Source: Hydrogenophaga sp.
GTDB taxonomy: Bacteria > Pseudomonadota > Gammaproteobacteria > Burkholderiales > Burkholderiaceae_C
DNA: 64,000 bases
Direction: 5' to 3'
NCBI RefSeq assembly: GCF_026125785.1
Contig: NZ_JAHCKL010000025.1
Coordinates: 1-64,000, forward strand
Below, one piece after another: positions 1 through 64,000 of the stretch (within the stretch, counting starts at the first letter, position 1; the number at the start of each line of letters is the position of its first letter). The notes below the pieces were generated by a model. It did not search any database. It saw only the letters and a list, made by a program, of their open reading frames with translations, and had not been told where the DNA came from. The position numbers were made by a program, and so were the translations under genes.

Positions 1-618
1 ATGCGCGCCCTGCCAGAACTTCTGAGGGCACGACCCAGTGCGCACGTTCTGGTGGTCGGCGAGGACGGCGTGAGCTATGGCTCGTTGCCCAAGAAGCACA
101 AGAACTGGCGCATGTACATGCTGGAAGAGATGGGATCAAAGCTGGATGAGGCCGCAGCGAAACGGGTGCATTTCCTGGGCCGACTCGATCGGGAAGCATT
201 CACCCGGGTGCTGCAGCTATCGACCGTGCACGTGTACCTTACTTATCCCTTTGTGCTGAGCTGGAGCCTGATCGAAGCGATGAGCGTGGGGTGCGCCATT
301 GTCGCCAGCGATACAGCGCCGGTCCAAGAGGTCCTCAAGCATGAAGGCAATGCGTTGTTGGTCGACTTCTTCGACCATGCTTTTCTCGTCAAACAGATCG
401 AGTCGCTTCTGAGCAATCAGAGACGACGAGAGGAGTTGTCCGTAGCCGCACGCCGCGCCGCTGTCGAAGGGTTTGATCTTCGCAAGGTCTGTTTGCCAAG
501 GCAGGTTGAGCTGCTTGAGTCTCTCTGCGGAAAAGCCACCCTTACACCGTCACGATCTCATCGTTCAACGCCTCTTCCACCAACTGTCGGTTCAGGCTGG
601 GTGCAAAGGTCTCGATGA
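1..618 (+). CDS. Glycosyltransferase family 4-like, C-terminal part (5' end outside the window)
   Basis: This is the C-terminal half of a group 1 (GT4) glycosyltransferase, which transfers a sugar from a nucleotide-sugar donor in cell-surface polysaccharide synthesis. The visible part has the GT-B fold signature: a VGEDG strand near residue 18, a FLGRL segment near 58, and the donor-binding stretch SLIEAMSVGCAIVASDTAPVQEV near 88-110 with its conserved Glu. The ATG at position 1 is probably internal, because family members have a further N-terminal domain. The frame runs past the usual family end. Its last ~25 residues are Ser/Arg/Pro-rich and lie antisense to the end of the cysB-like gene, so that tail is probably not conserved. 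Donor and acceptor cannot be told from the sequence. Confidence 0.8.
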   Translation: MRALPELLRARPSAHVLVVGEDGVSYGSLPKKHKNWRMYMLEEMGSKLDEAAAKRVHFLGRLDREAFTRVLQLSTVHVYLTYPFVLSWSLIEAMSVGCAIVASDTAPVQEVLKHEGNALLVDFFDHAFLVKQIESLLSNQRRREELSVAARRAAVEGFDLRKVCLPRQVELLESLCGKATLTPSRSHRSTPLPPTVGSGWVQRSR

Positions 619-1480
619 AGCTGTAGGCGTACCCGCGCAGCCAGTTGCCGCGCCGCACGGCCAGCCGGGTGACGTTGATTTCGAACAGGTGGCGGGCGTC
701 GATCGCGTGCAGGTGGCGGTCGCGTTCGCTGTCCACGGCGATGCTGGCGACGATGCCCACGCCCATGCCGAGTTCCACGTAGGTCTTGATCACGTCGGCG
801 TCCATGGCGGTGATGACGACGTTGGGGCGCAGGCCTTCCTTTTCAAACGCGTCGTCGATGTGCGATCGGCCGGTGTAGCCCTGGTCGTAGGTGATGATGG
901 GGTGTTCGGCCAGACGCTCCAGCGTCAGCGGGGCTTCGCCGCGCAGCAGGGCGTGGCCCAGCGGCACGACGATGCTGTGCGTCCAGCGGTAGCAGGGCAG
1001 GGTGACGAGCTGTGGGTAGTTGGCCAGCGCCTCGGTGGCGATGCCGATGTCGGCTTCGCCGGTGAGCAGCATTTCCGCCACCTGCTTGGGCGAGCCCTGG
1101 TGCAGGTTGAGCGTGACCTGCGGGAACAGCGTGCGGAAGTCGCGCACCGCGTGCGGCAGCGCGTAGCGGGCCTGCGAATGCGTGGCCGCGATCGACAGGC
1201 CGCCCTCCAGGCGAGAGACGAATTCCTTGCCCGCCTGGCGCAGGTTGTCCGCCTCCTGCAGCAGCCGCTCAACGATGGGCAGGAGGGCCTGGCCTGGAGC
1301 GGTGAGACCCGTCAGGCGCTTGCCCGCGCGCGCGAAGATGGTCACGCCCAGTTCCTCTTCGAGTTCGCGGATCTGGCGGCTGACGCCGGGTTGCGAGGTG
1401 TAGAGCATGGCGGCCACCTCCGTGAGGTTGAAGCCGCAGCGGACGGTTTCACGCACGGAGCGGAGTTGCTGGAAGTTCAT
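542..1480 (-). CDS. cysB: CysB-family LysR transcriptional regulator
   Basis: A 312-residue LysR-type regulator of the CysB/Cbl branch, which controls sulfate and sulfonate assimilation genes in response to acetylserine or sulfur supply. The N-terminus carries the typical CysB winged helix (MNFQQLRSVRETVRCGFNLT, then TSQPGVSRQIRELEEELG). The effector domain contains the CysB-like ATHSQARYALP, TGEADIGIATEAL and TYDQGYTGRSHID segments. Its start lies 12 bp downstream of ssuF, and it is the last gene of a same-strand run sbp-ssuE-ssuF-cysB, which supports the sulfur role. Its 3' end overlaps the convergent glycosyltransferase frame by 77 bp. CysB rather than Cbl is inferred from overall similarity. 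Confidence 0.9.
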   Translation of the reverse strand: MNFQQLRSVRETVRCGFNLTEVAAMLYTSQPGVSRQIRELEEELGVTIFARAGKRLTGLTAPGQALLPIVERLLQEADNLRQAGKEFVSRLEGGLSIAATHSQARYALPHAVRDFRTLFPQVTLNLHQGSPKQVAEMLLTGEADIGIATEALANYPQLVTLPCYRWTHSIVVPLGHALLRGEAPLTLERLAEHPIITYDQGYTGRSHIDDAFEKEGLRPNVVITAMDADVIKTYVELGMGVGIVASIAVDSERDRHLHAIDARHLFEINVTRLAVRRGNWLRGYAYSFIETFAPSLNRQLVEEALNDEIVTV

Positions 1481-1492
1481 GCGCGATGAGCG

Positions 1493-1708
1493 TCACAGCT
1501 TGGCGATCGAGACCTCGGTCGACTTCACCAGCGCAACCACTTCCGATCCGACCTCCAGGCCCAGGTCGTTGACCGAGCGGGTGGTGATCACGGAGGTGAC
1601 GATGCCCCAGGGTGTCTCCACATCGACTTCGGAGACCACGTCGCCGCGGATGATTTCGCGAACCTTGCCCTTGAACTGATTGCGAACGTTGATGGCTTGA
1701 ATGGACAT
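1493..1708 (-). CDS. ssuF: SsuF-like TOBE/Mop-domain molybdopterin-binding protein
   Basis: A 71-residue single-domain Mop/TOBE protein (molbindin type). It begins MSIQAINVRNQFKGKV and continues with the typical GDVVSEVDVETPWG and TTRSVNDLGLEVGSEV strands. In pseudomonads a 71-residue protein of this kind, SsuF, is the last gene of the ssuEADCBF organosulfonate operon and is needed for growth on sulfonates. The position here, between ssuE and cysB, fits that role. Single-domain molbindins bind molybdate or other oxyanions, and whether SsuF binds molybdate is not settled from sequence. It starts at an ATG and is very likely cotranscribed with cysB, whose start is 12 bp further on. Confidence 0.85.
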   Translation of the reverse strand: MSIQAINVRNQFKGKVREIIRGDVVSEVDVETPWGIVTSVITTRSVNDLGLEVGSEVVALVKSTEVSIAKL

Positions 1709-1783
1709 GTTGTGGTCTTCTGGAGGGGAACGTGTGTGCTGAGGTGAGTGGGCATCAAGGAGCGCCGGCCCGGAGCCGCGGCG

Positions 1784-2368
1784 TCAGACGCTGCATCGCA
1801 CCTGGGAGAACGGCACGGACGCGAAGGCGCCCGTGGCCGGCATTCGCAGGCCTTCGTGCAAGAGGGTGTTCACGGCATCGTCCAGGCGGTCGCCGATGTC
1901 CTGGCTGACCTGGTAGCGGCCCTCGCCGTCCTTGGGGATCTGCGCGTCGCTGGCATAGACGCCGGGCAGGATGTGGCGCGCGGCCAGCGACTGCAGCACC
2001 GGGCGCAGCGCATAGTCCAGCGCCAGCATGTGGTGTGGGCTGCCGCCGGTGGCCAGCGGCAGCACCACCTTGCCCTGGAGGGCGGTCTGCGGCAGCAGGT
2101 CCAGGAAGACCTTGAGCACGCCGCTGTAGGCCGCCTTGTAGACCGGGGTGGACACCACCAGCGCCCGCGCCGCGGCCACCTGCCCCACCGCGCGGGCGAT
2201 GGACTTGTGGCCTACGTCCGCCAGCAGCAGGGCCTGCGGAGACAGGTCGCGGATGTGCAGCCTGTCGATCAGCGCGTGGCGCAGGCCGAGCCGGCTCGAT
2301 ACTTCATCGAGCAAGGCGGCTGAACGCGAATGCTCTGAAGGGCTGCCGGCGATCAAGAGGACGGACAC
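1784..2368 (-). CDS. ssuE: NAD(P)H-dependent FMN reductase SsuE
   Basis: A 194-residue flavodoxin-fold FMN reductase. SsuE supplies reduced FMN to the alkanesulfonate monooxygenase SsuD, releasing sulfite from sulfonates in the cytoplasm. Diagnostic stretches are the N-terminal phosphate-binding loop LLIAGSPSEHSRS, STPVYKAAYSGVLKVFLDLLPQ and the LATGGSPHHMLALD loop. The start codon is GTG, preceded by an AAGGAAAC Shine-Dalgarno-like sequence. The expected partners ssuD, ssuA, ssuC and ssuB are not beside it. The neighbours are a sulfate-type binding protein and ssuF, so the operon looks rearranged or the rest lies elsewhere. Confidence 0.88.
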   Translation of the reverse strand: MSVLLIAGSPSEHSRSAALLDEVSSRLGLRHALIDRLHIRDLSPQALLLADVGHKSIARAVGQVAAARALVVSTPVYKAAYSGVLKVFLDLLPQTALQGKVVLPLATGGSPHHMLALDYALRPVLQSLAARHILPGVYASDAQIPKDGEGRYQVSQDIGDRLDDAVNTLLHEGLRMPATGAFASVPFSQVRCSV

Positions 2369-2428
2369 AGGGGGTTTCCTTGGTGTGCGGGTGTGACAGC
2401 GTCTGGCTTCTGGTCTTCTGGCTGCTGC

Positions 2429-3442
2429 TTACTTCTTGGTGTAGATCTGGTCGAAGCTGCCGCCGTCGCTGAAATGCACCTTGGCCGCCTGTTCCCAGCC
2501 GCCGAAGGCGTCCTCGATCTTGAACAGGTTGAGCTTGGGCAACTGCTTGGCGTACTTGACCTGGGCCTTGGCCGAGGTCGGGCGGTAGAAGTGCTTGCCG
2601 ATGATGTCCTGCGCCTCTTCGGTATAGAGGAACTTCAGGTACTCCTCGGCCACGGCGCGCGTGCCCTTCTTGTCCACGTTCTTGTCGACCACGGTCACGG
2701 CGGGTTCGGCCAGGATGGACAGCGAGGGATAGACGAAGTCCACCTTGTTGCCGAACTCCTTCTCCAGCAGGTAGGCCTCGTTCTCCCAGGAGATGAACAC
2801 GTCGCCCTGGTTGCGCTGCGCGAAGGTGATGGAAGAGCCGCGCGCGCCGGTGTCGAGCACGGGCACGTTGGCGTACAGCTTGGCCACGAAGTCCTTGGCC
2901 TTGTCGTCGCCGCCGTACTTGCGTTTGGCGAATTCCCACGCGGCCAGGTAGTTCCAGCGTGCGCCGCCAGAGGTCTTGGGGTTGGGGGTGATGACCTTCA
3001 CGTCCGGGCGGATCAGATCGTCCCAGTCCTTGATGTTCTTCGGGTTGCCCGCGCGCGTCACCAGCACGATGGTGGAGGTGTAGGGGGAGCTGTTGAGCGG
3101 CAGACGCTTCTGCCAGTCCTTGGGGATCCAGTTGCCGTTGTTGTGCAGGGCATCGGTGTCACCGGCCAGGGCCAGGGTGGCCACGTCCGCATCCAGGCCG
3201 TCGATGATGGAGCGGGCCTGCTTGCCCGAGCCGCCATGCGACTGCTTGACGGTCACGTCCTGCCCGGTCTTGGCCTTCCAGTACTTGGTGAAGGCGGCGT
3301 TGTACTCGACGTAGAGCTCACGCGTCGGGTCGTACGACACATTGAGCAGGGTGACAGGGGCGGGCTGGGCAATGGCGGAGACAGCGCCCGCGGTCAACGC
3401 GGTGGCGGCCAGGGCCTGGATAAGTTGGCGGCGAGTGGTCAT
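2429..3442 (-). CDS. sbp: Sulfate/thiosulfate ABC transporter periplasmic binding protein
   Basis: A 337-residue periplasmic sulfate-binding protein (Sbp/CysP family) that delivers sulfate to a CysTWA-type ABC transporter. The chosen ATG at 3442 gives [19 protein letters not shown], a signal peptide with a twin-arginine-like RRQ and a cleavage region near AIAQPA. An upstream in-frame start would add 19 unlikely residues. Family marks are the N-terminal [33 protein letters not shown] in the sulfate-binding region, and the [19 protein letters not shown] and [11 protein letters not shown] segments. It heads the minus-strand run that continues with ssuE, ssuF and cysB. No permease or ATPase gene is in the window. 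Confidence 0.92.
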
Positions 3443-3495
3443 GGGGTTCCTCAGTGGGGTGTTGACGGGATGGGCTGGATGATCCCGTCGTCGCA

Positions 3496-3540
3496 CCAAA
3501 TAAGGAACGAATGAATTTTTGCTTGTTTATTACGGAAACA
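3496..3540 (-). promoter_or_regulatory. AT-rich upstream region of sbp, probable promoter/CysB site
   Basis: The ~45 bp upstream of sbp are markedly AT-rich against the surrounding GC-rich DNA. On the minus strand they contain ATTCATTCGTTCCTTAT. CysB-type activators bind AT-rich sites just upstream of sulfur genes, so this block is the likely promoter and operator. The exact boxes cannot be fixed by eye. Confidence 0.35.
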
Positions 3541-3543
3541 TCT

Positions 3544-3904
3544 AACACCCCCCTGCGCCGCTGCGCGGCTTCCCCCCTCCCTGGCGCGCCTGTCGGCGCT
3601 TGGAGGGGGGACGATGCCTTGGGCCGGCGGAGCCGGACCCTCGGCATCTCTGGTTGCACCGCGTGCGCCGGAGGTAGGGCCGCCGGAGACAGGTCTTCCC
3701 CCAGAGGCTGCGAGGATCCGGCTCCGCCGGTCCCTCGGCATCTCTGGTTGCACCGCGCGCGCCGGAGGTAGGGCCGCCGGAGACAGGTCTTCCCCCAGAG
3801 GCTGCGAGGATCCGGCTCCGCCGGTCCCAGCAGCCGTCCCCCCTCCAAGCGCCGACAGGCGCGCCAGGGAGGGGGGAAGCCGCGCAGCGGCGCAGGGGGG
3901 TGTT
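3544..3904. repeat. 361-bp element: perfect 70-bp inverted repeats enclosing a 94-bp tandem duplication
   Basis: Positions 3544-3613 and 3835-3904 are exact reverse complements over 70 bp, beginning AACACCCCCCTGCGCCGC. Between them, 3641-3734 and 3735-3828 are two direct copies of a 94-bp unit that I see differing at one base. No transposase or credible gene lies inside. The open frames here are by-products of the high GC. It resembles a MITE-like or other non-autonomous palindromic element, placed between the sbp promoter and the end of pcaJ. This fills the 410-bp gap between genes. Confidence 0.85.
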
Positions 3905-3909
3905 CCTGT

Positions 3910-4551
3910 CTAGCCTTCGATGGGCAGGCCCACCAGCCGCTCCAGTTCTGCGTGGGTCAGTCCGTCCACCAGGTCGATGAGTTGCAGGCCTTCGGGCGTG
4001 CAGGCCAGTGTGGCGAGGTCGCTGTAGATGCGTTTGACGCAGCCTATGCCGGTGAGCGGGTAGCTGCACTGGGCCACCACTTTGCTCTCGCCTTTCTTGG
4101 TGAGCAGGTCCATCATCACCCAGGTCTGCTTGGCGCCGATGGCGAGGTCCATGGCGCCGCCGACGGCGGGGATGGCGCCGGCTTCGCCGGTGCTCCAGTT
4201 GGCGAGGTCGCCGGTGGCGGAGACCTGGAAGGCGCCGAGCACGCAGATGTCCAGGTGGCCGCCGCGCATCATGGCGAAGCTGTCGGCGTGGTGGAAGTAC
4301 ACGCCGCCGGGCAGCAGCGTGACGGGTTGCTTGCCGGCGTTGATGAGGTCGTAGTCTTCTTCGCCGGCCGCGGGCGCCGGGCCCATGCCGAGGATGCCGT
4401 TCTCGCTGTGCAGCACCACCTCGATGCCGGGCGGCAGGTGGTTGGCCACCAGCGTGGGCTGGCCGATGCCCAGGTTGACGTAGGCGCCGTCGTGGATGTC
4501 CTGCGCCACGCGGCGCGCGAGTTCGTCCTTGGTTCTGCGGGTGTAGTTCAT
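3910..4551 (-). CDS. pcaJ: 3-oxoacid/3-oxoadipate CoA-transferase subunit B
   Basis: A 213-residue beta subunit of a family I CoA-transferase. With subunit A it moves CoA from succinyl-CoA to a 3-oxoacid. The catalytic Glu lies in the SENGILGMGP motif near residue 50, and GGAMDLAIGAKQTWVMM and the C-terminal HAELERLVGLP-type ending are also family features. The start ATG at 4551 follows subunit A by 14 bp, so the two are cotranscribed. Similarity alone does not separate acetoacetate (scoB) from 3-oxoadipate (pcaJ) enzymes. The nearby maleylacetate reductase and hydroxyquinol dioxygenases make 3-oxoadipate the likelier substrate. Confidence 0.85.
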   Translation of the reverse strand: MNYTRRTKDELARRVAQDIHDGAYVNLGIGQPTLVANHLPPGIEVVLHSENGILGMGPAPAAGEEDYDLINAGKQPVTLLPGGVYFHHADSFAMMRGGHLDICVLGAFQVSATGDLANWSTGEAGAIPAVGGAMDLAIGAKQTWVMMDLLTKKGESKVVAQCSYPLTGIGCVKRIYSDLATLACTPEGLQLIDLVDGLTHAELERLVGLPIEG

Positions 4552-4565
4552 GTCTGCCTCTGCTG

Positions 4566-5282
4566 TCACGCGGCGGTCTTGAAGCCGCCGGCCTGTGTGG
4601 CCACGCGCGGCACCTGCACGATGGCGCTGACGTGGATGCCGGGTGTCACCACCGCCTCGGGGTCGAAGCCGCCCAGCTCCACGATCTCGTGCACGCTGGC
4701 GATGGTGCGCTTCGCGGCGGTCGCCATCACCGGACCGAAGTTGCGCGCCGCCTTGCGGTAGCTGAGGTTGCCCCAGCGGTCTCCGCGCTCGGCTCGGATG
4801 AGCGCCACGTCGCCGTGGATCGGGTACTCCAGCACATAGGGCCGGCCGTTGATGACGCGCGTCTCCTTGGGGCTGCCGTCGGCGTGGTTCGCCAGTTCGG
4901 TGCCGTAGCCCGTAGGCGTGAAGAAGGCGCCGATGCCGGCACCGGCGGCGCGCAGGCGCTCGGCCAGATTGCCCTGGGGCACGAGTTCGAGTTCGAGCGC
5001 GCCGCTGCGGTACAGCGCATCGAACACATGGCTGTCGGCCTGGCGCGGAAAACTGCAGATGATCTTGCGCACGCGCCCGGCCTTGAGCAGGGCGGCCAGG
5101 CCATGGTCGCCATTGCCCGCGTTGTTGTTGACCACGGTGAGGTCGCGCGCGCCCTGTTCGATGAGGCCGTCGATGAGTTCGCCCGGAATGCCGGCGGTGC
5201 CAAAGCCGCCGATCAGCACGGTGGCGCCGTCCTGCACGCCGGCCAGCGCCTCGGCCACCGAGGCGGCGATCTTGTTGATCAA
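4566..5282 (-). CDS. pcaI: 3-oxoacid/3-oxoadipate CoA-transferase subunit A
   Basis: A 238-residue alpha subunit of a family I CoA-transferase. It has the CoA-binding glycine-rich stretch LIGGFGTAGIPGELI near residues 22-36, TVVNNNAGNGDHGL near 49-62 and FFTPTGYGTELA further on. Translation probably starts at TTG (5282), since a GGAG sequence lies about 8 bases upstream and no ATG in frame fits better. It pairs with subunit B 14 bp downstream. It is transcribed divergently from the dehydrogenase gene that starts at 5492, and the shared 209-bp spacer holds a perfect palindrome (5401-5414). The likely role is activation of 3-oxoadipate. Confidence 0.85.
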   Translation of the reverse strand: MINKIAASVAEALAGVQDGATVLIGGFGTAGIPGELIDGLIEQGARDLTVVNNNAGNGDHGLAALLKAGRVRKIICSFPRQADSHVFDALYRSGALELELVPQGNLAERLRAAGAGIGAFFTPTGYGTELANHADGSPKETRVINGRPYVLEYPIHGDVALIRAERGDRWGNLSYRKAARNFGPVMATAAKRTIASVHEIVELGGFDPEAVVTPGIHVSAIVQVPRVATQAGGFKTAA

Positions 5283-5400
5283 GGGAAGTCTCCAGTGGGT
5301 GCGGTTGAGAGAGCAAGGGGAGGGCGCCGGGGAGGCGGCTTCCGGCTGGCATTGTCATCGGGTTTTCCACGTCCGTGGGGAGCTGGCTTTTCTCAGACCG

Positions 5401-5414
5401 GAAAAGTGATTTTC
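5401..5414. promoter_or_regulatory. Palindromic operator candidate, copy 1 (GAAAAGTGATTTTC)
   Basis: A perfect GAAAA-N4-TTTTC palindrome in the divergent promoter region between pcaI and the dehydrogenase at 5492. It is centred about 85 bp upstream of the plus-strand gene. The same motif recurs at 11731-11744 and 50982-50995, so it is probably the binding site of a shared regulator. Confidence 0.55.
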
Positions 5415-5491
5415 AGTTCTTCCGTTGTCACGGGCGAGGGTGGGCGACACACTCTGCGGCCATTGACAACGACCGACAGGAGACAAGAGTG

Positions 5492-6418
5492 GTGAGCAGC
5501 AAACGCATGGGATGGATCGGGCTGGGCCGCATGGGCGAGGCGATGGTGAAGCGGCTGACCCAGGCCGGCCACACGGTGGAGGTGTGGAACCGCACGGCCG
5601 CCAAGGCCGCACCCCTGGCCGAATACGGGGCCGTGGTGGTGAACAGCAAGCAGGACCTTTCCACCTGCGACACTGTGTTCACCATGGTGTCCACGACCAA
5701 CGACCTCAAGGAGGTTCTGTTTGGCGAAGGTGGCCTGGTCGCTGGCGCCCGGCGTCCGCGCGTGGTGGTCGACAGCTCCTCTATCTCGCAGGAGGGTTCG
5801 GCCGAGATCCGCGCGAAGCTGGAAGCCCTGGGCATCGCTTACCTGTGCGCGCCGGTCTCCGGCAACGCCAAGGTGGCCAAGGCCGGCAAGCTGCTGGTGG
5901 TGGCTTCGGGGCCCAGGTCCATCTACGACGAGGCCGAGCCTTACCTCGCCGCCATGTCGCGCAAAGCCATGTGGGTGGGCGAAGGCGAGCTGGCGCGCGT
6001 CTGGAAGATCGCGCACAACACCATGTTCGGTGTGATCATCCAGAACCTCTGCGAGATCACCGTGCTGGCGGAAAAGGCCGGCATTCCGCGCCATGTGTTC
6101 CTGGAGAGCATCAACGACTCGGTGCTGGGCTCCATGTACACGCGCTACAAGACGCCGGTGCTCACCAAGCTGAACTTCGAGCAGGTGACCTTCACTCCCA
6201 AGCTGCTGCTCAAGGACATGGACCTTGGGCTGGGCGCGGCCAAGGCGCATGGCGTGGCCATGCCGGCGGCGGCGGCCACGCGCGAGAGCATCGCGCGCAT
6301 GGTGGGCCGTGGCTACGACGACATCGACTTTGCCGTGCTGCTCAAGGAAACCGCGGCCGACGCCGGGCTGCAGATCCAGCCGCTGGACGTCGATGTCAGC
6401 GACGGCCTGAGCAACTGA
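5492..6418 (+). CDS. NAD(P)-dependent beta-hydroxyacid dehydrogenase (GarR/MmsB family)
   Basis: About 308 residues. A member of the 3-hydroxyisobutyrate/tartronate-semialdehyde reductase family, which interconverts a hydroxyacid and its semialdehyde with NAD(P). The N-terminal Rossmann loop is WIGLGRMGEAMVKRL, the substrate-binding motif is PVSGNAKVAKAGKL near residue 120, and the catalytic Lys lies in the WKIAHNTMFG-type helix. The start is a GTG at 5492 (an adjacent GTG lies at 5489), about 7 bases after an AGGAGAC ribosome site. An in-frame ATG at 5507 is less well placed. It is the first gene of a plus-strand run that continues with the amidohydrolase 10 bp downstream. The substrate is unknown. 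Confidence 0.85.
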   Translation: MSSKRMGWIGLGRMGEAMVKRLTQAGHTVEVWNRTAAKAAPLAEYGAVVVNSKQDLSTCDTVFTMVSTTNDLKEVLFGEGGLVAGARRPRVVVDSSSISQEGSAEIRAKLEALGIAYLCAPVSGNAKVAKAGKLLVVASGPRSIYDEAEPYLAAMSRKAMWVGEGELARVWKIAHNTMFGVIIQNLCEITVLAEKAGIPRHVFLESINDSVLGSMYTRYKTPVLTKLNFEQVTFTPKLLLKDMDLGLGAAKAHGVAMPAAAATRESIARMVGRGYDDIDFAVLLKETAADAGLQIQPLDVDVSDGLSN

Positions 6419-6428
6419 GGGCCCGGGC

Positions 6429-7772
6429 ATGAACGCCGCCCGAACCCTTGTCCGCGGAGCCACCGTCGTCACCATGGACGCGCAGGGCGACCTGGCGCGC
6501 GGCGACGTGCTGGTCACCGGCGACACGATCACGGCCATCGAGCCGGTGATCATCGCGGACGACGCGCGGGTGGTCGATGCCCGTGGCTGCATCGTCATTC
6601 CCGGCCTGGTCAATGCGCACATGCACACCTGGCAGACCGCCTTGCGAGGGGTGGCGGCCAACTGGACGCTGCTGCAGTACTTCAAGAACATGCACGCCGG
6701 CCTGGCGACGGTGTTCACGCCCGAAGACCTGCACATTGCCACCCTGGTGGGCGCGCTCAACCAGCTCAACTGCGGCACCACCACCCTGGTGGACTGGTGC
6801 CACAACAACCCCACGCCGGCGCACAACGACGCGGCGGTGGCCGGGCTGGAGCAGTCCGGCATCCGCGCGGCCTTCTTCCACGGCACGCCCAAGCCAGACC
6901 CGCAACCGGGCCAGACGCCGTTCTGGGAGCAGCCGCATCCGCGCGCCGAGGTCGAGCGCCTGCTCAAGGCCCATGCGGGCAAGCCGCTGCTGGGCATCCA
7001 CGCCGCCGTGCTGGGGCCGCACTACGCCACGTTGGAGGTGGCCATGCACGACTTCCGCATGGCCAAGGAACTGGGGCTGATCGCCTCGCTGCACCAGGGT
7101 GGCGGCCCCGCCCGTACGCCCGACGGCTGGGAACGCCTGGACGCGGCGGGCCTGCTGGGGCCTCACATCAACATCGTGCACGGCCATGCGCTGAGCGATG
7201 CGCAACTGGCCCGATTCTGCGAGCTGGGCATGAGCTTTTCCGCGGCGGCGGAGAGCGAGATGTCGCAAGGCCACGGCCACCCCCTGACGGGACGCCTGCG
7301 GGCGCTGGGGCGCGCGCCTTCGCTGGGTGTGGACCTGGAAAGCGTGATGAGCGGCGACATGCTCAGCCAGGCCCGCATCGCCCTGGGCATCCAGCGCAGC
7401 CTGGACAACGTGGCGCACCGCGAGGCGCACGGCAGCATTCCGCCCACCTCCACCATCACCACGCGCGAGGCGCTGGCCTGGGTAACGCTGGAAGGCGCGC
7501 GCATGCTGGGGCAGCAGGACCGCATCGGCAGCCTGGCGCCGGGCAAGCAGGCCGACCTGGTGGTGATCCGTGCCGACACGCTGAACATGCAGCCGGTGCA
7601 CGACCCGGTGAGTGCGGTGGTGATGCAGGCGTCCCTGGCCAACATCGACAGCGTGATGGTGGCGGGCCAGTGGCGCAAGCGCGATGGGCGCCTGCAGGAC
7701 GTGGACATCACCCCCTTGCTGGACCAGCTGCGCGCCTCCGGCCAGAAGATCACGCAGGCCATGGGCCTCTGA
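6429..7772 (+). CDS. Metal-dependent amidohydrolase (AtzA/TrzA/SsnA-like deaminase family)
   Basis: A 447-residue amidohydrolase of the cytosine-deaminase-like superfamily that includes chlorohydrolases, guanine deaminase and 8-oxoguanine deaminase. Metal ligands are visible as HMH (His64, His66), His222 in LHQGG, His251/His253 in VHGHAL and Asp302 in LGVDLES. The C-terminus has the composite-domain ending GSLAPGKQADLVVI. Members hydrolyse C-N or C-Cl bonds on N-heterocycles or remove amino groups. Lying between two beta-hydroxyacid dehydrogenases and next to a Bug binding protein, it may open or deaminate a substrate imported for the hydroxyquinol pathway. The actual substrate cannot be read from the sequence. 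Confidence 0.85.
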   Translation: MNAARTLVRGATVVTMDAQGDLARGDVLVTGDTITAIEPVIIADDARVVDARGCIVIPGLVNAHMHTWQTALRGVAANWTLLQYFKNMHAGLATVFTPEDLHIATLVGALNQLNCGTTTLVDWCHNNPTPAHNDAAVAGLEQSGIRAAFFHGTPKPDPQPGQTPFWEQPHPRAEVERLLKAHAGKPLLGIHAAVLGPHYATLEVAMHDFRMAKELGLIASLHQGGGPARTPDGWERLDAAGLLGPHINIVHGHALSDAQLARFCELGMSFSAAAESEMSQGHGHPLTGRLRALGRAPSLGVDLESVMSGDMLSQARIALGIQRSLDNVAHREAHGSIPPTSTITTREALAWVTLEGARMLGQQDRIGSLAPGKQADLVVIRADTLNMQPVHDPVSAVVMQASLANIDSVMVAGQWRKRDGRLQDVDITPLLDQLRASGQKITQAMGL

Positions 7773-7856
7773 GCCAGAGCGAGGCCGCCGGTGTGCGGCC
7801 TCTGCATGCGGTGGATGGCCGTTCCCATCCGGTTCCCACACAAGCAGGAGACAAGC

Positions 7857-8843
7857 ATGAAAAGAATGTGGTCCACACCCCTGGCCGTCTGCGCGACAGT
7901 GCTGGCGCTGGCGCCCTGTGTGCTGCCGGCGACGGCCGCCGCCCAGGCCTACCCGGCCAAGCCCATCCGCTTTCTGGTGCCCTTTACCGCCGGCAGCGGC
8001 ACCGACCTGATCGCACGCACCGTGGGCGACGCCATGTCGCGCAGCATGGGCCAGCCCATTGTGGTGGAGAACCGCCCTGGGGCCGGTGGTTCGCTGGCCA
8101 CGGCGGTGGTGGCGCGTGGCGAGCCCGATGGCTACACCGTCCTCATCCCCTCGTCCAGCCACGCGGTCAACCCGGCCATCTACAACAACCTCACCTACGA
8201 CACGCTGCGGGACCTCACCGGCATCACGCCGCTGGCGGCGCTGCCCAACGTGATGGTGGTGTCCCCCGCGCGGGGCTGGAAGAGCGTGAGCGATGTGCTG
8301 GCCGCCGCGCGTGCCAAGCCCGGTCAGCTGAACTACGCTTCGGCCGGCGTGGGCAGCGCCACCCACCTCAACGCCGAGAAGTTCAAGCTCCAGGCCGGCT
8401 TCGACGCGCAGCACATTCCCTTCAAAGGCACGCCGGAGGCCCTGGCCGACGTCATGGGTGAACGCTCCGACTGGTACTTCTCGCCGCTGTCGTCGGCCCT
8501 GCCCCTGATCCGGGAGAACAAGCTGGTGCCGCTGGCCGTGAGCACCGCCCAGCGCACCAGCGCGCTGCCTCAGGTGCCCACCACGGTGGAAGCGGGCGTG
8601 CCCGGCTCGGACTTCGTGTTCTGGGTCGGCATGATCGTGCATGCCCAGACGCCGCCAGCCGTGCAGAAGCGCCTGCACGCCGAGGCGCTCAAGGCGCTGG
8701 CCGATCCGGAGGTGAAAGACCGCCTCACGCGGCTGGGTGCAGACCCCTATCCCATGGAGCCCGAGGCCTTCAACGCCTTCATCCGCACCGAGATGGACGC
8801 TGCTGCGCGCATCGCCCGTGCGGCAAACCTCAAAGGACAGTAA
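7857..8843 (+). CDS. Bug-family (TctC) periplasmic solute-binding protein
   Basis: A 328-residue periplasmic binding protein of the Bug/TctC family, which captures carboxylates and other small molecules. The ATG at 7857 follows an AGGAGAC site and gives a signal peptide ending near TAAAQA. The mature start is YPAKPIRFLVPFTAGSGTD, the family hallmark, followed by GQPIVVENRPGAGG and the YNNLTYDTLRDL segment. No TctA/TctB membrane genes are in the window, so it is an orphan binding protein, as is common in Burkholderiales. Its TAA stop directly abuts the ATG of the next gene, a dehydrogenase, so they are cotranscribed. Ligand unknown. Confidence 0.9.
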   Translation: MKRMWSTPLAVCATVLALAPCVLPATAAAQAYPAKPIRFLVPFTAGSGTDLIARTVGDAMSRSMGQPIVVENRPGAGGSLATAVVARGEPDGYTVLIPSSSHAVNPAIYNNLTYDTLRDLTGITPLAALPNVMVVSPARGWKSVSDVLAAARAKPGQLNYASAGVGSATHLNAEKFKLQAGFDAQHIPFKGTPEALADVMGERSDWYFSPLSSALPLIRENKLVPLAVSTAQRTSALPQVPTTVEAGVPGSDFVFWVGMIVHAQTPPAVQKRLHAEALKALADPEVKDRLTRLGADPYPMEPEAFNAFIRTEMDAAARIARAANLKGQ

Positions 8844-9716
8844 ATGACCACATGGCGTGTGCACTTCATTGGCGTGGGCAAGATGGGCCTGCCCATGGCC
8901 ACCCACATCCGGGACGCCGGCCACGCCGTGACCGTGAGCGACCTCGACCCGGCGCGCATCGCGCTCGCGGCCGCGCGCGGCCTGGCGGTCGGTGGCGGGG
9001 ACGACCTGGTCGACGCCGAGGTGGTGATGTCTTCGCTGCCGCACGACCAGGCCCTGCTCAGCGTGGGGCTCTCGGTGGCCGCCTCGCTCAAGCCTGGGTC
9101 GGTGTACGTGGACACCAGCACCGTGTCCCAACGCGCCTCGGCCGATGTGGCGCAGGCCTGCGCGCGGGCTGGCGTGGACTACCTGCGCACCACGGTCTCG
9201 GGCAACAACCACATGGCCGAGGCCGCCCAGCTCACGGTGATGGCATCCGGTCCGCGTGCGGTGCATGAGCGCCTGCTGCCCTTGTTGCGCTACTGGGGTC
9301 CCAACCACTTCTACCTGGGCGAAGGCGAGCAGGCTAGGCTGATGAAGCTGGTGGTGAACCTGCTCATTGCGCAGACCAGCGCCATGCTGGCCGAAGGGCT
9401 CACCCTGGGGCGCAAAGGTGGACTCGACTGGGCGGACATGTGGGCGGTGCTCGGTGCCAGCGCGGTGGCTTCGCCTATTCTCAAGGCCAAGTCGGTGCAG
9501 CTCTCGCAGCGCGACTTCACGCCCACCTTCACCGTGACGCAGATGAACAAAGACCTCGACCTCATCCTCGCCGAAGCCGCCGCCTGCGAGGCGCCGGTGC
9601 CGCAGACCGCATCGACCCGCCAGCTCATGGCGGCGGCGCAGGCGCAGGGCGACGGCGAGCAGGACTACGCGGCCATCATCAGGGCCGTGGAACGCAGTGC
9701 GGGGCTGGCTCCATGA
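8844..9716 (+). CDS. NAD(P)-dependent beta-hydroxyacid dehydrogenase, second copy
   Basis: A 290-residue paralogue of the dehydrogenase at 5492. It has the Rossmann loop FIGVGKMGLPMATHIRDAGH at the start, TVSGNNHMAEAAQL as the substrate-binding motif and a MKLVVNLLIAQT helix with the catalytic Lys. The ATG directly follows the stop of the Bug gene, and its own TGA overlaps the ATG of maleylacetate reductase (ATGA), so translation is coupled with both. Two divergent paralogues in one cluster suggest two oxidation or reduction steps on hydroxyacid intermediates. The substrate is not known. Confidence 0.85.
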   Translation: MTTWRVHFIGVGKMGLPMATHIRDAGHAVTVSDLDPARIALAAARGLAVGGGDDLVDAEVVMSSLPHDQALLSVGLSVAASLKPGSVYVDTSTVSQRASADVAQACARAGVDYLRTTVSGNNHMAEAAQLTVMASGPRAVHERLLPLLRYWGPNHFYLGEGEQARLMKLVVNLLIAQTSAMLAEGLTLGRKGGLDWADMWAVLGASAVASPILKAKSVQLSQRDFTPTFTVTQMNKDLDLILAEAAACEAPVPQTASTRQLMAAAQAQGDGEQDYAAIIRAVERSAGLAP

Positions 9717-10789
9717 AGCGCTTCGTCTACCAGGGTCTGCCTTCGCGCGTGGTGTTCGGCGAAGGTTCGCTGGCCTCCTTGCCGGCGGAGATGGACGCGC
9801 TCCAGGCGGGGCGCGCGCTGGTGCTGTGCACGCCGGAGCAGCGCGCCTCTGCCGAACAGGTGGCGGCCCTGCTGGGTGCGCGGGCCGCCGGTATTTTCGA
9901 CCGCGCCGTCATGCACGTGCCCATCGAGACCGCGCGCGAGGCGCGCGAGGAGGCGCGCCGCCTGGGCGCAGACTGCGCCGTGGCCATAGGAGGCGGCTCC
10001 ACCACCGGACTGGGCAAGGCCATCGCGCTCGATTCAGGCTTGCCCATCGTCGCGATCCCCACCACCTACGCGGGCTCCGAGATGACGCCGATCTACGGCA
10101 TCACCGAGGCCGGCTTGAAGAAGACCGGCAAGGACATGCGCGTGCTGCCGCGCACCGTGATCTACGACCCCGCGCTGTCGGCGAGCCTGCCGGTGGGCCT
10201 GAGCGTGACCAGCGGCATCAACGCCATCGCGCATGCGGCCGAGGGCCTGTATTCGGTGGAAGGCAACCCGGTGATCGACCTGATGGCGGAAGAGGGCATT
10301 GCCGCGCTGGGTCGCGCACTGCCCCGCATCCGCGCCAACGCCAGCGATGCCGAAGCCCGCTCGGACGCGCTGTATGGCGCGTGGCTCTGCGGCATCGTGC
10401 TCGGCACCGTCGGCATGGCGTTGCACCACAAGCTCTGCCACACCCTGGGAGGCAGTTTCAACCTGCCCCACGCGGAGACCCACACCATCGTGCTGCCCCA
10501 TGCCCTGGCGTACAACGCCGCCGCCGCGCCGCAGGCCATGCAGCGCATCCGCCGCGCACTGGGCGGTGACAGCGCGGCCCAGGCGGTCTACGACCTGGCC
10601 CGGGACAATGGTGCGCCCGTGGCGCTCAAGGCCATCGGCATGAAGGCCGAGGACCTGGACAAGGCCTGTGACATCGCCATGAGCAACCAGTACCCGAATC
10701 CCCGGGCCCTGGAGCGTGCGGCGATACGGCAACTGCTGCAGGATGCCTTCGATGGCGTGAGGCCCCAGGGCGACCCTAGTAGACCGTGA
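9713..10789 (+). CDS. macA: Maleylacetate reductase
   Basis: A 358-residue iron-containing-alcohol-dehydrogenase-fold enzyme that reduces maleylacetate to 3-oxoadipate with NAD(P)H. It opens with MKRFVYQGLPSRVVFGEGS, the usual start of maleylacetate reductases. It has the nucleotide-binding GGGSTTGLGK at residues 93-102, PTTYAGSEMTPIYGIT near 116 and the HHKLCHTLGGSFNLPHAETH segment that replaces the metal site of true alcohol dehydrogenases. It follows the hydroxyquinol dioxygenase step biochemically. Its start overlaps the stop of the upstream dehydrogenase by 4 bp. Its 3' end overlaps the convergent LysR gene by 14 bp. Confidence 0.93.
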   Translation: MKRFVYQGLPSRVVFGEGSLASLPAEMDALQAGRALVLCTPEQRASAEQVAALLGARAAGIFDRAVMHVPIETAREAREEARRLGADCAVAIGGGSTTGLGKAIALDSGLPIVAIPTTYAGSEMTPIYGITEAGLKKTGKDMRVLPRTVIYDPALSASLPVGLSVTSGINAIAHAAEGLYSVEGNPVIDLMAEEGIAALGRALPRIRANASDAEARSDALYGAWLCGIVLGTVGMALHHKLCHTLGGSFNLPHAETHTIVLPHALAYNAAAAPQAMQRIRRALGGDSAAQAVYDLARDNGAPVALKAIGMKAEDLDKACDIAMSNQYPNPRALERAAIRQLLQDAFDGVRPQGDPSRP

Positions 10790-11705
10790 ACCGCCCGGTC
10801 CACTTGCGCTCGTAGTCCATCTTCTTGAAGTGCTCGGCCATGAAGTCGATGAAGGTGCGCACCTTGGCGCTGAGGTGCTTGCGGCTGGGATAAGCCAGGT
10901 TGATGGTCAGGCGCGGCAGGTCCCAGTCGTCCAGCATGGGCACCAGCCGGCCCGCGACGATGTCGTCGTAGACGATGTAGCTGGGCTGCACCAGGATGCC
11001 CATGCCATCGAGCGCGGCGGCCCGCAGGATCTGCCCGTCGTTGCTTTCCAGCAGTCCCTTGACGCCCACCGTGCGTTGCTCGTCGCCGCGGGAGAAGCGC
11101 AGCTCATTGGGGTTGTTGGCATGGATGTAGATCAGCAGCTTGTGGCGCTGCAGGTCGTCCAGATCGCGCGGCACGCCGTGGCGCGCCAGGTAGCCGGGTG
11201 AGGCCACCAGGATGCGGCGCGTCTCGGCCAGGCGGCGAATGGTGATGTTGGAGTCCGGTTCGTATTCCCGGTTGCGGATCGCCACATCGATGTTGTTGTC
11301 GATGATGTCCAGGTAGCGGTTCGCGGCCTCCACGTGCACCGTGACGTTGGGGTAGCGGTCGGTGTACTCGCGCAGCAGCGGCGCGATGTGGTGCATGGAA
11401 AACGAGAGCGATGCCGTCACGCGCAGCACGCCGGTGGGATTGAGCGCCGCCGCGTTGACGGTGGACTCCGCGTCGCGCAGATCGGCCAGGATGGCGCGTG
11501 CGCGCTGGAAGAACTCCTGCCCGGTGTCGGTGAGGTAGAGGCGGCGCGTGTTGCGCTCCACCAGCCGCGCGCCCAGCCGTTCTTCGAGTGCCGCCAGATG
11601 GCGGCTGGCGCTGGCGTTGGAGAGGTCCAGCAGTTCGGCTGCGCGGCTCAGGCTGCCGGTCTCAGCCACCTGCACGAACAGTTCGATCTCGGTCCAGCGG
11701 TCCAT
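10776..11705 (-). CDS. LysR-family regulator divergent from hydroxyquinol dioxygenase
   Basis: A 309-residue LysR regulator. The helix-turn-helix spans about residues 1-60 (DRWTEIELFVQVAETGSLS, then LSNASASRHLAALEERLG). The rest is the effector-binding domain with a TASLSFSMHHIAPLLREY segment. The ATG at 11705 is chosen because a GAGGAGACC site precedes it. Upstream extension would enter the palindromic operator. It reads away from the dioxygenase at 11828 across a 122-bp spacer with a near-perfect A/T palindrome at 11731-11744, the usual LysR arrangement. It is the prime candidate to control the dioxygenase and TRAP genes and perhaps the other promoters carrying the same palindrome. Confidence 0.9.
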   Translation of the reverse strand: MDRWTEIELFVQVAETGSLSRAAELLDLSNASASRHLAALEERLGARLVERNTRRLYLTDTGQEFFQRARAILADLRDAESTVNAAALNPTGVLRVTASLSFSMHHIAPLLREYTDRYPNVTVHVEAANRYLDIIDNNIDVAIRNREYEPDSNITIRRLAETRRILVASPGYLARHGVPRDLDDLQRHKLLIYIHANNPNELRFSRGDEQRTVGVKGLLESNDGQILRAAALDGMGILVQPSYIVYDDIVAGRLVPMLDDWDLPRLTINLAYPSRKHLSAKVRTFIDFMAEHFKKMDYERKWTGRFTVY

Positions 11706-11730
11706 GGTCTCCTCTTTGTTCCACCGGCAG

Positions 11731-11744
11731 AAAAAGTCATTTTT
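11731..11744. promoter_or_regulatory. Palindromic operator candidate, copy 2 (AAAAAGTCATTTTT)
   Basis: AAAAA-N4-TTTTT palindrome between the divergent LysR gene (10776-11705) and the dioxygenase (start 11828), centred about 90 bp upstream of the latter. It differs from the copy at 50982-50995 by one base. This is where a LysR regulator would be expected to bind. Confidence 0.6.
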
Positions 11745-11827
11745 GCCACAGGCATTGGCCGGTTCATCCGCAGGCCATACATTGTGACGGCTCTGCAAGG
11801 CATCCGCAGAACACATGGAGACAAGGA

Positions 11828-12667
11828 TTGAGAAATCTCGACCAGTACAACATCACGCAGGCCGTGCTCGCGCGTCTGGCGCAGACCCCTGACCCGCGGC
11901 TCAAGCAGATCATGACCAGCCTGGTGCAGCACCTGCATGCGTTCGCGCGCGAGGTCCGGCTGACCGAGGACGAGTGGAAGCGTGGCATCGACTTCCTCAC
12001 CGCCACCGGCCACACCTGCACCGACCAGCGCCAGGAGTTCATCCTGCTCTCGGACACGCTGGGCCTGTCCATGCTGACGGTGGCCATGAACAACGACAAG
12101 CCCGCCGGCTGCACCGAGGCCACGGTGTTCGGTCCGTTCCATGTGGAAGGCGCCCCCGTGGTGGAGCAGGGCGCGGATGTCGCCAACGGCGCACCCGGCG
12201 AACCCTGCCTGGTGCGCGGCCGTGTGCGCGGCCTGGGCGGCGAGCCCGTGGCTGGCGCCGAGATCGACGTCTGGCAGGCTGACGCGGATGGCCTCTACGA
12301 CGTGCAGCGGCCGGACCTGCCCCATCACCAGGGCCGGGCGGTGCTGCACAGCGCGGAGGATGGGGGGTTCCATTTCCGCAGCGTGGTGGCCGAGCCCTAC
12401 CCGATTCCCGACGACGGCCCCGTGGGCGAGATGCTGCGCGCCACCGCACGCCATCCGTGGCGGCCGGCCCACCTGCATTTCATGATCAAGGCGCCCGGTT
12501 ACGAGACCCTGGTCACGCATGTGTTCCGGGACGGCGACCCCTACCTCGACTCGGATGCCGTGTTCGGCGTGCGCCAGTCGCTGGTGGCGCAATGGGTCAG
12601 GCAAGCCGACGGCCTGACCACGCTGGACTTCGATTTCGTCCTCAATCCCGTGAAGAAAACCACCTAG
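11828..12667 (+). CDS. Hydroxyquinol 1,2-dioxygenase-type intradiol ring-cleavage dioxygenase
   Basis: A 279-residue non-haem Fe(III) intradiol dioxygenase that would cleave hydroxyquinol (1,2,4-trihydroxybenzene) to maleylacetate. The expected iron ligands are present: Tyr157 in GLYDVQ, Tyr191 in EPYPIPDDGP, and His215/His217 in RPAHLHFMI. The N-terminal helical dimerisation part (LTEDEWKRGIDFLTATG) is of the hydroxyquinol/catechol type. It starts at TTG 11828, the only in-frame start suited to the GGAGACAAGG site just before it. It heads a run with the TRAP transporter 13 bp downstream. A second dioxygenase lies at 20079. Catechol or chlorocatechol as substrate cannot be excluded. Confidence 0.88.
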   Translation: MRNLDQYNITQAVLARLAQTPDPRLKQIMTSLVQHLHAFAREVRLTEDEWKRGIDFLTATGHTCTDQRQEFILLSDTLGLSMLTVAMNNDKPAGCTEATVFGPFHVEGAPVVEQGADVANGAPGEPCLVRGRVRGLGGEPVAGAEIDVWQADADGLYDVQRPDLPHHQGRAVLHSAEDGGFHFRSVVAEPYPIPDDGPVGEMLRATARHPWRPAHLHFMIKAPGYETLVTHVFRDGDPYLDSDAVFGVRQSLVAQWVRQADGLTTLDFDFVLNPVKKTT

Positions 12668-12680
12668 AAGGAGACACACC

Positions 12681-13790
12681 ATGTTGATGAACAAGCGCGG
12701 TTTTCACCGCACCGTCCTGGCCGCCGCTGCCGGCGCGGCCCTCCTGGGCGCAGGCCTGCCGCAGGCGCAGGCCCAGCAGACCTTCAAGCTGACCATCGCC
12801 TCCAGCCACCCGACCTCGCTGCCCTGGGTCGGCCTCATGAGCACGCTCTTCGTGCCGGAGGTCAACAAGCGCGTGGCCGCGCTCAACAAGGGCTACAAGA
12901 TCGAGTGGCGCGAGGCCTATGGCGGCCAGCTCTACAAGATGAACGCCACGCTGTCGTCGGTGCAGTCGGGCGTGGCCGACATCGGCTGGGTGTTCCACAA
13001 CCTGGAGGCGGCCAAGATGCCGCTCTCGCAGTTCGCCACCGTGACGCCCTTCGCCACCGGCGACGTGCGCCTGCTGCTGGAGGTGGCCAACGAAATGAAT
13101 GAGAAGGTGCCCGCGCTCAAGGCCGAGTGGGACCGCAACAACCTGGTCTTCCTGGGTGCCTCTGGCGTGGACACCTACCACCTGTTCACCAAGACCCCGA
13201 TCACCACCTACGCCGACCTCAAGGGCAAGAAGATCTCGGCCCCCGGCGCCGTCGGGCTCTGGCTGCGCGGCTCCGGCGCGGTGCCGGTGGACGGCTCGCT
13301 CACCAGCTACTACACCGACATCCAGACCGGCGTCAGCGAAGGCACCATCTCCATCGCCACCGGCATCCTGCCCAACAAGATCTACGAGGTCGCTCCCTAC
13401 GTGACCACGGTGGACATCGGGGCTCTCTACAACGGCGGCATGGCCATGAACAAGGACAGCTTCAACGCACTGCCCGCCGATGTGCAGAAGATCGTCAAGG
13501 AAGTCGGCCTGGAGTACTCGCGCACCCTGGGCAAGACGCTGATGGAGCGCTACGAGGCCGCGCTCAAGGCCATTGCCAGCCAGGGCGCGAGCCAGGCCGT
13601 TCCGGTCAAGGTCGCTCCCCTGGCGCCGGGCGAGCGCGAGAAATGGGTGTCCACCATGCCCAACCTCGCGGGCGAGTGGGCCAAGTCCAATGCCGCCCGC
13701 GGGCCAGCCGCCGATATCGTGAAGACCTACATGGAAGAGTTGCGCAAGCGCGGCGTCAAGCCGGCACGCGACTGGGACAAGGAACTCTGA
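12681..13790 (+). CDS. dctP: TRAP transporter periplasmic binding protein (DctP family)
   Basis: A 369-residue DctP-type binding protein of a tripartite ATP-independent transporter. A signal peptide ends near QAQAQQ. The mature part has TIASSHPTSLPWVG, EWREAYGGQLYKMNATL and the ligand-pocket motif LKGKKISAPGAVGLWLRG, whose Arg normally binds the substrate carboxylate. It is followed within 6 bp by dctQ and then dctM, giving a complete TRAP system, and lies 13 bp after the dioxygenase. An aromatic or ring-derived carboxylate is the probable ligand. A close paralogue without membrane subunits lies at 24049. Confidence 0.9.
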   Translation: MLMNKRGFHRTVLAAAAGAALLGAGLPQAQAQQTFKLTIASSHPTSLPWVGLMSTLFVPEVNKRVAALNKGYKIEWREAYGGQLYKMNATLSSVQSGVADIGWVFHNLEAAKMPLSQFATVTPFATGDVRLLLEVANEMNEKVPALKAEWDRNNLVFLGASGVDTYHLFTKTPITTYADLKGKKISAPGAVGLWLRGSGAVPVDGSLTSYYTDIQTGVSEGTISIATGILPNKIYEVAPYVTTVDIGALYNGGMAMNKDSFNALPADVQKIVKEVGLEYSRTLGKTLMERYEAALKAIASQGASQAVPVKVAPLAPGEREKWVSTMPNLAGEWAKSNAARGPAADIVKTYMEELRKRGVKPARDWDKEL

Positions 13791-13796
13791 CCCACC

Positions 13797-14369
13797 ATGT
13801 CCTACGAAGCCAACACAGACCTGGAGGCCGCGCCGGTGCCGTCGGCCCCCAGCAGCCCTTTCGGGTACCTGGTCGATGGCCTCAACGGCCTGGGCTCGCT
13901 GGTGATCGCGGCGGTCATGGTGCTGATGTGCGCCGACGTCTTCATGCGCAATGCCTTCAACCAGCCCATCGACGGCGTGGCCGAGATGGTGGCCATGTCC
14001 ATCATCGTCATCGTTTTCCTGCAACTGCCTTCCACGCTGCGCCACGGGCGCATGAGCCGCGCGGACCTGTTCCTGGACCCCTTCATGCTGAAGCGGCCTC
14101 GCGCCGGCCTGCGCCTGCGGGCGCTGTTCTCGGTCTTTGGCGTGTTTGCCTGCGCGGTGATCGCCTACGCCACCTGGCCGTTGCTCATGCGGGCCTGGGG
14201 CGACAACGAGTTCCTCGGCATCGAGGGCGTGTTCACGTTCCCGACCTGGCCCATGCGCTTCGTCGTGACGCTGGGCGCGGCGCTGGCCGCCGTCCAGTAC
14301 GCGCTGCTGGTCTGGCACGACCTGAGCGACAGTGCGCGGGCCGCCGCGCATGGAGCCGGCCATGAGTGA
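13797..14369 (+). CDS. dctQ: TRAP transporter small membrane subunit (DctQ family)
   Basis: A 190-residue four-helix small permease subunit, which supports the DctM subunit in sodium- or proton-driven uptake across the inner membrane. Four hydrophobic segments are visible, starting near residues 25, 60, 105 and 150, with the family-typical ADVFMRNAFNQPIDGVAEM after the first. The stop overlaps the start of dctM by 8 bp, which indicates translational coupling. Together with the binding protein upstream it forms one operon. Confidence 0.88.
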   Translation: MSYEANTDLEAAPVPSAPSSPFGYLVDGLNGLGSLVIAAVMVLMCADVFMRNAFNQPIDGVAEMVAMSIIVIVFLQLPSTLRHGRMSRADLFLDPFMLKRPRAGLRLRALFSVFGVFACAVIAYATWPLLMRAWGDNEFLGIEGVFTFPTWPMRFVVTLGAALAAVQYALLVWHDLSDSARAAAHGAGHE

Positions 14370-15681
14370 ACTGATGATCGGCTTCATGGCCATCGGCCTC
14401 ATGCTGGCCGGCATCGTGCTGGGCATGCACATCGGCGTGGCGCTCATCGTCACGTCCTTCGTCAGCGTGTGGTTGATCCGCTCGCCCGAGATCGCCGCGC
14501 GCTTCGTTGGCGCCGCGGCCAACGACGCCATCCGCGACTACCTCTTTGGCGTGGTGCCGCTGTTCGTGCTCATGGGCATGTTCGTCAGCGTCTCCGGCGT
14601 GGGGCGTGACACGTTCGACGTGTTCCAGTGGCTGCTGCGCCGCCTGCGCGGCGGCCTGGGCCTGGCCACCGTGGGCGCCAATGCGGTGTTCGCCGCCATC
14701 ACCGGCATCTCCATCGCCTCGGCGTCCGTGTTCACCAAGGTGGCCACGCCCGAGATGATCCGCCACGGCTACACGCCCCGCTTCTCGGTGGGGGTGGTGG
14801 CGGGTTCTTCCGTGCTGGGCATGCTGATCCCGCCGTCCCTGCTGATGATCATCTACGGCGTCCTGGCGGAGCAGTCGATCGGCCGCATGTTTCTCGCGGG
14901 GATCCTGCCTGGCATCGTCATGGCGGCGGCTTTTGCCGTCCTGATCCTCACGCTGGCCTACTTTCTGCCGCGCAAGATGTACAGCTCCGGGCGACCCAAG
15001 GAGGCCTCCAAGGGCGATGACGAGACCTGGTCCAGCGCCGCAGTCAAGTTCTTCCCCATTCTGTTGCTGGTGGTGCTGGTGCTGGGTGGCCTCTACAGCG
15101 GCTTCTTCACGCCCACGGAGGCCGGTGCGGTGGGTGCGGCGGGCTCGTTCGTGATCGCGCTGGTTCGCCGGCGCCTGACCTGGCGCAAGCTGTGGAACGT
15201 GCTTACCGAAACCGGCTATGTGTCCGTCTCGGTGCTGTTCCTCATCATCGCCGCCTCGCTCTACAGCCGCATGCTGGCCCTCACAGGCATGCCGGCGGCC
15301 ATCACCACCAGCATCACCGACATGGGCCTGGGCCCCTGGGGTTTCCTGGTTGCGTACCTGGCGATCGTGATCGCGTTGGGCTGCATCATCGACTCGGTCT
15401 CCATCATGCTGATCATGCTGCCCATCGTCCTGCCCATCGCCACCGCGTTCCAGATGGACCTGATCTGGTTTGGCGTGCTGACCGTGGTCGCGGTGGAGAT
15501 CGGCCTGCTCACGCCGCCGTTCGGCGTCTCGGTCTATACCGTGAAGTCGGCTCTCAACGATCCTCGCATCACGATCAGGGATATCTTTGCCGGAACCTTC
15601 CCCTTCGTGCTCGCCATGGTGGTGGTGCTGTTCGTTCTCGCGGTGTTTCCGGGCCTGTCCACCTGGCTGGCCCGCATGTGA
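14362..15681 (+). CDS. dctM: TRAP transporter large membrane subunit (DctM family)
   Basis: A 439-residue, roughly twelve-helix large permease subunit that forms the ion-coupled transport path. Characteristic stretches are GIVLGMHIGVALIVTSF at the N-terminus, AANDAIRDYLFGVVPLFVLMGMFVS, SSVLGMLIPPSLLMIIYGVLAEQSIGRMFLAGILPG and LLTPPFGVSVYTVK near the C-terminus. The ATG at 14362 lies inside the end of dctQ. The next gene, a YciI-like protein, begins 12 bp after its stop, so the transporter and the small-protein genes are probably one transcript. Confidence 0.92.
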   Translation: MSELMIGFMAIGLMLAGIVLGMHIGVALIVTSFVSVWLIRSPEIAARFVGAAANDAIRDYLFGVVPLFVLMGMFVSVSGVGRDTFDVFQWLLRRLRGGLGLATVGANAVFAAITGISIASASVFTKVATPEMIRHGYTPRFSVGVVAGSSVLGMLIPPSLLMIIYGVLAEQSIGRMFLAGILPGIVMAAAFAVLILTLAYFLPRKMYSSGRPKEASKGDDETWSSAAVKFFPILLLVVLVLGGLYSGFFTPTEAGAVGAAGSFVIALVRRRLTWRKLWNVLTETGYVSVSVLFLIIAASLYSRMLALTGMPAAITTSITDMGLGPWGFLVAYLAIVIALGCIIDSVSIMLIMLPIVLPIATAFQMDLIWFGVLTVVAVEIGLLTPPFGVSVYTVKSALNDPRITIRDIFAGTFPFVLAMVVVLFVLAVFPGLSTWLARM

Positions 15682-15692
15682 GTGATTCCCCA

Positions 15693-15995
15693 ATGATCTA
15701 CATCTTCCATCTTCTCGACCGGCCCGGCGCCGCGGAAATCCGCCAGCGCGTGCGGCCGCAGCACAAGGCCTACCTGGCGCAGCAGGCCGAACGCATCGCG
15801 TTCGCGGGTCCCCTGCTGGCCGACGACGGCCAGACCATGGTGGGCAGCCTGCTCGCCATCGATTTCCCCGACCGCGACGCAGCCCTGCGCTGGCTGGCCG
15901 AAGAGCCCTTCACGCAGGCGGGTGTCTACGCGGCCAGTGCCGTGCACGCCTTCGCCAACCTGTGGCCGCAGAAGGTGGGCTTTCCGCCCGCGTGA
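15693..15995 (+). CDS. YciI-like small protein
   Basis: A 100-residue protein with a YCII-related ferredoxin-like alpha/beta fold. It has MIYIFHLLDRPGAAEIR, RPQHKAYLAQQAERIAFAGPLL and EEPFTQAGVYAASAVHAF. The His and Asp positions typical of YciI enzymes appear as Asp9 and His24. Relatives include dehydrochlorinases and proteins found with aromatic-degradation genes, so a role in isomerising or dehalogenating a pathway intermediate is possible but unproven. The start ATG is 12 bp after dctM, and the Dabb gene follows 14 bp later. Confidence 0.75.
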   Translation: MIYIFHLLDRPGAAEIRQRVRPQHKAYLAQQAERIAFAGPLLADDGQTMVGSLLAIDFPDRDAALRWLAEEPFTQAGVYAASAVHAFANLWPQKVGFPPA

Positions 15996-16009
15996 TGTGT
16001 CCGAGGCCC

Positions 16010-16318
16010 ATGAGCATGATCAAGCACATCGTCATGTGGAACATCCGCGGCGCGACCGCGGCAGAGAAGGACGCCAACCTGCGCCGCCTCAAGAGCGCCT
16101 TCGAAGGCATGCGCGATCGCATCCCGGGCCTGTTGCGGCTGGAGATCGGCGTTGACGAGAGCCGCGTGGACTACGCCTGCGACGTCGTGCTGTATTCCGA
16201 ATTCGCCACGCGCCAGGCGCTCAGCGACTATGCTGACCACCCCGAGCATCTGCGCGTGCGCCGCGAACTGGAAGGGCTGCGCATCGCACGCCACCAGGTG
16301 GATTTCGAAACCCCTTGA
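16010..16318 (+). CDS. Dabb (stress-responsive alpha/beta barrel) domain protein
   Basis: A 102-residue single-domain Dabb protein. It starts MSMIKHIVMWNIRGATAAEKDANL, with the conserved His in IKHIVMW, and continues with the GMRDRIPGLLRLEIGVDESR and YADHPEHLRVRRELEGL stretches normal for the family. These dimeric barrels act as small enzymes or binding proteins in several catabolic and biosynthetic clusters. It sits between the YciI-like and NTF2-like genes in an operon-like order. A GAGG sequence precedes the ATG at 16010. The function here is unknown. Confidence 0.8.
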   Translation: MSMIKHIVMWNIRGATAAEKDANLRRLKSAFEGMRDRIPGLLRLEIGVDESRVDYACDVVLYSEFATRQALSDYADHPEHLRVRRELEGLRIARHQVDFETP

Positions 16319-16352
16319 AGACAGCCCACCCATCACAAGAAAGGAGACCTGC

Positions 16353-16988
16353 GTGCAGGACAAACTGAAAGACGAACTGCTGATCCGCCAGATGGTGGAG
16401 CGCTGGGCCGTGTGGCGCGATGCGGGCGACTGGGAGCGCTTCGCCACGGTCTGGCACCCGCAGGGCGTGATGATGGCCACCTGGTTCCAGGGGCCGTTCG
16501 CGGACTTCATCCGTGTCACGCAGGAGGGCTGGGCCAAGGGCGTGAGCATCCTGCATTTCCTGGGCGGCTCGGCCATTGAAGTCGAAGGCGACCGCGCCAT
16601 CGCGCAGACCAAGATGACCATCTCCCAGCGTGGCATGGTCGAAGGCCGCGATGGTCCCGTGTTGTGCGACGTGGTCTGCACCGGTCGTTTCTACGACTTC
16701 GTGGTGCGCCACGAAGGCCAGTGGAAGCTGCTGCACCGCCAGCCCATCTACGAGAAGGACCGCATCGACCCGCTGGACGCCAATGCCACGCTGGTGCTGG
16801 ACCAGAAGGCCCTGGCGGAACTGCCCGAGGGCTACCGCCACCTGGCCTACATCCAGACGCGCATTGGCTACAAGGTCAAGATGGACATGCCCATGCTCAA
16901 GGGCCCCGTGGTGGAAGAGCTCTACCGCCGTGGCGCGCGCTGGCTCGCTGGCGGCGACCTGGAGCGCGAGGTGAATCCACCCGGTTGA
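16353..16988 (+). CDS. SnoaL/NTF2-like family protein
   Basis: A 211-residue protein whose first ~130 residues look like a SnoaL-like (NTF2 fold) domain. It has LLIRQMVERWAVWRDAGDWERFATVWHPQGVMMATWF, then HFLGGSAIEVEGDRAIAQTKM and FYDFVVRHEGQWKLLHRQPIYEKD. Such domains form polyketide cyclases, isomerases, dehydratases and the small subunits of ring dioxygenases. The extra ~70 C-terminal residues are not typical of the simplest members. It starts at GTG 16353 after AAGGAGACC. Its place after the YciI and Dabb genes in the catabolic run suggests an isomerase or hydrolase step, but no catalytic assignment is safe. Confidence 0.72.
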   Translation: MQDKLKDELLIRQMVERWAVWRDAGDWERFATVWHPQGVMMATWFQGPFADFIRVTQEGWAKGVSILHFLGGSAIEVEGDRAIAQTKMTISQRGMVEGRDGPVLCDVVCTGRFYDFVVRHEGQWKLLHRQPIYEKDRIDPLDANATLVLDQKALAELPEGYRHLAYIQTRIGYKVKMDMPMLKGPVVEELYRRGARWLAGGDLEREVNPPG

Positions 16989-17052
16989 GGCGATGCGGCG
17001 GGCACGGGCCGCACCCACCGTGCCAGACCACAACCACAGGAGACAAGACACC

Positions 17053-18072
17053 ATGAACGCACTCTTCACGAGGGGCGATGGGCCCGCTTTGCCCTCTCGC
17101 CGCCAACTGCTGGCGACCGTGCCCTGCGTCGCACTGGCGTCGATGGTGCCCGGCGCCGCATGGGCCCAGGCCAACTACCCCAACCGGCCCATACGTGTCA
17201 TCGTTCCGCAGCCACCGGGCGGCGGCTTCGACTTCGTGGGCCGTGCCCTGGCCGACCGCCTAGCCACGCCGCTGGGCCAGGCGGTGGTGGTGGAGAACCG
17301 CACCGGCTCGGGCACCCTGGTCGGCACCGATGCCGCCGCCAAGGCCGCGCCCGACGGCTACACGCTGCTCACCGGCTCGGTGTCCAACATGGTCCTGAAC
17401 ATGGGCCTGTACAAGAACCTGCCCTACGACAGCCTGAAAGACTTCGAACCCGTGGGGCTGGCGGTGAGCTACAGCTACACCCTGCTGGCGCGCAACGGTC
17501 TGCCGTTCAACAACCTGGCCGAGCTGGTGGCCCATGCCAAGGCGAACCCAGGCAAGCTGACCTACGCGTCCGCGGGCAACGGCTCCGGCCAGCACGTGCT
17601 CGCCGCCGCGCTGTGGAACCAGGCTGGCGTGGACATCGTGCACGTGCCCTACCGGGGCGCGCAGGCCGCCTATGCCGACCTGCTGGGCGATCGCGTGGAC
17701 CTGTTCTTCGACCTCACGCCCACCACCCGCGCGCACGTGGAGACCGGCAAGCTCAAGGCCATCGCCGTCTCCAGCGCCGCGCGCAACCCCATGCAGGCTT
17801 CGGTGCCCACCATCAACGAGTCCGGCGTGGTCAAGCTCGACCTGGAGTCCTGGTTCGGCTACTTCGCCCCGAGCAAGACCCCGCCGGATGTGCTGGAGCG
17901 CCTGCGCACCGAACTGGCCAAGGTGATAGCCTCACCCGAACTCATGGAGACCTTCCGCAAGGCCGGTGGGACCCCGATGAGCATCGGCGTTGCCGACGCG
18001 AAGGCCATGCTGGCACGCGACGTGCAACGCTGGACCGGCCTCATCCGGGCCGCCAACATCAGCCTCGACTGA
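17053..18072 (+). CDS. Bug-family (TctC) periplasmic solute-binding protein
   Basis: A 339-residue Bug/TctC binding protein. The N-terminus has RRQLLATVPCVALASMVPG, a twin-arginine-like signal, cut near AWAQA. The mature protein starts NYPNRPIRVIVPQPPGGGFDFVG and has GQAVVVENRTGSG, KNLPYDSLKDFEPVGL and the domain-crossing SAGNGSGQHV segment. It begins 64 bp after the NTF2-like gene, with an AGGAGACAAG site. It is one of three Bug proteins in the cluster and has no TctAB partner here. The ligand is probably a pathway substrate or related acid. Confidence 0.9.
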   Translation: MNALFTRGDGPALPSRRQLLATVPCVALASMVPGAAWAQANYPNRPIRVIVPQPPGGGFDFVGRALADRLATPLGQAVVVENRTGSGTLVGTDAAAKAAPDGYTLLTGSVSNMVLNMGLYKNLPYDSLKDFEPVGLAVSYSYTLLARNGLPFNNLAELVAHAKANPGKLTYASAGNGSGQHVLAAALWNQAGVDIVHVPYRGAQAAYADLLGDRVDLFFDLTPTTRAHVETGKLKAIAVSSAARNPMQASVPTINESGVVKLDLESWFGYFAPSKTPPDVLERLRTELAKVIASPELMETFRKAGGTPMSIGVADAKAMLARDVQRWTGLIRAANISLD

Positions 18073-18101
18073 TCCGTTCCTTTCTTCACTTGAACCACAC
18101 C

Positions 18102-18686
18102 ATGACCATAGACGCCCAAGCCCTGGACCAGATCTTCCTCAAGGCCCGCACCGCCAACGGCTTCATCGACAAGCCAGTGCCCGAGAGCCTCCTTCGCCAG
18201 GTGTACGACGTCGCCCGCATGGGGCCGACGTCCATGAACACCCAGCCCACGCGCTATGTCTTCCTGAACTCGGCCGCGTCGCGCGCGCGCCTGCTGCCCG
18301 CGCTCACGCCCGGCAACCTGGACAAGACGCGCGATGCGCCGGTGACCGTCATCGTGGCCACCGACACGAAGTTCTACGAGTTCATGCCCCAGGTCTGGCA
18401 CCGCGAAGGCGCAAAGGAAAACTTCGAGAACAACCCGGCGATGAGCGAAGCCACGGCCACGCGCAACGGCACGCTGGGCGGCGCCTACTTCATCATTGCC
18501 GCGCGCGCCCTGGGCCTGGACTGCGGCCCCATGAGCGGCGTGGACCTGGCCAAGGTGAATGCGGAGTTCTTCCCCGACGGCCGCTGGCGCGCCAACTTCC
18601 TCATCAACCTGGGTTACGGCGACGACAGCAAACTCTTCGACCGGAACAAGCGCCTGAGCTTCGAGCAGGCTTGCCAACTGCTCTGA
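18102..18686 (+). CDS. RutE/HadB-like nitroreductase-family oxidoreductase
   Basis: A 194-residue FMN-dependent nitroreductase-fold protein closely resembling RutE, the malonic-semialdehyde reductase of the pyrimidine Rut pathway. Shared stretches are ARTANGFIDKPVPESLLRQVYD, MGPTSMNTQPTRYVFL, PALTPGNLDKTRDAPVT, RALGLDCGPMSG and the ending LINLGYGDDSKLF with LSFEQACQLL. Members reduce semialdehydes or nitro groups with NAD(P)H. No other rut genes are present, so a semialdehyde or nitro/quinone reduction within the aromatic cluster is more likely. It lies 29 bp after the Bug gene and ends the plus-strand run before a repeat region. Confidence 0.85.
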   Translation: MTIDAQALDQIFLKARTANGFIDKPVPESLLRQVYDVARMGPTSMNTQPTRYVFLNSAASRARLLPALTPGNLDKTRDAPVTVIVATDTKFYEFMPQVWHREGAKENFENNPAMSEATATRNGTLGGAYFIIAARALGLDCGPMSGVDLAKVNAEFFPDGRWRANFLINLGYGDDSKLFDRNKRLSFEQACQLL

Positions 18687-18734
18687 CTCTGGGCGGATGA
18701 CGTCTGCCCCCAGGGCTTTGACAGTCTGACCTCG

Positions 18735-19060
18735 CGAAGGCTTCGACAGGCTCAGCCCGAACGGGAGGGGGCAGCCCGAACGGGAGGGGGGTGGCCCGAA
18801 CGGGAGCGACCCGCCCGAACGTAAGGGGCTATTCCCATGTGAGATGGAGCGCCCGCACCCCGTTCGCCCTGAGCTTGTCGAAGGGCATACACAGACAGAT
18901 CGCGCGAGGGCTTCGACAAGCTCAGCCCGAACGGGGGGGAGCGGCCCGAACGGGGGGGAGCGGCCCGAACGGGCGGGGGTGGCCCGAACGGGAGGGAGGC
19001 AGCCCTGACGGGAGGAGTTCGGCCCGAGATGGAGAGGGCGCCACCCGAACGGCAGCGGTT
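18735..19060. repeat. Paired palindromic repeats (REP/BIME-type), array 1
   Basis: The 388-bp gap between genes holds REP-type units. A CTTCGACAGGCTCAGCCCGAACGG unit is at 18741-18765, an inverted unit at 18858-18886 and a forward unit at 18906-18935. The last two form a hairpin pair around a ~20-bp loop. Between and after them are short degenerate CCCGAACGGGNGGG tails of about 16-18 bp. No gene is visible. The array separates the convergent nitroreductase and LysR genes. Confidence 0.8.
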
Positions 19061-19074
19061 CAGCGGGGAGGGGC

Positions 19075-19962
19075 TCAGCTCGATGGCCCCATGGCGGCGC
19101 GGCGGATCACGGAGGCCATGTGCTTCACCATGGGCGAGCGGTTCGCTCCCTTTTTCCAGAGCAGGCCAGGTGTGCGGATCGGCGTCGGGTCTTCGATGGG
19201 GACCACGCGCAGGTCGGGCGAGGGCGTGACCGCGGTTTCCGCGATGATGCCGGCCAGGTCGGTCTGGCGGATCAGCTCGATCATCGGCGCGATCGAGTTG
19301 AGTTCGGCCATCACCCGAGGTTGCGCGCCTGCGGCCTCGAAGCAGTCGTCCAGCAGCTTGCGGGTGGAGAACTGCGTTGGCAGCAGCACCATGCGGCAGT
19401 GGTTGAGTTCGATCATGCGCACGCGGCGGCGCCGCGCCAGCGGGTGGGCGCTGGCCACCACCAGCCGCAGTTCCTCGTTGTAGAGCGGCTCGAACCAGAG
19501 CTCTGGCCGATCGTCCGGGCGGTAGGACACTCCCAGGTCCAGGTGGCCGCTGGCCAGGCGCCGGGCGATCAGTTCGGCCGAGAGCTCTTCCACGCTCACG
19601 CGGATGCCCGGGTGATGGCTGACGAACGACGAGACGCACAGCGGCACCAGGCGGGTGTTGAAGCTGTGCGTGGCGCCGATGCGCAGTTCGCCCACCAGCG
19701 CCTCGGGGGCCTGCCGGATCGATTGCAGGCCGCGGTCGATCTGCTGCAGCGCGGGCACCAGATGGCTGCGCAGCATCTCGCCGGCCTCGGTCAGCGCCAC
19801 GCGCTTGTGGCTGCGGTCGAACAGCACCATCCCCAGTTCTTCCTCCAGTTGCCGGATCTGGTGCGACAAGGTCGATTGCGTCACGTGCAGGCGCTCCGCC
19901 GCCCGCGTGAAGTTCTGCGTCTCGGCAACGGCATCGAAGTAGCGCAGGTGCCTGAGTTCCAT
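19075..19962 (-). CDS. LysR-family regulator divergent from second dioxygenase
   Basis: A 295-residue LysR regulator. The winged helix is MELRHLRYFDAVAETQNFT and TQSTLSHQIRQLEEELG, close to the CynR/CbbR/BenM-like branch. The effector domain includes LRIGATHSFNTRLVPL and SGHLDLGVSYRP. ATG 19962 is chosen because AGGAGA lies 5 bases upstream, while the GTG one codon earlier would be too close. It is divergent from the hydroxyquinol-type dioxygenase at 20079, so it probably senses a ring substrate or cleavage product. Its C-terminus ends against repeat array 1. Confidence 0.9.
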   Translation of the reverse strand: MELRHLRYFDAVAETQNFTRAAERLHVTQSTLSHQIRQLEEELGMVLFDRSHKRVALTEAGEMLRSHLVPALQQIDRGLQSIRQAPEALVGELRIGATHSFNTRLVPLCVSSFVSHHPGIRVSVEELSAELIARRLASGHLDLGVSYRPDDRPELWFEPLYNEELRLVVASAHPLARRRRVRMIELNHCRMVLLPTQFSTRKLLDDCFEAAGAQPRVMAELNSIAPMIELIRQTDLAGIIAETAVTPSPDLRVVPIEDPTPIRTPGLLWKKGANRSPMVKHMASVIRRAAMGPSS

Positions 19963-19986
19963 CACGTTCTCCTGATCCTCGATAGC

Positions 19987-20001
19987 ATCGATGCCGTCGA
20001 T
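19987..20001. promoter_or_regulatory. LysR-type inverted repeat upstream of second dioxygenase
   Basis: ATCGA-N5-TCGAT inverted repeat in the 116-bp divergent spacer between the LysR gene ending transcriptionally at 19075 and the dioxygenase at 20079. Further GAT/ATC-type repeats surround it. It fits the T-N11-A form of LysR sites and differs from the RAAAAGTSATTTTY sites elsewhere. Confidence 0.45.
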
Positions 20002-20078
20002 GATACCGGTCGAAATTCATCACTTCCATCGTCGAAAAACCCACCCTAGACTGCAGCCACAAAACAGGAGACACAGAC

Positions 20079-20975
20079 ATGGCTCAACACGAAGCCGCAG
20101 ACCTCACGCAGGCCGTTCTCGATCGCCTGGCGGATTGCCAGGACCCCCGTTTCAAGCAGGTGATGAGCGCGCTCATCCGCCACGCCCACGCCTTTGTGCG
20201 TGAGGTGGAGCTCACCGAGGCCGAGTGGATGACCGCCATCGGTTTTCTCACCGAGACCGGGAAGACCTGCGACGACAAGCGCCAGGAGTTCATCCTGTTG
20301 TCGGACACCCTGGGCATTTCCATGCTGGTGGTGGCCCTCAATCAGCTCAAGGCGGCGCGCGCCTTCCAGGCCCAGGGCGGTGGTGCCAGCACGCCCACGG
20401 AGGCCACGGTGCAGGGGCCTTTCTACTGGGAGGGGGCGCCCGAGCTGGAACTGGGCAGCGACATTGGCCAGAGCATGCCTGGCGAGCCCGCCTACTACCA
20501 CGGCCGCGTGACCGACACCGAGGGCCAACCCATCGCCAACTGCTGCCTGGACGTGTGGTCTGGCGATGGCGAGGGCGTGTACGACATGCAGATGGGCGAA
20601 GACGCCGGCATGCGCCTGCGTGCGCGCTTCCACACCGACGCGCAAGGCCGCTACCGCTTCTGGTCCATCAAACCGTCGTACTACCCGGTGCCCGACGACG
20701 GGCCGGTGGGTGCCATGCTGCGGCGCATGGGCCGCCACCCCAACCGCCCGGGCCACATCCACATGAAGGTGTACGCGCCAGGCCATCAGCCCGTGACCAC
20801 GCACCTCTTCGTCGCCGACAGCCCCTACCTGGACTCGGACGCGGTCTTTGGCGTGCGCAACAGCCTGATCGTGCCGTTTGCCGCGCACCCGCCTGGCGAG
20901 GCGCCCGATGGCCGCCACATGAACATCCCGTACCACAGCGCGACCTACGACTTCCGCCTGGTGCGTGCGGCCTGA
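20079..20975 (+). CDS. Hydroxyquinol 1,2-dioxygenase-type intradiol dioxygenase, second copy
   Basis: A 298-residue intradiol dioxygenase paralogous to the one at 11828. The iron ligands are Tyr168 in GVYDMQ, Tyr202 in SYYPVPDDGP, and His226/His228 in RPGHIHMK. The N-terminal dimerisation segment reads LTEAEWMTAIGFLTETGKTCDDKRQEF, almost the same as in the first copy. It has a 10-residue insertion around residues 97-106 that the first copy lacks. It starts at ATG after an ACAGGAGAC site and heads a second operon with the citryl-CoA-lyase-like, CaiB, Bug and DctP genes. The expected product is maleylacetate or a substituted form. Confidence 0.88.
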   Translation: MAQHEAADLTQAVLDRLADCQDPRFKQVMSALIRHAHAFVREVELTEAEWMTAIGFLTETGKTCDDKRQEFILLSDTLGISMLVVALNQLKAARAFQAQGGGASTPTEATVQGPFYWEGAPELELGSDIGQSMPGEPAYYHGRVTDTEGQPIANCCLDVWSGDGEGVYDMQMGEDAGMRLRARFHTDAQGRYRFWSIKPSYYPVPDDGPVGAMLRRMGRHPNRPGHIHMKVYAPGHQPVTTHLFVADSPYLDSDAVFGVRNSLIVPFAAHPPGEAPDGRHMNIPYHSATYDFRLVRAA

Positions 20976-21018
20976 GCGTGCGCACCGCGCCCTTTCTGCA
21001 ACCAACCGGAGATTTCTT

Positions 21019-21834
21019 TTGAAGATAGGCAAGGCCACCGTGCCGCAGTCGGCCATCTGTGCCTCCAACCCCGACGCCATCGTGGTGCGGGGCCAGGACC
21101 TCTGCCAGGACCTGATCGGGCAGGTGAATTTCGCCGACTACTTCTACCTGCTGCTCACCGGCCGCCGGCCCGATGCGCCGGCCAGCGCGGTGCTCAACGC
21201 CACGCTGGTGGCGATTGCCGAACACGGCCTCGTGCCCAGTGTGCAGGCGGCGCGCATGACGCTGGCCGCGGCCCCGGATGCGCTTCAGGGCGCCGTGGCT
21301 GCGGGCATCCTGGGCTGCGGCTCTGTGATCCTGGGGGCCTCGGAAACCGCGGGCCGCCTGTTCGATGAGATCGACCGCGCCGCGCCCGCGCACGGCGGCG
21401 ACATCACCGCCGCCGCGCGCGCCGTGGTGAGCGAATGGCGCGCGCGCAAGCAGGCTGTGCCCGGCTACGGGCATCCGCTGCACAAAGCGCGCGACCCACG
21501 CGTATCGGCGCTGTTCCGCGTGTCGCTGCAGGCGGGAGGTGGCCAGCGCTTCGTGCAGATCGCCGAGGCGGTGGAGACCGTGTTGCCGGAGTTGCTGGGC
21601 AAGGAGCTCAAGCTCAACGTGTCGGCGGCCATTCCCGCTGTGCTGCTGGGCGTGGGCTTTCCGCTCAACGCGCTCAAGGGCGTGCCCATGCTGGCGCGCT
21701 GCGCCGGGCTCATTGCCCACATGAGCGAGGAGCTGGAAGACCCGATCGGTTTTGCGCTGTCCTACCAGGCCACGCGCGAACAACGCTACACCGGCGTGCT
21801 CCCGGAGGGCTTCGTGCCCGACCAGAAAGTGTGA
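21019..21834 (+). CDS. Citryl-CoA lyase / citrate-synthase-family protein
   Basis: A 271-residue short member of the citrate synthase superfamily, of the type annotated as citryl-CoA lyase. Family features are GQVNFADYFYLLLTGRRP, the small-domain PGYGHPLHKARDPR with the substrate-binding His, and SAAIPAVLLGVGFPLNALKGVPMLARCAGLIAHMSEE near the C-terminus. At 271 residues it is much shorter than true citrate synthases (~430). A TTG start at 21019 sits 7 bases after CGGAG, and no ATG fits. The next gene is a CaiB-type CoA-transferase, so the pair could activate and then cleave a citrate-like or 3-hydroxy-acyl-CoA compound. The substrate is unproven. Confidence 0.8.
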   Translation: MKIGKATVPQSAICASNPDAIVVRGQDLCQDLIGQVNFADYFYLLLTGRRPDAPASAVLNATLVAIAEHGLVPSVQAARMTLAAAPDALQGAVAAGILGCGSVILGASETAGRLFDEIDRAAPAHGGDITAAARAVVSEWRARKQAVPGYGHPLHKARDPRVSALFRVSLQAGGGQRFVQIAEAVETVLPELLGKELKLNVSAAIPAVLLGVGFPLNALKGVPMLARCAGLIAHMSEELEDPIGFALSYQATREQRYTGVLPEGFVPDQKV

Positions 21835-21844
21835 AGGCTCGGCC

Positions 21845-23008
21845 ATGACCCAGGTTCTTCAAGGTCTGCGGGTGGTGGAGCACGGCACGTTCATCACCGG
21901 GCCGGCCGCTTCGATGATGCTGGCCGACATGGGCGCCGAGGTGGTGAAGGTGGAACTGCCCGGCACCGGCGATCCGTTCCGCGCTTTCAAGGGTGGGCTC
22001 TACAGCCCTCACTACCAGACCTACAACCGCAACAAGCACAGTGTGGCGCTGGACACGCGCAAACCCGAAGACCGCGACACCTTCGACCGGCTCATCGAGG
22101 GCGCGGACGTCTACATCCAGAACTTCCGCCCTGGTTTTGCCGAGCAGATCCACGCCGGCGAGGAGCGCCTGCGCGCGCTCAACGGGCGTCTGGTGTACTG
22201 CGCCATCAGCGGCTTCGGCCAGGACGGTCCGGCGGCCAGCCGCCCCAGCTACGACACGGTCGCGCAGGCCGCCAGTGGTTACCTGCGCCTGCTGGTCAAC
22301 CCGGCCAACCCGCGCGTGGTGGGGCCGGCCATTGCCGATGCCATGACCGGCTACTACGCCGCCTTTGGCATCCTGGGCGCGCTGTACGAGCGGCAGCTCA
22401 GTGGCCGCGGCCGGCGCGTGGATGTCTCGATGTTCGAGGCCATGGCGCATTTCAACCTCGACGCCTTCACGCACCTGTTCTCCGTGGGCGAGGTCATGGG
22501 GCCGTACAGCCGGCCCAGCGTGTCGCAATCCTACGTGCTCGAATGCGCCTGCGGCGGCTGGGTCGCGCTGCACATGTCCTCGCCAGAGAAGTTCTGGCAG
22601 GGTCTGGCGAACGCGATGGAGCGGCCCGACATCTTCGAGGACGAACGCTTCGCCAGCCGCCCCGGGCGCATCGCCAACCAGGATGCGCTGATCGAGCTCC
22701 TGGGCGGCATCCTCAAGGGCCGCACGCGCGACGACTGGTGCGCGCGCCTGCTGGCGCAGGATGTGCCGCACGCACCCATGTACCGCACCGACGAGGTGCC
22801 CGAGGACCCGCAGGCGCAGCACCTGCAGCTCTTCGTGGACACGCACCACCCGGTGATGGGCGCCTCGCGCACCGTGCGTTCGCCGCTGAGCTTCGACGGC
22901 CAGCGCAGCCTGGCCGTGATGCCTCCGCCGACGCTGGGCGAACACAACGCCCGCTACGCACGCGGCTGGCCCGCATCCCCATCCAACGACAACAAGGAGA
23001 CCGCATGA
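21845..23008 (+). CDS. CaiB/BaiF family (type III) CoA-transferase
   Basis: A 387-residue family III CoA-transferase. Family marks are LRVVEHGTFITGPAASMMLADMGAEVVKVE at the N-terminus, NRNKHSVALD, FRPGFAEQIHAG and PAIADAMTGYYAAFGILGAL with the catalytic Asp, then GRRVDVSMFEAM. Such enzymes move CoA between carboxylic acids through an aspartyl-CoA thioester. It begins 10 bp after the citryl-CoA-lyase-like gene, and its stop overlaps the ATG of the following Bug gene (ATGA). The pairing suggests that it activates the acid later cleaved by the lyase-like protein. Confidence 0.88.
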   Translation: MTQVLQGLRVVEHGTFITGPAASMMLADMGAEVVKVELPGTGDPFRAFKGGLYSPHYQTYNRNKHSVALDTRKPEDRDTFDRLIEGADVYIQNFRPGFAEQIHAGEERLRALNGRLVYCAISGFGQDGPAASRPSYDTVAQAASGYLRLLVNPANPRVVGPAIADAMTGYYAAFGILGALYERQLSGRGRRVDVSMFEAMAHFNLDAFTHLFSVGEVMGPYSRPSVSQSYVLECACGGWVALHMSSPEKFWQGLANAMERPDIFEDERFASRPGRIANQDALIELLGGILKGRTRDDWCARLLAQDVPHAPMYRTDEVPEDPQAQHLQLFVDTHHPVMGASRTVRSPLSFDGQRSLAVMPPPTLGEHNARYARGWPASPSNDNKETA

Positions 23009-24000
23009 ACGAATCCCGACGCCTGCTCCGCCGGCGCGATGCCATGATCACCCTCGGTGCCGCCGCCGGCAGCCTGGTGCTGCCCGCCGCCGCCCATGCC
23101 CAGGCCTATCCGGACAAGCCGGTGCGCATGGTCGTGCCCTTCGGCCCCGGCACCACCACCGACATCATCGCGCGCGTGGTGGGCGAGGGCATGGCCCGCG
23201 AACTGGGCCAGTCCATCGTGGTGGAGAACCGCGCGGGCGCGGGCGGCACCGTGGGGTCCCAACAGGTGGCACGCGGTGCGGCCGACGGCTACCAGCTTCT
23301 CATGGGCACGGTGGGTACGCACGCGATCAACGCCACGCTGTTCCGCAACCTGGCCTACGACCCACTCAAGGACTTCACGCCCCTGGCACTGGTGGGCTAC
23401 ACGCCGACGATGCTGGTGGTGTCCGGCCAGGGGCCCATCAAGACCCTCGCGGACCTCAAGGCCCGCGCGGCGCAGGGGCAGGGCGTGAGTTTCGCGTCTG
23501 CCGGCAACGGCACCTCGGGCCACCTGGCCGGCGAGCTGCTCAAGGCGCGCCTGGGCGGGCAGATGCTGCACGTGCCGTACAAGGAAGGCGGCATGGCCAT
23601 GAACGACGTGATGGGCGGCCGTGCCGACTTCATGTTCTACCACCCGGCCGCCGTGCTGCCGCACATGCAGGCCGGCCGGCTTCGCGCACTGGGCGCGTCC
23701 AGCGCGCAACGCAGCGCCGCAGCCAAGGACGTGCCGACCATCGCCGAGCAGATCGGCGCCGATTTCGATCTGGTGGCCTGGTTCATGCTGTACGCGCCCG
23801 CCGCCACGCCCGCGCCCGTCGTGGCGCGCCTGCGCCAGGTGGCGGCCAGCGCCCTCGCCAGTGCCGATGTGGCGCCCAAGCTGGCGGCGCAGGGTGTCGA
23901 GCAGAGGCCGCTCGCGCCCGACGCCATGGCCGCCTTTGGCCGTGCCGAAGTGGACAAATGGGCCGCACTCGTGCGGCAGTCCGGCGCCCAGGTCGATTGA
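23005..24000 (+). CDS. Bug-family (TctC) periplasmic solute-binding protein
   Basis: A 331-residue Bug/TctC binding protein with a signal containing RRRDAMITLGAAAGSLVLPA, cut near AHAQA. The mature start is YPDKPVRMVVPFGPGTTTDI, with GQSIVVENRAGAGGTVG, RNLAYDPLKDFTPLALVG and the SAGNGTSGHLAGEL pocket. Translation is coupled to the CaiB gene by the ATGA overlap, a firm sign that uptake and CoA activation belong together. It is the third Bug protein of the region. No membrane partner is visible. Confidence 0.9.
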   Translation: MNESRRLLRRRDAMITLGAAAGSLVLPAAAHAQAYPDKPVRMVVPFGPGTTTDIIARVVGEGMARELGQSIVVENRAGAGGTVGSQQVARGAADGYQLLMGTVGTHAINATLFRNLAYDPLKDFTPLALVGYTPTMLVVSGQGPIKTLADLKARAAQGQGVSFASAGNGTSGHLAGELLKARLGGQMLHVPYKEGGMAMNDVMGGRADFMFYHPAAVLPHMQAGRLRALGASSAQRSAAAKDVPTIAEQIGADFDLVAWFMLYAPAATPAPVVARLRQVAASALASADVAPKLAAQGVEQRPLAPDAMAAFGRAEVDKWAALVRQSGAQVD

Positions 24001-24048
24001 GTCTTTCTTCGCGTTGACGACACCCCAGACCATAACCAGGAGACAAAC

Positions 24049-25134
24049 ATGCGACGTTCGACATTCCTTCGCCTGACGGCACTGGCCGCGGCAGTGGCGG
24101 GTCTTCCTCTGGCCGCAACGGCCCAGCAGGTGATCAACCTCACCGTGGCGTCGAGCCACCCCACCACCATCCCATGGGTGGGCTTCATTCCGCAGGTGTT
24201 CATGCCCGAGGTGGACAAGCGCCTGGCAGCGGGCGGCAAGTACAAGGTGCAGTGGCGGGAAGCCTTTGGTGGACAACTCTACAAGGCCAATGCCACCTTG
24301 ACCTCGGTGGAGCAGGGCATCACCGACATCGGCTGGGTGTTCAGCTACCTGGAGCCGGCGAAGATGCCGATCAGTCAACTCAGCGTGCACACGCCCTTCG
24401 TCACCAGCGACACGCGCATCGTGTTGGGTGCGATGAACGAACTCATCGAGAAGAACCCCGCGTTCAAGAACGAGTGGGACAAGTACAACCTCGTGTTCCT
24501 GGGTGCTACCGGGTCCGACACCTACGACATCTTCACCAAATTCCCCGTGAAATCGGTCGATGACCTGCGCGGCAAGAAGATCTCGGCGCCAGGCATCCTG
24601 GGCCAGTGGCTGCGCGGCGTGGGCGCCACGCCGGTCGACGGCGCGCTCACCACCTTCTACACCGACATCCAGACCGGTGTGTCCGACGGCGTGGTGTCCC
24701 TGGCCACCGGCATCCTGCCGACCAAGATCTACGAAGTCGCGCCCTACATCACCAAGGTCAACATGGGCGTGGTGTTCTCTGGCGGCCTGGCCATCAACAA
24801 GGACACCTGGGCCAAGCTGCCGCCGGAGGTGCAGACCGCGATGCGCGAGGCCGGCGCCGAGTACTCGCGCCGCCACGGCGAGGACCTGGTGCAGCGCCAC
24901 CAGGCCGCGCTGGACCGCATGGTCGAGATCGGCAAGACGCAGAACCCGCCGGTGACCGTGACCCCCCTGTCCGAAGCCGACCGCCGCAAGTGGATCGACC
25001 AGTTGCCCGCGCTGTCGCAGGAATGGGTGAAGAACAACGAAGCGCGCGGCGTGCCCGCCAAATCCTTGCTCACGCAGTACCTCACCGCCGTGAAGGCGCG
25101 CGGCGCCAAATCCGAGCGGGATTGGGAGCGCTGA
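24049..25134 (+). CDS. Orphan TRAP-type binding protein (DctP family)
   Basis: A 361-residue DctP binding protein and close paralogue of the one at 12681. It shares TVASSHPTTIPWVGF, QWREAFGGQLYKANATL, a LRGKKISAPGILGQWLRG pocket with the ligand-binding Arg, and TDIQTGVSDGVVSLATGILPTKIYEVAPY. The signal is cut near ATAQQ. It has no dctQM next to it and ends the operon. It may share the DctQM at 13797-15681 with a different ligand preference. After it comes 870 bp without a credible gene. Confidence 0.88.
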   Translation: MRRSTFLRLTALAAAVAGLPLAATAQQVINLTVASSHPTTIPWVGFIPQVFMPEVDKRLAAGGKYKVQWREAFGGQLYKANATLTSVEQGITDIGWVFSYLEPAKMPISQLSVHTPFVTSDTRIVLGAMNELIEKNPAFKNEWDKYNLVFLGATGSDTYDIFTKFPVKSVDDLRGKKISAPGILGQWLRGVGATPVDGALTTFYTDIQTGVSDGVVSLATGILPTKIYEVAPYITKVNMGVVFSGGLAINKDTWAKLPPEVQTAMREAGAEYSRRHGEDLVQRHQAALDRMVEIGKTQNPPVTVTPLSEADRRKWIDQLPALSQEWVKNNEARGVPAKSLLTQYLTAVKARGAKSERDWER

Positions 25135-25199
25135 TCACGTCCGCTGCGAGCGGCGCTCCCTTGCTCGCCGCCGCTGGTGCACCGTCAGCCCCTTTCTGG

Positions 25200-25935
25200 G
25201 CAGAGCTCATGAACGCCGTTCGTCCTGGGCTGGGCCTGTCCTGAGTCTGTTGAAGGGTCTCTGCGGGCAGATTGCCGGAAGGCTTCGACAAGCTCAGCCC
25301 GAACGGGGGGTGCTCGGAGGGAAGAGGCTCAGCCCGAACGGGGGATGGGGGCTCGGATGGAATGGGCTCAGTCCGAAGGCGGAGGCTCGGTCCGAAGGCA
25401 GGTGCTCGGTCCAAAAGCAGAGGCCCGGTCCCAATGAGGAGGTGCGCATGAACACCGTTCGCCCTGAGCCTGTCGAAGGGCCTCCACGGACGGATTGCCG
25501 GAGGGCTTCGACAGGCTCAGCCCGAACGGGGGATGGGGGCTCGGATGGAGTGGGCTCAGTCCGAAGGCGGAGGCTCGGTCCGAAGGCAGGTGCCCGGTCC
25601 GAAGGCAGAGGCCCGGTCCGAAGGCAGAGGCCCGGTCCCAATGGGGAGGTGCGCATGAACACCGTTCGCCCTGAGCCTGTCGAAGGGCCTCCACGGACGG
25701 ATTGCCGGAAGGCTTCGACAGGCTCAGCCCGAACGGGGGATGGGGGCTCGGATGGAATGGGTCCGGTCCAAAAGCAGAGGCCCGCTCCGAAGGTAGAGGC
25801 CAAGTCCCAATGGGGAGGCACGCACGAACACCGTTCGCCCTGAGCTTGTCGAAGGGCCTCCACGGACGGATCGTCGGAGGGCTTCGACAGGCTCAGCCCG
25901 AACGGGGGATGGGGCTCGGATGGAATGGGGCCGGT
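25200..25935. repeat. Paired palindromic repeats (BIME-type), array 2
   Basis: This fills the 870-bp gap between the DctP gene and hipA. Three full paired units start near 25450, 25657 and 25826 (periods about 207 and 169 bp), with degenerate ones before them. Each unit is an inverted pair: CCGTTCGCCCTGAGCCTGTC, then a ~22-bp loop, then TTCGACAGGCTCAGCCCGAA. Units are separated by degenerate CGGTCCGAAGGCAGAGGC tandem tails of about 17-18 bp. The same unit recurs inverted in array 3. Short frames here are translated repeats, not genes. Confidence 0.85.
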
Positions 25936-26004
25936 TCAAAGGTAACGGTCCGTGCCAGGTGCGGCCTGCGTGCCAGGTGCGGCCTGGCCGGCGTGTGCCG
26001 GTGG

Positions 26005-27339
26005 TCAGCGCGCTGGCACGCGCCCGCGCCGCCGGCCCACGGCCTGCACCGCTGGCACGGCCTGGAAATGCGCCAGCAGGCGGGCTTTCTGTTCGGGCAG
26101 CAAGGGGCTGGCCTCGATCAGCGCGGGCCAGGCTTGCAGCGCGCGCTCCACGGTTTCGCGCAGCACCGCGCGCACGCGCGTCTCCAGCAGCCCGGCGGCG
26201 TTGCAGAGCTGGCGCACCAGGGTTGGCGTGAGCTGCGCGCGATCGGGTGCGCCGGGGAAGAAGCGCAGCGCGTGGCCGCGCCCGCCCAGGTAGGCGGCGT
26301 AGGCCACGACGTCATAGGCCGGGCTCAGCGCCGGTGTGCGCCCGTCGGCGTAGACCACGCCGAAGTTCTTCACGTGCGCGTCGTAGTTGCCCAGCATCTC
26401 GTTGACCATGAGGCGGCGCAGCAGCTCGTGTGCGGCCTCGTCGCCCAGGCCCATGGACTCGCGCAGCGTCAGCAGCAGGGCAGCGTAGTTGGCGCGCTGC
26501 TGGGGGTCCTGGTACTTGTCCAGCGGGTCCAGGCCCAGCACCTGCGCGAAATCCTCGCAGTGGATGTGGCGCGCGCCGGCGCGGTCGAAGCGCTCGACGG
26601 CGAGGAAGTGCGCGCCCGTGTGCAGCGCGAAAGGGGTGTCCTGCAGCTCGATGTCGCTCACCGGGCGCAGGCTGGCGCGGCACACCTGTACGCCAGCGGC
26701 TTGCGCCAGTTGCAGGGACAGTGCTTCCACCTCGGGCAGCAGCGCGTAGTCCACGGCGGGCAGCTTGGCGATGATGTGCACACCGCTGCCGCCGTCTGCG
26801 CGCGTGCGTGCCACGTACCGCCCGCCGGCCTCCACCAGCCCCAGCTTGGGCTGTATGCCCGAGAGCGAGACGGCGCCCGCCACCGGGTCATCGACCACGC
26901 TGGCTTCCAGCGCGTCCTGGTGCTGCGTGACGATGGCCGCCGTGGCCAGGCGGCTCTGCGCCGAAGGCGTGGCACGCACCGCGCCGGGCAGGTCGTCGCC
27001 GCACATGGCCAGCAGGTCGAAGTGGTCGTCCGGCGCACAGCCGCGCAACTGTTCCAGGTGCCGGCGCAGCGGCCCTTCAGGCAGCAGGTTCTGGAAGAAG
27101 GTCGGCAGGCGTTCGCCCTGGCCGTTGAAGAACGGCTGCACCGCGTGCTGGGCCACGAAGGTGGCGCGGTCCGCGGCGTCGGCGAAACGGGCCGACCACG
27201 ACAGCACCGGCGCCTGTGGATCGAGCCAGAAGCCTGGCTCGGGCTGCAGGCGGGTGATGGCGTTGGCGCCCTGGCCGTACTGGAACAGCACGCCCACCAG
27301 GCGCTGCTCCAGATGGATGTCCAGGCTGCGGAATCTCAT
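26005..27339 (-). CDS. hipA: HipA-like serine/threonine kinase toxin
   Basis: A 444-residue HipA-family kinase, the toxin of a type II toxin-antitoxin pair. E. coli HipA phosphorylates glutamyl-tRNA synthetase and causes persistence. Visible parts are the N-terminal HipA region with LPTFFQNLLPEGPLRRHL near residue 78, the loop SLSGIQPKLGL near 158, the catalytic loop GNYDAHVKNFGV with Asp320, and the metal-binding SPAYDVV with Asp343. It starts at ATG 27339 and overlaps hipB by 4 bp, so the antitoxin is made first. The end is Arg-rich and lies against repeat array 2. Its target may differ from GltX. Confidence 0.88.
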   Translation of the reverse strand: MRFRSLDIHLEQRLVGVLFQYGQGANAITRLQPEPGFWLDPQAPVLSWSARFADAADRATFVAQHAVQPFFNGQGERLPTFFQNLLPEGPLRRHLEQLRGCAPDDHFDLLAMCGDDLPGAVRATPSAQSRLATAAIVTQHQDALEASVVDDPVAGAVSLSGIQPKLGLVEAGGRYVARTRADGGSGVHIIAKLPAVDYALLPEVEALSLQLAQAAGVQVCRASLRPVSDIELQDTPFALHTGAHFLAVERFDRAGARHIHCEDFAQVLGLDPLDKYQDPQQRANYAALLLTLRESMGLGDEAAHELLRRLMVNEMLGNYDAHVKNFGVVYADGRTPALSPAYDVVAYAAYLGGRGHALRFFPGAPDRAQLTPTLVRQLCNAAGLLETRVRAVLRETVERALQAWPALIEASPLLPEQKARLLAHFQAVPAVQAVGRRRGRVPAR

Positions 27340-27683
27340 GGCCGCGTGGGGGGTGAAGGGCGTGGGGCGGCGGGTGTGGCGGCACGGCGTTCCAGCAGCA
27401 GGCGCTCCACGTCGCTGAGCACGCGCGGGCTGCCCGTGGCCGCGGCGGGGTGGTCCGCGCTGCGCAGGGAGGCCGCCACGGTCTTGGGCACCAGGGCCAG
27501 CTCCAGCCCCAGTTCGTCGGCCAGGGCCATGAGGCTGGTGGCGCGCAACGCCGTGCGGCCTTGCAGGGCCTGGCGCACGGCCAGCGCACTCAGGCCGGTG
27601 CGCTCGGCCAGCGTCTTGTATTGCAGGCCCCGGGCGATGCGGGCGGCTTCCAGTTCGGCGGCCAGGGATTGCAGGGTTTTCAT
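27336..27683 (-). CDS. hipB: HipB-like XRE-family antitoxin
   Basis: A 115-residue protein with one Cro/C1-type helix-turn-helix (about residues 8-65: LAAELEAARIARGLQYKTLAERTGLSALAVRQALQG), followed by a Pro/Ala-rich tail. It sits directly upstream of hipA with the classic ATGA overlap. It would bind HipA and repress the operon from sites in the AT-rich 217-bp spacer shared with imuA. The protein is a little longer than E. coli HipB (88 residues), mainly because of the tail. Confidence 0.85.
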   Translation of the reverse strand: MKTLQSLAAELEAARIARGLQYKTLAERTGLSALAVRQALQGRTALRATSLMALADELGLELALVPKTVAASLRSADHPAAATGSPRVLSDVERLLLERRAATPAAPRPSPPTRP

Positions 27684-27864
27684 GAAGAAATTAAAGCATT
27701 TATTCAGGGTTTGGAGAAATCAAACTTTGTTTTTATGTCAAATATTTCAATACTTTGATAGTGTTTTTATAGAAAACATAACTTTAATTATCTTTCTGAG
27801 CAGGTGAGAAAAGGGCCGAAAACAGCTTCGTCCGACCATGCTGGACAGGTTTTTGGCTTTCATA
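27684..27864. promoter_or_regulatory. AT-rich divergent spacer between hipBA and imuA
   Basis: About 180 bp of clearly AT-rich DNA. On the minus strand TTGACA (27741 down to 27736) is a plausible -35 box for hipBA. ACTTTG...TTTTTAT sequences appear twice (near 27724 and 27754) and could be operator half-sites for HipB. Exact promoter elements are uncertain. Confidence 0.4.
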
Positions 27865-27884
27865 TACTGTATGTAGAAACAGTA
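27865..27884. promoter_or_regulatory. LexA (SOS) box of the imuA-imuB-dnaE2 cassette
   Basis: TACTGTATGTAGAAACAGTA is a close match to the gammaproteobacterial LexA box (CTG-N10-CAG inside an A/T-rich palindrome), 16 bp before the imuA ATG. SOS control of this mutasome cassette is established in several bacteria, so DNA damage induction is expected here. Confidence 0.85.
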
Positions 27885-27900
27885 TTTTAAGGCCATCCCC

Positions 27901-28689
27901 ATGCTTGCTTCATCCCCTGTGCAGAGGGGCGTTCTGCCGCCGATGCCCTCCGTATGGCGGGGCGACCAACTGGGTTCACCGGTGTCGGCTGTGTGGCCCA
28001 GCGGCTTTGCCGCGCTGGACGCGCAACTGCCCGGAGGGGGCTGGCCCGGCCATGGCCTGACCGAGATCCTCGCGCCCCTGGGTGGTGGCACGCTGGAATG
28101 GCGCCTGCTGGGCCCCGCGTTGCGCCGCATCTGCGCGGACGGCCCGCCGGTGGTGCTGGTGGGGCCGCCGCTGCAGCCCCATCCGCCGGGCCTGCGGTTC
28201 GATGGCATCGGCGCGCACCGGCTGGTCTGGGTGCGGGCCGACACGCCGGCCGAGCGCCTGTGGTCGGCCGAACAGCTCATCAAGGCCCAGGCCTGTGGCG
28301 CACTCATGGTCTGGCTGCCGCAGGCGCGGGCGGTGGAGATCCGTCGCCTGCAGGTGCTGGCCGCCGGCTTCGACGCGCCGGTGTTCGTCTGCCGGCCCAG
28401 CCGCGCGCTGCGCGAATCGTCGGCCGCGCCGCTGCGGCTGTGGGTCGAGGCCGGGCTGGACTGGACGCTGCAGGTGCGCATGGTCAAGCGCAAGGGCCCG
28501 CCGCTGGACGGCACGCTGACGCTGGCTTCCGTGCCCGGCAGCCTGCAGGCCCTCATCACCCCCCGGCTGCGCCAGCCCAGCCTGTGGGTGCCACCGCGCC
28601 AACAAGACGCAGAGAAAGAGAGCCAAGGCCATGTTGTGGTCCGCACTCCTGCCCCAGCCGAACCCCGGCACAGCCCCGCCGCCCACTGA
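27901..28689 (+). CDS. imuA: ImuA, translesion synthesis-associated RecA-like protein
   Basis: A 262-residue ImuA (SulA/RecA-related) protein of the damage-inducible mutasome. Family stretches are VWRGDQLGSPVSAVWPSGFAALDAQLPGGGWPGHGLTEIL at the N-terminus, GPPLQPHPPGLRFDGI, and AEQLIKAQACGALMVWLPQAR. The Walker-type loop is weak, as usual in ImuA. It starts 16 bp after a LexA box and overlaps imuB by 59 bp, so the two are translationally linked. It acts with ImuB and DnaE2 to copy damaged DNA, at the cost of mutations. Confidence 0.92.
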   Translation: MLASSPVQRGVLPPMPSVWRGDQLGSPVSAVWPSGFAALDAQLPGGGWPGHGLTEILAPLGGGTLEWRLLGPALRRICADGPPVVLVGPPLQPHPPGLRFDGIGAHRLVWVRADTPAERLWSAEQLIKAQACGALMVWLPQARAVEIRRLQVLAAGFDAPVFVCRPSRALRESSAAPLRLWVEAGLDWTLQVRMVKRKGPPLDGTLTLASVPGSLQALITPRLRQPSLWVPPRQQDAEKESQGHVVVRTPAPAEPRHSPAAH

Positions 28690-29959
28690 CGGCGCCGCCG
28701 CGCAGCAGCGCGCGCTGGCCATCTGGGCCCTGCAGTTCACGCCCCGCGTGGCCCTGGCCGACGAAGCCGTGCTCATGGAGGTGGACGCCAGCGTGCGCCT
28801 GTTCGGTGGCCGCCGCGCCCTGCGGGACCGCGTGCTCACGCAGGGGCGCGAACTCGGCCTGGTGGCGCGGCTTGCCTGGGCGCCCAACGGCCTGGCCGCG
28901 CTGGCGCTGGCGCGTGCCGGCATCGAGAACGGCTTGCGCCGCTCGCTCGCCGAACAGCTCGACGCCTTGCCCATGGCCACGCTGAGCGCCGTGCAGCCGC
29001 ACCGCCGAACGCTGGAGCACATCGGCTGCCGCACCTTGGGTGATCTGCGTGCGCTGCCGCGCGGCGGCATCGCGCGGCGGTTTGACGCAACGCTGCTGCG
29101 GGCGCTGGACCAGGCCTATGGCCATGCACCCGAGGCGCACACCTGGGTGACGTTGCCCGAACACTTTGAAGAACGGCTCGAACTCATGGCGCGGGTGGAA
29201 CAGGCGCCGGCCCTGCTGTTCGGCGCCCGGCGCCTGCTGCACCTGCTCGCGGCCTGGCTGGCCGCGCGGCGCGCGGGCGTCACCGCCTTCACGCTGCGGT
29301 GGGCGCACGACGCGATGCGCGCCCGCGCGGCCGGCGAGGGCGGTGAACTCACCCTGCGCACGGCCGAGCCCACGCGCGATGTGGAGCACCTGTGCCGCCT
29401 GTTGGCCGAACACCTCGCGCGGGTGGCGCTGGCCGCGCCCGTGGGCGAACTGACCCTGCGGGCCACCGAGGTGATGCCCCTGCACGGTGTGAGCGCCTCG
29501 CTGTTGCCCGACACCGTGCACCAGGGCGAGAAGAAGCTCGGCCTGGTGCTGGAGCGGCTGGCCGCGCGGCTGGGGCCGCAGCGCGTGGTGCGCCCGGTGC
29601 TGTGCGAAGACCACCGCCCCGAACACATGTGCCACTGGCAGCCGGCGGCGCTGCCTCTGCCGCGCAAAGGCGCTCCAGGCACCGACCTGCCGCAACCCGG
29701 CTTCATCCTGCCCCAGCCCTTGCGGCTGCTGATGCAGGACCACCGGCCGGTCTACCACGGCGCCCTGGTCTTGCTGCTGGGTCCCCAGCGCGTGGAAGCC
29801 GGCTGGTGGGACCGGCCCCCAGACGCCAACGGGTCGCCGCCGTGCACCGTGGTGCGCGACTACTGGGTGGCCTTGTCGCCCGAGGCCGGCGTGGTGTGGG
29901 TGTTCCAGGCGCGGCTGGAAGAGGGCACTGCCTGGTTTCTGCATGGGCACTTTGCCTGA
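28631..29959 (+). CDS. imuB: ImuB, Y-family polymerase-like mutasome subunit
   Basis: A 442-residue ImuB, a Y-family-like protein that lacks polymerase activity and links DnaE2 to the beta clamp. It starts MLWSALLPQPN and has AIWALQFTPRVALADEAVLMEVDASVRLFGG, the remnant of the palm domain, then LPRGGIARRFDATLLRALDQAYG, which matches the helix-hairpin-helix and thumb region. The C-terminus holds GLVLERLAARLGPQRVVRP. The acidic catalytic triad of true Y polymerases is not evident. It overlaps imuA by 59 bp and is followed 61 bp later by dnaE2. Confidence 0.92.
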   Translation: MLWSALLPQPNPGTAPPPTDGAAAQQRALAIWALQFTPRVALADEAVLMEVDASVRLFGGRRALRDRVLTQGRELGLVARLAWAPNGLAALALARAGIENGLRRSLAEQLDALPMATLSAVQPHRRTLEHIGCRTLGDLRALPRGGIARRFDATLLRALDQAYGHAPEAHTWVTLPEHFEERLELMARVEQAPALLFGARRLLHLLAAWLAARRAGVTAFTLRWAHDAMRARAAGEGGELTLRTAEPTRDVEHLCRLLAEHLARVALAAPVGELTLRATEVMPLHGVSASLLPDTVHQGEKKLGLVLERLAARLGPQRVVRPVLCEDHRPEHMCHWQPAALPLPRKGAPGTDLPQPGFILPQPLRLLMQDHRPVYHGALVLLLGPQRVEAGWWDRPPDANGSPPCTVVRDYWVALSPEAGVVWVFQARLEEGTAWFLHGHFA

Positions 29960-30020
29960 GCCTGTTGACAGCCATCCCCAGCCCCCAACAAGAAAGAAAG
30001 AGACCCACAGAGGGCGCCCC

Positions 30021-33128
<3,108 letters not shown>

Positions 33129-33139
33129 GGTGGGACGGT

Positions 33140-33990
33140 TCCGGCTGAGCCGCTCCGTCCGGGTTGGGCGCCCTTCGTTCGAGCCATCCCCCCCTCCGTT
33201 CGGGCCACCCCCCTCCGTTCGGGCTGAGCCTGTCGAAGCCCTCATGCGCAGTGCCTATGGAAGCCCTTCGACAGGCTCAGGGCGAACGGGGAGCATGCGC
33301 ACCTCCCCTCATTGGGGAAGAACTCCCTTCGTTTGGGACGACCCCTCCGTCCGGTCATCCCCATCCGTTCGAGCAGGCCCCTCCGTTCGAGCTAACCCTT
33401 TCCGTTCCGGCCATCCCCCCTCCGTTCGGGCTGAGCCTGTCGAAGCCCTCATGCGCTGTGAGCCTATGGAAGCCCTTCGACAGGCTCAGGGCGAACGGGG
33501 AGCATGCGCACCTCCCCTCATTGGGGAAGAACTCCCTTCGTTTGAGTCGACCCCTCCGTCCGGGTCATCCCGCCTCCGTTCGGGCAGGCCCCCGCCGTTC
33601 GGGCAGCCCCTTCCGTGCGAGCTAACCCCTCCGTCCATGCCACCCCCTCCCGTTCAGGTAGGCCCCTCCGTCCGGACCACCCCCTCCGTTCGGGCTGAGC
33701 CTGTCGAAGCCCTCATGCGCTGTGAGCCTATGGAAGCCTTTCGACAGGCTCAGGGCGAACGGGGAGCATGCGCTCCGCCCCTCATCGGGGAAGAACTCCC
33801 TCCGTTTGGGACGACCCCTCCGTCCGGACCACCCTCCCTCCGTCCGGTCATCCCGCCTCCGTTCGAGCCACCCCTCTCCGTCCATGCCACCCCCCCGTTC
33901 GGGCTGAGCTTGTCGAAGCCCTCATGCACTGAGCCTATGGAGGCCCTTCGACAGACTCAGGGCGAACGGGGACCATGCGCTCCACCCCTC
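33140..33990. repeat. Paired palindromic repeats (BIME-type), array 3
   Basis: A ~790-bp gap after dnaE2 filled with four paired units. The inner marker GGGCTGAGCCTGTCGAAGCC begins near 33221, 33428, 33691 and 33901 (periods about 207, 263 and 210 bp). Each is followed after a ~25-bp loop by the inverted arm CCCTTCGACAGGCTCAGGGC and then GGAGCATGCGCACC or a near variant. Degenerate CCCCTCCGTTCGGGC tails of 16-20 bp separate them. It is the same unit as in array 2 but in opposite orientation, so the two arrays flank the hipBA-imuABC segment as inverted repeats. Confidence 0.85.
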
Positions 33991-34194
33991 ATTGACCGTC
34001 TCGGTCACGATGTCCACGCCCGGCACCAGGCGCGAAGAAATCTCCACCGAAGGCGGTTGCGCCCACGCGCTGCCGTGGCCACCCATGCCGCTGCCGCCAA
34101 CGACGGCGACGAGCAGAAGCTTGGCAACCGCCCGCAATGCGGCCCGGGCCCGGTGGCATCTGAGTGCACTCTTCAGCATCATCACCTTCTTCAT
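33922..34194 (-). CDS. Small exported protein, C-terminus formed by repeat DNA (probably truncated)
   Basis: A 90-residue frame that I do not recognise. It starts MKKVMMLKSALR and has a hydrophobic LRAVAKLLLVAVVGGSGMGG stretch and AWAQPP, which read as a signal peptide with a cleavage site. A short mature part follows, including VEISSRLVPGVDIVTETVN. Its last ~20 residues (WSPFALSLSKGLHRLSA) are simply translation of the palindromic repeat unit, so the original C-terminus was probably lost when array 3 formed. Its ATG overlaps the stop of the NYN gene (ATGA), which supports real, coupled translation. Function unknown. Confidence 0.5.
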   Translation of the reverse strand: MKKVMMLKSALRCHRARAALRAVAKLLLVAVVGGSGMGGHGSAWAQPPSVEISSRLVPGVDIVTETVNEGWSAWSPFALSLSKGLHRLSA

Positions 34195-34751
34195 GTGTGC
34201 ACCCCTGAACAATGTCCGGTCAGCACACCGTCGGATCCTGGCCCGGGCCCGCATGCCTCGGCCGGCGGCGACGGGTCGTCCAGAAACGTGAACGCATCGC
34301 ACGCCGCCACAAAAGGCGCTGGCGTGTACCGCTGGCCAAAGCCATAGACCCGCAGGCCTTCCTCCTGAATGCGCCGCGCCAGCGCCGTGTAGTCGCTGTC
34401 GGAAGACACGATGCACATGCCATCCACCTTGCGCGCATACAGCAGGTCCATCGCATCCACGATCAGCACCGAGTCCGTCGCGTTCTTGCTGCGCACATGG
34501 CGGAACTGCTGGTAAGGCCGGATCGACAGCGTCTGCAGCAACTTCTTCCAGGGCGCGAGCTGCGTGGTGGTCCAGTCGCCATACGCGCGGCACACCGTGG
34601 GCCGGCCATACGCCCGCACCTGCGCCATCACCTGCGGCGCCTGCGCGGCGTGCGCGTTCTCGGCATCGATCAACACCGCCAGCCGGGGTGTGGGCATGTG
34701 GTGTTGCTGCTCTTCCTGTTGTTGCTGATGCTGCTGTGGGTACTGCTGCAT
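34191..34751 (-). CDS. NYN-domain (LabA/DUF88-like) putative RNase
   Basis: A 186-residue protein with a PIN-like NYN domain. The acidic active-site positions are visible: Asp29 in RLAVLIDAENA, the Asp in NATDSVLIVDAMDLLY, and the pair in CIVSSDSDYTALARRIQEEG. The C-terminal domain end GFGQRYTPAPFVAACDAFTFL is typical. Many relatives continue into a LOTUS (OST-HTH) domain, which is absent here. An N-terminal Gln/His-rich stretch (about residues 2-18) is unusual. ATG 34751 is preferred because GGGAGG lies about 6 bases upstream. The ~390-bp leader to the divergent WYL gene contains a strong RNA structure (34803-34878). Its predicted role is cleavage of RNA. The target is unknown. Confidence 0.8.
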   Translation of the reverse strand: MQQYPQQHQQQQEEQQHHMPTPRLAVLIDAENAHAAQAPQVMAQVRAYGRPTVCRAYGDWTTTQLAPWKKLLQTLSIRPYQQFRHVRSKNATDSVLIVDAMDLLYARKVDGMCIVSSDSDYTALARRIQEEGLRVYGFGQRYTPAPFVAACDAFTFLDDPSPPAEACGPGPGSDGVLTGHCSGVHT

Positions 34752-34802
34752 GCATGGCCTCCCTGTCGCTTGGAACACCACCGCCACGCGGGTGAGGGTG
34801 GC

Positions 34803-34878
34803 GGTGGCCCGAAAGGGTTGGCGTACCGAGATTTGAAATCAAAACCGGCGAGACCGAAGTCTCCCCATCCGGGCCACC
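34803..34878 (-). ncRNA. Structured tRNA-like leader element upstream of the NYN gene
   Basis: A 76-nt segment closed by a perfect 9-bp stem (GGTGGCCCG at 34803-34811 with CGGGCCACC at 34870-34878). On the minus strand it contains GAGAC-TTCG-GTCTC, a UUCG-capped hairpin, and TGATTTCAAATCT, and its 3' side continues as GCCA. The length, terminal stem and GCCA end are tRNA-like. There is no TTCRANY T-arm and the anticodon-like stem pairs poorly, so it is not a standard tRNA. It lies 52 nt upstream of the NYN start in the sense of transcription. It may be a leader structure or a tRNA mimic. It fills much of the 390-bp gap. Confidence 0.45.
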
Positions 34879-34902
34879 ATAAACGGAAGCACAGACAAGA
34901 AA

Positions 34903-34936
34903 GAGATCGCTGCAACGCAATCGTTGCAGCGATCTC
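34903..34936. other. Perfect 15-bp hairpin in the NYN/WYL divergent spacer
   Basis: GAGATCGCTGCAACG (34903-34917), CAAT loop, CGTTGCAGCGATCTC (34922-34936). On the minus strand it is followed by TTTCTTGT, a weak T-tract, so it could act as an attenuator in the NYN leader. It could also be an operator for the WYL regulator. The sequence GATTTCAAATCT occurs just beyond it (34940-34951) and, inverted, in the structured element (34829-34840). Confidence 0.55.
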
Positions 34937-35141
34937 ATCGATTTCAAATCTTCAGGACGCCAATCCCGGCCGCACTGTTTGTACGGCGAAAGAAGTATAG
35001 AAGAGGCGGGACGGGCTCATGGTCAGCGACATGAATGACGTTTTGCGTTGAACACGTAAGCGTAGTCGTGTAACGTCTCACCGCAGCCTGCAAAGCAAGA
35101 TGAGCTTGCGGGAAAAATGATCGAGAGGCAGGGAGGGAAAA

Positions 35142-36112
35142 TTGAACAAGAGGGACAGGCTTCACCACCTGATCTCGCTCCTGCGCAAAAGAAGAAGCGT
35201 CACCCTGGCGTTTCTTCAAGAAGAAACAGGAGCGTCCAGAGCAACCTTGATGCGCGACCTCTCCTGGTTGCGAGACAAGTTGGGGCATCCGATTCATTGG
35301 GACAGCGGATGCCAAGCCTATCGCTGGAGACCTGCAACGGGGGACCACGATGCTCCCCAAGAGCTGGCCGGGCTTTGGTTCAAGCCCAGCGAGGTTCTGG
35401 CACTTCTTACGCTGCAATCTTTGATCAGGGATGTGCAGCCTGGTGACTTTCTGCACCAGCAGCTCGAACCCCTTGAGCAGAGGTTGCAGCTCATTCTTCG
35501 CAACGAAGGTGTGCCGGATGCATCCGAGCAATTGATCAGGCGTGTACGCATCATCGGCATGGGGAAACGTGCTGTTCATCCGGCAAGCTTTGAGGCCGTT
35601 GGTGCAGCGCTGGTGGGGAGAAAGCGGCTGATCTTCAGGTATCTGGCGAGAGGTTCGGGTCGCCAAAGCCTGCGCACAGTCTCACCCCAGCGGCTGGTTT
35701 ACTACCGCAGCAACTGGCTGTTGGATGCGTGGTGCCATCAGCGCGACGAGTTGCGCAGCTTCAGTGTCGACAACATCAGCCAGCCACGCATCGAAGCCGC
35801 GCCGGCCATTGACGTGCCCGAGGACGAGCTGGACCTGACGCTGGGGAGTGGGTACGGAATTTTTAGCGGCAAGGAGGTGCAGTGGGCCACGCTGCGCTTC
35901 ACTCCCGAGCGTGCGCGCTGGGTCGCGGCTGAGCAGTGGCACCCGGCGCAGAAGGGCGAGTGGGACAGCGAAGGCCACTGGCTGCTGCAGATCCCCTACA
36001 GCGACGACCGCGAGTTGGTGATGGACATCCTGCGGCAGACACTCGCCCAAGCCGCCGCGTTGCTGAGCACTCGTCAAAAAACTTGCATCCATGCCTTTCG
36101 TGCATGGCATAA
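35142..36112 (+). CDS. WYL-domain transcriptional regulator, probable C-terminal frameshift
   Basis: A WYL-family regulator with an N-terminal DeoR-like winged helix (RLHHLISLLRKRRSV, then ETGASRATLMRDLSWLRDKLG) and a WYL ligand-binding domain (RLIFRYLARGSGRQSLRTVSP and LVYYRSNWLLDAWC). The C-terminal WCX-like domain starts near residue 240. It starts at TTG 35142, 5 bases after GGGAGGG. In frame, the reading continues to 36581 and becomes Gly-rich antisense of the EVE gene. Shifting frame near 36033 instead gives a GADTRPSRRVAEHSS-type ending that stops at 36112 and matches the family length of about 320 residues. WYL proteins often control phage-defence or DNA-damage genes. Confidence 0.7.
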
Positions 36113-36137
36113 CCCAACCCACTGTGCGTCCCCACCG

Positions 36138-36641
36138 CTATCCACCCATCAACTTCCGCCCAATCACCTCCCACTCCTCCGCACTCACCGGCGTGATGGA
36201 CAACCGGTTTCCGCGCTTGAGCACCACCATGTCTTTCAGCTCCGGTGTGTCGCGCAGTTCGAGCAGGCCCATGAGCCTGGTTTTCTGGAGGGCCTGCACG
36301 TCCAGCAGCAGCCAGCGTGGGGCATCGGGCTTGGAGGCGGGGTCGTGGTAGGGGGACTGGGGGTCGAACTGGGTGGGGTCGGGGCGGGTGCCGGAGGCTA
36401 TGCGGGCTATGCCGGCGATGCCGGGTTCGGGGCAACTGGAGTGGTAGAAGAGCACGCCGTCGCCGAGGCGCATGGCGTCGCGCATGAAGTTGCGGGCCTG
36501 GTAGTTGCGTACGCCGGTCCAGGGCACGGTGGCGTTGGGGGCGGCCAGCGCGTCGTCGATGGAGCATTCGTCGGGCTCTGATTTCATCAGCCAGTACTGC
36601 GGTGGGTGCTGTTGCTGCTGCAGCTGCTGTTTCCGAGGCAT
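36138..36641 (-). CDS. EVE-domain protein (YTH-like fold)
   Basis: A 167-residue EVE-domain protein. EVE domains resemble YTH and ASCH/PUA folds and bind modified bases in DNA or RNA. The canonical stretches are YWLMKSEPDECSIDDAL, WTGVRNYQARNFMRD, LGDGVLFYHSSCPEPGIAGIARI, and WLLLDVQALQKTRLMGLLELR. ATG 36641 is preferred because AGGAGAACC precedes it. The first ~12 residues are Gln-rich (KQQLQQQQ), like the NYN protein nearby. Its stop is 25 bp from the proposed WYL stop, and the Fic gene lies just upstream on the same strand. Confidence 0.92.
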   Translation of the reverse strand: MPRKQQLQQQQHPPQYWLMKSEPDECSIDDALAAPNATVPWTGVRNYQARNFMRDAMRLGDGVLFYHSSCPEPGIAGIARIASGTRPDPTQFDPQSPYHDPASKPDAPRWLLLDVQALQKTRLMGLLELRDTPELKDMVVLKRGNRLSITPVSAEEWEVIGRKLMGG

Positions 36642-36681
36642 GCGGTTCTCCTGGTTTCTCGCGGGCGGCCGGGCGGCGTGT

Positions 36682-37911
36682 TCAGTATGGCTGTGCTTCA
36701 GCTTCTGGCCACAACCTGGGGAAGTAGAAGCGCAGTGCATGCTGGGGCACGCCCAGCCGCAGTTTGCCGTGGGGCGAGTCGGATTCGAGCAGGCCGCGTT
36801 TGAGTAGGGCGCTTACCTGGGCGCTGGCCAGGCGCTCGCCCATGCCCAGCATGGCTTTGAAGTCGGCGCGCTCCAGTTCGCCCTGTGTGGCAAAAAGGTA
36901 GTGCAGGGCGCGCAGCGCCTCGGTGCGCACGCCCTGGCGCACCACCTGTTCTTCGTAGGTGAGGCAGGCCGCCATGCGGTTTTTCATGCCGTCGAGCGCG
37001 AGCGCTTCGGTCATGAAGCGGACCTGGTCTTGGCAGGTGACCAGCACGTAGGCTACCCATTGCTCCAGGCCGCGTTCGGTGAGGTTGCCCCGGCCGTCCA
37101 GGTCGCCGGCACGCGGTTCGTCGGCGGCGGCGAGGAGGGCGTCATACCGCTCCTGGCTGCGTGCGAAGCCGCGCAAGGGTGACCACAGGCCGTTGGTGAG
37201 CCCGAGGTGGCCCAGTACCAGGTGGCTGTGCAGCCGGGCTACGCGGCCGTTGCCGTCTCGAAAAGGGTGGATCCAGGCCAGGCGGTGATGCGCGGCGGCC
37301 ATGGCGAGCACTTGCAATTCGCCGCGCCGCACGGCGCCATACACCTCGGACCAGCGGCGCAGGAAGGCCCCCAGGTGTTCGGCCGCGGGCGCCGCGTGCC
37401 GGCCAACGCTCACCTGCCGCTGGCGCAACGCGCCAGGTTGCAGGTGCTCCGGGGGATCGGTGTCGGGAATGCGCAGGTCGTCTGCGGGCAGGCGGGCAAA
37501 GAGGTCCTGGTGAATGTCTTGCACGGTCTGGGGGGCCCAGACCTGGGCCGTGTCCCAGGATGGCCAGAGTTCTTCCAGCCGGGCTTCGGTGGCCATGTGG
37601 GCCAGCGCCAGCCGCTGGCGGCGGGCTTTGTCGGCGTCTCGGGCATAGTCGTTGCGCAGGGCCTGTTCAATTTCCAGCGGCAGGGTGTGCTGGCCTTCGA
37701 TCTTGTTGGAGTAGTAGGAGTTCATGGCCCGCAGCAGCCGGCGCAGGCCTGCCAGGGCGCCGGGTTGGCACAGGCCGGCCAGGCGGTCGGCCTGGCGGAT
37801 CAGGTCGCTGGCCTGCTCCAGAAGAGGGCCCTGGCGGTGTAGGCCCGGCAGCAGCAGATCCATCTGCGAAGGGTCGTCGTAGAGCTGAAATTTTTGCGAC
37901 TTTGAATCCAT
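36682..37911 (-). CDS. Fic-family AMP transferase (class II)
   Basis: A 409-residue Fic protein that would attach AMP (or another nucleotide) to a target hydroxyl. The active-site motif HPFRDGNGR is intact at residues 215-223. The self-inhibitory helix motif SNKIEG ((S/T)xxxE(G/N)) lies N-terminal to the Fic core at 68-73, which makes it class II and self-regulated. The N-terminus has a Fic/DOC-associated region and the C-terminus a winged-helix-like part (ADFKAMLGMGERLASAQVSALLKRGLLE). It lies 40 bp upstream of the EVE gene on the same strand. The target is unknown, and no separate antitoxin is seen, as expected for this class. Confidence 0.92.
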   Translation of the reverse strand: MDSKSQKFQLYDDPSQMDLLLPGLHRQGPLLEQASDLIRQADRLAGLCQPGALAGLRRLLRAMNSYYSNKIEGQHTLPLEIEQALRNDYARDADKARRQRLALAHMATEARLEELWPSWDTAQVWAPQTVQDIHQDLFARLPADDLRIPDTDPPEHLQPGALRQRQVSVGRHAAPAAEHLGAFLRRWSEVYGAVRRGELQVLAMAAAHHRLAWIHPFRDGNGRVARLHSHLVLGHLGLTNGLWSPLRGFARSQERYDALLAAADEPRAGDLDGRGNLTERGLEQWVAYVLVTCQDQVRFMTEALALDGMKNRMAACLTYEEQVVRQGVRTEALRALHYLFATQGELERADFKAMLGMGERLASAQVSALLKRGLLESDSPHGKLRLGVPQHALRFYFPRLWPEAEAQPY

Positions 37912-38020
37912 GGCTAACTATATGTCAGACATGGATTTTTTTGAAATTCTTCGCAATTTTCTGCGACTTTGTCTGCCGCTTCCTGTGCGGCGTTCCGTGT
38001 GGCCTGGAACCGCATCCCCC

Positions 38021-39319
38021 TCAATGCAGCTTCACCAGCGGCGTGGCGCGTTTCACTAGGAAGCGTGCCACCGCGAGCACGCCGGTGCGCAGGGTGCCCA
38101 GCACGGCCTGGTGGTGCATCAGGTGCAGGCTGACGTACATGGTGCGGGCGAGCATGCCTTGCACGTACCAGGTGGAACGGAAGAGGTTGCCCATGAGGTT
38201 GCCCACGGATGTCTGGGTGCCCACGGAGACGAGCGAGCCGTGGTCTTTGTAGACGTAGCCGTGGCGCGGGGCGGGGCGGTCCATGGCCAGGCGCAGCAGG
38301 GCGCCGTGCAGGTAGCTGGCCTGCTGGTGCGCGGCCTGGGCGCGCGGGGGCACCCAGCCGCCGCTGGCGGTGGGGCAGGCGGCGCAGTCGCCCAGGGCGT
38401 GGATGTGTGGCTGGCCTTTGACGAGCAGGCGGTCGTCCACCTCCAGTTGGCCGGCGCGGTTGGTGGGCAGGCCGAGTGTGGCCAGCATGTCGGGGGCCTT
38501 GATGCCGGCGGCCCAGACCACGAGGTCGGCGGGGAAGGCGCGGCCGGTGGCGTCTTCCACCTGGGTGGGGGTGATGCGGGCCACGCGGCAGTCGGTTTCT
38601 ATGGCCACGTGCCGCTCCTTGAGCAGGGCGGCGGCGGCGGTGGAGACTTTTTCGGGCAGCGGTGCCAGGATGCGCGCGGCGCCTTCCAGCAGGGTGATCT
38701 GCACGTCGCGCTGCGGGTCCAGCCGTCGAAAGCCGTAGCGCGAGTGCACCACGCTGGCTTCGCGCAGTTCGGCGGCCAGTTCCACGCCGGTGGCGCCGCC
38801 GCCGATGATGACGACGCGCACCTGGCCTTCGCCGCCGGCGCTCTTGCGCAGTTCAGCGGCGGTGAGCAGCTTGAGCATGCGCAGGCGGAAGTGCTCGGCG
38901 TCGGCCGGTCGGTTGAGCGAGAGCGTGTGTTCGGCGGCGCCGGGCACGTTGTAGTGGTTGGCGGTGCTGCCCACGGCGATCACGAGTTCGTCAAAGGGCA
39001 GGGTGCGCGCGGGGATGAGTTCTTCGCCGTTTTCGTCGTGCACGGGCGCCACCTGCAGGGTGCGCGCCTGGGCGTCCAGGCCGGTCATGGCACCCAGGCA
39101 GAAGGTGAAGCGGTTGTCGTGCGCCAGCATTTCGTACGACAGGCCTTCCTGGTGGATGTCCAGCGTGCCGGCGGCCACCTCGTGCAGGGAGGGTTTCCAG
39201 ATGTGGAAGAGCTGCTGGTCGACCAGGGTGACCTGTTCGGCGCCGAGTTCGCGCCCGAGTTTGCAGGCCAGTTCCAGGCCGCCTGCGCCGCCGCCAACGA
39301 TCACGATGCGTAGTTTCAT
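38021..39319 (-). CDS. NDH-2-like FAD-dependent NAD(P)H:quinone oxidoreductase
   Basis: A 432-residue pyridine nucleotide-disulfide-oxidoreductase-fold protein of the type II NADH dehydrogenase group, feeding electrons from NADH to quinone without proton pumping. The FAD loop is IVIVGGGAGGLELACKLG at the N-terminus, the NAD loop VVIIGGGATGVELAAELREA lies near residue 170, and the second FAD motif is HIHALGDCAACPT near 300. HIWKPSLHEVAAGTLD is also typical. The C-terminus is amphipathic and hydrophobic, which suits membrane attachment. ATG 39319 begins the conserved fold. It stands alone among its neighbours. Confidence 0.88.
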   Translation of the reverse strand: MKLRIVIVGGGAGGLELACKLGRELGAEQVTLVDQQLFHIWKPSLHEVAAGTLDIHQEGLSYEMLAHDNRFTFCLGAMTGLDAQARTLQVAPVHDENGEELIPARTLPFDELVIAVGSTANHYNVPGAAEHTLSLNRPADAEHFRLRMLKLLTAAELRKSAGGEGQVRVVIIGGGATGVELAAELREASVVHSRYGFRRLDPQRDVQITLLEGAARILAPLPEKVSTAAAALLKERHVAIETDCRVARITPTQVEDATGRAFPADLVVWAAGIKAPDMLATLGLPTNRAGQLEVDDRLLVKGQPHIHALGDCAACPTASGGWVPPRAQAAHQQASYLHGALLRLAMDRPAPRHGYVYKDHGSLVSVGTQTSVGNLMGNLFRSTWYVQGMLARTMYVSLHLMHHQAVLGTLRTGVLAVARFLVKRATPLVKLH

Positions 39320-39365
39320 GGGCTGTTGTCCGTCTTGCCTGCATGCCAAGGGTGCAGGACGGACT

Positions 39366-40193
39366 TTACCCCGCGTGTGGTGCGCGTCCGGTGACGATGA
39401 CGAACTCTGCCGGTACGGCGTAGCGTGGGCCGCTGCGCCAGGGCGCGAGGGCTTGCAGGTAGCGGCTGCTGGCGCGTTCGCGGGCGGCCGCGTCCATGCG
39501 GGCCCAGGCCAGCGCAACGGGGCCGCCGGCAAAGGCGGCCTGGCAGGCTTCTTCGCCGTTGGCGTAACGCAGGGTGGCGCGCATGCGGTAGGCCTGCACG
39601 CCGGTGAGGCCGGCCTGGGTGCACAGGCGCGCCAAGGTGTCGGCCTGGCCAAGGCGGAAGAACAGCGGGCAGACTTCGCTGGCCACTTCGTCGTCGACGA
39701 TGGGGAACAGGGCGGCCCAGGCGCAGTGCGCGCGCTCGCCCCAGACGGCGAAGCCGGCGCGCCCCCCCGGGCGCAGCACGCGGACGGCTTCTTGCAGGGC
39801 GCGTTCGGGTTCGGGCAGGTACATCAGGCCGAAGGCGCAGAGCACGGCGTCGAAGCTGGCCGCGTCCAGCGCCAGTTGTTCGGCGTCCATGCGCAGCAGG
39901 TGCAGGTGGGTCAGTTGCCGGGCCTGCGCGCGCTGCTGCGCGGCCTGCACCATGCGCTCGGAGATGTCGATGCCCAGCACGTGGCCGCCGGGGCCCACGG
40001 CGCGGGCGGCCTGCAGGGCCATCAGGCCGGTGCCGCAGGCCACGTCCAGCACGTGTTCACCGTGTGCCGGCGCCAGGCGCGCCAGCAGTTCGGCCTGCGG
40101 CGCGGCCAGTTGCGCCTGCCACAGGGTTTCGTAGCTGTCGGCGGCCAGGTCCCAGCCGTAGCGTTGCACGCGCCGTTGCAGGCGGGCGTCCAT
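39366..40193 (-). CDS. SAM-dependent class I methyltransferase (UbiE/Methyltransf_11 type)
   Basis: A 275-residue class I methyltransferase. The SAM-binding motif I is VLDVACGTGLMALQAAR near residue 48, followed by LGIDISERMVQAAQQRA, RMDAEQLALDAASFDAVLCAFGLMYLPEPERAL and EAVRVLRPGGRAGFAVWG. The C-terminal half has no recognisable substrate signature. A second methyltransferase precedes it by 14 bp on the same strand, and the two proteins share the motif order, so they probably arose by duplication and are coexpressed. The methyl acceptor is unknown. It could be a small molecule such as a quinone or lipid. Confidence 0.85.
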   Translation of the reverse strand: MDARLQRRVQRYGWDLAADSYETLWQAQLAAPQAELLARLAPAHGEHVLDVACGTGLMALQAARAVGPGGHVLGIDISERMVQAAQQRAQARQLTHLHLLRMDAEQLALDAASFDAVLCAFGLMYLPEPERALQEAVRVLRPGGRAGFAVWGERAHCAWAALFPIVDDEVASEVCPLFFRLGQADTLARLCTQAGLTGVQAYRMRATLRYANGEEACQAAFAGGPVALAWARMDAAARERASSRYLQALAPWRSGPRYAVPAEFVIVTGRAPHAG

Positions 40194-40207
40194 GCGGGGC
40201 TCCAGGG

Positions 40208-41026
40208 TCAGCGGCGGGTGATGACGACTTCCAGGTACTCGCTGGGCACCACCAGGGAGGCGGTGCCGGCGGTGTTGAGGCGTTCCAGCAGTTCGGTGAG
40301 GTCGTGCTCCAGTGCCTGGGCCTTGTCGGTGGGCAGGGCGGCAAAGGCCTTGTGCACGGGGCCGTACCAGGTGCGGAAGATGTCGATGAAGTGCGCGGCC
40401 GAGCGGTAGCGGAAGTTGAAGATGCGCGGCGTGGCGTCGATGCGGGCGGCGGTGTCGCCAAAGAGTTTCTGCAGGTGGGCTTCCACTCCCCAGAGCGACG
40501 GGGGCTGCAGGCCGGCGGGCGGCGGCAGGTGGCGCCCCAGGGTCTTGAACAACTGGCCGATGAAGCCCTCGGGCGTCCAGTTGGCCATGCCGATGCGTCC
40601 GCCGGGGCGGCACACACGGGCCATCTCGGCGGCCGAGCGCGGCTGGTCGGGCGCGAACATCACGCCGAAGGTGGAGAGCACGGCGTCGAAGCTGGCATCC
40701 TGGAAGGGCAGTTCCTCCACGTCGGCTTCCTGGAAGCGCACGTTGCCGTCCAGGCGTTCGGCTTTCGCGCGTTCGGCGCCGCGTGCGAGCAGGCTGCCCA
40801 CGTAGTCGGTGGAGGTGACCTGGCAGCCGCGCCGCGCGGCGGCCAGGGTGGCGTTGCCGTTGCCGGCGGCCACGTCGAGCACGCGCTCGTCCCAGCACAG
40901 GTCGCAGGCTTCGGCCAGCGACTCGCCGACGATTTGCAGGGTGGTGCCGATGACGGCGTAATCGCCGCTGGCCCAGGCGATCTGCTGGCGGGACTTGATG
41001 GCGACGAGGTCGTGGTTGGCGTTCAT
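40208..41026 (-). CDS. SAM-dependent class I methyltransferase
   Basis: A 272-residue class I methyltransferase. Motifs are RVLDVAAGNGNATLAAARRG near residue 47, STDYVGSLLARGAERA, QEADVEELPFQDASFDAVLSTFGVMFAPDQPRSA and MARVCRPGGRIGMANWTPEGF. It starts at ATG 41026 after a GGAGACC site and is the first of a two-gene methyltransferase operon. This AGNGN version of motif I is common in uncharacterised methyltransferases of proteobacteria. The substrate cannot be predicted. Confidence 0.85.
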   Translation of the reverse strand: MNANHDLVAIKSRQQIAWASGDYAVIGTTLQIVGESLAEACDLCWDERVLDVAAGNGNATLAAARRGCQVTSTDYVGSLLARGAERAKAERLDGNVRFQEADVEELPFQDASFDAVLSTFGVMFAPDQPRSAAEMARVCRPGGRIGMANWTPEGFIGQLFKTLGRHLPPPAGLQPPSLWGVEAHLQKLFGDTAARIDATPRIFNFRYRSAAHFIDIFRTWYGPVHKAFAALPTDKAQALEHDLTELLERLNTAGTASLVVPSEYLEVVITRR

Positions 41027-41277
41027 GTGGGGTCTCCTGAAAGGTGGTTGATGGGGGCCGGAGCGGGCTGCGGCCGGCCTGTTGCGCAGTGGACCCCGCA
41101 GGCCCCCGGCCTGTCCTGCCCGCGCGGCGCCCGTGCCTGCCCCAGCGTCCGGCGTGGGGGCCGCGCGTGGCGCGGGCTGCCTGGGCGTCCTGAAATGCTG
41201 ACCGCGCGTCTGGAGGCGTGCCGAGGCGCGGTGGGCGCTTCCATAATGCTTCGCGCCCCTCGTGCAAGGAGACCACC

Positions 41278-41808
41278 GTGACGCCCCATGACGCCATTGC
41301 AGCCGCCCTCGAACGTGTGCAGTCTGTGCTGCGGCGCAAGCCCGAGGTGGGTCTGCACGACGATGCGCCCGCCACCGCCCGCTGGCAGGGCGGCACGCGC
41401 ATGACGGTGCACCACGCCAATGGCACCGCGCTGCCGACCGACATGCCCGCGGAACTGGGCGGCACGGGTGACCAGGTGACGCCAGGCTGGTTGTTTCGCG
41501 CGGGCCTGTCGTCCTGCGCGGCCACGTCCATCCTGCTGCAGGCGGTGCAGAGTGGCGTGGCCCTCACGCGGCTGGAGGTGCGGGCCACCAGCCGCTCCGA
41601 CACACGCGGCCTGCTCGGCATGGCGGACGCGGACGGCCAGCCGGTGCCGGCCGGCCCTTGCGGCGTAACGCTGGAGGTGAGCTTGGCGGCAGACGGGGGT
41701 GTGCCGCCCGAGCGCCTGCGCGCGCTGGTGCACGGGGCGCTGGGCCATTCGCCCGTGCCGTGCGCGGTGCGCGTGGCCACGCCGATGGACCTGCGCATAG
41801 AGGCCTGA
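41278..41808 (+). CDS. OsmC-family protein
   Basis: A 176-residue OsmC-like protein. Members with paired cysteines reduce organic hydroperoxides. One active-site Cys is seen in FRAGLSSCAATSILLQ near residue 80. A second conserved Cys appears in PVPCAVRVATPMDL near the C-terminus, so the redox pair is probably complete. The start is a GTG at 41278, 4 bases after AAGGAGACC. An upstream in-frame ATG would add 20 unconserved residues. It is followed 13 bp later by a cupin-AraC regulator, which may control it in response to oxidants or a substrate. Confidence 0.82.
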   Translation: MTPHDAIAAALERVQSVLRRKPEVGLHDDAPATARWQGGTRMTVHHANGTALPTDMPAELGGTGDQVTPGWLFRAGLSSCAATSILLQAVQSGVALTRLEVRATSRSDTRGLLGMADADGQPVPAGPCGVTLEVSLAADGGVPPERLRALVHGALGHSPVPCAVRVATPMDLRIEA

Positions 41809-41821
41809 GCGGACCGCCGCC

Positions 41822-42811
41822 ATGGATGCGCTGTCCCAGACCCTGCGCGTGGTGCAACTGGTGGGGGCCATCTTCATCCAGGGGCGCTTCACCGCGCCCT
41901 GGTGCTACCAGTCGCCACGCGCCGACGACGCGGCCCCGCTGCTGGAGCCTGGCGCGGAGCGCGTGGTGATCTTTCACCTCATCACCGAGGGCGAGTGCGT
42001 GGTGGAGCTGGATGGCCAGCCGCCGTTGCGCCTGGTGGCGGGCGACGTGGTGGTGTTTCCGCACGGCGACGCGCACCGCATGGCGTCCGAGGCCGGCATG
42101 GCGCCTGCGGCTCCCACGGCGTTGGCGCAGTTGCTGCAGCGCCGCCCGCGCCAGATCAGCTACGGCGGCGGTGGCGCCACCACGCGGCTGCTGTGCGGCT
42201 ACCTGGCCTGCGAGGCCCGGCTGGCGCGCATGCTGCTCACCGGCCTGCCGCCGGTGCTGCGCGTGAATGTGCGCGGGGCCGAAGCCGGCATCTGGCTGGA
42301 GGCTTCGGTGCGCTATGCGCTGGCCGAGGCGCGCTCACCCAGGCCCGGCGGCGAGGGTGTGCTGTCCAAGCTGTCCGAGGTGCTGTTCATCGAGGTGCTG
42401 CGGCTCTACATCAATGGCCAGAGCGAGGGCCGCACCGGCTGGCTGGCGGGCGTGGGCGACCGCATCGTGGGGGCGGCGCTCAACGCGCTGCACCAGCGGC
42501 CCGCACACGCCTGGACGCTGGAAGAGCTGGCCCGTGTGGCAGGCACGTCCCGCTCGGTGCTGGCCGAGCGCTTCCAGCATCTGGTGGGCAGTTCGCCCAT
42601 CCAGTACCTCACGCAATGGCGCATGGTGCTGGCGGCCAATCTGCTGTGCCGCAGCAAGGCGCCGCTGGCGCGCATAGCCGAAGACGTGGGTTACCAGACC
42701 GACACCGCTTTCATCCGCGCCTTCTGGCGCGAGTACGGCGTGCCGCCCGCCACCTGGCGGCGCAGCCGCGCGGCCGCGCAGGCCAAGGCGCTGGTCCACA
42801 ATGGCCCCTGA
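41822..42811 (+). CDS. AraC-family regulator with N-terminal cupin domain
   Basis: A 329-residue AraC/XylS regulator. The N-terminal cupin (about residues 1-200) has RFTAPWCYQSPRADD, HLITEGECVVELDGQPPLRLVAGDVVVFPHGDAH and LLCGYLACEARLARMLLTGLPPVLRVN. The C-terminal double helix-turn-helix has ALHQRPAHAWTLEELARVAGTSRSVLAERF and the signature IQYLTQWRMVLAANLL to AEDVGYQTDTAFIRAFWREYG. It follows the OsmC gene by 13 bp and precedes the cytosine-deaminase-like gene by 40 bp. Regulators of this type often control a neighbouring oxidoreductase or hydrolase. Confidence 0.9.
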   Translation: MDALSQTLRVVQLVGAIFIQGRFTAPWCYQSPRADDAAPLLEPGAERVVIFHLITEGECVVELDGQPPLRLVAGDVVVFPHGDAHRMASEAGMAPAAPTALAQLLQRRPRQISYGGGGATTRLLCGYLACEARLARMLLTGLPPVLRVNVRGAEAGIWLEASVRYALAEARSPRPGGEGVLSKLSEVLFIEVLRLYINGQSEGRTGWLAGVGDRIVGAALNALHQRPAHAWTLEELARVAGTSRSVLAERFQHLVGSSPIQYLTQWRMVLAANLLCRSKAPLARIAEDVGYQTDTAFIRAFWREYGVPPATWRRSRAAAQAKALVHNGP

Positions 42812-42851
42812 AGTCGCCACCGCCGGTGGCGCCACGCAGCGAAGGAACCCC

Positions 42852-43292
42852 ATGGACCCGTTCATGCAAGCCGCCATCGACGAAGCCCGCCTCGGCCGCG
42901 AGGAAGGGGGCATCCCCATCGGCTCGGTCATCGTGCACCAGGGCCGCATCATCGGGCGCGGGCACAACCGGCGCGTGCAGCAAGGCAGTGCCATCCTGCA
43001 TGGCGAGATGGACGCCTTCGAGAACGCCGGACGCCAGAGCGCGCAGGTCTACAAGGAGTCGGTGATCTACACCACGCTCTCGCCGTGCCCCATGTGCAGC
43101 GGCGCCATTGCGCTTTACGGCATTCCCAGGGTGGTGGTGGGCGAGAACCAGACCTTCATGGGCGAAGAGGACTGGCTGCGCAGCCGCGGTGTGGAGGTGG
43201 AGGTGCTGCAGGACGCCACCTGCGTGGCCCTGATGCGCGACTTCATCGCCGCCGAGCCGGCGCTGTGGAACGAGGATATCGGCGAGCCTTGA
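42852..43292 (+). CDS. Fungal-type cytosine deaminase (zinc nucleoside/base deaminase)
   Basis: A 146-residue zinc deaminase of the CDA fold. Zinc ligands are His50 in HGE (with Glu52 as the proton shuttle) and Cys79/Cys82 in SPCPMC. Along its length it resembles yeast cytosine deaminase Fcy1 rather than bacterial CodA (an amidohydrolase) or TadA: HGEMDAFENAGR, IYTTLSPCPMCSGAIALYGIPRVVVGEN and the ending ALWNEDIGEP all have direct Fcy1 counterparts. It would convert cytosine to uracil in salvage, although other bases such as isoguanine or creatinine-like rings are possible. It lies 40 bp after the AraC-type regulator on the same strand. Confidence 0.85.
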   Translation: MDPFMQAAIDEARLGREEGGIPIGSVIVHQGRIIGRGHNRRVQQGSAILHGEMDAFENAGRQSAQVYKESVIYTTLSPCPMCSGAIALYGIPRVVVGENQTFMGEEDWLRSRGVEVEVLQDATCVALMRDFIAAEPALWNEDIGEP

Positions 43293-43307
43293 ACGGACTG
43301 GGCCTGT

Positions 43308-44240
43308 TCACATCCACAACGCGCGCCAGGCCAGGCGGGGCAGGTCGGCGCGGCTGAGCTTGACGCGTGTCTGCCAACTGCGGTGCTGCTGCGCCGCGAT
43401 GGCGTCGAGCACGGCCAGGCCGCCTTGCACCACCAGCCGCAGTTCCCAGCCGGCGCGCCCGGGCACGCGCAGGGCGAGCGGCGCGCCCTGCAGCATCAGG
43501 CCGCGCGCGTAGGCACAGAGTTCTGCCACCACGGCCTGCTGGCGGCCGATGCCTGCCGGGCTGTCGGGGTGACCGGATGCGGCGGGCAGGAAGTCCTCCA
43601 CCTGGGCGCCATGGCGGCGCAGCACGTCGGCCGGCAGGTAGCAGCGCTGGCGCGGCAAGTCCACGCTCAGGTCCTGCCAGAAGTTGATGAGCTGCAGGGC
43701 GCTGCAGATCTGGTCGCTCTGCTGCAGCGCAACCTCGTCGCGCACACCATACAGGTGCAGCAGCAGCCGGCCCACCGGGTTGGCCGAGAGGCGGCAGTAG
43801 GCCAGCAGTTCGGCCATGTCGGCGCAGCGGTGGGCGTTGGCGGTGTGGCGCACGTCTTGCTCGAACGCGCTGATCAGGTCGTGCAGCGGCTCCGGGGGCA
43901 GGGCGTGGCGGCGCGCGGCCAGCGCCAGCGGCCCGAAGACCTGGGGCCAGCGCCGCGAAGGCGCGGACGCGGAGGCGGGTTGCAGGCTCTGCGCCAGGTC
44001 TTCCCGGTAGGCGGCGAGGTCGGCGAGGCGGACCTCGGCCGTGGCGTCGCCCTCGTCGGCGATGTCGTCCGCCGTGCGGGCGAAGTGGTAGATGGCGGCC
44101 ACCGCCGGGCGCAGGTGCGCGGGGCAGAGCCAGGAGGCCACGGGGAAGTTCTCGTAGTGGCCGACCGCGCCACCCAGCGGTGCAGGTCCCTGGCCGGAGG
44201 TGCCGGGCGCGGCCTGAGGGGTGGGTGGAGGAGGGGTCAT
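43308..44240 (-). CDS. hpnC: HpnC-like squalene/phytoene synthase family protein
   Basis: A 310-residue trans-isoprenyl synthase. It is most like HpnC, which adds water to presqualene diphosphate to give hydroxysqualene in the HpnCDE route to squalene and hopanoids. Aspartate-rich motifs are visible in FARTADDIADEGDAT near residue 55 and LINFWQDLSVDLPRQRCYLP near 190. HYENFPVASWLCPAHLRPAVAAIYHF is characteristic of HpnC. Usually hpnD and hpnE follow. None is next to it here, so it may act with partners elsewhere or with another role. It ends 15 bp from the convergent deaminase gene. Confidence 0.82.
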   Translation of the reverse strand: MTPPPPTPQAAPGTSGQGPAPLGGAVGHYENFPVASWLCPAHLRPAVAAIYHFARTADDIADEGDATAEVRLADLAAYREDLAQSLQPASASAPSRRWPQVFGPLALAARRHALPPEPLHDLISAFEQDVRHTANAHRCADMAELLAYCRLSANPVGRLLLHLYGVRDEVALQQSDQICSALQLINFWQDLSVDLPRQRCYLPADVLRRHGAQVEDFLPAASGHPDSPAGIGRQQAVVAELCAYARGLMLQGAPLALRVPGRAGWELRLVVQGGLAVLDAIAAQQHRSWQTRVKLSRADLPRLAWRALWM

Positions 44241-44299
44241 GACGGCGATCCTGGAGATCCGTGGAAAAAAGGAGAGGAATTTACACTACAATTTTGATT

Positions 44300-44313
44300 A
44301 CTAACCGGTCAGT
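44300..44313. promoter_or_regulatory. TetR-type operator upstream of the RND efflux operon
   Basis: ACTAACCGGTCAGT is a 14-bp near-perfect palindrome centred on CCGG. It is the form often bound by AcrR/TetR repressors of efflux operons. It lies about 90 bp before the adaptor gene. A related TAACGGTCTGACC follows at 44317-44329. No tetR gene is adjacent. Confidence 0.55.
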
Positions 44314-44402
44314 CATTAACGGTCTGACCACACAGGCCATCCGTCGGCGCCCCCGGGCGCTGGCGGTTCCTCCACCCGCCATCCAGAGTGAGCCCATCCG
44401 CC

Positions 44403-45515
44403 ATGAGAACACCTGTTGTTGTCGCCGTCGTGTCCGCCGCTGCATTGCTCGCGGCGTGCTCGCGCCCTGCTGCGGCGCCCGAGCCCATCCGTTCCGTCAA
44501 GCTGCTCACCGTGGGTGCGTCTGGCGTGAGTGCGCGCACCGAATACGCGGGCGAGGTGCGCGCCCGCACCGAGTCGCGTCTGGGTTTCCGGGTGGGCGGC
44601 AAGCTGGTGCAGCGCCCGGCGGAGGTGGGGCAGCGCGTGAAGCCAGGCCAGTTGCTGGCGCAGCTCGACGCGCAGGACCTGGCGCTCTCCAGCCAGGCCG
44701 CGCAGGCGCAGGTGAGCGCGGCCCAGACCCAGCGCGACCTGGCGGCGGCCGACCTGCGGCGCTACCAGGATCTGCTGTCCCAGGGTTTCGTGAGCGGCGC
44801 GGAGATCGAGCGGCGCCAGGCCACCCTGCAGTCGGCCGAGGCGGCACTGCGGCAGGCCCGCGCACAGAGCGAGGTGCAGGGCAACCAGGCCGGCTACGCC
44901 CGGCTGGTCGCCGATGGCGCGGGCGTGGTGGTGGCAGTGGACGCCGAGGTGGGGCAGGTGGTGGCCGCCGGTTCACCGGTGGTGCGGCTGGCCCGCGATG
45001 GCGCGCGCGATGTGGTGATCTCCGTGCCGGAAGACCGGCTGGCGCAGTTCCGCCCGGGTCTGGATGCCCAGGTGCGGCTGTGGGCCGCGACGGCCAATGG
45101 CAGCGGTGCGACGCTGAATGCGCAGGTGCGCGAGGTGGCGGCCAGCGCCGACCCGGCGACGCGCACTTACCAGGTCAAGCTCTCGCTGCCGGACGGTGCC
45201 GCCGCGCCGCTGGGCGCCACGGCCTATGTCTCCCTGCCGGTGGCGACGCAGGCGCAGGCGGCGGGCGTGATCAAGCTGCCCACCAGCGCACTCATGCGTT
45301 CGGGCGAGGGCGACCGCAGTGGCTCGGCGGTGTGGGTGTACGACGCGGCCGCCGGCACGGTGCAGCCGCGCGCGGTGGTGGTGGCCGCCGCCGATGGCAA
45401 TGAGATGGTGATTGCCTCCGGCCTGAAGCCGGGCGAGGAGGTGGTGGCCGCAGGGGTGCATGTGCTGGCACCGGGCCAGAAGGTGACCCGCTTCGCCGGC
45501 ACCACCACGCAGTGA
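44403..45515 (+). CDS. RND efflux periplasmic adaptor (membrane fusion lipoprotein)
   Basis: A 370-residue membrane fusion protein that links an RND pump to an outer-membrane channel. A lipoprotein signal ends in LLAACS, with the lipidated Cys at residue 19. It has the barrel-sandwich half-motif VRARTESRLGFRVGGKLVQRPAEVGQRVKPGQLLAQLD, a coiled-coil hairpin rich in Ala/Gln (about residues 100-165), and the second half ADGAGVVVAVDAEVGQVVAAGSPVVRL. ATG 44403 is chosen at the signal peptide. The pump gene starts 7 bp later. No outer-membrane factor gene is present, so a TolC-like partner elsewhere is likely. Confidence 0.9.
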   Translation: MRTPVVVAVVSAAALLAACSRPAAAPEPIRSVKLLTVGASGVSARTEYAGEVRARTESRLGFRVGGKLVQRPAEVGQRVKPGQLLAQLDAQDLALSSQAAQAQVSAAQTQRDLAAADLRRYQDLLSQGFVSGAEIERRQATLQSAEAALRQARAQSEVQGNQAGYARLVADGAGVVVAVDAEVGQVVAAGSPVVRLARDGARDVVISVPEDRLAQFRPGLDAQVRLWAATANGSGATLNAQVREVAASADPATRTYQVKLSLPDGAAAPLGATAYVSLPVATQAQAAGVIKLPTSALMRSGEGDRSGSAVWVYDAAAGTVQPRAVVVAAADGNEMVIASGLKPGEEVVAAGVHVLAPGQKVTRFAGTTTQ

Positions 45516-45522
45516 GCGCCGC

Positions 45523-48500
45523 ATGAGCGACACGACCTCCCACACCTCCGCCCAGGGCGGCGGCAACTGGATCGCGCGTTTCAACCTCTCGCAATGGGCG
45601 CTGGACCACCAGGCCTTCACGCGCTACCTGATGATCGTGCTGATGGTGCTCGGCGTGGCCGCGTACTTCCAGCTCGGCCAGGACGAGGACCCGCCGTTCA
45701 CCTTCCGCGCCATGGTGGTGCGGGCCTACTGGCCCGGCGCCACCGCCGGGCAGGTCGCCGAACAGGTGGCCGACCGCATCGAGCGCACGCTGCAGGAGGT
45801 GCCTTACGCGGACAAGATCCGCAGCTACTCCAAGCCGGGCGAGACGCTGATCATCTTCCAGCTCAAGGATTCGTCGCCGCCGGCGGAGGTGCCGCAGATC
45901 TGGTACACGGCGCGCAAGAAGGTGGGCGACATGCGCGCCACCCTGCCGCAGGGCGTGGTGGGACCGTTCTTCAACGACGAGTTCGGTGACGTCTATGGCG
46001 TGATCTACGCGCTGCAGGGCGAGGGGTTCACGCCCGCCGAACTCAAGCAGGAGGCCGACGAGGTGCGCCAGCGCCTGCTGCGCGTGCGCGACGTGAGCAA
46101 GGTCGAGCTCTTCGGTGTGCAGGACGAGAAGCTGTTCGTGGAGATCTCGCAGAAGCGGCTGGCCACGCTGGGCCTGAACCTGCAGCAGGTGCTGGATGCG
46201 ATGGGGCAGCAGAACGCCATGGCCTCGGCCGGCGCGATCCAGGCGCCGCACGACGTGGTGCAGGTGCGCGTGGCCGGTGCGTTCAATTCGGTGGAGCAAC
46301 TGCGCGCCATGCCCATCCGCGCCGGCAGCGGCGCGCAGATGCGCTTGGGCGATCTGGCCGAGATCCGTCGCGGCTACCTGGACCCGCCCGAGGTGCTGGT
46401 GCGCCACGAGGGCAAGGACAGCATCGCCCTGGGCATTTCCATGGCCAAGGGCGGCGACATCATTGCCATGGGCAAGGCGCTGCGCGAGAGCGTGGCCGGC
46501 ATCGAGGCCACGCTGCCGGCGGGCATGCGGCTGGCGCAGGTGCAGGACCAGCCGGCCGCCGTGACCAACTCGGTCAATGAATTCGTCAAGGTGCTGATCG
46601 AGGCGGTGGTGATCGTGCTGGCGGTGAGCTTTCTCTCGCTGGGCCTGCACCGCCGCGAGGGCGGCACCGGGCTGCGCCGCTACCGCCTGGACATGCGCCC
46701 CGGCCTGGTGGTGTTCATCACCATTCCGCTGGTGCTGGCCATCACCTTCCTGGCCATGCACTACTTCGGCATCGGCCTGCACAAGATATCGCTGGGGTCG
46801 CTGATCATCGCGCTGGGCCTGCTGGTGGACGACGCCATCATCGCGGTGGAGATGATGGTGCGCAAGCTGGAGGAAGGCTACGGCATGATGCGCGCGGCCA
46901 CCTTCACCTGGGAGGCCACGGCCATGCCCATGCTCACCGGCACGCTGATCACGGCGGCGGGTTTCCTGCCCATCGGGCTGGCCAACTCCACCACCGGCGA
47001 ATACACCTTTGCCATCTTCGCGGTGACGGTGCTGGCGCTGGTGATCTCCTGGGTGGTGGCGGTGATGTTCGTGCCTTACCTGGGCGTGGTGCTGCTCAAG
47101 GTCAAGCCGCACCTGGGCGAGGCCCACGAGGTGTTCGACGGGCCGTTCTACTTGCGCTTTCGCGCATTGGTGGACTGGTGCGTGAAGCACCGCTGGCTCA
47201 CCATCGGCGCGACGGTGCTGACCTTCGTGCTGGGCATGGCTGGCATGGGCAAGGTGCAGCAGCAGTTCTTCCCGGATTCGAGCCGGCCGGAGATCCTGGT
47301 CGACATCTGGCTGCCCGAGGGCAGCAGCATCCGCGCCATGGACGAGGTCACGCGGCGCGTGGAGCAGCGCCTGGCCGGCGAGCCTGGCGTGCGCGGCGTG
47401 ACGACCTGGGTGGGTTCGGGCGTGCCGCGCTTCTACCTGCCGCTGGACCAGATCTTTCCGCAGACCAATGTGTCGCAGATGATCGTGCTGCCCAAGGATC
47501 TGAAGACCCGCGAGACCTTGCGCAAGGCGCTGCCGGCGCTGCTGGCCACCGAGTTTCCCGAGGTGCGTGGCCGCGTGAAGCTGCTGCCCAATGGGCCGCC
47601 GGTGCCGTATCCGGTGCAGTTCCGCGTGGTGGGCAGCGACCCGGACGTGCTGCGCGGCCTGGCCGACGAGGTCAAGCAGGCCATGCGCGAGAGCCCGAAC
47701 ACGCGCGGCGTGAACGACAACTGGAACGAGTCGGTCAAGCGCCTGCGCCTGGAGGTGGACCAGTCCAAGGCGCGCGCGCTGGGCGTCTCCAGCCAGTCGA
47801 TTGCCCAGGCCTCGCGCACGCTGCTCAGCGGCACGACGGTGGGGCAGTACCGCGAGGGCGACAAGCTGATCGACATCGTGTTGCGCCAGCCGCTGGACGA
47901 GCGCGATGCCATCAGCAGCCTGACCAACGCCTACCTGCCCACGGCCAGCGGCCAGGCGATTCCGCTGCTGCAGATCGCCAAGCCGGTGTTCGACTGGGAG
48001 CCCGGTGTACTGTGGCGCGAGAACCGGGACTACGCCATCACGGTGCAGAGCGACGTGGTGGAAGGCCTGCAAGGAGCCACCGTCACCGCCGAACTGCAGC
48101 CGGCGCTGAAGAAGATCAGCGATGGCTGGGCCACGCGCGGCCTCAATGGCTACCACATCGAGGTGGCGGGCGCGGTGGAGGAGAGCAGCAAGGGCTCGGC
48201 CTCGATCGTGGTGGGCATTCCGCTGATGCTGTTCATCGTTTTCACCTTGCTGATGCTGCAGTTGCAGAGCTTCAGCCGCGCCATGCTGGTGTTCCTCACC
48301 GGCCCGCTGGGCATGGCCGGGGTGGCGGGTGCGCTGCTGGCGCTGAACCGGCCTTTCGGCTTCGTGGCGCTGCTGGGCGTGATCGCGCTCATGGGCATGA
48401 TCCAGCGCAACTCGGTGATCCTGATCGACCAGATCGAGCAGGACCGCGCGCGCGGCGTGCCGGCCTGGGACGCCATCGTGGAGGCTGCCGTGCGCCGCAT

Positions 48501-48675
48501 GCGCCCCATCGTGCTGACCGCGGCGGCGGCGGTGCTGGCCATGATCCCGCTGTCACGCAGTGTGTTCTGGGGACCGATGGCGGTGGCGATCATGGGGGGC
48601 CTGGTCGTGGCGACCGTGCTGACGCTGCTGGCGCTGCCGGCGATGTACGCGGCCTGGTTCCGGGTGAAGCGGTAG
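45523..48675 (+). CDS. RND efflux pump inner-membrane transporter (AcrB/HAE-like)
   Basis: A 1050-residue RND transporter with the normal 12-helix layout and two large periplasmic loops. It exports drugs or metabolites using the proton gradient. Visible marks are the first transmembrane start ALDHQAFTRYLMIVLMVLGVAAYFQLG, the GSLIIALGLLVDDAIIAVEMMVRKLEEG proton-relay region with adjacent Asp residues, and LLGVIALMGMIQRNSVILIDQIEQDRARG in the second half. The start is 7 bp after the adaptor, so the two form an operon. The sequence is more like multidrug or small-molecule exporters than heavy-metal (CzcA) pumps. The substrate is unknown. Confidence 0.93.
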   Translation: MSDTTSHTSAQGGGNWIARFNLSQWALDHQAFTRYLMIVLMVLGVAAYFQLGQDEDPPFTFRAMVVRAYWPGATAGQVAEQVADRIERTLQEVPYADKIRSYSKPGETLIIFQLKDSSPPAEVPQIWYTARKKVGDMRATLPQGVVGPFFNDEFGDVYGVIYALQGEGFTPAELKQEADEVRQRLLRVRDVSKVELFGVQDEKLFVEISQKRLATLGLNLQQVLDAMGQQNAMASAGAIQAPHDVVQVRVAGAFNSVEQLRAMPIRAGSGAQMRLGDLAEIRRGYLDPPEVLVRHEGKDSIALGISMAKGGDIIAMGKALRESVAGIEATLPAGMRLAQVQDQPAAVTNSVNEFVKVLIEAVVIVLAVSFLSLGLHRREGGTGLRRYRLDMRPGLVVFITIPLVLAITFLAMHYFGIGLHKISLGSLIIALGLLVDDAIIAVEMMVRKLEEGYGMMRAATFTWEATAMPMLTGTLITAAGFLPIGLANSTTGEYTFAIFAVTVLALVISWVVAVMFVPYLGVVLLKVKPHLGEAHEVFDGPFYLRFRALVDWCVKHRWLTIGATVLTFVLGMAGMGKVQQQFFPDSSRPEILVDIWLPEGSSIRAMDEVTRRVEQRLAGEPGVRGVTTWVGSGVPRFYLPLDQIFPQTNVSQMIVLPKDLKTRETLRKALPALLATEFPEVRGRVKLLPNGPPVPYPVQFRVVGSDPDVLRGLADEVKQAMRESPNTRGVNDNWNESVKRLRLEVDQSKARALGVSSQSIAQASRTLLSGTTVGQYREGDKLIDIVLRQPLDERDAISSLTNAYLPTASGQAIPLLQIAKPVFDWEPGVLWRENRDYAITVQSDVVEGLQGATVTAELQPALKKISDGWATRGLNGYHIEVAGAVEESSKGSASIVVGIPLMLFIVFTLLMLQLQSFSRAMLVFLTGPLGMAGVAGALLALNRPFGFVALLGVIALMGMIQRNSVILIDQIEQDRARGVPAWDAIVEAAVRRMRPIVLTAAAAVLAMIPLSRSVFWGPMAVAIMGGLVVATVLTLLALPAMYAAWFRVKR

Positions 48676-48714
48676 GCCCGCTGGAAGGCGGGAAAAGCAT
48701 GAACAATAGCGGTC

Positions 48715-49614
48715 ATGCGTCTGCGCCACATCGAAGTCTTCAACGCGGTCATGCTCACCGGCAGCGTCAGCGCTGCCGCGCGCATGATCAACGTGACCCA
48801 GCCGGCCGTGAGCCGCACCCTGCAGCATGCCGAGCTGCAACTGGGTTTTCAGTTGTTCCAGCGCGTGGGCGGCCGCCTGAAGCCGACGGTGGAGGCGCAG
48901 ACGCTGTACCCGCACATCGAGCGCCTGTTCGCCCAGCTCGACGAGGTGCAGCGCCTCTCGGCCAGCCTCAAGGCCGGGCGCGGACAGGGCGAGTTGCGGG
49001 TGCTGACGGTCCTGGCGCTGAGCTATGAGGTGTTCCCGCGCGCCATGCGGCTGTTCCGCGAACGGCATCCGGCCGTGAAGGTGCACCACGAGGCGCTGCA
49101 CTCGCCGCAGATCGTGTCGTCCCTGGTGCTGCAGGAGGCCGACGTGGGCTACGTGTTCAGCGCCGTGTCGCATCCTGCGCTGGCGCAGGAGCAATTGGCC
49201 GAGCGGCGCGTGGTCTGCGTGGTGCCCAAGGGTCTGCTCTCGCCGCGCCAGGTCAAGGCTGGCACGCTCACGCTGGCGCAACTGGCCAAGCTGCCCGTGA
49301 TCGCGCTCGACGGGCAGGATCCGCTGGGCATGCTGTTGGCGCACACGGTGCGAGACAGCGGCACCGGCCTGAACGAGGTGATGACGGTGCAGACCTACCA
49401 CGTGGCGCTGGCGCTGGCCCACCACGGCGTGGGCGTGGCGATGGTGGAGCAGTGCACGGCGGCCTCGGCAGACCCGTCGCGGGTGGACGTGCTGGCGCTC
49501 GAGCCCCGGGTGGCCACCACGGTGCGCATGCTGCGCCCCGCGGCACGGCCCAATTCGCAGATCGCGCGCGCCTTTACGCGCTGTATGCAGCAAGCCCTGC
49601 AGCAACTGGCCTGA
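48715..49614 (+). CDS. LysR-family regulator
   Basis: A 299-residue LysR regulator. The helix-turn-helix is MRLRHIEVFNAVMLTGSVSAAARMINVTQPAVSRTLQHAELQLG, close to the OccR/NocR group that controls opine and amino-acid catabolism. The effector domain holds LRVLTVLALSYEVFPRAM and HEALHSPQIVSSLVLQEADVGYVF. It starts at ATG 48715. Its 3' end overlaps the convergent D-amino-acid dehydrogenase gene by 41 bp. Its location suggests control of the dehydrogenase, aminotransferase or TAXI-TRAP genes. It does not have the classical divergent promoter with any of them. Confidence 0.88.
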   Translation: MRLRHIEVFNAVMLTGSVSAAARMINVTQPAVSRTLQHAELQLGFQLFQRVGGRLKPTVEAQTLYPHIERLFAQLDEVQRLSASLKAGRGQGELRVLTVLALSYEVFPRAMRLFRERHPAVKVHHEALHSPQIVSSLVLQEADVGYVFSAVSHPALAQEQLAERRVVCVVPKGLLSPRQVKAGTLTLAQLAKLPVIALDGQDPLGMLLAHTVRDSGTGLNEVMTVQTYHVALALAHHGVGVAMVEQCTAASADPSRVDVLALEPRVATTVRMLRPAARPNSQIARAFTRCMQQALQQLA

Positions 49615-50863
49615 GCGCCGGGCCCAGCGCGGCGGCCACGCGCTGCGCGCTGCCAAAGGCCAGCGTGAAACCCAGGGCACCGTGTCCGGTGTTGAAAAGC
49701 AGGTTGTCTGGCGCACCGGGCAGACGGCCCAGCACCGGCAGGCCGGTGGGCGTGGCCGGGCGCAGGCCGGCCCAGGGTTGTACGTTCTCGAAGCGGCCGG
49801 CCTGGGGAAAGACGTCGCGGGTGCTGTCCACCAGCGAGGCGATGCGGTCGGCCGGGATGTCGCGTCCATAGCCCACCAGCTCGGCCATGCCGGCCACGCG
49901 GAGGCGCTCGCCGATGCGGGCGAACACCACCTTGCGCTTGGCATCGGTGACGTTCACGCGCGGCGCCACCCCCTCGGCGGTGGCGTCCACCGGCACGGTG
50001 ATGCTGTAGCCCTTGAGCGGGTAGACCGGCACCGTCAGGCCCAATGGCGCGGCCAGACGGTGCGAGCCGGTGCCCAGGGCAACGACGAAGGCGTCGGCCT
50101 CGATGCGGCCGCCCTCGCGGGTGTCGGCGGCGATGATGCGCCGCCCGTGGCGGACCAGGCGCGTGACCTCGGTCTGGAAACGGAACCGCACGCCGCGCGT
50201 CTGCAGCAGGCGCTGCAGGGCTTCGCAGACCATGAGGCAGTCGGCAGCGCATTCGCTGGGTGTGTGGATGGCGCCGGCAAAGCGCGGCGCGTAGTGCGCC
50301 AGTGCCGGCTCGATGGCCACCGCCTCGCGGGCCGAGACGGCTTGCTGCGAGGTACCCATGCTTTGCTGCAGCGCCATCTGGCGGCGTGCGCCGGCGAAGG
50401 AGGCTTCGTCGGGGTAGAGCACGAGCTTGCCGGTGGCGGAGAAGTCGCAGGCCAAGGATTCTTGCGTGCGCAACAGGTCGAAGGCGGCACGGCTCTCGGC
50501 CGCCAGGGCCAGCAGTTGCGCCGTGGTGTTGCGGGACACGCTGGCGCGGCAGGCCGCCAGGAAGCGCAGGCCCCAGGCCCATTGGTGCGGGTCCATGCGC
50601 AGGCGGAACTTCAGCGGCGAGTCGGCCGCCAGCAGCAGGCGCGGCAACTGCAGCCAGAGCGAAGGGTCGGCCAGCGGCTGCACATAGGAGTAGCTCAGCT
50701 GCGCCCCGTTGGCGCCGCTGGCCCCGGCGCCGGTGTGGGCGCTGTCGACCACCGTCACATGGTGGCCGTCGCGGTGCAGTTGCCAGGCGGTGGCCAGGCC
50801 GACGATGCCGGCGCCCAGCACGCACACATGCCGGGAAGACGACGAGGAAGAGGGGGCGTTCAT
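49574..50863 (-). CDS. dadA: D-amino-acid dehydrogenase (DadA-like FAD oxidoreductase)
   Basis: A 429-residue FAD-dependent DAO-fold oxidoreductase like DadA. It oxidises D-amino acids to oxo acids and passes electrons to quinone. The FAD loop is HVCVLGAGIVGLATAWQLHRDGHHVTVVD near residue 12, followed by GASGANGAQLSYSYVQPLADPS, which is typical of DadA. GYSITVPVD and the C-terminal WAGLRPATPTGLPVLG with LLFNTGHGALGFTLAFGSA are also characteristic. ATG 50863 is chosen next to the conserved fold. It is divergent from the aminotransferase across a 196-bp spacer holding the RAAAAGTSATTTTY palindrome. The two may jointly handle an unusual amino acid. Confidence 0.88.
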   Translation of the reverse strand: MNAPSSSSSSRHVCVLGAGIVGLATAWQLHRDGHHVTVVDSAHTGAGASGANGAQLSYSYVQPLADPSLWLQLPRLLLAADSPLKFRLRMDPHQWAWGLRFLAACRASVSRNTTAQLLALAAESRAAFDLLRTQESLACDFSATGKLVLYPDEASFAGARRQMALQQSMGTSQQAVSAREAVAIEPALAHYAPRFAGAIHTPSECAADCLMVCEALQRLLQTRGVRFRFQTEVTRLVRHGRRIIAADTREGGRIEADAFVVALGTGSHRLAAPLGLTVPVYPLKGYSITVPVDATAEGVAPRVNVTDAKRKVVFARIGERLRVAGMAELVGYGRDIPADRIASLVDSTRDVFPQAGRFENVQPWAGLRPATPTGLPVLGRLPGAPDNLLFNTGHGALGFTLAFGSAQRVAAALGPALRPVAAGLAAYSA

Positions 50864-50981
50864 GGCAACCTGACTGTAGGCAGGTCGTGCCCATCTGCAA
50901 AATGACGATCGCGCGGTGGCCCATGCCTGGAAGTCATGGGTGCGGGCAGTGGCCCATAAACCGCGGGCATGGATCAGGCTC

Positions 50982-50995
50982 AAAAAGTCATTTTC
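50982..50995. promoter_or_regulatory. Palindromic operator candidate, copy 3 (AAAAAGTCATTTTC)
   Basis: It lies in the dadA/aminotransferase divergent spacer, centred about 72 bp upstream of the aminotransferase ATG. It matches the copy at 11731-11744 in 13 of 14 positions and the one at 5401-5414 in 12. The same distance range to the downstream gene (72-90 bp) at all three sites points to one activator. Confidence 0.6.
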
Positions 50996-51059
50996 GGCAC
51001 GGCGGGGCGCTCCGTACACTGCGGCCACCCTGGTCGTCCGCCGCCACCCACTTTCCCCC

Positions 51060-52418
51060 ATGAATGCTCCGTCCACCCGCGTCTTCCATCGTCAGCTTCG
51101 CCATGGTCTGCCTGTGGCCGTCAGTGGCAAGGGCATCACCCTGACCGATGCCCAGGGCAAGGTCTATCTCGATGCCTCGGGCGGCGCTGCGGTCTCCTGC
51201 CTGGGGCATGGCCATCCGGACGTGGTGGCGGCCATGCACGCGCAGATCGACCGCCTGGCCTATGCGCACACCAGCTTCTTCACCACCGAGGTGGCGGAGG
51301 AACTGGCCGACGTGTTGATCGAAAGCGCACCGGCCGGCATGACGCACGCCTACTTCGTGAGCGGCGGCTCGGAAGCGGTAGAGGCGGCGCTGAAGATGGC
51401 GCGGCAGTACTTCGTGGAGATCGGCCAGCCGCAGCGGCGCCACTTCATCGCGCGCCGCCAGAGCTACCACGGCAATACGCTGGGCGCGCTCGCGGTAGGG
51501 GGCAACGCCTGGCGGCGCGAGCAGTTCAAGCCGCTGCTGATCGATGTCACGCACGTCTCGCCCTGCTACGAGTACCGCGACCGGCGTGCCGACGAGACAC
51601 CTGAACAGTACGGCCAGCGCCTGGTGGCCGAACTGGAAGAGACCATTGCCCGGCTGGGAGCGGACTCGGTGATGGCCTTCGTGGCCGAGACCGTGGGCGG
51701 CGCCACCGCTGGCGTGCTCACGCCGGTGCCGGGTTATTTCAAGGGCGTGCGCGAACTCTGCGACCGCCACGGCATCCTGTTGATCCTGGATGAGGTGATG
51801 TGCGGCATGGGCCGCACCGGCACGCTGCACGCCTGCGAGCAGGAGGGCGTGGTGCCTGACCTGCTGACGATTGCCAAGGGCCTGGGCGGCGGCTACCAGC
51901 CGATCGGCGCCGTGCTGGCGCAGGGCCGGGTGGTGGAAGCCTTCCGCAAGGGCAGCGGGCTGTTCCAGCACGGGCATACCTACCTGGGGCATGCCGTCGC
52001 CTGTGCGGCCGCGCTGGCGGTGCAGCGCGTGATCCAGCGCGACGGCCTGCTGCAGCAGGTGCGCGAGCGCGGAGATCACCTGCAGCGCCTGTTGACCCAG
52101 GCCTTCGGATCGCATCCGCACGTGGGCGACATTCGTGGGCGTGGCCTGTTCTGGGGTATCGAACTGGTGCGCGAGCGCACCAGCAAGCAGTGGTTCGACC
52201 CCGTGCACAAGCTGCACGCCAGCATCAAGAGCAAAGCCATGGCCGGCGGTGTGCTGGTCTATCCCATGGGCGGGACGGTGGACGGCCGCTGCGGCGATCA
52301 CGTGCTGCTGGCGCCCCCTTTCATCAGTACAGAGGCCGAGTTGGCGCAGATCGTGGAGCGGCTGGCCTCCGCCATCGATCTGGCGGTGGCTCAGGCTGAC
52401 GAGGCACTGACGGCATGA
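51060..52418 (+). CDS. Class III PLP-dependent aminotransferase
   Basis: A 452-residue fold-type I, class III aminotransferase that moves an amino group, often from an omega position, to pyruvate or 2-oxoglutarate. Features are [20 protein letters not shown] near residue 36, [21 protein letters not shown], the cofactor-binding [14 protein letters not shown] and the Schiff-base lysine Lys273 in [38 protein letters not shown] is also standard. ATG 51060 begins the conserved region, although an upstream in-frame start exists. Its promoter has the palindrome shared with the hydroxyquinol region. The amino donor is unknown. The TAXI-TRAP genes follow 157 bp later. Confidence 0.9.
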
Positions 52419-52575
52419 CGCTTTTGCATACCTTTCCCGGGTAAACACTAGGCTTTTGGGGCCGGGTTTGCACGGAGCTTGCTTTAGGATTTGTTCACCT
52501 TCGCAAGCTTTCGAGGACCGGCCTTCCAGGCCACCACGATTGTTCAACCAAGCAGCAAACTGCAGGAGCTTTCCC

Positions 52576-53553
52576 ATGAAAAAACTTCATCTCTGTCTGA
52601 GCACCATGGCCGCCGCAGCGGCTCTGATGGCTCCCACGGCTCCCGCCCAGGCGCAACAGAAATTCATGACCATCGGCACCGGTGGCGTGACCGGCGTCTA
52701 CTACGCTGCAGGCGGCGCGATCTGCCGCCTGGTCAACAAGGACCGCGCCAAGCACGGCATCCGCTGCTCGGTGGAATCCACCGGCGGTTCCGTGTTCAAC
52801 GTGAACACCATCAAGGCGGGCGAACTCGATCTGGGGTTCACCCAGTCCGACGTGCAGTTCAACGCGCTCAAGGGCGTGGGGCAGTTCAAGGACGCCGGCG
52901 CCTACGGTGACCTGCGTGCCGTCTTCGCGGTGCACCCGGAGCCCTTCACCGTGGTGGCCCGCAAGGAGGCCAACATCACCAAGTTCGAGGACTTCAAGGG
53001 CAAGCGCTTCAACGTCGGCAACCCTGGCTCGGGCACACGTTCGTCCATGGAGGAACTGCTGGCCGCCATGGGCTGGAAGCTCAGCGACTTCTCGCTGGCC
53101 TCCGAACTGAAGGCCGATGAGCACGGCCCGGCCCTGTGCGACGGCAAGATCGACGGCTTCTACTACGCCGTGGGCCACCCGAGCGCGAACATCCAGGATC
53201 CCACCACCTCCTGCGGTGCCAAGCTGGTGTCCCTGACCGGGCCGGCGGTGGACAAGCTGGTGGCCGAGAAGCCCTACTACGCCAAGGTGAGCCTGCCGGG
53301 TGGTCTGTACCCGAACAACCCGCAGCCGACCAACACCTACGGCGTGATCGCGACCGTGGTGGCGTCGACCAAGACGCCGGCCGACACCGTGTACGCGGTG
53401 GTGAAGTCGGTGTTCGACAACTTCGACGAGTTCAAGAAGCTGCATCCCGCGCTGGCCAACCTCACGCCCGAGGACATGGTCAAGAACGGCCTGAGCGCGC
53501 CGCTGCACGACGGCGCGGCGAAGTACTACAAGGAAAAGGGCTGGATCAAGTGA
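52576..53553 (+). CDS. TAXI-family TRAP transporter binding protein
   Basis: A 325-residue periplasmic TAXI-type binding protein. The signal is [20 protein letters not shown] with cleavage near AQAQQ. The mature protein shows the family hallmark [27 protein letters not shown], then [29 protein letters not shown] and [26 protein letters not shown] proteins of this kind carry glutamate, succinate or other dicarboxylates. It starts at ATG 52576 after CAGGAG. A hairpin terminator follows, and then the fused membrane subunit, so binding protein is probably made in excess over permease, as usual for such systems. Confidence 0.92.
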
Positions 53554-53592
53554 TTGGCCGGGGCTTGCCCGATGCAGGCCTGACCTGAACCC

Positions 53593-53621
53593 ATGGCGAA
53601 GTGATCTTCGCCATTTTTTTT
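53593..53621 (+). terminator. Hairpin terminator/attenuator between TAXI binding protein and permease
   Basis: ATGGCGAAG (53593-53601), short loop, CTTCGCCAT (53606-53614), then eight T. It sits between two genes of one transporter, so it probably acts as a partial terminator that lowers permease expression relative to the binding protein. Confidence 0.75.
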
Positions 53622-53646
53622 CTCCTTTCCTTGCGGACCTGACGCC

Positions 53647-56229
53647 ATGACAACCGATATCGAGAAAGCGCCGGAAGCCCTGCAGCAGCTTGTCGCCGAC
53701 AGCGACACCGGCGGGCGCAAGCCCAGCGGCCTGACGGCGGGCATCATCTTTGCCGCCGCCATGCTCTGGGGCCTGTTCCAGTTCTGGTACGCGTCGCCCC
53801 TGCCATTCGAACTGGGCTTCGGCATTCTCAACGACACGGAGGCGCGCGCCATCCACCTGGCGTTCGCGCTGTTCCTGGCCTTCATGGCCTGGCCTGCGTT
53901 CCGGCGCTCGCCGCGCAACCGCGTGCCACTGGCGGACTGGGCGCTGGCCCTGGTGGCTGCTTTCTGCGGCGCCTACATCATGCTGTTCTACGCGGAACTG
54001 GCCACGCGGCCCGGCCAGCCCAACACCCTGGACATTGTGGTGGGCCTGGCGGGCGTTCTGCTGTTGCTGGAGGCGACCCGCCGTGCGGTGGGCTGGCCCA
54101 TGGCGGCCCTGGCCCTGATTTTCCTGGCGTACTGCATGCTCGGACCCTACCTGCCCGAGGTGCTGTCCCACAAGGGCGCATCCCTCAACCGCCTGGTCTC
54201 CCACATGTGGCTGACCACCGAGGGCGTGTACGGCATTGCGCTGGGCGTCTCGGCTGGCACCATCTTCGTCTACGTGCTGTTCGGCGCGCTGCTGGACCGT
54301 GCCGGCGGCGGCAACTACATGATGCAGGTGAGCTTTGCCGCGCTGGGGCACCTGCGCGGTGGCCCGGCCAAGGTGGCCGTGGTGTCGTCCGCGCTCAACG
54401 GCATGATTTCCGGCTCCTCGGTGTCCAACGTGGTCTCGGGCGGCATCTTCACCATTCCGTTGATGAAGAAAGCCGGCTACGGCGGCGTGAAGGCCGGTGC
54501 GATCGAGACCATGTCTTCCGTCAACGGCCAGATCATGCCGCCGGTGATGGGGGCGGCCGCGTTCCTGATGGTGGAGTACGTGGGCATCCCTTACTCGGAC
54601 ATCGTCAAGCACGCTTTCCTGCCGGCGGCTCTGTCGTACCTGGGCCTGCTCTACATCGTGCACCTGGAGGCGCTCAAGCTCGGCATGCAGCCCATCGTGC
54701 AGGCGGTGCAACGGCCCTGGCGCGTGCGACTGATGCGCAACGCGATCGGCATTGCCGGCAGCATCGTCGTGGTGTGCGCGATCTACTACCTGCTGCAGGT
54801 CATCAAGGCGATGATGGGAGCGGCCGCTCCGTATGCGGTCTCGGCCGTGGTGCTTGCGCTCTACCTGTTCTCTGTCCAGCAGGCCGCGAACTCGCCCGAT
54901 CTGCCGGAAGACATCGACATCGAGAACCCCAAACCGCTGCAGACCTGGCCCACGGTGCGCGCCGGCCTGCACTACATCATGCCGATCGGCATGCTGATCT
55001 GGTGCCTGATGGTGGAGGAGATGTCGCCTGCGCTCTCGGCTTTCTGGGCCGTGACCACGCTGATCGTGCTCATGCTCACACAGCGCCCGCTGATCGCCCT
55101 GTTCCGCCGCACCAGCCTGACCGGTACCTGGATGGATGGGTGGCGATCGGTGGTGGGAGGCTTCAACGACGGTTCGCGCAACATGATCGGCATCGGCGTG
55201 GCCACCGCCACGGCGGGCATCATCGTCGGCGCCATCACGCTCACCGGCCTGGGCCTGCGCATGACGGAGTTCGTCGAGTTCGTGGCGCAGGGCAATGTGA
55301 TGGTGATGCTGCTGTTCATCGCCTTCGTCTGCCTGGTGCTGGGCCTGGGCGTGCCCACCACCGCCAACTACGTGCTGGTGGCCACGCTGATGGCGCCGGT
55401 GGTGGTGGAGCTGGGCGCCCAGTCGGGTCTGGTGATACCGCTGATCGCGGTGCACCTGTTCGTCTTCTACTACGGGATCATGGGCGACATCACGCCCCCC
55501 GTCGGGCTGGCCACCTTCGCGGCGGCGGCGATCTCGGGCGAGGACGCCATCAAGACCGGCGTGCAGGGGGCGATCTACGCTCTGCGCACAGTGATCCTGC
55601 CCTTCATCTGGATATTCAATCGGCAGTTGCTGCTGATCAATGTGCATGGGGCAGGGGAACTGATCCGGCTGCTGTTGGCGTGCACGCTGGCCACATTGCT
55701 CTTTGCCGCCGTCACCATGAACTGGTTCCGCGTGAAGAGCCGCTGGTGGGAGACCGTGCTGCTGGCGGTGGCGGTGGTGCTGTTGTTCCGCCCGGACTTC
55801 TTCATGGACCGCATCGAGCCTGAGTACCGGCAGGTGCCGGCCTCGCAGGCGTACGAGGTGGCGCGCGACGTGCCTTCCGACGACCGCGTCGTCATGGTGA
55901 TCCGGGGCCTGACCATCGAGGGCGACGACATCACCAAGACCGTGGCCCTGCAACTGGGCGACAAGGGTGAGGACGGCCGCAAGCGCCTGTCTGACGCGGG
56001 CCTGCAGCTCATGCCTCTGGGCGACGCTGTGCAGATCGGGCAGGTCAAGTTCGGTACCCGCGCGGCCAAGTCCGGCTTTGAGCAGGGTTGGGACGTGGTG
56101 GCAGTGCAGGTGCCGACCGATCGGCCCACCGCCCACTGGTTCTACCTGCCGGCGCTGCTGCTGGTGGCGCTGGTGTGGTGGAGCCAGGGCCGGCGGATGC
56201 CGGCGACCAGGCCGCTGAGGGCGGCCTGA
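53647..56229 (+). CDS. Fused TRAP transporter membrane protein (DctQM fusion, TAXI type)
   Basis: An 860-residue fused TRAP permease in which the small and large membrane subunits are one chain, as in most TAXI-TRAP systems. There are hydrophobic segments from residue ~30 onward. The DctM-like core has AGGGNYMMQVSFAALGHLRGGPAKVAVVSSALNGMISGSSVSNVVSGG, QIMPPVMGAAAFLMVEYVGIPY, CLVLGLGVPTTANYVLVATLMAPV and ITPPVGLATFAAAAISGED. The last ~150 residues form a periplasmic or cytosolic DUF3394-like tail (VMVIRGLTIEGDDITKTVALQLGD). The start ATG follows the terminator by 25 bp. The next gene begins 2 bp after its stop. Confidence 0.92.
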   Translation: MTTDIEKAPEALQQLVADSDTGGRKPSGLTAGIIFAAAMLWGLFQFWYASPLPFELGFGILNDTEARAIHLAFALFLAFMAWPAFRRSPRNRVPLADWALALVAAFCGAYIMLFYAELATRPGQPNTLDIVVGLAGVLLLLEATRRAVGWPMAALALIFLAYCMLGPYLPEVLSHKGASLNRLVSHMWLTTEGVYGIALGVSAGTIFVYVLFGALLDRAGGGNYMMQVSFAALGHLRGGPAKVAVVSSALNGMISGSSVSNVVSGGIFTIPLMKKAGYGGVKAGAIETMSSVNGQIMPPVMGAAAFLMVEYVGIPYSDIVKHAFLPAALSYLGLLYIVHLEALKLGMQPIVQAVQRPWRVRLMRNAIGIAGSIVVVCAIYYLLQVIKAMMGAAAPYAVSAVVLALYLFSVQQAANSPDLPEDIDIENPKPLQTWPTVRAGLHYIMPIGMLIWCLMVEEMSPALSAFWAVTTLIVLMLTQRPLIALFRRTSLTGTWMDGWRSVVGGFNDGSRNMIGIGVATATAGIIVGAITLTGLGLRMTEFVEFVAQGNVMVMLLFIAFVCLVLGLGVPTTANYVLVATLMAPVVVELGAQSGLVIPLIAVHLFVFYYGIMGDITPPVGLATFAAAAISGEDAIKTGVQGAIYALRTVILPFIWIFNRQLLLINVHGAGELIRLLLACTLATLLFAAVTMNWFRVKSRWWETVLLAVAVVLLFRPDFFMDRIEPEYRQVPASQAYEVARDVPSDDRVVMVIRGLTIEGDDITKTVALQLGDKGEDGRKRLSDAGLQLMPLGDAVQIGQVKFGTRAAKSGFEQGWDVVAVQVPTDRPTAHWFYLPALLLVALVWWSQGRRMPATRPLRAA

Positions 56230-56231
56230 GC

Positions 56232-56873
56232 ATGCGGATTGCCTTGATCCATGCTCTGGCCCATTCGGTCGCGCCCATCAATGAAGAGATGGCGCGCGCC
56301 TGGCCCGAGGCACAGCGCATGAACCTGCTGGACGACAGCCTTTCCGCGGACCTGGCCCGTTCGGGCCGGGGGCTGGACGCTGTCATGGACCAACGCTTCG
56401 AGACGCTGGCGGCCTATGCCGAAGGCACCGGGGCGCAAGGGATCCTGTTCACCTGCTCGGCGTTCGGGACCTGTATCGAAGCCGTGGCCGCCCGCCGCCC
56501 GCACATGCCGGTGCTCAAGCCCAACGAGGCCATGGTGGCCGAGGCGGTGGCGCGCGGTGGCCGCATTGGCCTGATCGCGTCCTTTGCGCCTACCCTGGCG
56601 TCCATGCCGCCGGAGTTTCCCGCTGGGACGGACCTGCGCTTGGCTCTGGCCGAAGGTGCGCTGGAAGCCTTGAGCCAGGGCGACGTGGATGGCCATGACA
56701 GCCGGGTGGTCGAGGCCGCCCGGGCACTGGCCGGGCAAGGCTGCGACCTGATCGCTCTGGCGCAGTTCAGCATGGCCCGCGCGCAGCCGGCCGTGTACCG
56801 TGCACTGGGCGTGCCCGTGCTGACCACGCCCGGCAGCGCCGTGCGGGTGCTGCGCCAGCGCCTGGGAGGCTGA
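56232..56873 (+). CDS. Asp/Glu racemase-superfamily protein with only one active-site Cys
   Basis: A 213-residue protein of the Asp/Glu/hydantoin racemase superfamily. The first catalytic Cys is present at Cys75 in GILFTCSAFGT. The position of the second Cys, in the DLIALAQFSMARAQP segment, has Ser180 instead, so two-base racemisation is unlikely. Single-Cys members include decarboxylases and isomerases. It starts 2 bp after the TRAP permease, so it is cotranscribed with the transporter and probably acts on the imported acid. Its substrate cannot be told. A true racemase with an alternative base is a weaker possibility. Confidence 0.8.
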   Translation: MRIALIHALAHSVAPINEEMARAWPEAQRMNLLDDSLSADLARSGRGLDAVMDQRFETLAAYAEGTGAQGILFTCSAFGTCIEAVAARRPHMPVLKPNEAMVAEAVARGGRIGLIASFAPTLASMPPEFPAGTDLRLALAEGALEALSQGDVDGHDSRVVEAARALAGQGCDLIALAQFSMARAQPAVYRALGVPVLTTPGSAVRVLRQRLGG

Positions 56874-56972
56874 GGGCGGCCAGGTCGCTGCGGATACAAT
56901 CTAAGGTTGCCGTGATTCGGGTGGCCGACCCTGCAGCGAGCCCCCTGCGCTGTGTTGGCCCCCTTGAGAGGC

Positions 56973-57059
56973 GCGCGGGTGGCGAAATTGGTAGACGCAC
57001 CAGGTTTAGGTCCTGACGCCAGCAATGGTGTGGGGGTTCGAGTCCCCCCCCGCGCACCA
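56973..57059 (+). tRNA. tRNA-Leu (anticodon UAG)
   Basis: An 87-nt tRNA including CCA. The acceptor stem GCGCGGG pairs with CCCGCGC. The anticodon loop is TTTAGGT with TAG, and there is a long variable arm and a GGTTCGAGTC T-loop. It sits just upstream of tig, with a TACAAT -10-like box at 56895-56900. Confidence 0.95.
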
Positions 57060-57126
57060 CACCAACGACAACATTTCCGGGGTCGGCCAGGCAGGCTGGT
57101 CGGCCACCATCCTTTTGGAGAGAACC

Positions 57127-58437
57127 ATGACCGTGACCGTTGAAACCCTCGAAAAGCTGGAGCGCAAGATCACGCTGACGCTGCCGGCCGACGTGATCCA
57201 GAACGAGGTGAGCAGCCGCCTGCGTCGTCTGGCCCGTGACGTGAAGATGGACGGCTTCCGTCCTGGCAAGGTGCCGATGAACGTGGTCGCCCAGCGCTAC
57301 GGTTATTCGGTGCACTACGAAGTGATGAACGACAAGGTGGGCGAAGCCTTCGCCGCCGCCGCCAACGAAGCGCAGTTGCGCGTGGCCGGCCAGCCGCGCA
57401 TCACCGAGAAGGAGGGTGCACCTGAAGGCCAGCTCACCTTCGACGCCATCTTCGAGGTCTACCCGGAAGTCAAGATCGGTGATCTGTCCACCGCGACCGT
57501 GGACAAGCTCTCCGCCGAAGTGGATGAGGCCGCCATCGAGCGCACCCTGGACATCCTGCGCAAGCAGCGCCGCACCTTCGCGCAGCGCGCCCAGGACCAA
57601 GCTGCGCAGGACGGTGACCGCGTCACCATCGACTTCAGCGGCAAGATCGACGGCGAGCCCTTCGAGGGCGGCAAGGCCGATGGCTTCCAGTTCATCGTTG
57701 GCGACGGCCAGATGCTCAAGGAGTTCGAAGACGCCGTGCGCGGCATGAAGAACGGCGAATCCAAGACCTTCCCGCTGGCTTTCCCGGCCGACTACCACGG
57801 CAAGGATGTGGCGGGCAAGACGGCCGACTTCCTGGTCACGGTCAACAAGATCGAAGCCGCCCACCTGCCCGCCGTGGACGAGGCGCTGGCCAAGGCACTG
57901 GGTATTGCCGAGGGCACGGTCGAAGGCCTGCGCGCCGACATCCGCAAGAACCTGGAGCGCGAAGTCAAGTTCCGCCTGCAGGCCCGCAACAAGCAGGCCG
58001 TGATGGATGCCCTGATCTCCAAGGCCGAGCTGGATCTGCCCAAGTCCGTGGTGCAGTCCGAACTGGACCGCATGGTCGAGGGTGCGCGCGCCGACCTCAA
58101 GCAGCGTGGCGTCAAGGACGCCGACAAGGCGCCCATTCCCGAAGACCTGTTCCGCCCGCAGGCCGAGCGCCGCGTGCGCCTGGGCCTGGTGGTGGCCGAG
58201 CTGGTGCGTGCCAACGAACTGCACGCCAAGCCCGAGCAGATCAAGACGCACATCGAAGAGCTGGCGGCCTCCTACGAAAAACCGGCCGACGTGGTGCGCT
58301 GGTACCAGAGCGACAACCGCCGCATGGCCGAGGTCGAGGCCATCGTGATCGAGAACAACGTGACGGAGTTCGTGCTCGGCAAGGCCCAGGTGACCGAAAA
58401 ACCGGTTGGCTTCGATGATCTGATGGCCCAGGCCTGA
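57127..58437 (+). CDS. tig: Trigger factor, ribosome-associated chaperone
   Basis: A 436-residue trigger factor, the first chaperone met by nascent chains at the ribosome exit, with peptidyl-prolyl isomerase activity. The N-terminal ribosome-binding signature GFRPGKVP lies at residues 44-51, in the stretch MDGFRPGKVPMNVVAQRYG. The FKBP-type domain (about 160-245) has DGDRVTIDFSGKIDGEPFEGGKADGF and FPADYHGKDVAGKTADFLVTV. The rest is the helical C-terminal substrate-binding part. The order tRNA-Leu, tig, clpP, clpX, lon is conserved in many proteobacteria. It has a strong terminator at 58461. Confidence 0.97.
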   Translation: MTVTVETLEKLERKITLTLPADVIQNEVSSRLRRLARDVKMDGFRPGKVPMNVVAQRYGYSVHYEVMNDKVGEAFAAAANEAQLRVAGQPRITEKEGAPEGQLTFDAIFEVYPEVKIGDLSTATVDKLSAEVDEAAIERTLDILRKQRRTFAQRAQDQAAQDGDRVTIDFSGKIDGEPFEGGKADGFQFIVGDGQMLKEFEDAVRGMKNGESKTFPLAFPADYHGKDVAGKTADFLVTVNKIEAAHLPAVDEALAKALGIAEGTVEGLRADIRKNLEREVKFRLQARNKQAVMDALISKAELDLPKSVVQSELDRMVEGARADLKQRGVKDADKAPIPEDLFRPQAERRVRLGLVVAELVRANELHAKPEQIKTHIEELAASYEKPADVVRWYQSDNRRMAEVEAIVIENNVTEFVLGKAQVTEKPVGFDDLMAQA

Positions 58438-58460
58438 TATCGCCTGCCGGTGACAGAAAA

Positions 58461-58487
58461 GGGCGGAGCGATCCGCCCTTTCTTTTT
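58461..58487 (+). terminator. Rho-independent terminator of tig
   Basis: GGGCGGA (58461-58467), GCGA loop, TCCGCCC (58472-58478), then TTTCTTTTT. It lies 23 bp after the tig stop and separates it from clpP. Confidence 0.9.
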
Positions 58488-58614
58488 CCGGTTTGCCCCC
58501 CATCTGCCGGCGGTGCGGCCCTGTGGTCGATCCGGTCTTCGGCCAGGGCGGCGGACGGGGCCGGCGGGTTGGTTACAGTTAGGTCATTGCACGCATCAAC
58601 ACATGGAGAAATGC

Positions 58615-59232
58615 ATGAGCGCATCGGACATTCAAGGTTTGGGCATGGTGCCCATGGTCATCGAGCAATCGGGGCGCGGGGAACGCTCCTACGACATTTA
58701 CTCGCGCCTGCTCAAGGAGCGTGTCATCTTCCTCGTGGGCGAGGTCAATGACCAGACCGCCAACCTGGTGGTGGCTCAGTTGCTGTTCCTGGAGAGCGAG
58801 AACCCCGACAAGGACATCTCGTTCTACATCAACTCGCCCGGTGGCAGTGTGACGGCTGGCATGGCGATCTACGACACGATGAATTTCATCAAGCCGGACG
58901 TCTCCACCCTCTGCTGCGGCTTTGCCGCGAGCATGGGCGCGTTCCTGCTGGCCGCCGGTGCCAAGGGCAAGCGCTTCTCGCTGCCGAACTCCAAGATCAT
59001 GATCCACCAGGTGCTGGGCGGCGCACGCGGCCAGGCGACCGACATCGAGATCCATGCCCGCGACATCCTGCGCACCAAGGACCAGATGAACCGCATCCTG
59101 GCCGAGCGCACCGGGCAGCCGCTGGAGAAGGTCAAGCAGGACACCGAGCGCGACTACTTCCTGACGGCCACCGAAGCCCAGGAGTACGGCCTCGTCGACA
59201 AGGTGATCGAGAAACGGCCCACCGCCGCCTGA
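58615..59232 (+). CDS. clpP: ATP-dependent Clp protease proteolytic subunit ClpP
   Basis: A 205-residue ClpP serine peptidase that forms the double heptamer barrel used by ClpX and ClpA. The catalytic triad is Ser106 in [11 protein letters not shown], His131 in [10 protein letters not shown] and Asp180 in [16 protein letters not shown]. It starts at ATG 58615, and a shorter upstream ATG (58603) lies in another context. It is followed 138 bp later by clpX. The two are usually partly cotranscribed and heat-inducible, although no clear sigma-32 box was found in front of clpP. Confidence 0.97.
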
Positions 59233-59370
59233 CACCGGCCGGTCCCGGCCAAGGCCTTCCCAGGGGCGCAGAAATTCACGGGATGGCGCCATTTCAGGCG
59301 CTTTTCCGCTGTTTGGGCCCCCTGGACCATGAACTATCATTGCTGAATTCGTCTTACCCAGTCCCCATCC

Positions 59371-60636
<1,266 letters not shown>

Positions 60637-60693
60637 ATGGCCCATCGGCGCACGACAAGGATCGATGGCGCCGAAGACGGCGGCCGGCGGGTG

Positions 60694-60722
60694 CTTGAGA
60701 TCACCCCGGCCGGCCCCAATTA
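60694..60722 (+). promoter_or_regulatory. Sigma-32 (heat-shock) promoter of lon
   Basis: CTTGAGA (60694-60700), 13-bp spacer, CCCCAATTA (60714-60722), close to the sigma-32 consensus CTTGAAA-N13/14-CCCCATAT. It lies about 22 bp before the lon ATG. Heat-shock control of lon is established in E. coli. Confidence 0.75.
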
Positions 60723-60743
60723 CCCGTTTTAGTCGAGGTTGAC

Positions 60744-63176
60744 ATGTCCGGACAAACCCCTCTGCCCAGTACACCGGTCGAACTGCCGCTGCTGCCCCTG
60801 CGCGACGTGGTCGTTTTCCCGCACATGGTGATTCCCCTCTTCGTGGGTCGGCCCAAGAGCATCAAGGCGCTCGAGGCCTCCATGGAGTCGGAACGCCGCA
60901 TCATGCTGGTGGCCCAGAAAGCCGCAGCCAAGGACGAGCCGTCCACCGACGACATGTTCGAAATGGGCTGCGTGGCCACCATCCTGCAGATGCTCAAGCT
61001 GCCCGATGGCACGGTCAAGGTGCTCGTTGAAGGTGTGCAGCGCGCCAAGGTGCTGGGCATTTCCGAAGGCGAGACCCATTTCGTCGCCAGCGTGAGCCCG
61101 GTCGACCCTGGCGCCGAGCGCGCTGACGTGCAGTCCACGGAGCTCGAAGCGCTGCGCCGTGCGGTGATGCAGCAGTTCGACCAGTACGTCAAGCTCAACA
61201 AGAAGATTCCTTCCGAGATCCTCACCTCGATCTCCAGCATCGACGACCCCGGCCGATTGGCCGACACCATCGCCGCCCACCTGCCGCTCAAGTTGGAGTC
61301 CAAGCAGGTGGTGCTGGACCTCGACCCGGTCAACAAGCGCCTGGAAAACCTGTTCGAGCAGCTCGAGCGCGAGGTCGACATCCTCAACGTCGACAAGAAG
61401 ATCCGTGGCCGCGTGAAGCGGCAGATGGAGAAGAACCAGCGCGACTTCTACCTCAACGAGCAGGTCAAGGCGATCCAGAAAGAACTGGGCGAAGGCGAAG
61501 AGGGCGCCGACATCGAGGAGATCGAGAAAAAGATCAAGGCCGCCCGCATGCCCGCCGAGGCACGCAAGAAGGCGGATGCCGAGTTCAAGAAGCTCAAGCT
61601 CATGTCGCCCATGTCGGCCGAGGCCACCGTGGTGCGCAACTACATCGATGCCCTGGTCGCACTGCCCTGGAGCAAGAAGACCAAGATCAAGCACGACCTC
61701 GCTCACGCCGAGGCGGTGCTCAACGAGGACCACTACGGTCTGGAGAAGGTCAAGGACCGCATCCTGGAATACCTCGCGGTGCAGCAGCGCGTGGACAAGG
61801 TGAAGGCACCCATTCTCTGCCTGGTGGGGCCGCCCGGTGTGGGCAAGACCTCGCTCGGCCAGTCGGTGGCCAAGGCCACCGGGCGCAAGTACGTGCGCAT
61901 GGCGCTCGGCGGCATGCGCGACGAGGCCGAGATCCGCGGGCATCGCCGCACCTACATCGGCGCCATGCCGGGCAAGGTGCTGCAGAGCCTGTCCAAGGTG
62001 GGTACGCGCAATCCGCTGTTCCTGCTCGACGAGATCGACAAGCTGGGCACCGACTTCCGTGGCGACCCGTCCAGCGCCCTGCTGGAAGTGCTCGATCCCG
62101 AGCAGAACCACACCTTTGGTGACCATTACGTCGAGGTCGACTTCGACCTGTCCGACGTGATGTTCGTGGCGACCTCGAACTCCATGAACATCCCGCCAGC
62201 GCTGCTGGACCGCATGGAAGTGATCCGTCTCTCGGGCTACACCGAAGACGAGAAGACCAGCATCGCCATGCGCTACCTGCTCCCCAAGCAGCTCAAGAAC
62301 AACGGGCTCAAGGACGGCGAGGTGGAGGTGCGCGAAGATGCCGTGCGCGACATCGTGCGCTACTACACCCGCGAGGCCGGCGTGCGTTCGCTGGAGCGTG
62401 AGCTCTCCAAGATCTGCCGCAAGGTGGTCAAGGGCCTGCTGCTCAAGAAGTACACGCCGACCGTGACGGTCACCACCGAGAACCTGGGCGACTTCCTTGG
62501 CGTGCGCAAGTACACCTATGGCCGCGCCGAGGCTCAGAACCAGGTGGGCCAGGTCGTGGGCCTGGCCTGGACCGAGGTGGGGGGTGATCTGCTGACCATC
62601 GAAGTGGCCATCATGCCGGGCAAGGGCGTCATCACGCGGACCGGCTCGCTCGGTGATGTGATGAAGGAGTCGGTCGAGGCCGCCCGTACCGTGGTGCGAA
62701 GCCGTGCGCGCGTGCTGGGCATCAAGGACGAGCAGTTCGACAAGCGCGACATCCACATCCACGTTCCCGACGGCGCGACGCCCAAGGACGGCCCCAGCGC
62801 CGGTGCGGCCATGACGACCGCGCTGGTGTCGGCTCTCACCGGCATTCCGGTGCGCGCCGACGTGGCCATGACTGGCGAGATCACGTTGCGCGGAGAGGTC
62901 ACCGCCATTGGGGGGCTCAAGGAAAAACTGCTGGCCGCGCTGCGCGGCGGCATCAAGACCGTGATCATCCCCGAAGAGAACGTGAAGGACCTCGCGGAGA
63001 TTCCGGACAACGTCAAGCAGGGCCTGGAGATCGTGCCGGTGAAGTGGATCGACAAGGTGCTGTCCATCGCGCTGGAGCGCCAGCCGGTTCCCCTGACCGA
63101 TGAAGAGGTTGCGGCCCAGATCGCAGCGGCGACCGTGAGCAGTCCTGCGCCGTCGCCCGATGCCGTTAAACATTGA
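60744..63176 (+). CDS. lon: ATP-dependent Lon protease
   Basis: An 810-residue Lon AAA+ protease that degrades misfolded and regulatory proteins in the cytoplasm. The N-terminal LON domain opens LPLLPLRDVVVFPHMVIPLFVGR. Walker A GPPGVGKT lies near residue 362-369, followed by HRRTYIGAMPGKVLQSLSKVGTRNPLFLLDEIDKL. The proteolytic Ser685 lies in PKDGPSAGAAM, with the partner Lys about 43 residues later in the GGLKEKLLAALRGGIKTV region. The length is standard (E. coli 784). It has a sigma-32 promoter in front and a terminator after it. It probably contributes to turnover of toxins and antitoxins such as HipB, but that is inference. Confidence 0.98.
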   Translation: MSGQTPLPSTPVELPLLPLRDVVVFPHMVIPLFVGRPKSIKALEASMESERRIMLVAQKAAAKDEPSTDDMFEMGCVATILQMLKLPDGTVKVLVEGVQRAKVLGISEGETHFVASVSPVDPGAERADVQSTELEALRRAVMQQFDQYVKLNKKIPSEILTSISSIDDPGRLADTIAAHLPLKLESKQVVLDLDPVNKRLENLFEQLEREVDILNVDKKIRGRVKRQMEKNQRDFYLNEQVKAIQKELGEGEEGADIEEIEKKIKAARMPAEARKKADAEFKKLKLMSPMSAEATVVRNYIDALVALPWSKKTKIKHDLAHAEAVLNEDHYGLEKVKDRILEYLAVQQRVDKVKAPILCLVGPPGVGKTSLGQSVAKATGRKYVRMALGGMRDEAEIRGHRRTYIGAMPGKVLQSLSKVGTRNPLFLLDEIDKLGTDFRGDPSSALLEVLDPEQNHTFGDHYVEVDFDLSDVMFVATSNSMNIPPALLDRMEVIRLSGYTEDEKTSIAMRYLLPKQLKNNGLKDGEVEVREDAVRDIVRYYTREAGVRSLERELSKICRKVVKGLLLKKYTPTVTVTTENLGDFLGVRKYTYGRAEAQNQVGQVVGLAWTEVGGDLLTIEVAIMPGKGVITRTGSLGDVMKESVEAARTVVRSRARVLGIKDEQFDKRDIHIHVPDGATPKDGPSAGAAMTTALVSALTGIPVRADVAMTGEITLRGEVTAIGGLKEKLLAALRGGIKTVIIPEENVKDLAEIPDNVKQGLEIVPVKWIDKVLSIALERQPVPLTDEEVAAQIAAATVSSPAPSPDAVKH

Positions 63177-63187
63177 GCAAAAAAATC

Positions 63188-63217
63188 AGGCCGGCTTTGA
63201 AAGCGGCCTTTTTTTGT
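63188..63217 (+). terminator. Rho-independent terminator of lon
   Basis: AGGCC-G-GCTTT, G loop base, AAAGC-GGCCT, then seven or more T. The stem has a single bulged G at 63193. It overlaps the promoter of tRNA-Gly. Confidence 0.85.
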
Positions 63218-63225
63218 TCTATACT
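63197..63225 (+). promoter_or_regulatory. Promoter of tRNA-Gly, inside the lon terminator
   Basis: TTGAAA (63197-63202), 17-bp spacer and TATACT (63220-63225), a near-consensus sigma-70 promoter 38 bp before the tRNA. The -35 box is part of the lon terminator loop and stem. Confidence 0.7.
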
Positions 63226-63263
63226 CTTGGTTTCCGACGAACGACAAGTTCTGAAGAAAAAAC

Positions 63264-63339
63264 GCGGGAATAGCTCAGTTGGTAGAGCGCAACCTTGCCA
63301 AGGTTGAGGTCGCGAGTTCGAGCCTCGTTTCCCGCTCCA
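63264..63339 (+). tRNA. tRNA-Gly (anticodon GCC)
   Basis: 76 nt with encoded CCA. The acceptor stem GCGGGAA pairs with TTCCCGC, the D-arm is TAGCTCAGTTGGTAGAGC, the anticodon loop TTGCCAA carries GCC, and the T-loop is GTTCGAGCC. Confidence 0.97.
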
Positions 63340-63344
63340 GATTC

Positions 63345-63372
63345 AAAAAGGGAAGCTCTGCTTCCCTTTTTT
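63345..63372 (+). terminator. Hairpin terminator between tRNA-Gly and tRNA-Cys
   Basis: AAAAAGGGAAGC (63345-63356), TCT loop or similar, GCTTCCCTTTTTT (63360-63372). It is a 12-bp stem with a T-tract, and it may trim or end the tRNA-Gly transcript. Confidence 0.8.
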
Positions 63373-63412
63373 GTCGGAGTTCCGCTCCGGTGTGTTCTGC
63401 ACCGGATCTGAC

Positions 63413-63486
63413 GGCGCGATAGCAAAGCGGTTATGCAACGGATTGCAAATCCGTCTAGTCCGGTTCGACTCCGGATCGCGCCTCCA
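63413..63486 (+). tRNA. tRNA-Cys (anticodon GCA)
   Basis: 74 nt with encoded CCA. The acceptor GGCGCGA pairs with TCGCGCC, U73 is the expected discriminator base, the anticodon loop TTGCAAA carries GCA, and the T-loop is GGTTCGACTCC. Confidence 0.96.
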
Positions 63487-63514
63487 GTCCTCCCTTTTCC
63501 CCTCTTCAGCGCAT

Positions 63515-64000
63515 TCAGCCCGCCTTGGGTTTGTTCCTGCCTGCCCCCGTGAGCCGGTCCAGGCGCGCGCGGATGTCTTCCAGGCGCTCGCGGGTGTTCA
63601 CCGCTTCCGAGCGCGCGCGTTCCAGTACCAGAGCGTCCTTGAGTGGCAGCATGGATTCTTCGTCCAGCAGGGCCTTGTAGGCCTTGAGGCTTTCGGGGTC
63701 GGCCTTGAGCATCTCGCATGCCATGGCTTGTGCAGAGGCCAGCAGTGCGTCGTGCGGGACGACCTGATTCACCAGGCCCAGCCGCAAGGCTTCTTCGGCA
63801 TCCAGCGTGCGGGCCGTGAGGGCCAGCTCCTTGGCGCGGTGAATGCCGACCCGGCGCACGAGCCGCACCGAACCGCCCCAGCCAGGAACCAGCCCCACCC
63901 GTACATGGGTGTCCGCGAAGCGTGCGCGCTCGGACGCGATGATGACGTCGCAGGCCAGCACCACTTCCAGACCGCCCGTGATGGCCGCGCCATTGACCGC
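63515..64000 (-). CDS. Enoyl-CoA hydratase/isomerase family protein, C-terminal part (5' end outside the window)
   Basis: The last ~161 codons of a crotonase-fold enzyme, which hydrates or isomerises acyl-CoA esters. The visible part starts in the oxyanion-hole helix AVNGAAITGGLEVVLACDVIIAS and continues with RFADTHVRVGLVPGWGGSVRLVRRVG, the typical second half of the active site, and AEEALRLGLVNQVVPHDALLASA. The Glu pairs used by classical hydratases fall at or near GLVPGW, where Glu is replaced, so the reaction may not be simple hydration. The ending RLTGAGRNKPKAG is short and basic. The gene runs off the end of the window. Its stop is 28 bp from tRNA-Cys, convergent. Confidence 0.88.
   Translation of the reverse strand, partial: AVNGAAITGGLEVVLACDVIIASERARFADTHVRVGLVPGWGGSVRLVRRVGIHRAKELALTARTLDAEEALRLGLVNQVVPHDALLASAQAMACEMLKADPESLKAYKALLDEESMLPLKDALVLERARSEAVNTRERLEDIRARLDRLTGAGRNKPKAG

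Follow-up and report, generated by a model that had tools for sequence, protein, structure and literature searches.

Among the closest described systems, the lower pathway of hydroxyquinol (1,2,4-trihydroxybenzene) combines a hydroxyquinol 1,2-dioxygenase, represented by the solved structure 1tmx, with a maleylacetate reductase. In fungi, AGDC1 and PPP2 act as cofactor-free hydroxybenzoate decarboxylases. The AGDC1 structure paper reports that mutants at W35, R39, D40, T60, H86 and Q192 lose activity, that E88 binds potassium, and that the E88A mutant is dead (PMC7862292). According to the same paper, the homologues proposed earlier from lactic bacteria apparently lack the catalytic side chains, in particular the histidine (PMC7862292).

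We analyzed a stretch of 64,000 nucleotides of a Hydrogenophaga genome (the window), which carries at 3910-25134 a cluster of 23 genes:

3910..4551, minus strand: CoA-transferase subunit B (CoAB; PF01144, 4.9e-39)
4566..5282, minus strand: CoA-transferase subunit A (CoAA; PF01144, 9.9e-67)
5489..6418, plus strand: 3-hydroxyisobutyrate-dehydrogenase-family oxidoreductase (HIB1; PF03446/PF14833; every NCBIfam model matched scores below its cut-off)
6429..7772, plus strand: amidohydrolase of the PRK08204 group (AMH; PF01979, 5.6e-22; NF006056, 568 bits, cut-off 391)
7857..8843, plus strand: TctC-type solute-binding protein 1 (TctC1; PF03401, 8.8e-71)
8844..9716, plus strand: 3-hydroxyisobutyrate-dehydrogenase-family oxidoreductase (HIB2; PF03446/PF14833)
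9713..10789, plus strand: predicted maleylacetate reductase (MAR)
10776..11705, minus strand: LysR regulator 1, divergent from Dox1 (PF00126/PF03466)
11828..12667, plus strand: predicted hydroxyquinol 1,2-dioxygenase (Dox1)
12681..13790, plus strand: TRAP transporter DctP (PF03480)
13797..14369, plus strand: TRAP transporter DctQ (PF04290)
14362..15681, plus strand: TRAP transporter DctM (PF06808)
15693..15995, plus strand: YCII-family protein, distantly TftG-like (PF03795, 5.3e-17)
16013..16318, plus strand: Dabb-domain protein, start inferred (PF07876, 6e-19)
16353..16988, plus strand: SnoaL/NTF2-fold protein, candidate cofactor-free trihydroxybenzoate decarboxylase (SnoaL)
17053..18072, plus strand: TctC-type solute-binding protein 2 (TctC2; PF03401)
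18102..18686, plus strand: RutE-like nitroreductase-family protein (NTR; NF003768, 272 bits, cut-off 152)
19075..19965, minus strand: LysR regulator 2, divergent from Dox2 (PF00126/PF03466)
20079..20975, plus strand: hydroxyquinol-dioxygenase-family protein with a changed pocket (Dox2; best PDB match 1tmx, 8.5e-79)
20965..21834, plus strand: citryl-CoA-lyase-like protein (CCL; NF004868, 333 bits, cut-off 193; PDB 6hxp, 2.4e-30)
21845..23008, plus strand: class III CoA-transferase (CaiB; PF02515, 8.1e-100)
23005..24000, plus strand: TctC-type solute-binding protein 3 (PF03401)
24049..25134, plus strand: DctP-type solute-binding protein 2 (PF03480)

A first-pass annotation of the window had counted twenty genes, where the coordinates give 23. 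All the enzymes that it named are present with strong family matches (the CoA-transferase pair, amidohydrolase, maleylacetate reductase, RutE-like nitroreductase, citryl-CoA-lyase-like protein and CaiB-type CoA-transferase), as are two Dioxygenase_N/Dioxygenase_C proteins, each with a divergent LysR gene; the small genes for the YCII, Dabb and SnoaL_4 proteins had gone unnamed. Its suggestion that the gene combination could be undescribed agrees with our literature search, which returned no paper on this arrangement among the matches listed. Many of the cluster genes are found together again in other genera and families, so the arrangement is beyond chance.

Dox1 matches 1tmx at 3.9e-92, whereas the top-scoring chlorocatechol and catechol enzymes reach 1.9e-39 and 8.6e-33, respectively. 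It equals 1tmx at 16/17 listed positions; Y164, Y197, H221 and H223, which we take to be metal ligands, and D83, V107 and F108, presumably of the pocket, are all identical. By best match, metal ligands and pocket residues, Dox1 is assigned as a hydroxyquinol 1,2-dioxygenase. MAR matches the solved maleylacetate reductases 3w5s (2.4e-114) and 3hl0 (3.5e-112), its best match being 3jzd. Both CoA-transferase subunits match PF01144, a family match that does not set 3-oxoadipate (PcaIJ) specificity, and in a same-genus locus (L073) the CoAB orthologue adjoins a thiolase gene, located between the CoA-transferase genes and the HIB2/MAR genes. The thiolase, which the first-pass annotation had listed as missing and to be sought in the genome, was recovered outside the cluster as an 86% homologue of the L073 gene (G000:C23:285301-286542). 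As judged from sequence, Dox1, MAR and the CoA-transferase pair constitute an ordinary hydroxyquinol lower pathway, in line with that annotation. To the known pathway the window adds AMH, HIB1, HIB2, NTR, the YCII, Dabb and SnoaL proteins and a second dioxygenase module, and these extra genes recur in relatives.

The closest solved relatives of SnoaL, by sequence as well as by predicted fold, are PPP2 (6e-26) and AGDC1 (4.5e-22). When its AlphaFold model was used for a fold search, ten PPP2/AGDC1 chains came out on top (E 3.8e-12 to 3.7e-9), followed by a bile-acid dehydratase at 2.4e-4 and by scytalone dehydratase at 8.7e-4. This is a rough model, its mean pLDDT being 78.7 with values below 50 at residues 28-42, and it fits its best matches with a TM of about 0.6 and an rmsd above 7 A. 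Eight published substrate-site or catalytic residues of AGDC1 are kept, comprising the His-Asp dyad (H86-D40), the tryptophan clamp (W35/W61), R39, T60, Y150 and Q192. All eight are also present in 13/18 fetched SnoaL homologues of the order, and in every row of two alignments that include the window protein (17/17 in A1, 40/40 in A2). Unlike AGDC1, the window protein lacks the potassium-site pair R87/E88, which is replaced by F and L, and has R in place of Y146, so its mechanism or substrate may differ; it is moreover bacterial and linked to hydroxyquinol genes. We suggest that SnoaL may work like AGDC1 and PPP2, and do not claim strict membership of that group. It is the best candidate for the entry step, and we infer that it decarboxylates a trihydroxybenzoate, most likely the 2,4,5-isomer, to hydroxyquinol. 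A phrase search for 2,4,5-trihydroxybenzoate returned no paper, a result that says little since commas are not searchable.

A genome scan gave at least 581 confirmed relatives of SnoaL. A hydroxyquinol-family dioxygenase (Dox1 or Dox2 homologue) lies in the examined stretch around 51/80 genomic loci, and the relatives concerned span Proteobacteria and Actinobacteria; neither dioxygenase was found in the examined stretch of 29/80 loci, 28 of these also being without CCL and 13 of them less than 20 kb long. TctC2 homologues are near SnoaL in 57/80 loci. The dioxygenase is likewise present in 9 of the 14 plasmid loci examined and absent from the stretch in 5/14; where annotated, the SnoaL gene has no more specific name in plasmid records than ‘nuclear transport factor 2 family protein’. 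SnoaL homologues occur near MAR and/or a dioxygenase in records of Caballeronia, Shinella, Sinorhizobium, Agrobacterium, Rhodococcus, Paraburkholderia and Embleya. In one sample of 300 genomes, a Dox1 homologue accompanies SnoaL in 13/16 non-own genomes against 47/299 overall (Fisher p 2.9e-9, kinship ignored). In the same-genus genome G049, some 280 kb separate SnoaL from the Dox1 cluster.

The second module consists of Dox2, CCL and CaiB. Dox2 keeps the metal ligands and departs from the 1tmx pocket by F108Q, F112Y, V113W and I199V (1tmx numbering). W113 is found in 16/16 Dox2 sequences, and the Dox2 type forms one clade with 100/100 support (12/83 tree rows). CCL shares with the citryl-CoA lyase 6hxp the citrate-synthase fold, by sequence, and the PGYGH histidine, but SAHGG has become SVILG and NVDG has become NVSA. 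Both losses occur in 15/15 complete sequences among 17 rows, the window’s included, with I/V for the first histidine and S for the aspartate. We take the two histidines and the aspartate of this fold to be catalytic, and only the second histidine is left; the citryl-CoA-lyase label given earlier holds at the level of fold and falters at two of these three residues.

The best overall explanation, which we consider on balance probable, is that a hydroxybenzoate-type acid is converted to hydroxyquinol through decarboxylation by SnoaL and enters the lower pathway. The acid would be imported by the TRAP and TctC-linked systems and hydroxylated by a flavin monooxygenase encoded elsewhere in the genome. 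SnoaL, whose likeliest substrate would be 2,4,5-trihydroxybenzoate, would then remove the carboxyl group, with no cofactor, by means of the His-Asp dyad and tryptophan clamp, as its conserved residues suggest. The lower steps beyond this point are deduced from the protein families and from what is established for hydroxyquinol pathways. NTR and the YCII protein might perhaps hold hydroxyquinol reduced or deal with quinone forms, and Dox2, CCL and CaiB may represent a second conserved branch using this decarboxylation product or one related to it. The first-pass annotation had seen no known entry reaction; a candidate decarboxylase lies within the cluster itself. The monooxygenase that it had also proposed to seek has a counterpart in a 69% identical flavin hydroxylase homologue on another contig, but this adjoins urate-oxidase-like and XdhC genes and not catabolic ones. 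Some relatives carry such a gene within the cluster (20/80 SnoaL loci; it is not in the examined stretch of the other 60). Against the SnoaL route, it leaves AMH, HIB1, HIB2 and module 2 with no assigned step.

AMH is at the center of a different explanation, in which the entry substrate bears nitrogen, AMH hydrolyses a ring C-N bond to yield the third hydroxyl, and SnoaL is accessory. AMH homologues of at least 59% identity occur in 7/299 non-own genomes, and Dox1 in 7/7 of these (six genomes with 45-49% matches being left out). AMH is accompanied by MAR, a dioxygenase and NTR in L081, L083, L084, L086, Skermanella (L159) and Paraburkholderia (L256), and by MAR and a dioxygenase in Bosea (L160), while L090 has a RidA-family gene between HIB1 and TctC1. 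However, three loci (L108, L109, L257) have AMH with no dioxygenase in the stretch, the same-genus cluster L073 is without AMH, and AMH was found in at least 4/80 SnoaL loci, a count to be read with the 10-kb flank, which barely covers its place in a window-like gene order. What we take to be the metal set is kept (HxH in 11/11 rows covering that part; His, His and Asp in 12/12). Yet the presumably catalytic HxxE glutamate, seen as HLAE in the solved relatives 3hpa (amidohydrolase) and 7ww2 (8-oxoguanine deaminase/ethylaminohydrolase), is missing in AMH and in 12/12 compared sequences of at least 58% identity (HQGG in nine, HCAG in three). With this pattern AMH does not fit a typical deaminase or chlorohydrolase (TRZ/ATZ-like). 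Because of the missing glutamate, AMH is weak evidence for a nitrogen-containing ring, which the first-pass annotation had read from it, despite its linkage to hydroxyquinol-type dioxygenases; the amidohydrolase superfamily also cleaves bonds other than C-N. We judge a nitrogen-bearing substrate improbable.

SnoaL itself might instead act as a dehydratase or an isomerase and make hydroxyquinol by aromatising a quinate- or cyclitol-like compound, comparable to the action of scytalone dehydratase on its own ring. The neighbours of SnoaL-MAR-dioxygenase groups fit this in L026 (shikimate-dehydrogenase-like, TIM-barrel and inositol-dehydrogenase-like genes) and in S. meliloti L162 (type II dehydroquinate dehydratase and sugar-phosphate-isomerase-like genes), and according to the AGDC1 structure paper the His-Asp dyad is shared with scytalone dehydratase and LinA (PMC7862292). 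We nevertheless give this a low probability, as SnoaL keeps R39, W35 and W61, by which AGDC1 anchors and twists the carboxyl group, and the fold search ranks PPP2 (3.8e-12) far above scytalone dehydratase (8.7e-4). It is similarly unlikely that SnoaL decarboxylates gallate or protocatechuate like AGDC1, to pyrogallol or catechol cleaved by Dox2, and belongs mainly to module 2. The changed Dox2 pocket would agree with this, as would six loci (L196, L212, L216, L220, L225, L226) where SnoaL has Dox2-CCL-CaiB upstream of it and Dox1 is absent from the stretch. However, MAR is also present in all six genomes, and the dioxygenases of the SnoaL-MAR-dioxygenase groups in L026 and L161-L165 are without W113.

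Extending decarboxylation by SnoaL to a wider and rather doubtful reading, a bacterial clade of cofactor-free His-Asp decarboxylases lacking the potassium-site glutamate would turn hydroxylated benzoate, via 2,4,5-trihydroxybenzoate, into hydroxyquinol. To this, Comamonadaceae would have added a second ring-cleavage branch, in which a tryptophan-pocket dioxygenase and a CoA-transferase are joined by a protein of citrate-synthase fold that, being devoid of two catalytic residues, would perform new chemistry. If true, such a clade, possessing the catalytic residues and co-travelling with hydroxyquinol genes, would give NTF2-annotated genes a testable role, provide hydroxyquinol catabolism with a candidate for its entry step, and make cofactor-free decarboxylases available to biocatalysis.

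The YCII protein shares its family and hydroxyquinol context with TftG, a 5-chloro-2-hydroxyhydroquinone dehydrochlorinase; compared by overall sequence, its match to TftG is weak (4lbh, 1.8e-8) and slightly below that to HI0828 (1mwq, 6.2e-9). The two DctP genes share 72% DNA identity over about 795 bases. Upstream of the cluster, 542-3499 codes for a LysR regulator, an SsuE-like FMN reductase and a sulfate-binding protein, a content that suggests sulfur-type genes lying outside it.

The cluster at 3910–25134 of the window is real (23 protein-coding genes by coordinates and family assignments), its lower pathway is ordinary, and of most interest is a small gene encoding a SnoaL/NTF2-fold candidate decarboxylase (SnoaL). 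The first-pass annotation named the enzymes correctly, but its gene list missed YCII, Dabb and SnoaL. The gene order is:

CoA-transferase subunits B and A (minus strand)
HIB1, 3-hydroxyisobutyrate-dehydrogenase-family oxidoreductase
AMH, amidohydrolase
TctC1
HIB2, second oxidoreductase of the HIB1 family
MAR, maleylacetate reductase
LysR1 (minus strand)
Dox1, intradiol dioxygenase
TRAP DctP (12681–13790), DctQ and DctM
YCII
Dabb
SnoaL
TctC2
NTR, RutE-like nitroreductase-family protein
LysR2 (minus strand)
Dox2, intradiol dioxygenase
CCL, citryl-CoA-lyase-like protein (20965–21834)
CaiB, class III CoA-transferase
TctC3
second DctP (24049–25134)

The hydroxyquinol-type lower pathway proposed in the first-pass annotation is supported by Dox1 and MAR. 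Among the matches listed to solved structures, Dox1 best fits the hydroxyquinol 1,2-dioxygenase 1tmx (3.9e-92), with chlorocatechol and catechol enzymes no stronger than 1.9e-39 and 8.6e-33, respectively, and MAR fits two solved maleylacetate reductases (2.4e-114 and 3.5e-112). Dox1 is also identical to 1tmx at 16 of 17 positions chosen as metal ligands, pocket and near-pocket residues, the exception being F112, replaced by H. A locus from the same genus (L073) has the order CoA-transferase A, B, thiolase, HIB2, MAR, LysR1, Dox1, DctPQM, YCII, Dabb. The window has no thiolase, and the search for it suggested earlier located an 86% identical homologue of the L073 enzyme elsewhere in the genome (G000:C23:285301-286542). 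In Skermanella, a gene of the 3-keto-5-aminohexanoate cleavage family adjoins MAR; this family splits beta-keto acids, which would suit 3-oxoadipate. The own genome has three matches to MR_MLE_N (muconate-cycloisomerase superfamily). YCII was considered as an orthologue of TftG, a weak match that was not kept.

Among the matches listed, the best solved relatives of SnoaL are the fungal cofactor-free hydroxybenzoate decarboxylases PPP2 (6e-26) and AGDC1 (4.5e-22). According to the structural report on AGDC1, its catalytic dyad is D40 and H86, the carboxyl group is twisted by W35 and W61 and anchored by R39, and hydroxyl groups are bound by T60, Y150 and Q192; activity is lost in W35, R39, D40, T60, H86 and Q192 mutants, and mutating the potassium site (E88A) abolishes it (PMC7862292). 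According to a second report, Agdc1p of Blastobotrys decarboxylates gallate to pyrogallol, and gallate use by A. niger persists after deletion of its homologue (PMC10512348).

In AGDC1 numbering, the window protein has W35, R39, D40, T60, W61, H86, Y150 and Q192, but differs at R87/E88 (F/L) and Y146 (R). Of 18 order homologues retrieved, 13 have all eight shared residues, and the remaining five are distant and lack T60 or Q192 (one also H86). The eight positions are invariant in two alignments that include the window protein (17/17 rows, and 40/40 rows of close relatives). The AlphaFold model (mean pLDDT 78.7, pTM 0.75, residues 28–42 below 50) retrieves ten PPP2/AGDC1 chains on top of the PDB matches (E 3.8e-12 to 3.7e-9, TM ~0.6, rmsd 7–8 Å), with bile-acid dehydratase next (2.4e-4), then scytalone dehydratase (8.7e-4). 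From conserved residues and predicted fold, SnoaL may thus work like AGDC1, though we do not claim strict membership of the AGDC1 family since a defining feature, E88, is missing. We infer its function as follows: a hydroxybenzoate would be hydroxylated, and SnoaL would then decarboxylate 2,4,5-trihydroxybenzoate to hydroxyquinol. This substitution pattern was chosen because it preserves the 3,4-dihydroxybenzoate geometry accepted by AGDC1 and produces the substrate of Dox1/MAR. Among the matches listed in a literature search covering few subscription journals, no paper appears to describe this cluster or an operon of the SnoaL-MAR-dioxygenase type.

Among 300 genomes of the order, 17 carry SnoaL homologues (E 1e-10 or better) and 48 carry Dox1 homologues (E 1e-60 or better), and 13 of the 16 non-own genomes with SnoaL also have Dox1 (p 2.9e-9, uncorrected for kinship). 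Within these genomes the two genes mostly lie apart: the SnoaL-MAR-dioxygenase trio is found in one of 18 fetched stretches (L026, from another family), and ten neighbours of SnoaL homologues in L027, L028, L034 and L036 are mixed, including a nitroreductase in L034 and a dienelactone hydrolase in L036. On plasmids, 14 of 20 SnoaL-matching records were examined (H4, H6, H8, H10, H18 and H20, whose scores equal or nearly equal those of examined records, were left out), with flanks of 9 kb in six and 5 kb in eight. A dioxygenase of the hydroxyquinol family is present in nine loci (L161, L162, L163, L164, L165, L249, L250, L252, L253) and was not found in the fetched stretches of five (L166, L247, L248, L251, L254). 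MAR accompanies it in six of the nine by tblastn, and in a seventh (L253) is annotated at the stretch edge. Two of these loci are from Actinobacteria, Rhodococcus (L165) and Embleya (L252). In L165 (plasmid of Rhodococcus erythropolis R138), a P450 accompanied by a 2Fe-2S protein and FAD oxidoreductase, as well as aminomethyltransferase and folate genes, lie near SnoaL-MAR-dioxygenase and could hint at a methoxylated aromatic acid.

We also examined 80 genomic SnoaL loci (the best 80 of at least 581), which are not independent because they are the closest relatives, mostly Comamonadaceae. A Dox1 or Dox2 homologue (at least 40% identity) is present in 51, including L224, whose dioxygenase is distant; one has CCL alone, and in 28 stretches, 13 of them shorter than 20 kb, Dox1, Dox2 and CCL are all absent. 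Per 80 loci we counted TctC2 in 57, Dabb 45, Dox1 44, YCII 38, LysR1 38, NTR 32, MAR 25, Dox2 16, CCL 15, CaiB 15, HIB2 14 and AMH 4; flanks were at most 10 kb, so genes as distant as the AMH and CoA-transferase of the window are undercounted. Three Comamonadaceae loci (L180, L182 and L186, the last from Limnohabitans) combine YCII, Dabb, SnoaL, TctC2 and NTR with a flavin hydroxylase and a fumarylacetoacetate-hydrolase-family gene; Dox1 was not found in these stretches, and the arrangement suggests another ring-cleavage step. The SnoaL of L221, a Bordetella parapertussis MAG by title, is 84% identical to that of the window, like Comamonadaceae matches, and the title may be misassigned.

A flavin hydroxylase (FAD_binding_3/Rng_hyd_C; 556 aa in L167) occurs in 20 of the 80 loci and adjoins LysR1 and Dox1 in L167 and L191; in L081, a ~55% identical relative adjoins Dox1 and is separated from NTR by two genes. 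Its nearest solved relatives among the matches listed are RebC and hydroxylases of the phenol type, including 2-hydroxybiphenyl 3-monooxygenase. A 69% identical homologue lies on contig C34 of the own genome (about 88,050–89,700), but there it sits beside urate-oxidase-like and XdhC genes.

The second module contains Dox2, CCL and CaiB. Dox2 retains the metal ligands and differs from 1tmx at four of the 17 positions (F108Q, F112Y, V113W, I199V); W113 is present in 16/16 Dox2 sequences, with Q (11) or L (5) at position 108, and the W113 sequences group as a single clade (100/100 support; 12 of 83 tree rows, thinned from 102). CCL aligns with citryl-CoA lyase 6hxp (2.4e-30), but has SVILG in place of SAHGG and NVSA in place of NVDG, and both residues are gone in all 15 complete sequences of 17 rows (window plus 14 orthologues). 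They are two of the three that we take to be the catalytic residues of citrate synthase. With these two residues changed, citryl-CoA lyase was rejected as the function of CCL. The gene is conserved beside Dox2 and CaiB despite the residue loss.

In six loci (five Ramlibacter and one Comamonadaceae MAG: L196, L212, L216, L220, L225, L226), LysR2-Dox2-CCL-CaiB lies upstream of SnoaL, all on one strand except LysR2, with a CaiB-SnoaL gap of ~5–6 kb, and Dox1 was not found in the stretch. Because of this arrangement, module 2 may share the SnoaL step. Dox2-CCL-CaiB was considered as a full substitute for the MAR route; MAR is present in 10/10 genomes checked, including the six without Dox1 in the SnoaL stretch. 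Dox2 matches of E 1e-100 or better occur in 11 of the 300 genomes, and among the order stretches fetched CCL-CaiB neighbour Dox2 only in L092 (genome G171) besides the window.

AMH falls in the PRK08204 group (568 bits against a cut-off of 391). Homologues of at least 59% identity occur in seven non-own genomes, each of which has Dox1 (p 1.6e-6, uncorrected for kinship; six of 13 genomes, with 45–49% identical matches, were left out), and L081, L083 and L084 group MAR, CoA-transferase, HIB1, AMH, HIB2, dioxygenase and NTR. L108 and L109 have AMH and HIB2 with no dioxygenase found in the stretch, and the ten neighbouring proteins scanned are mostly housekeeping. Given this co-occurrence and these shared loci, AMH looks like a partner of the hydroxyquinol pathway in some genomes. 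The first-pass annotation had taken AMH to suggest an N-containing ring as starting compound. However, where the solved 3hpa and 7ww2 read HLAE, AMH reads HQGG, and all 12 sequences compared carry HQGG (nine) or HCAG (three), so the motif lends no support to the idea, which is weakened; such a substrate is possible.

The window opens contig C18 (66,468 bases) of a 4.17 Mb genome in 46 contigs, 93.8% complete. The upstream genes at 542–3499 were rejected as cluster members on their sulfur-gene appearance. Within the 80 loci, L179 from a Comamonadaceae MAG has the closest Dox1 (89%; LysR1 97% and Dox2 92% there), and the Hydrogenophaga loci L168 and L171 reach 85–86%, so the source organism probably belongs to the Comamonadaceae. 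The two DctP genes share 72% DNA identity over ~795 bases, which suggests a duplication, and no DctQ/DctM was seen beside the second copy among the frames scanned. Directly past the cluster, 26005–27339 codes for a HipA-like protein bearing both the N-terminal and the C-terminal HipA domain.
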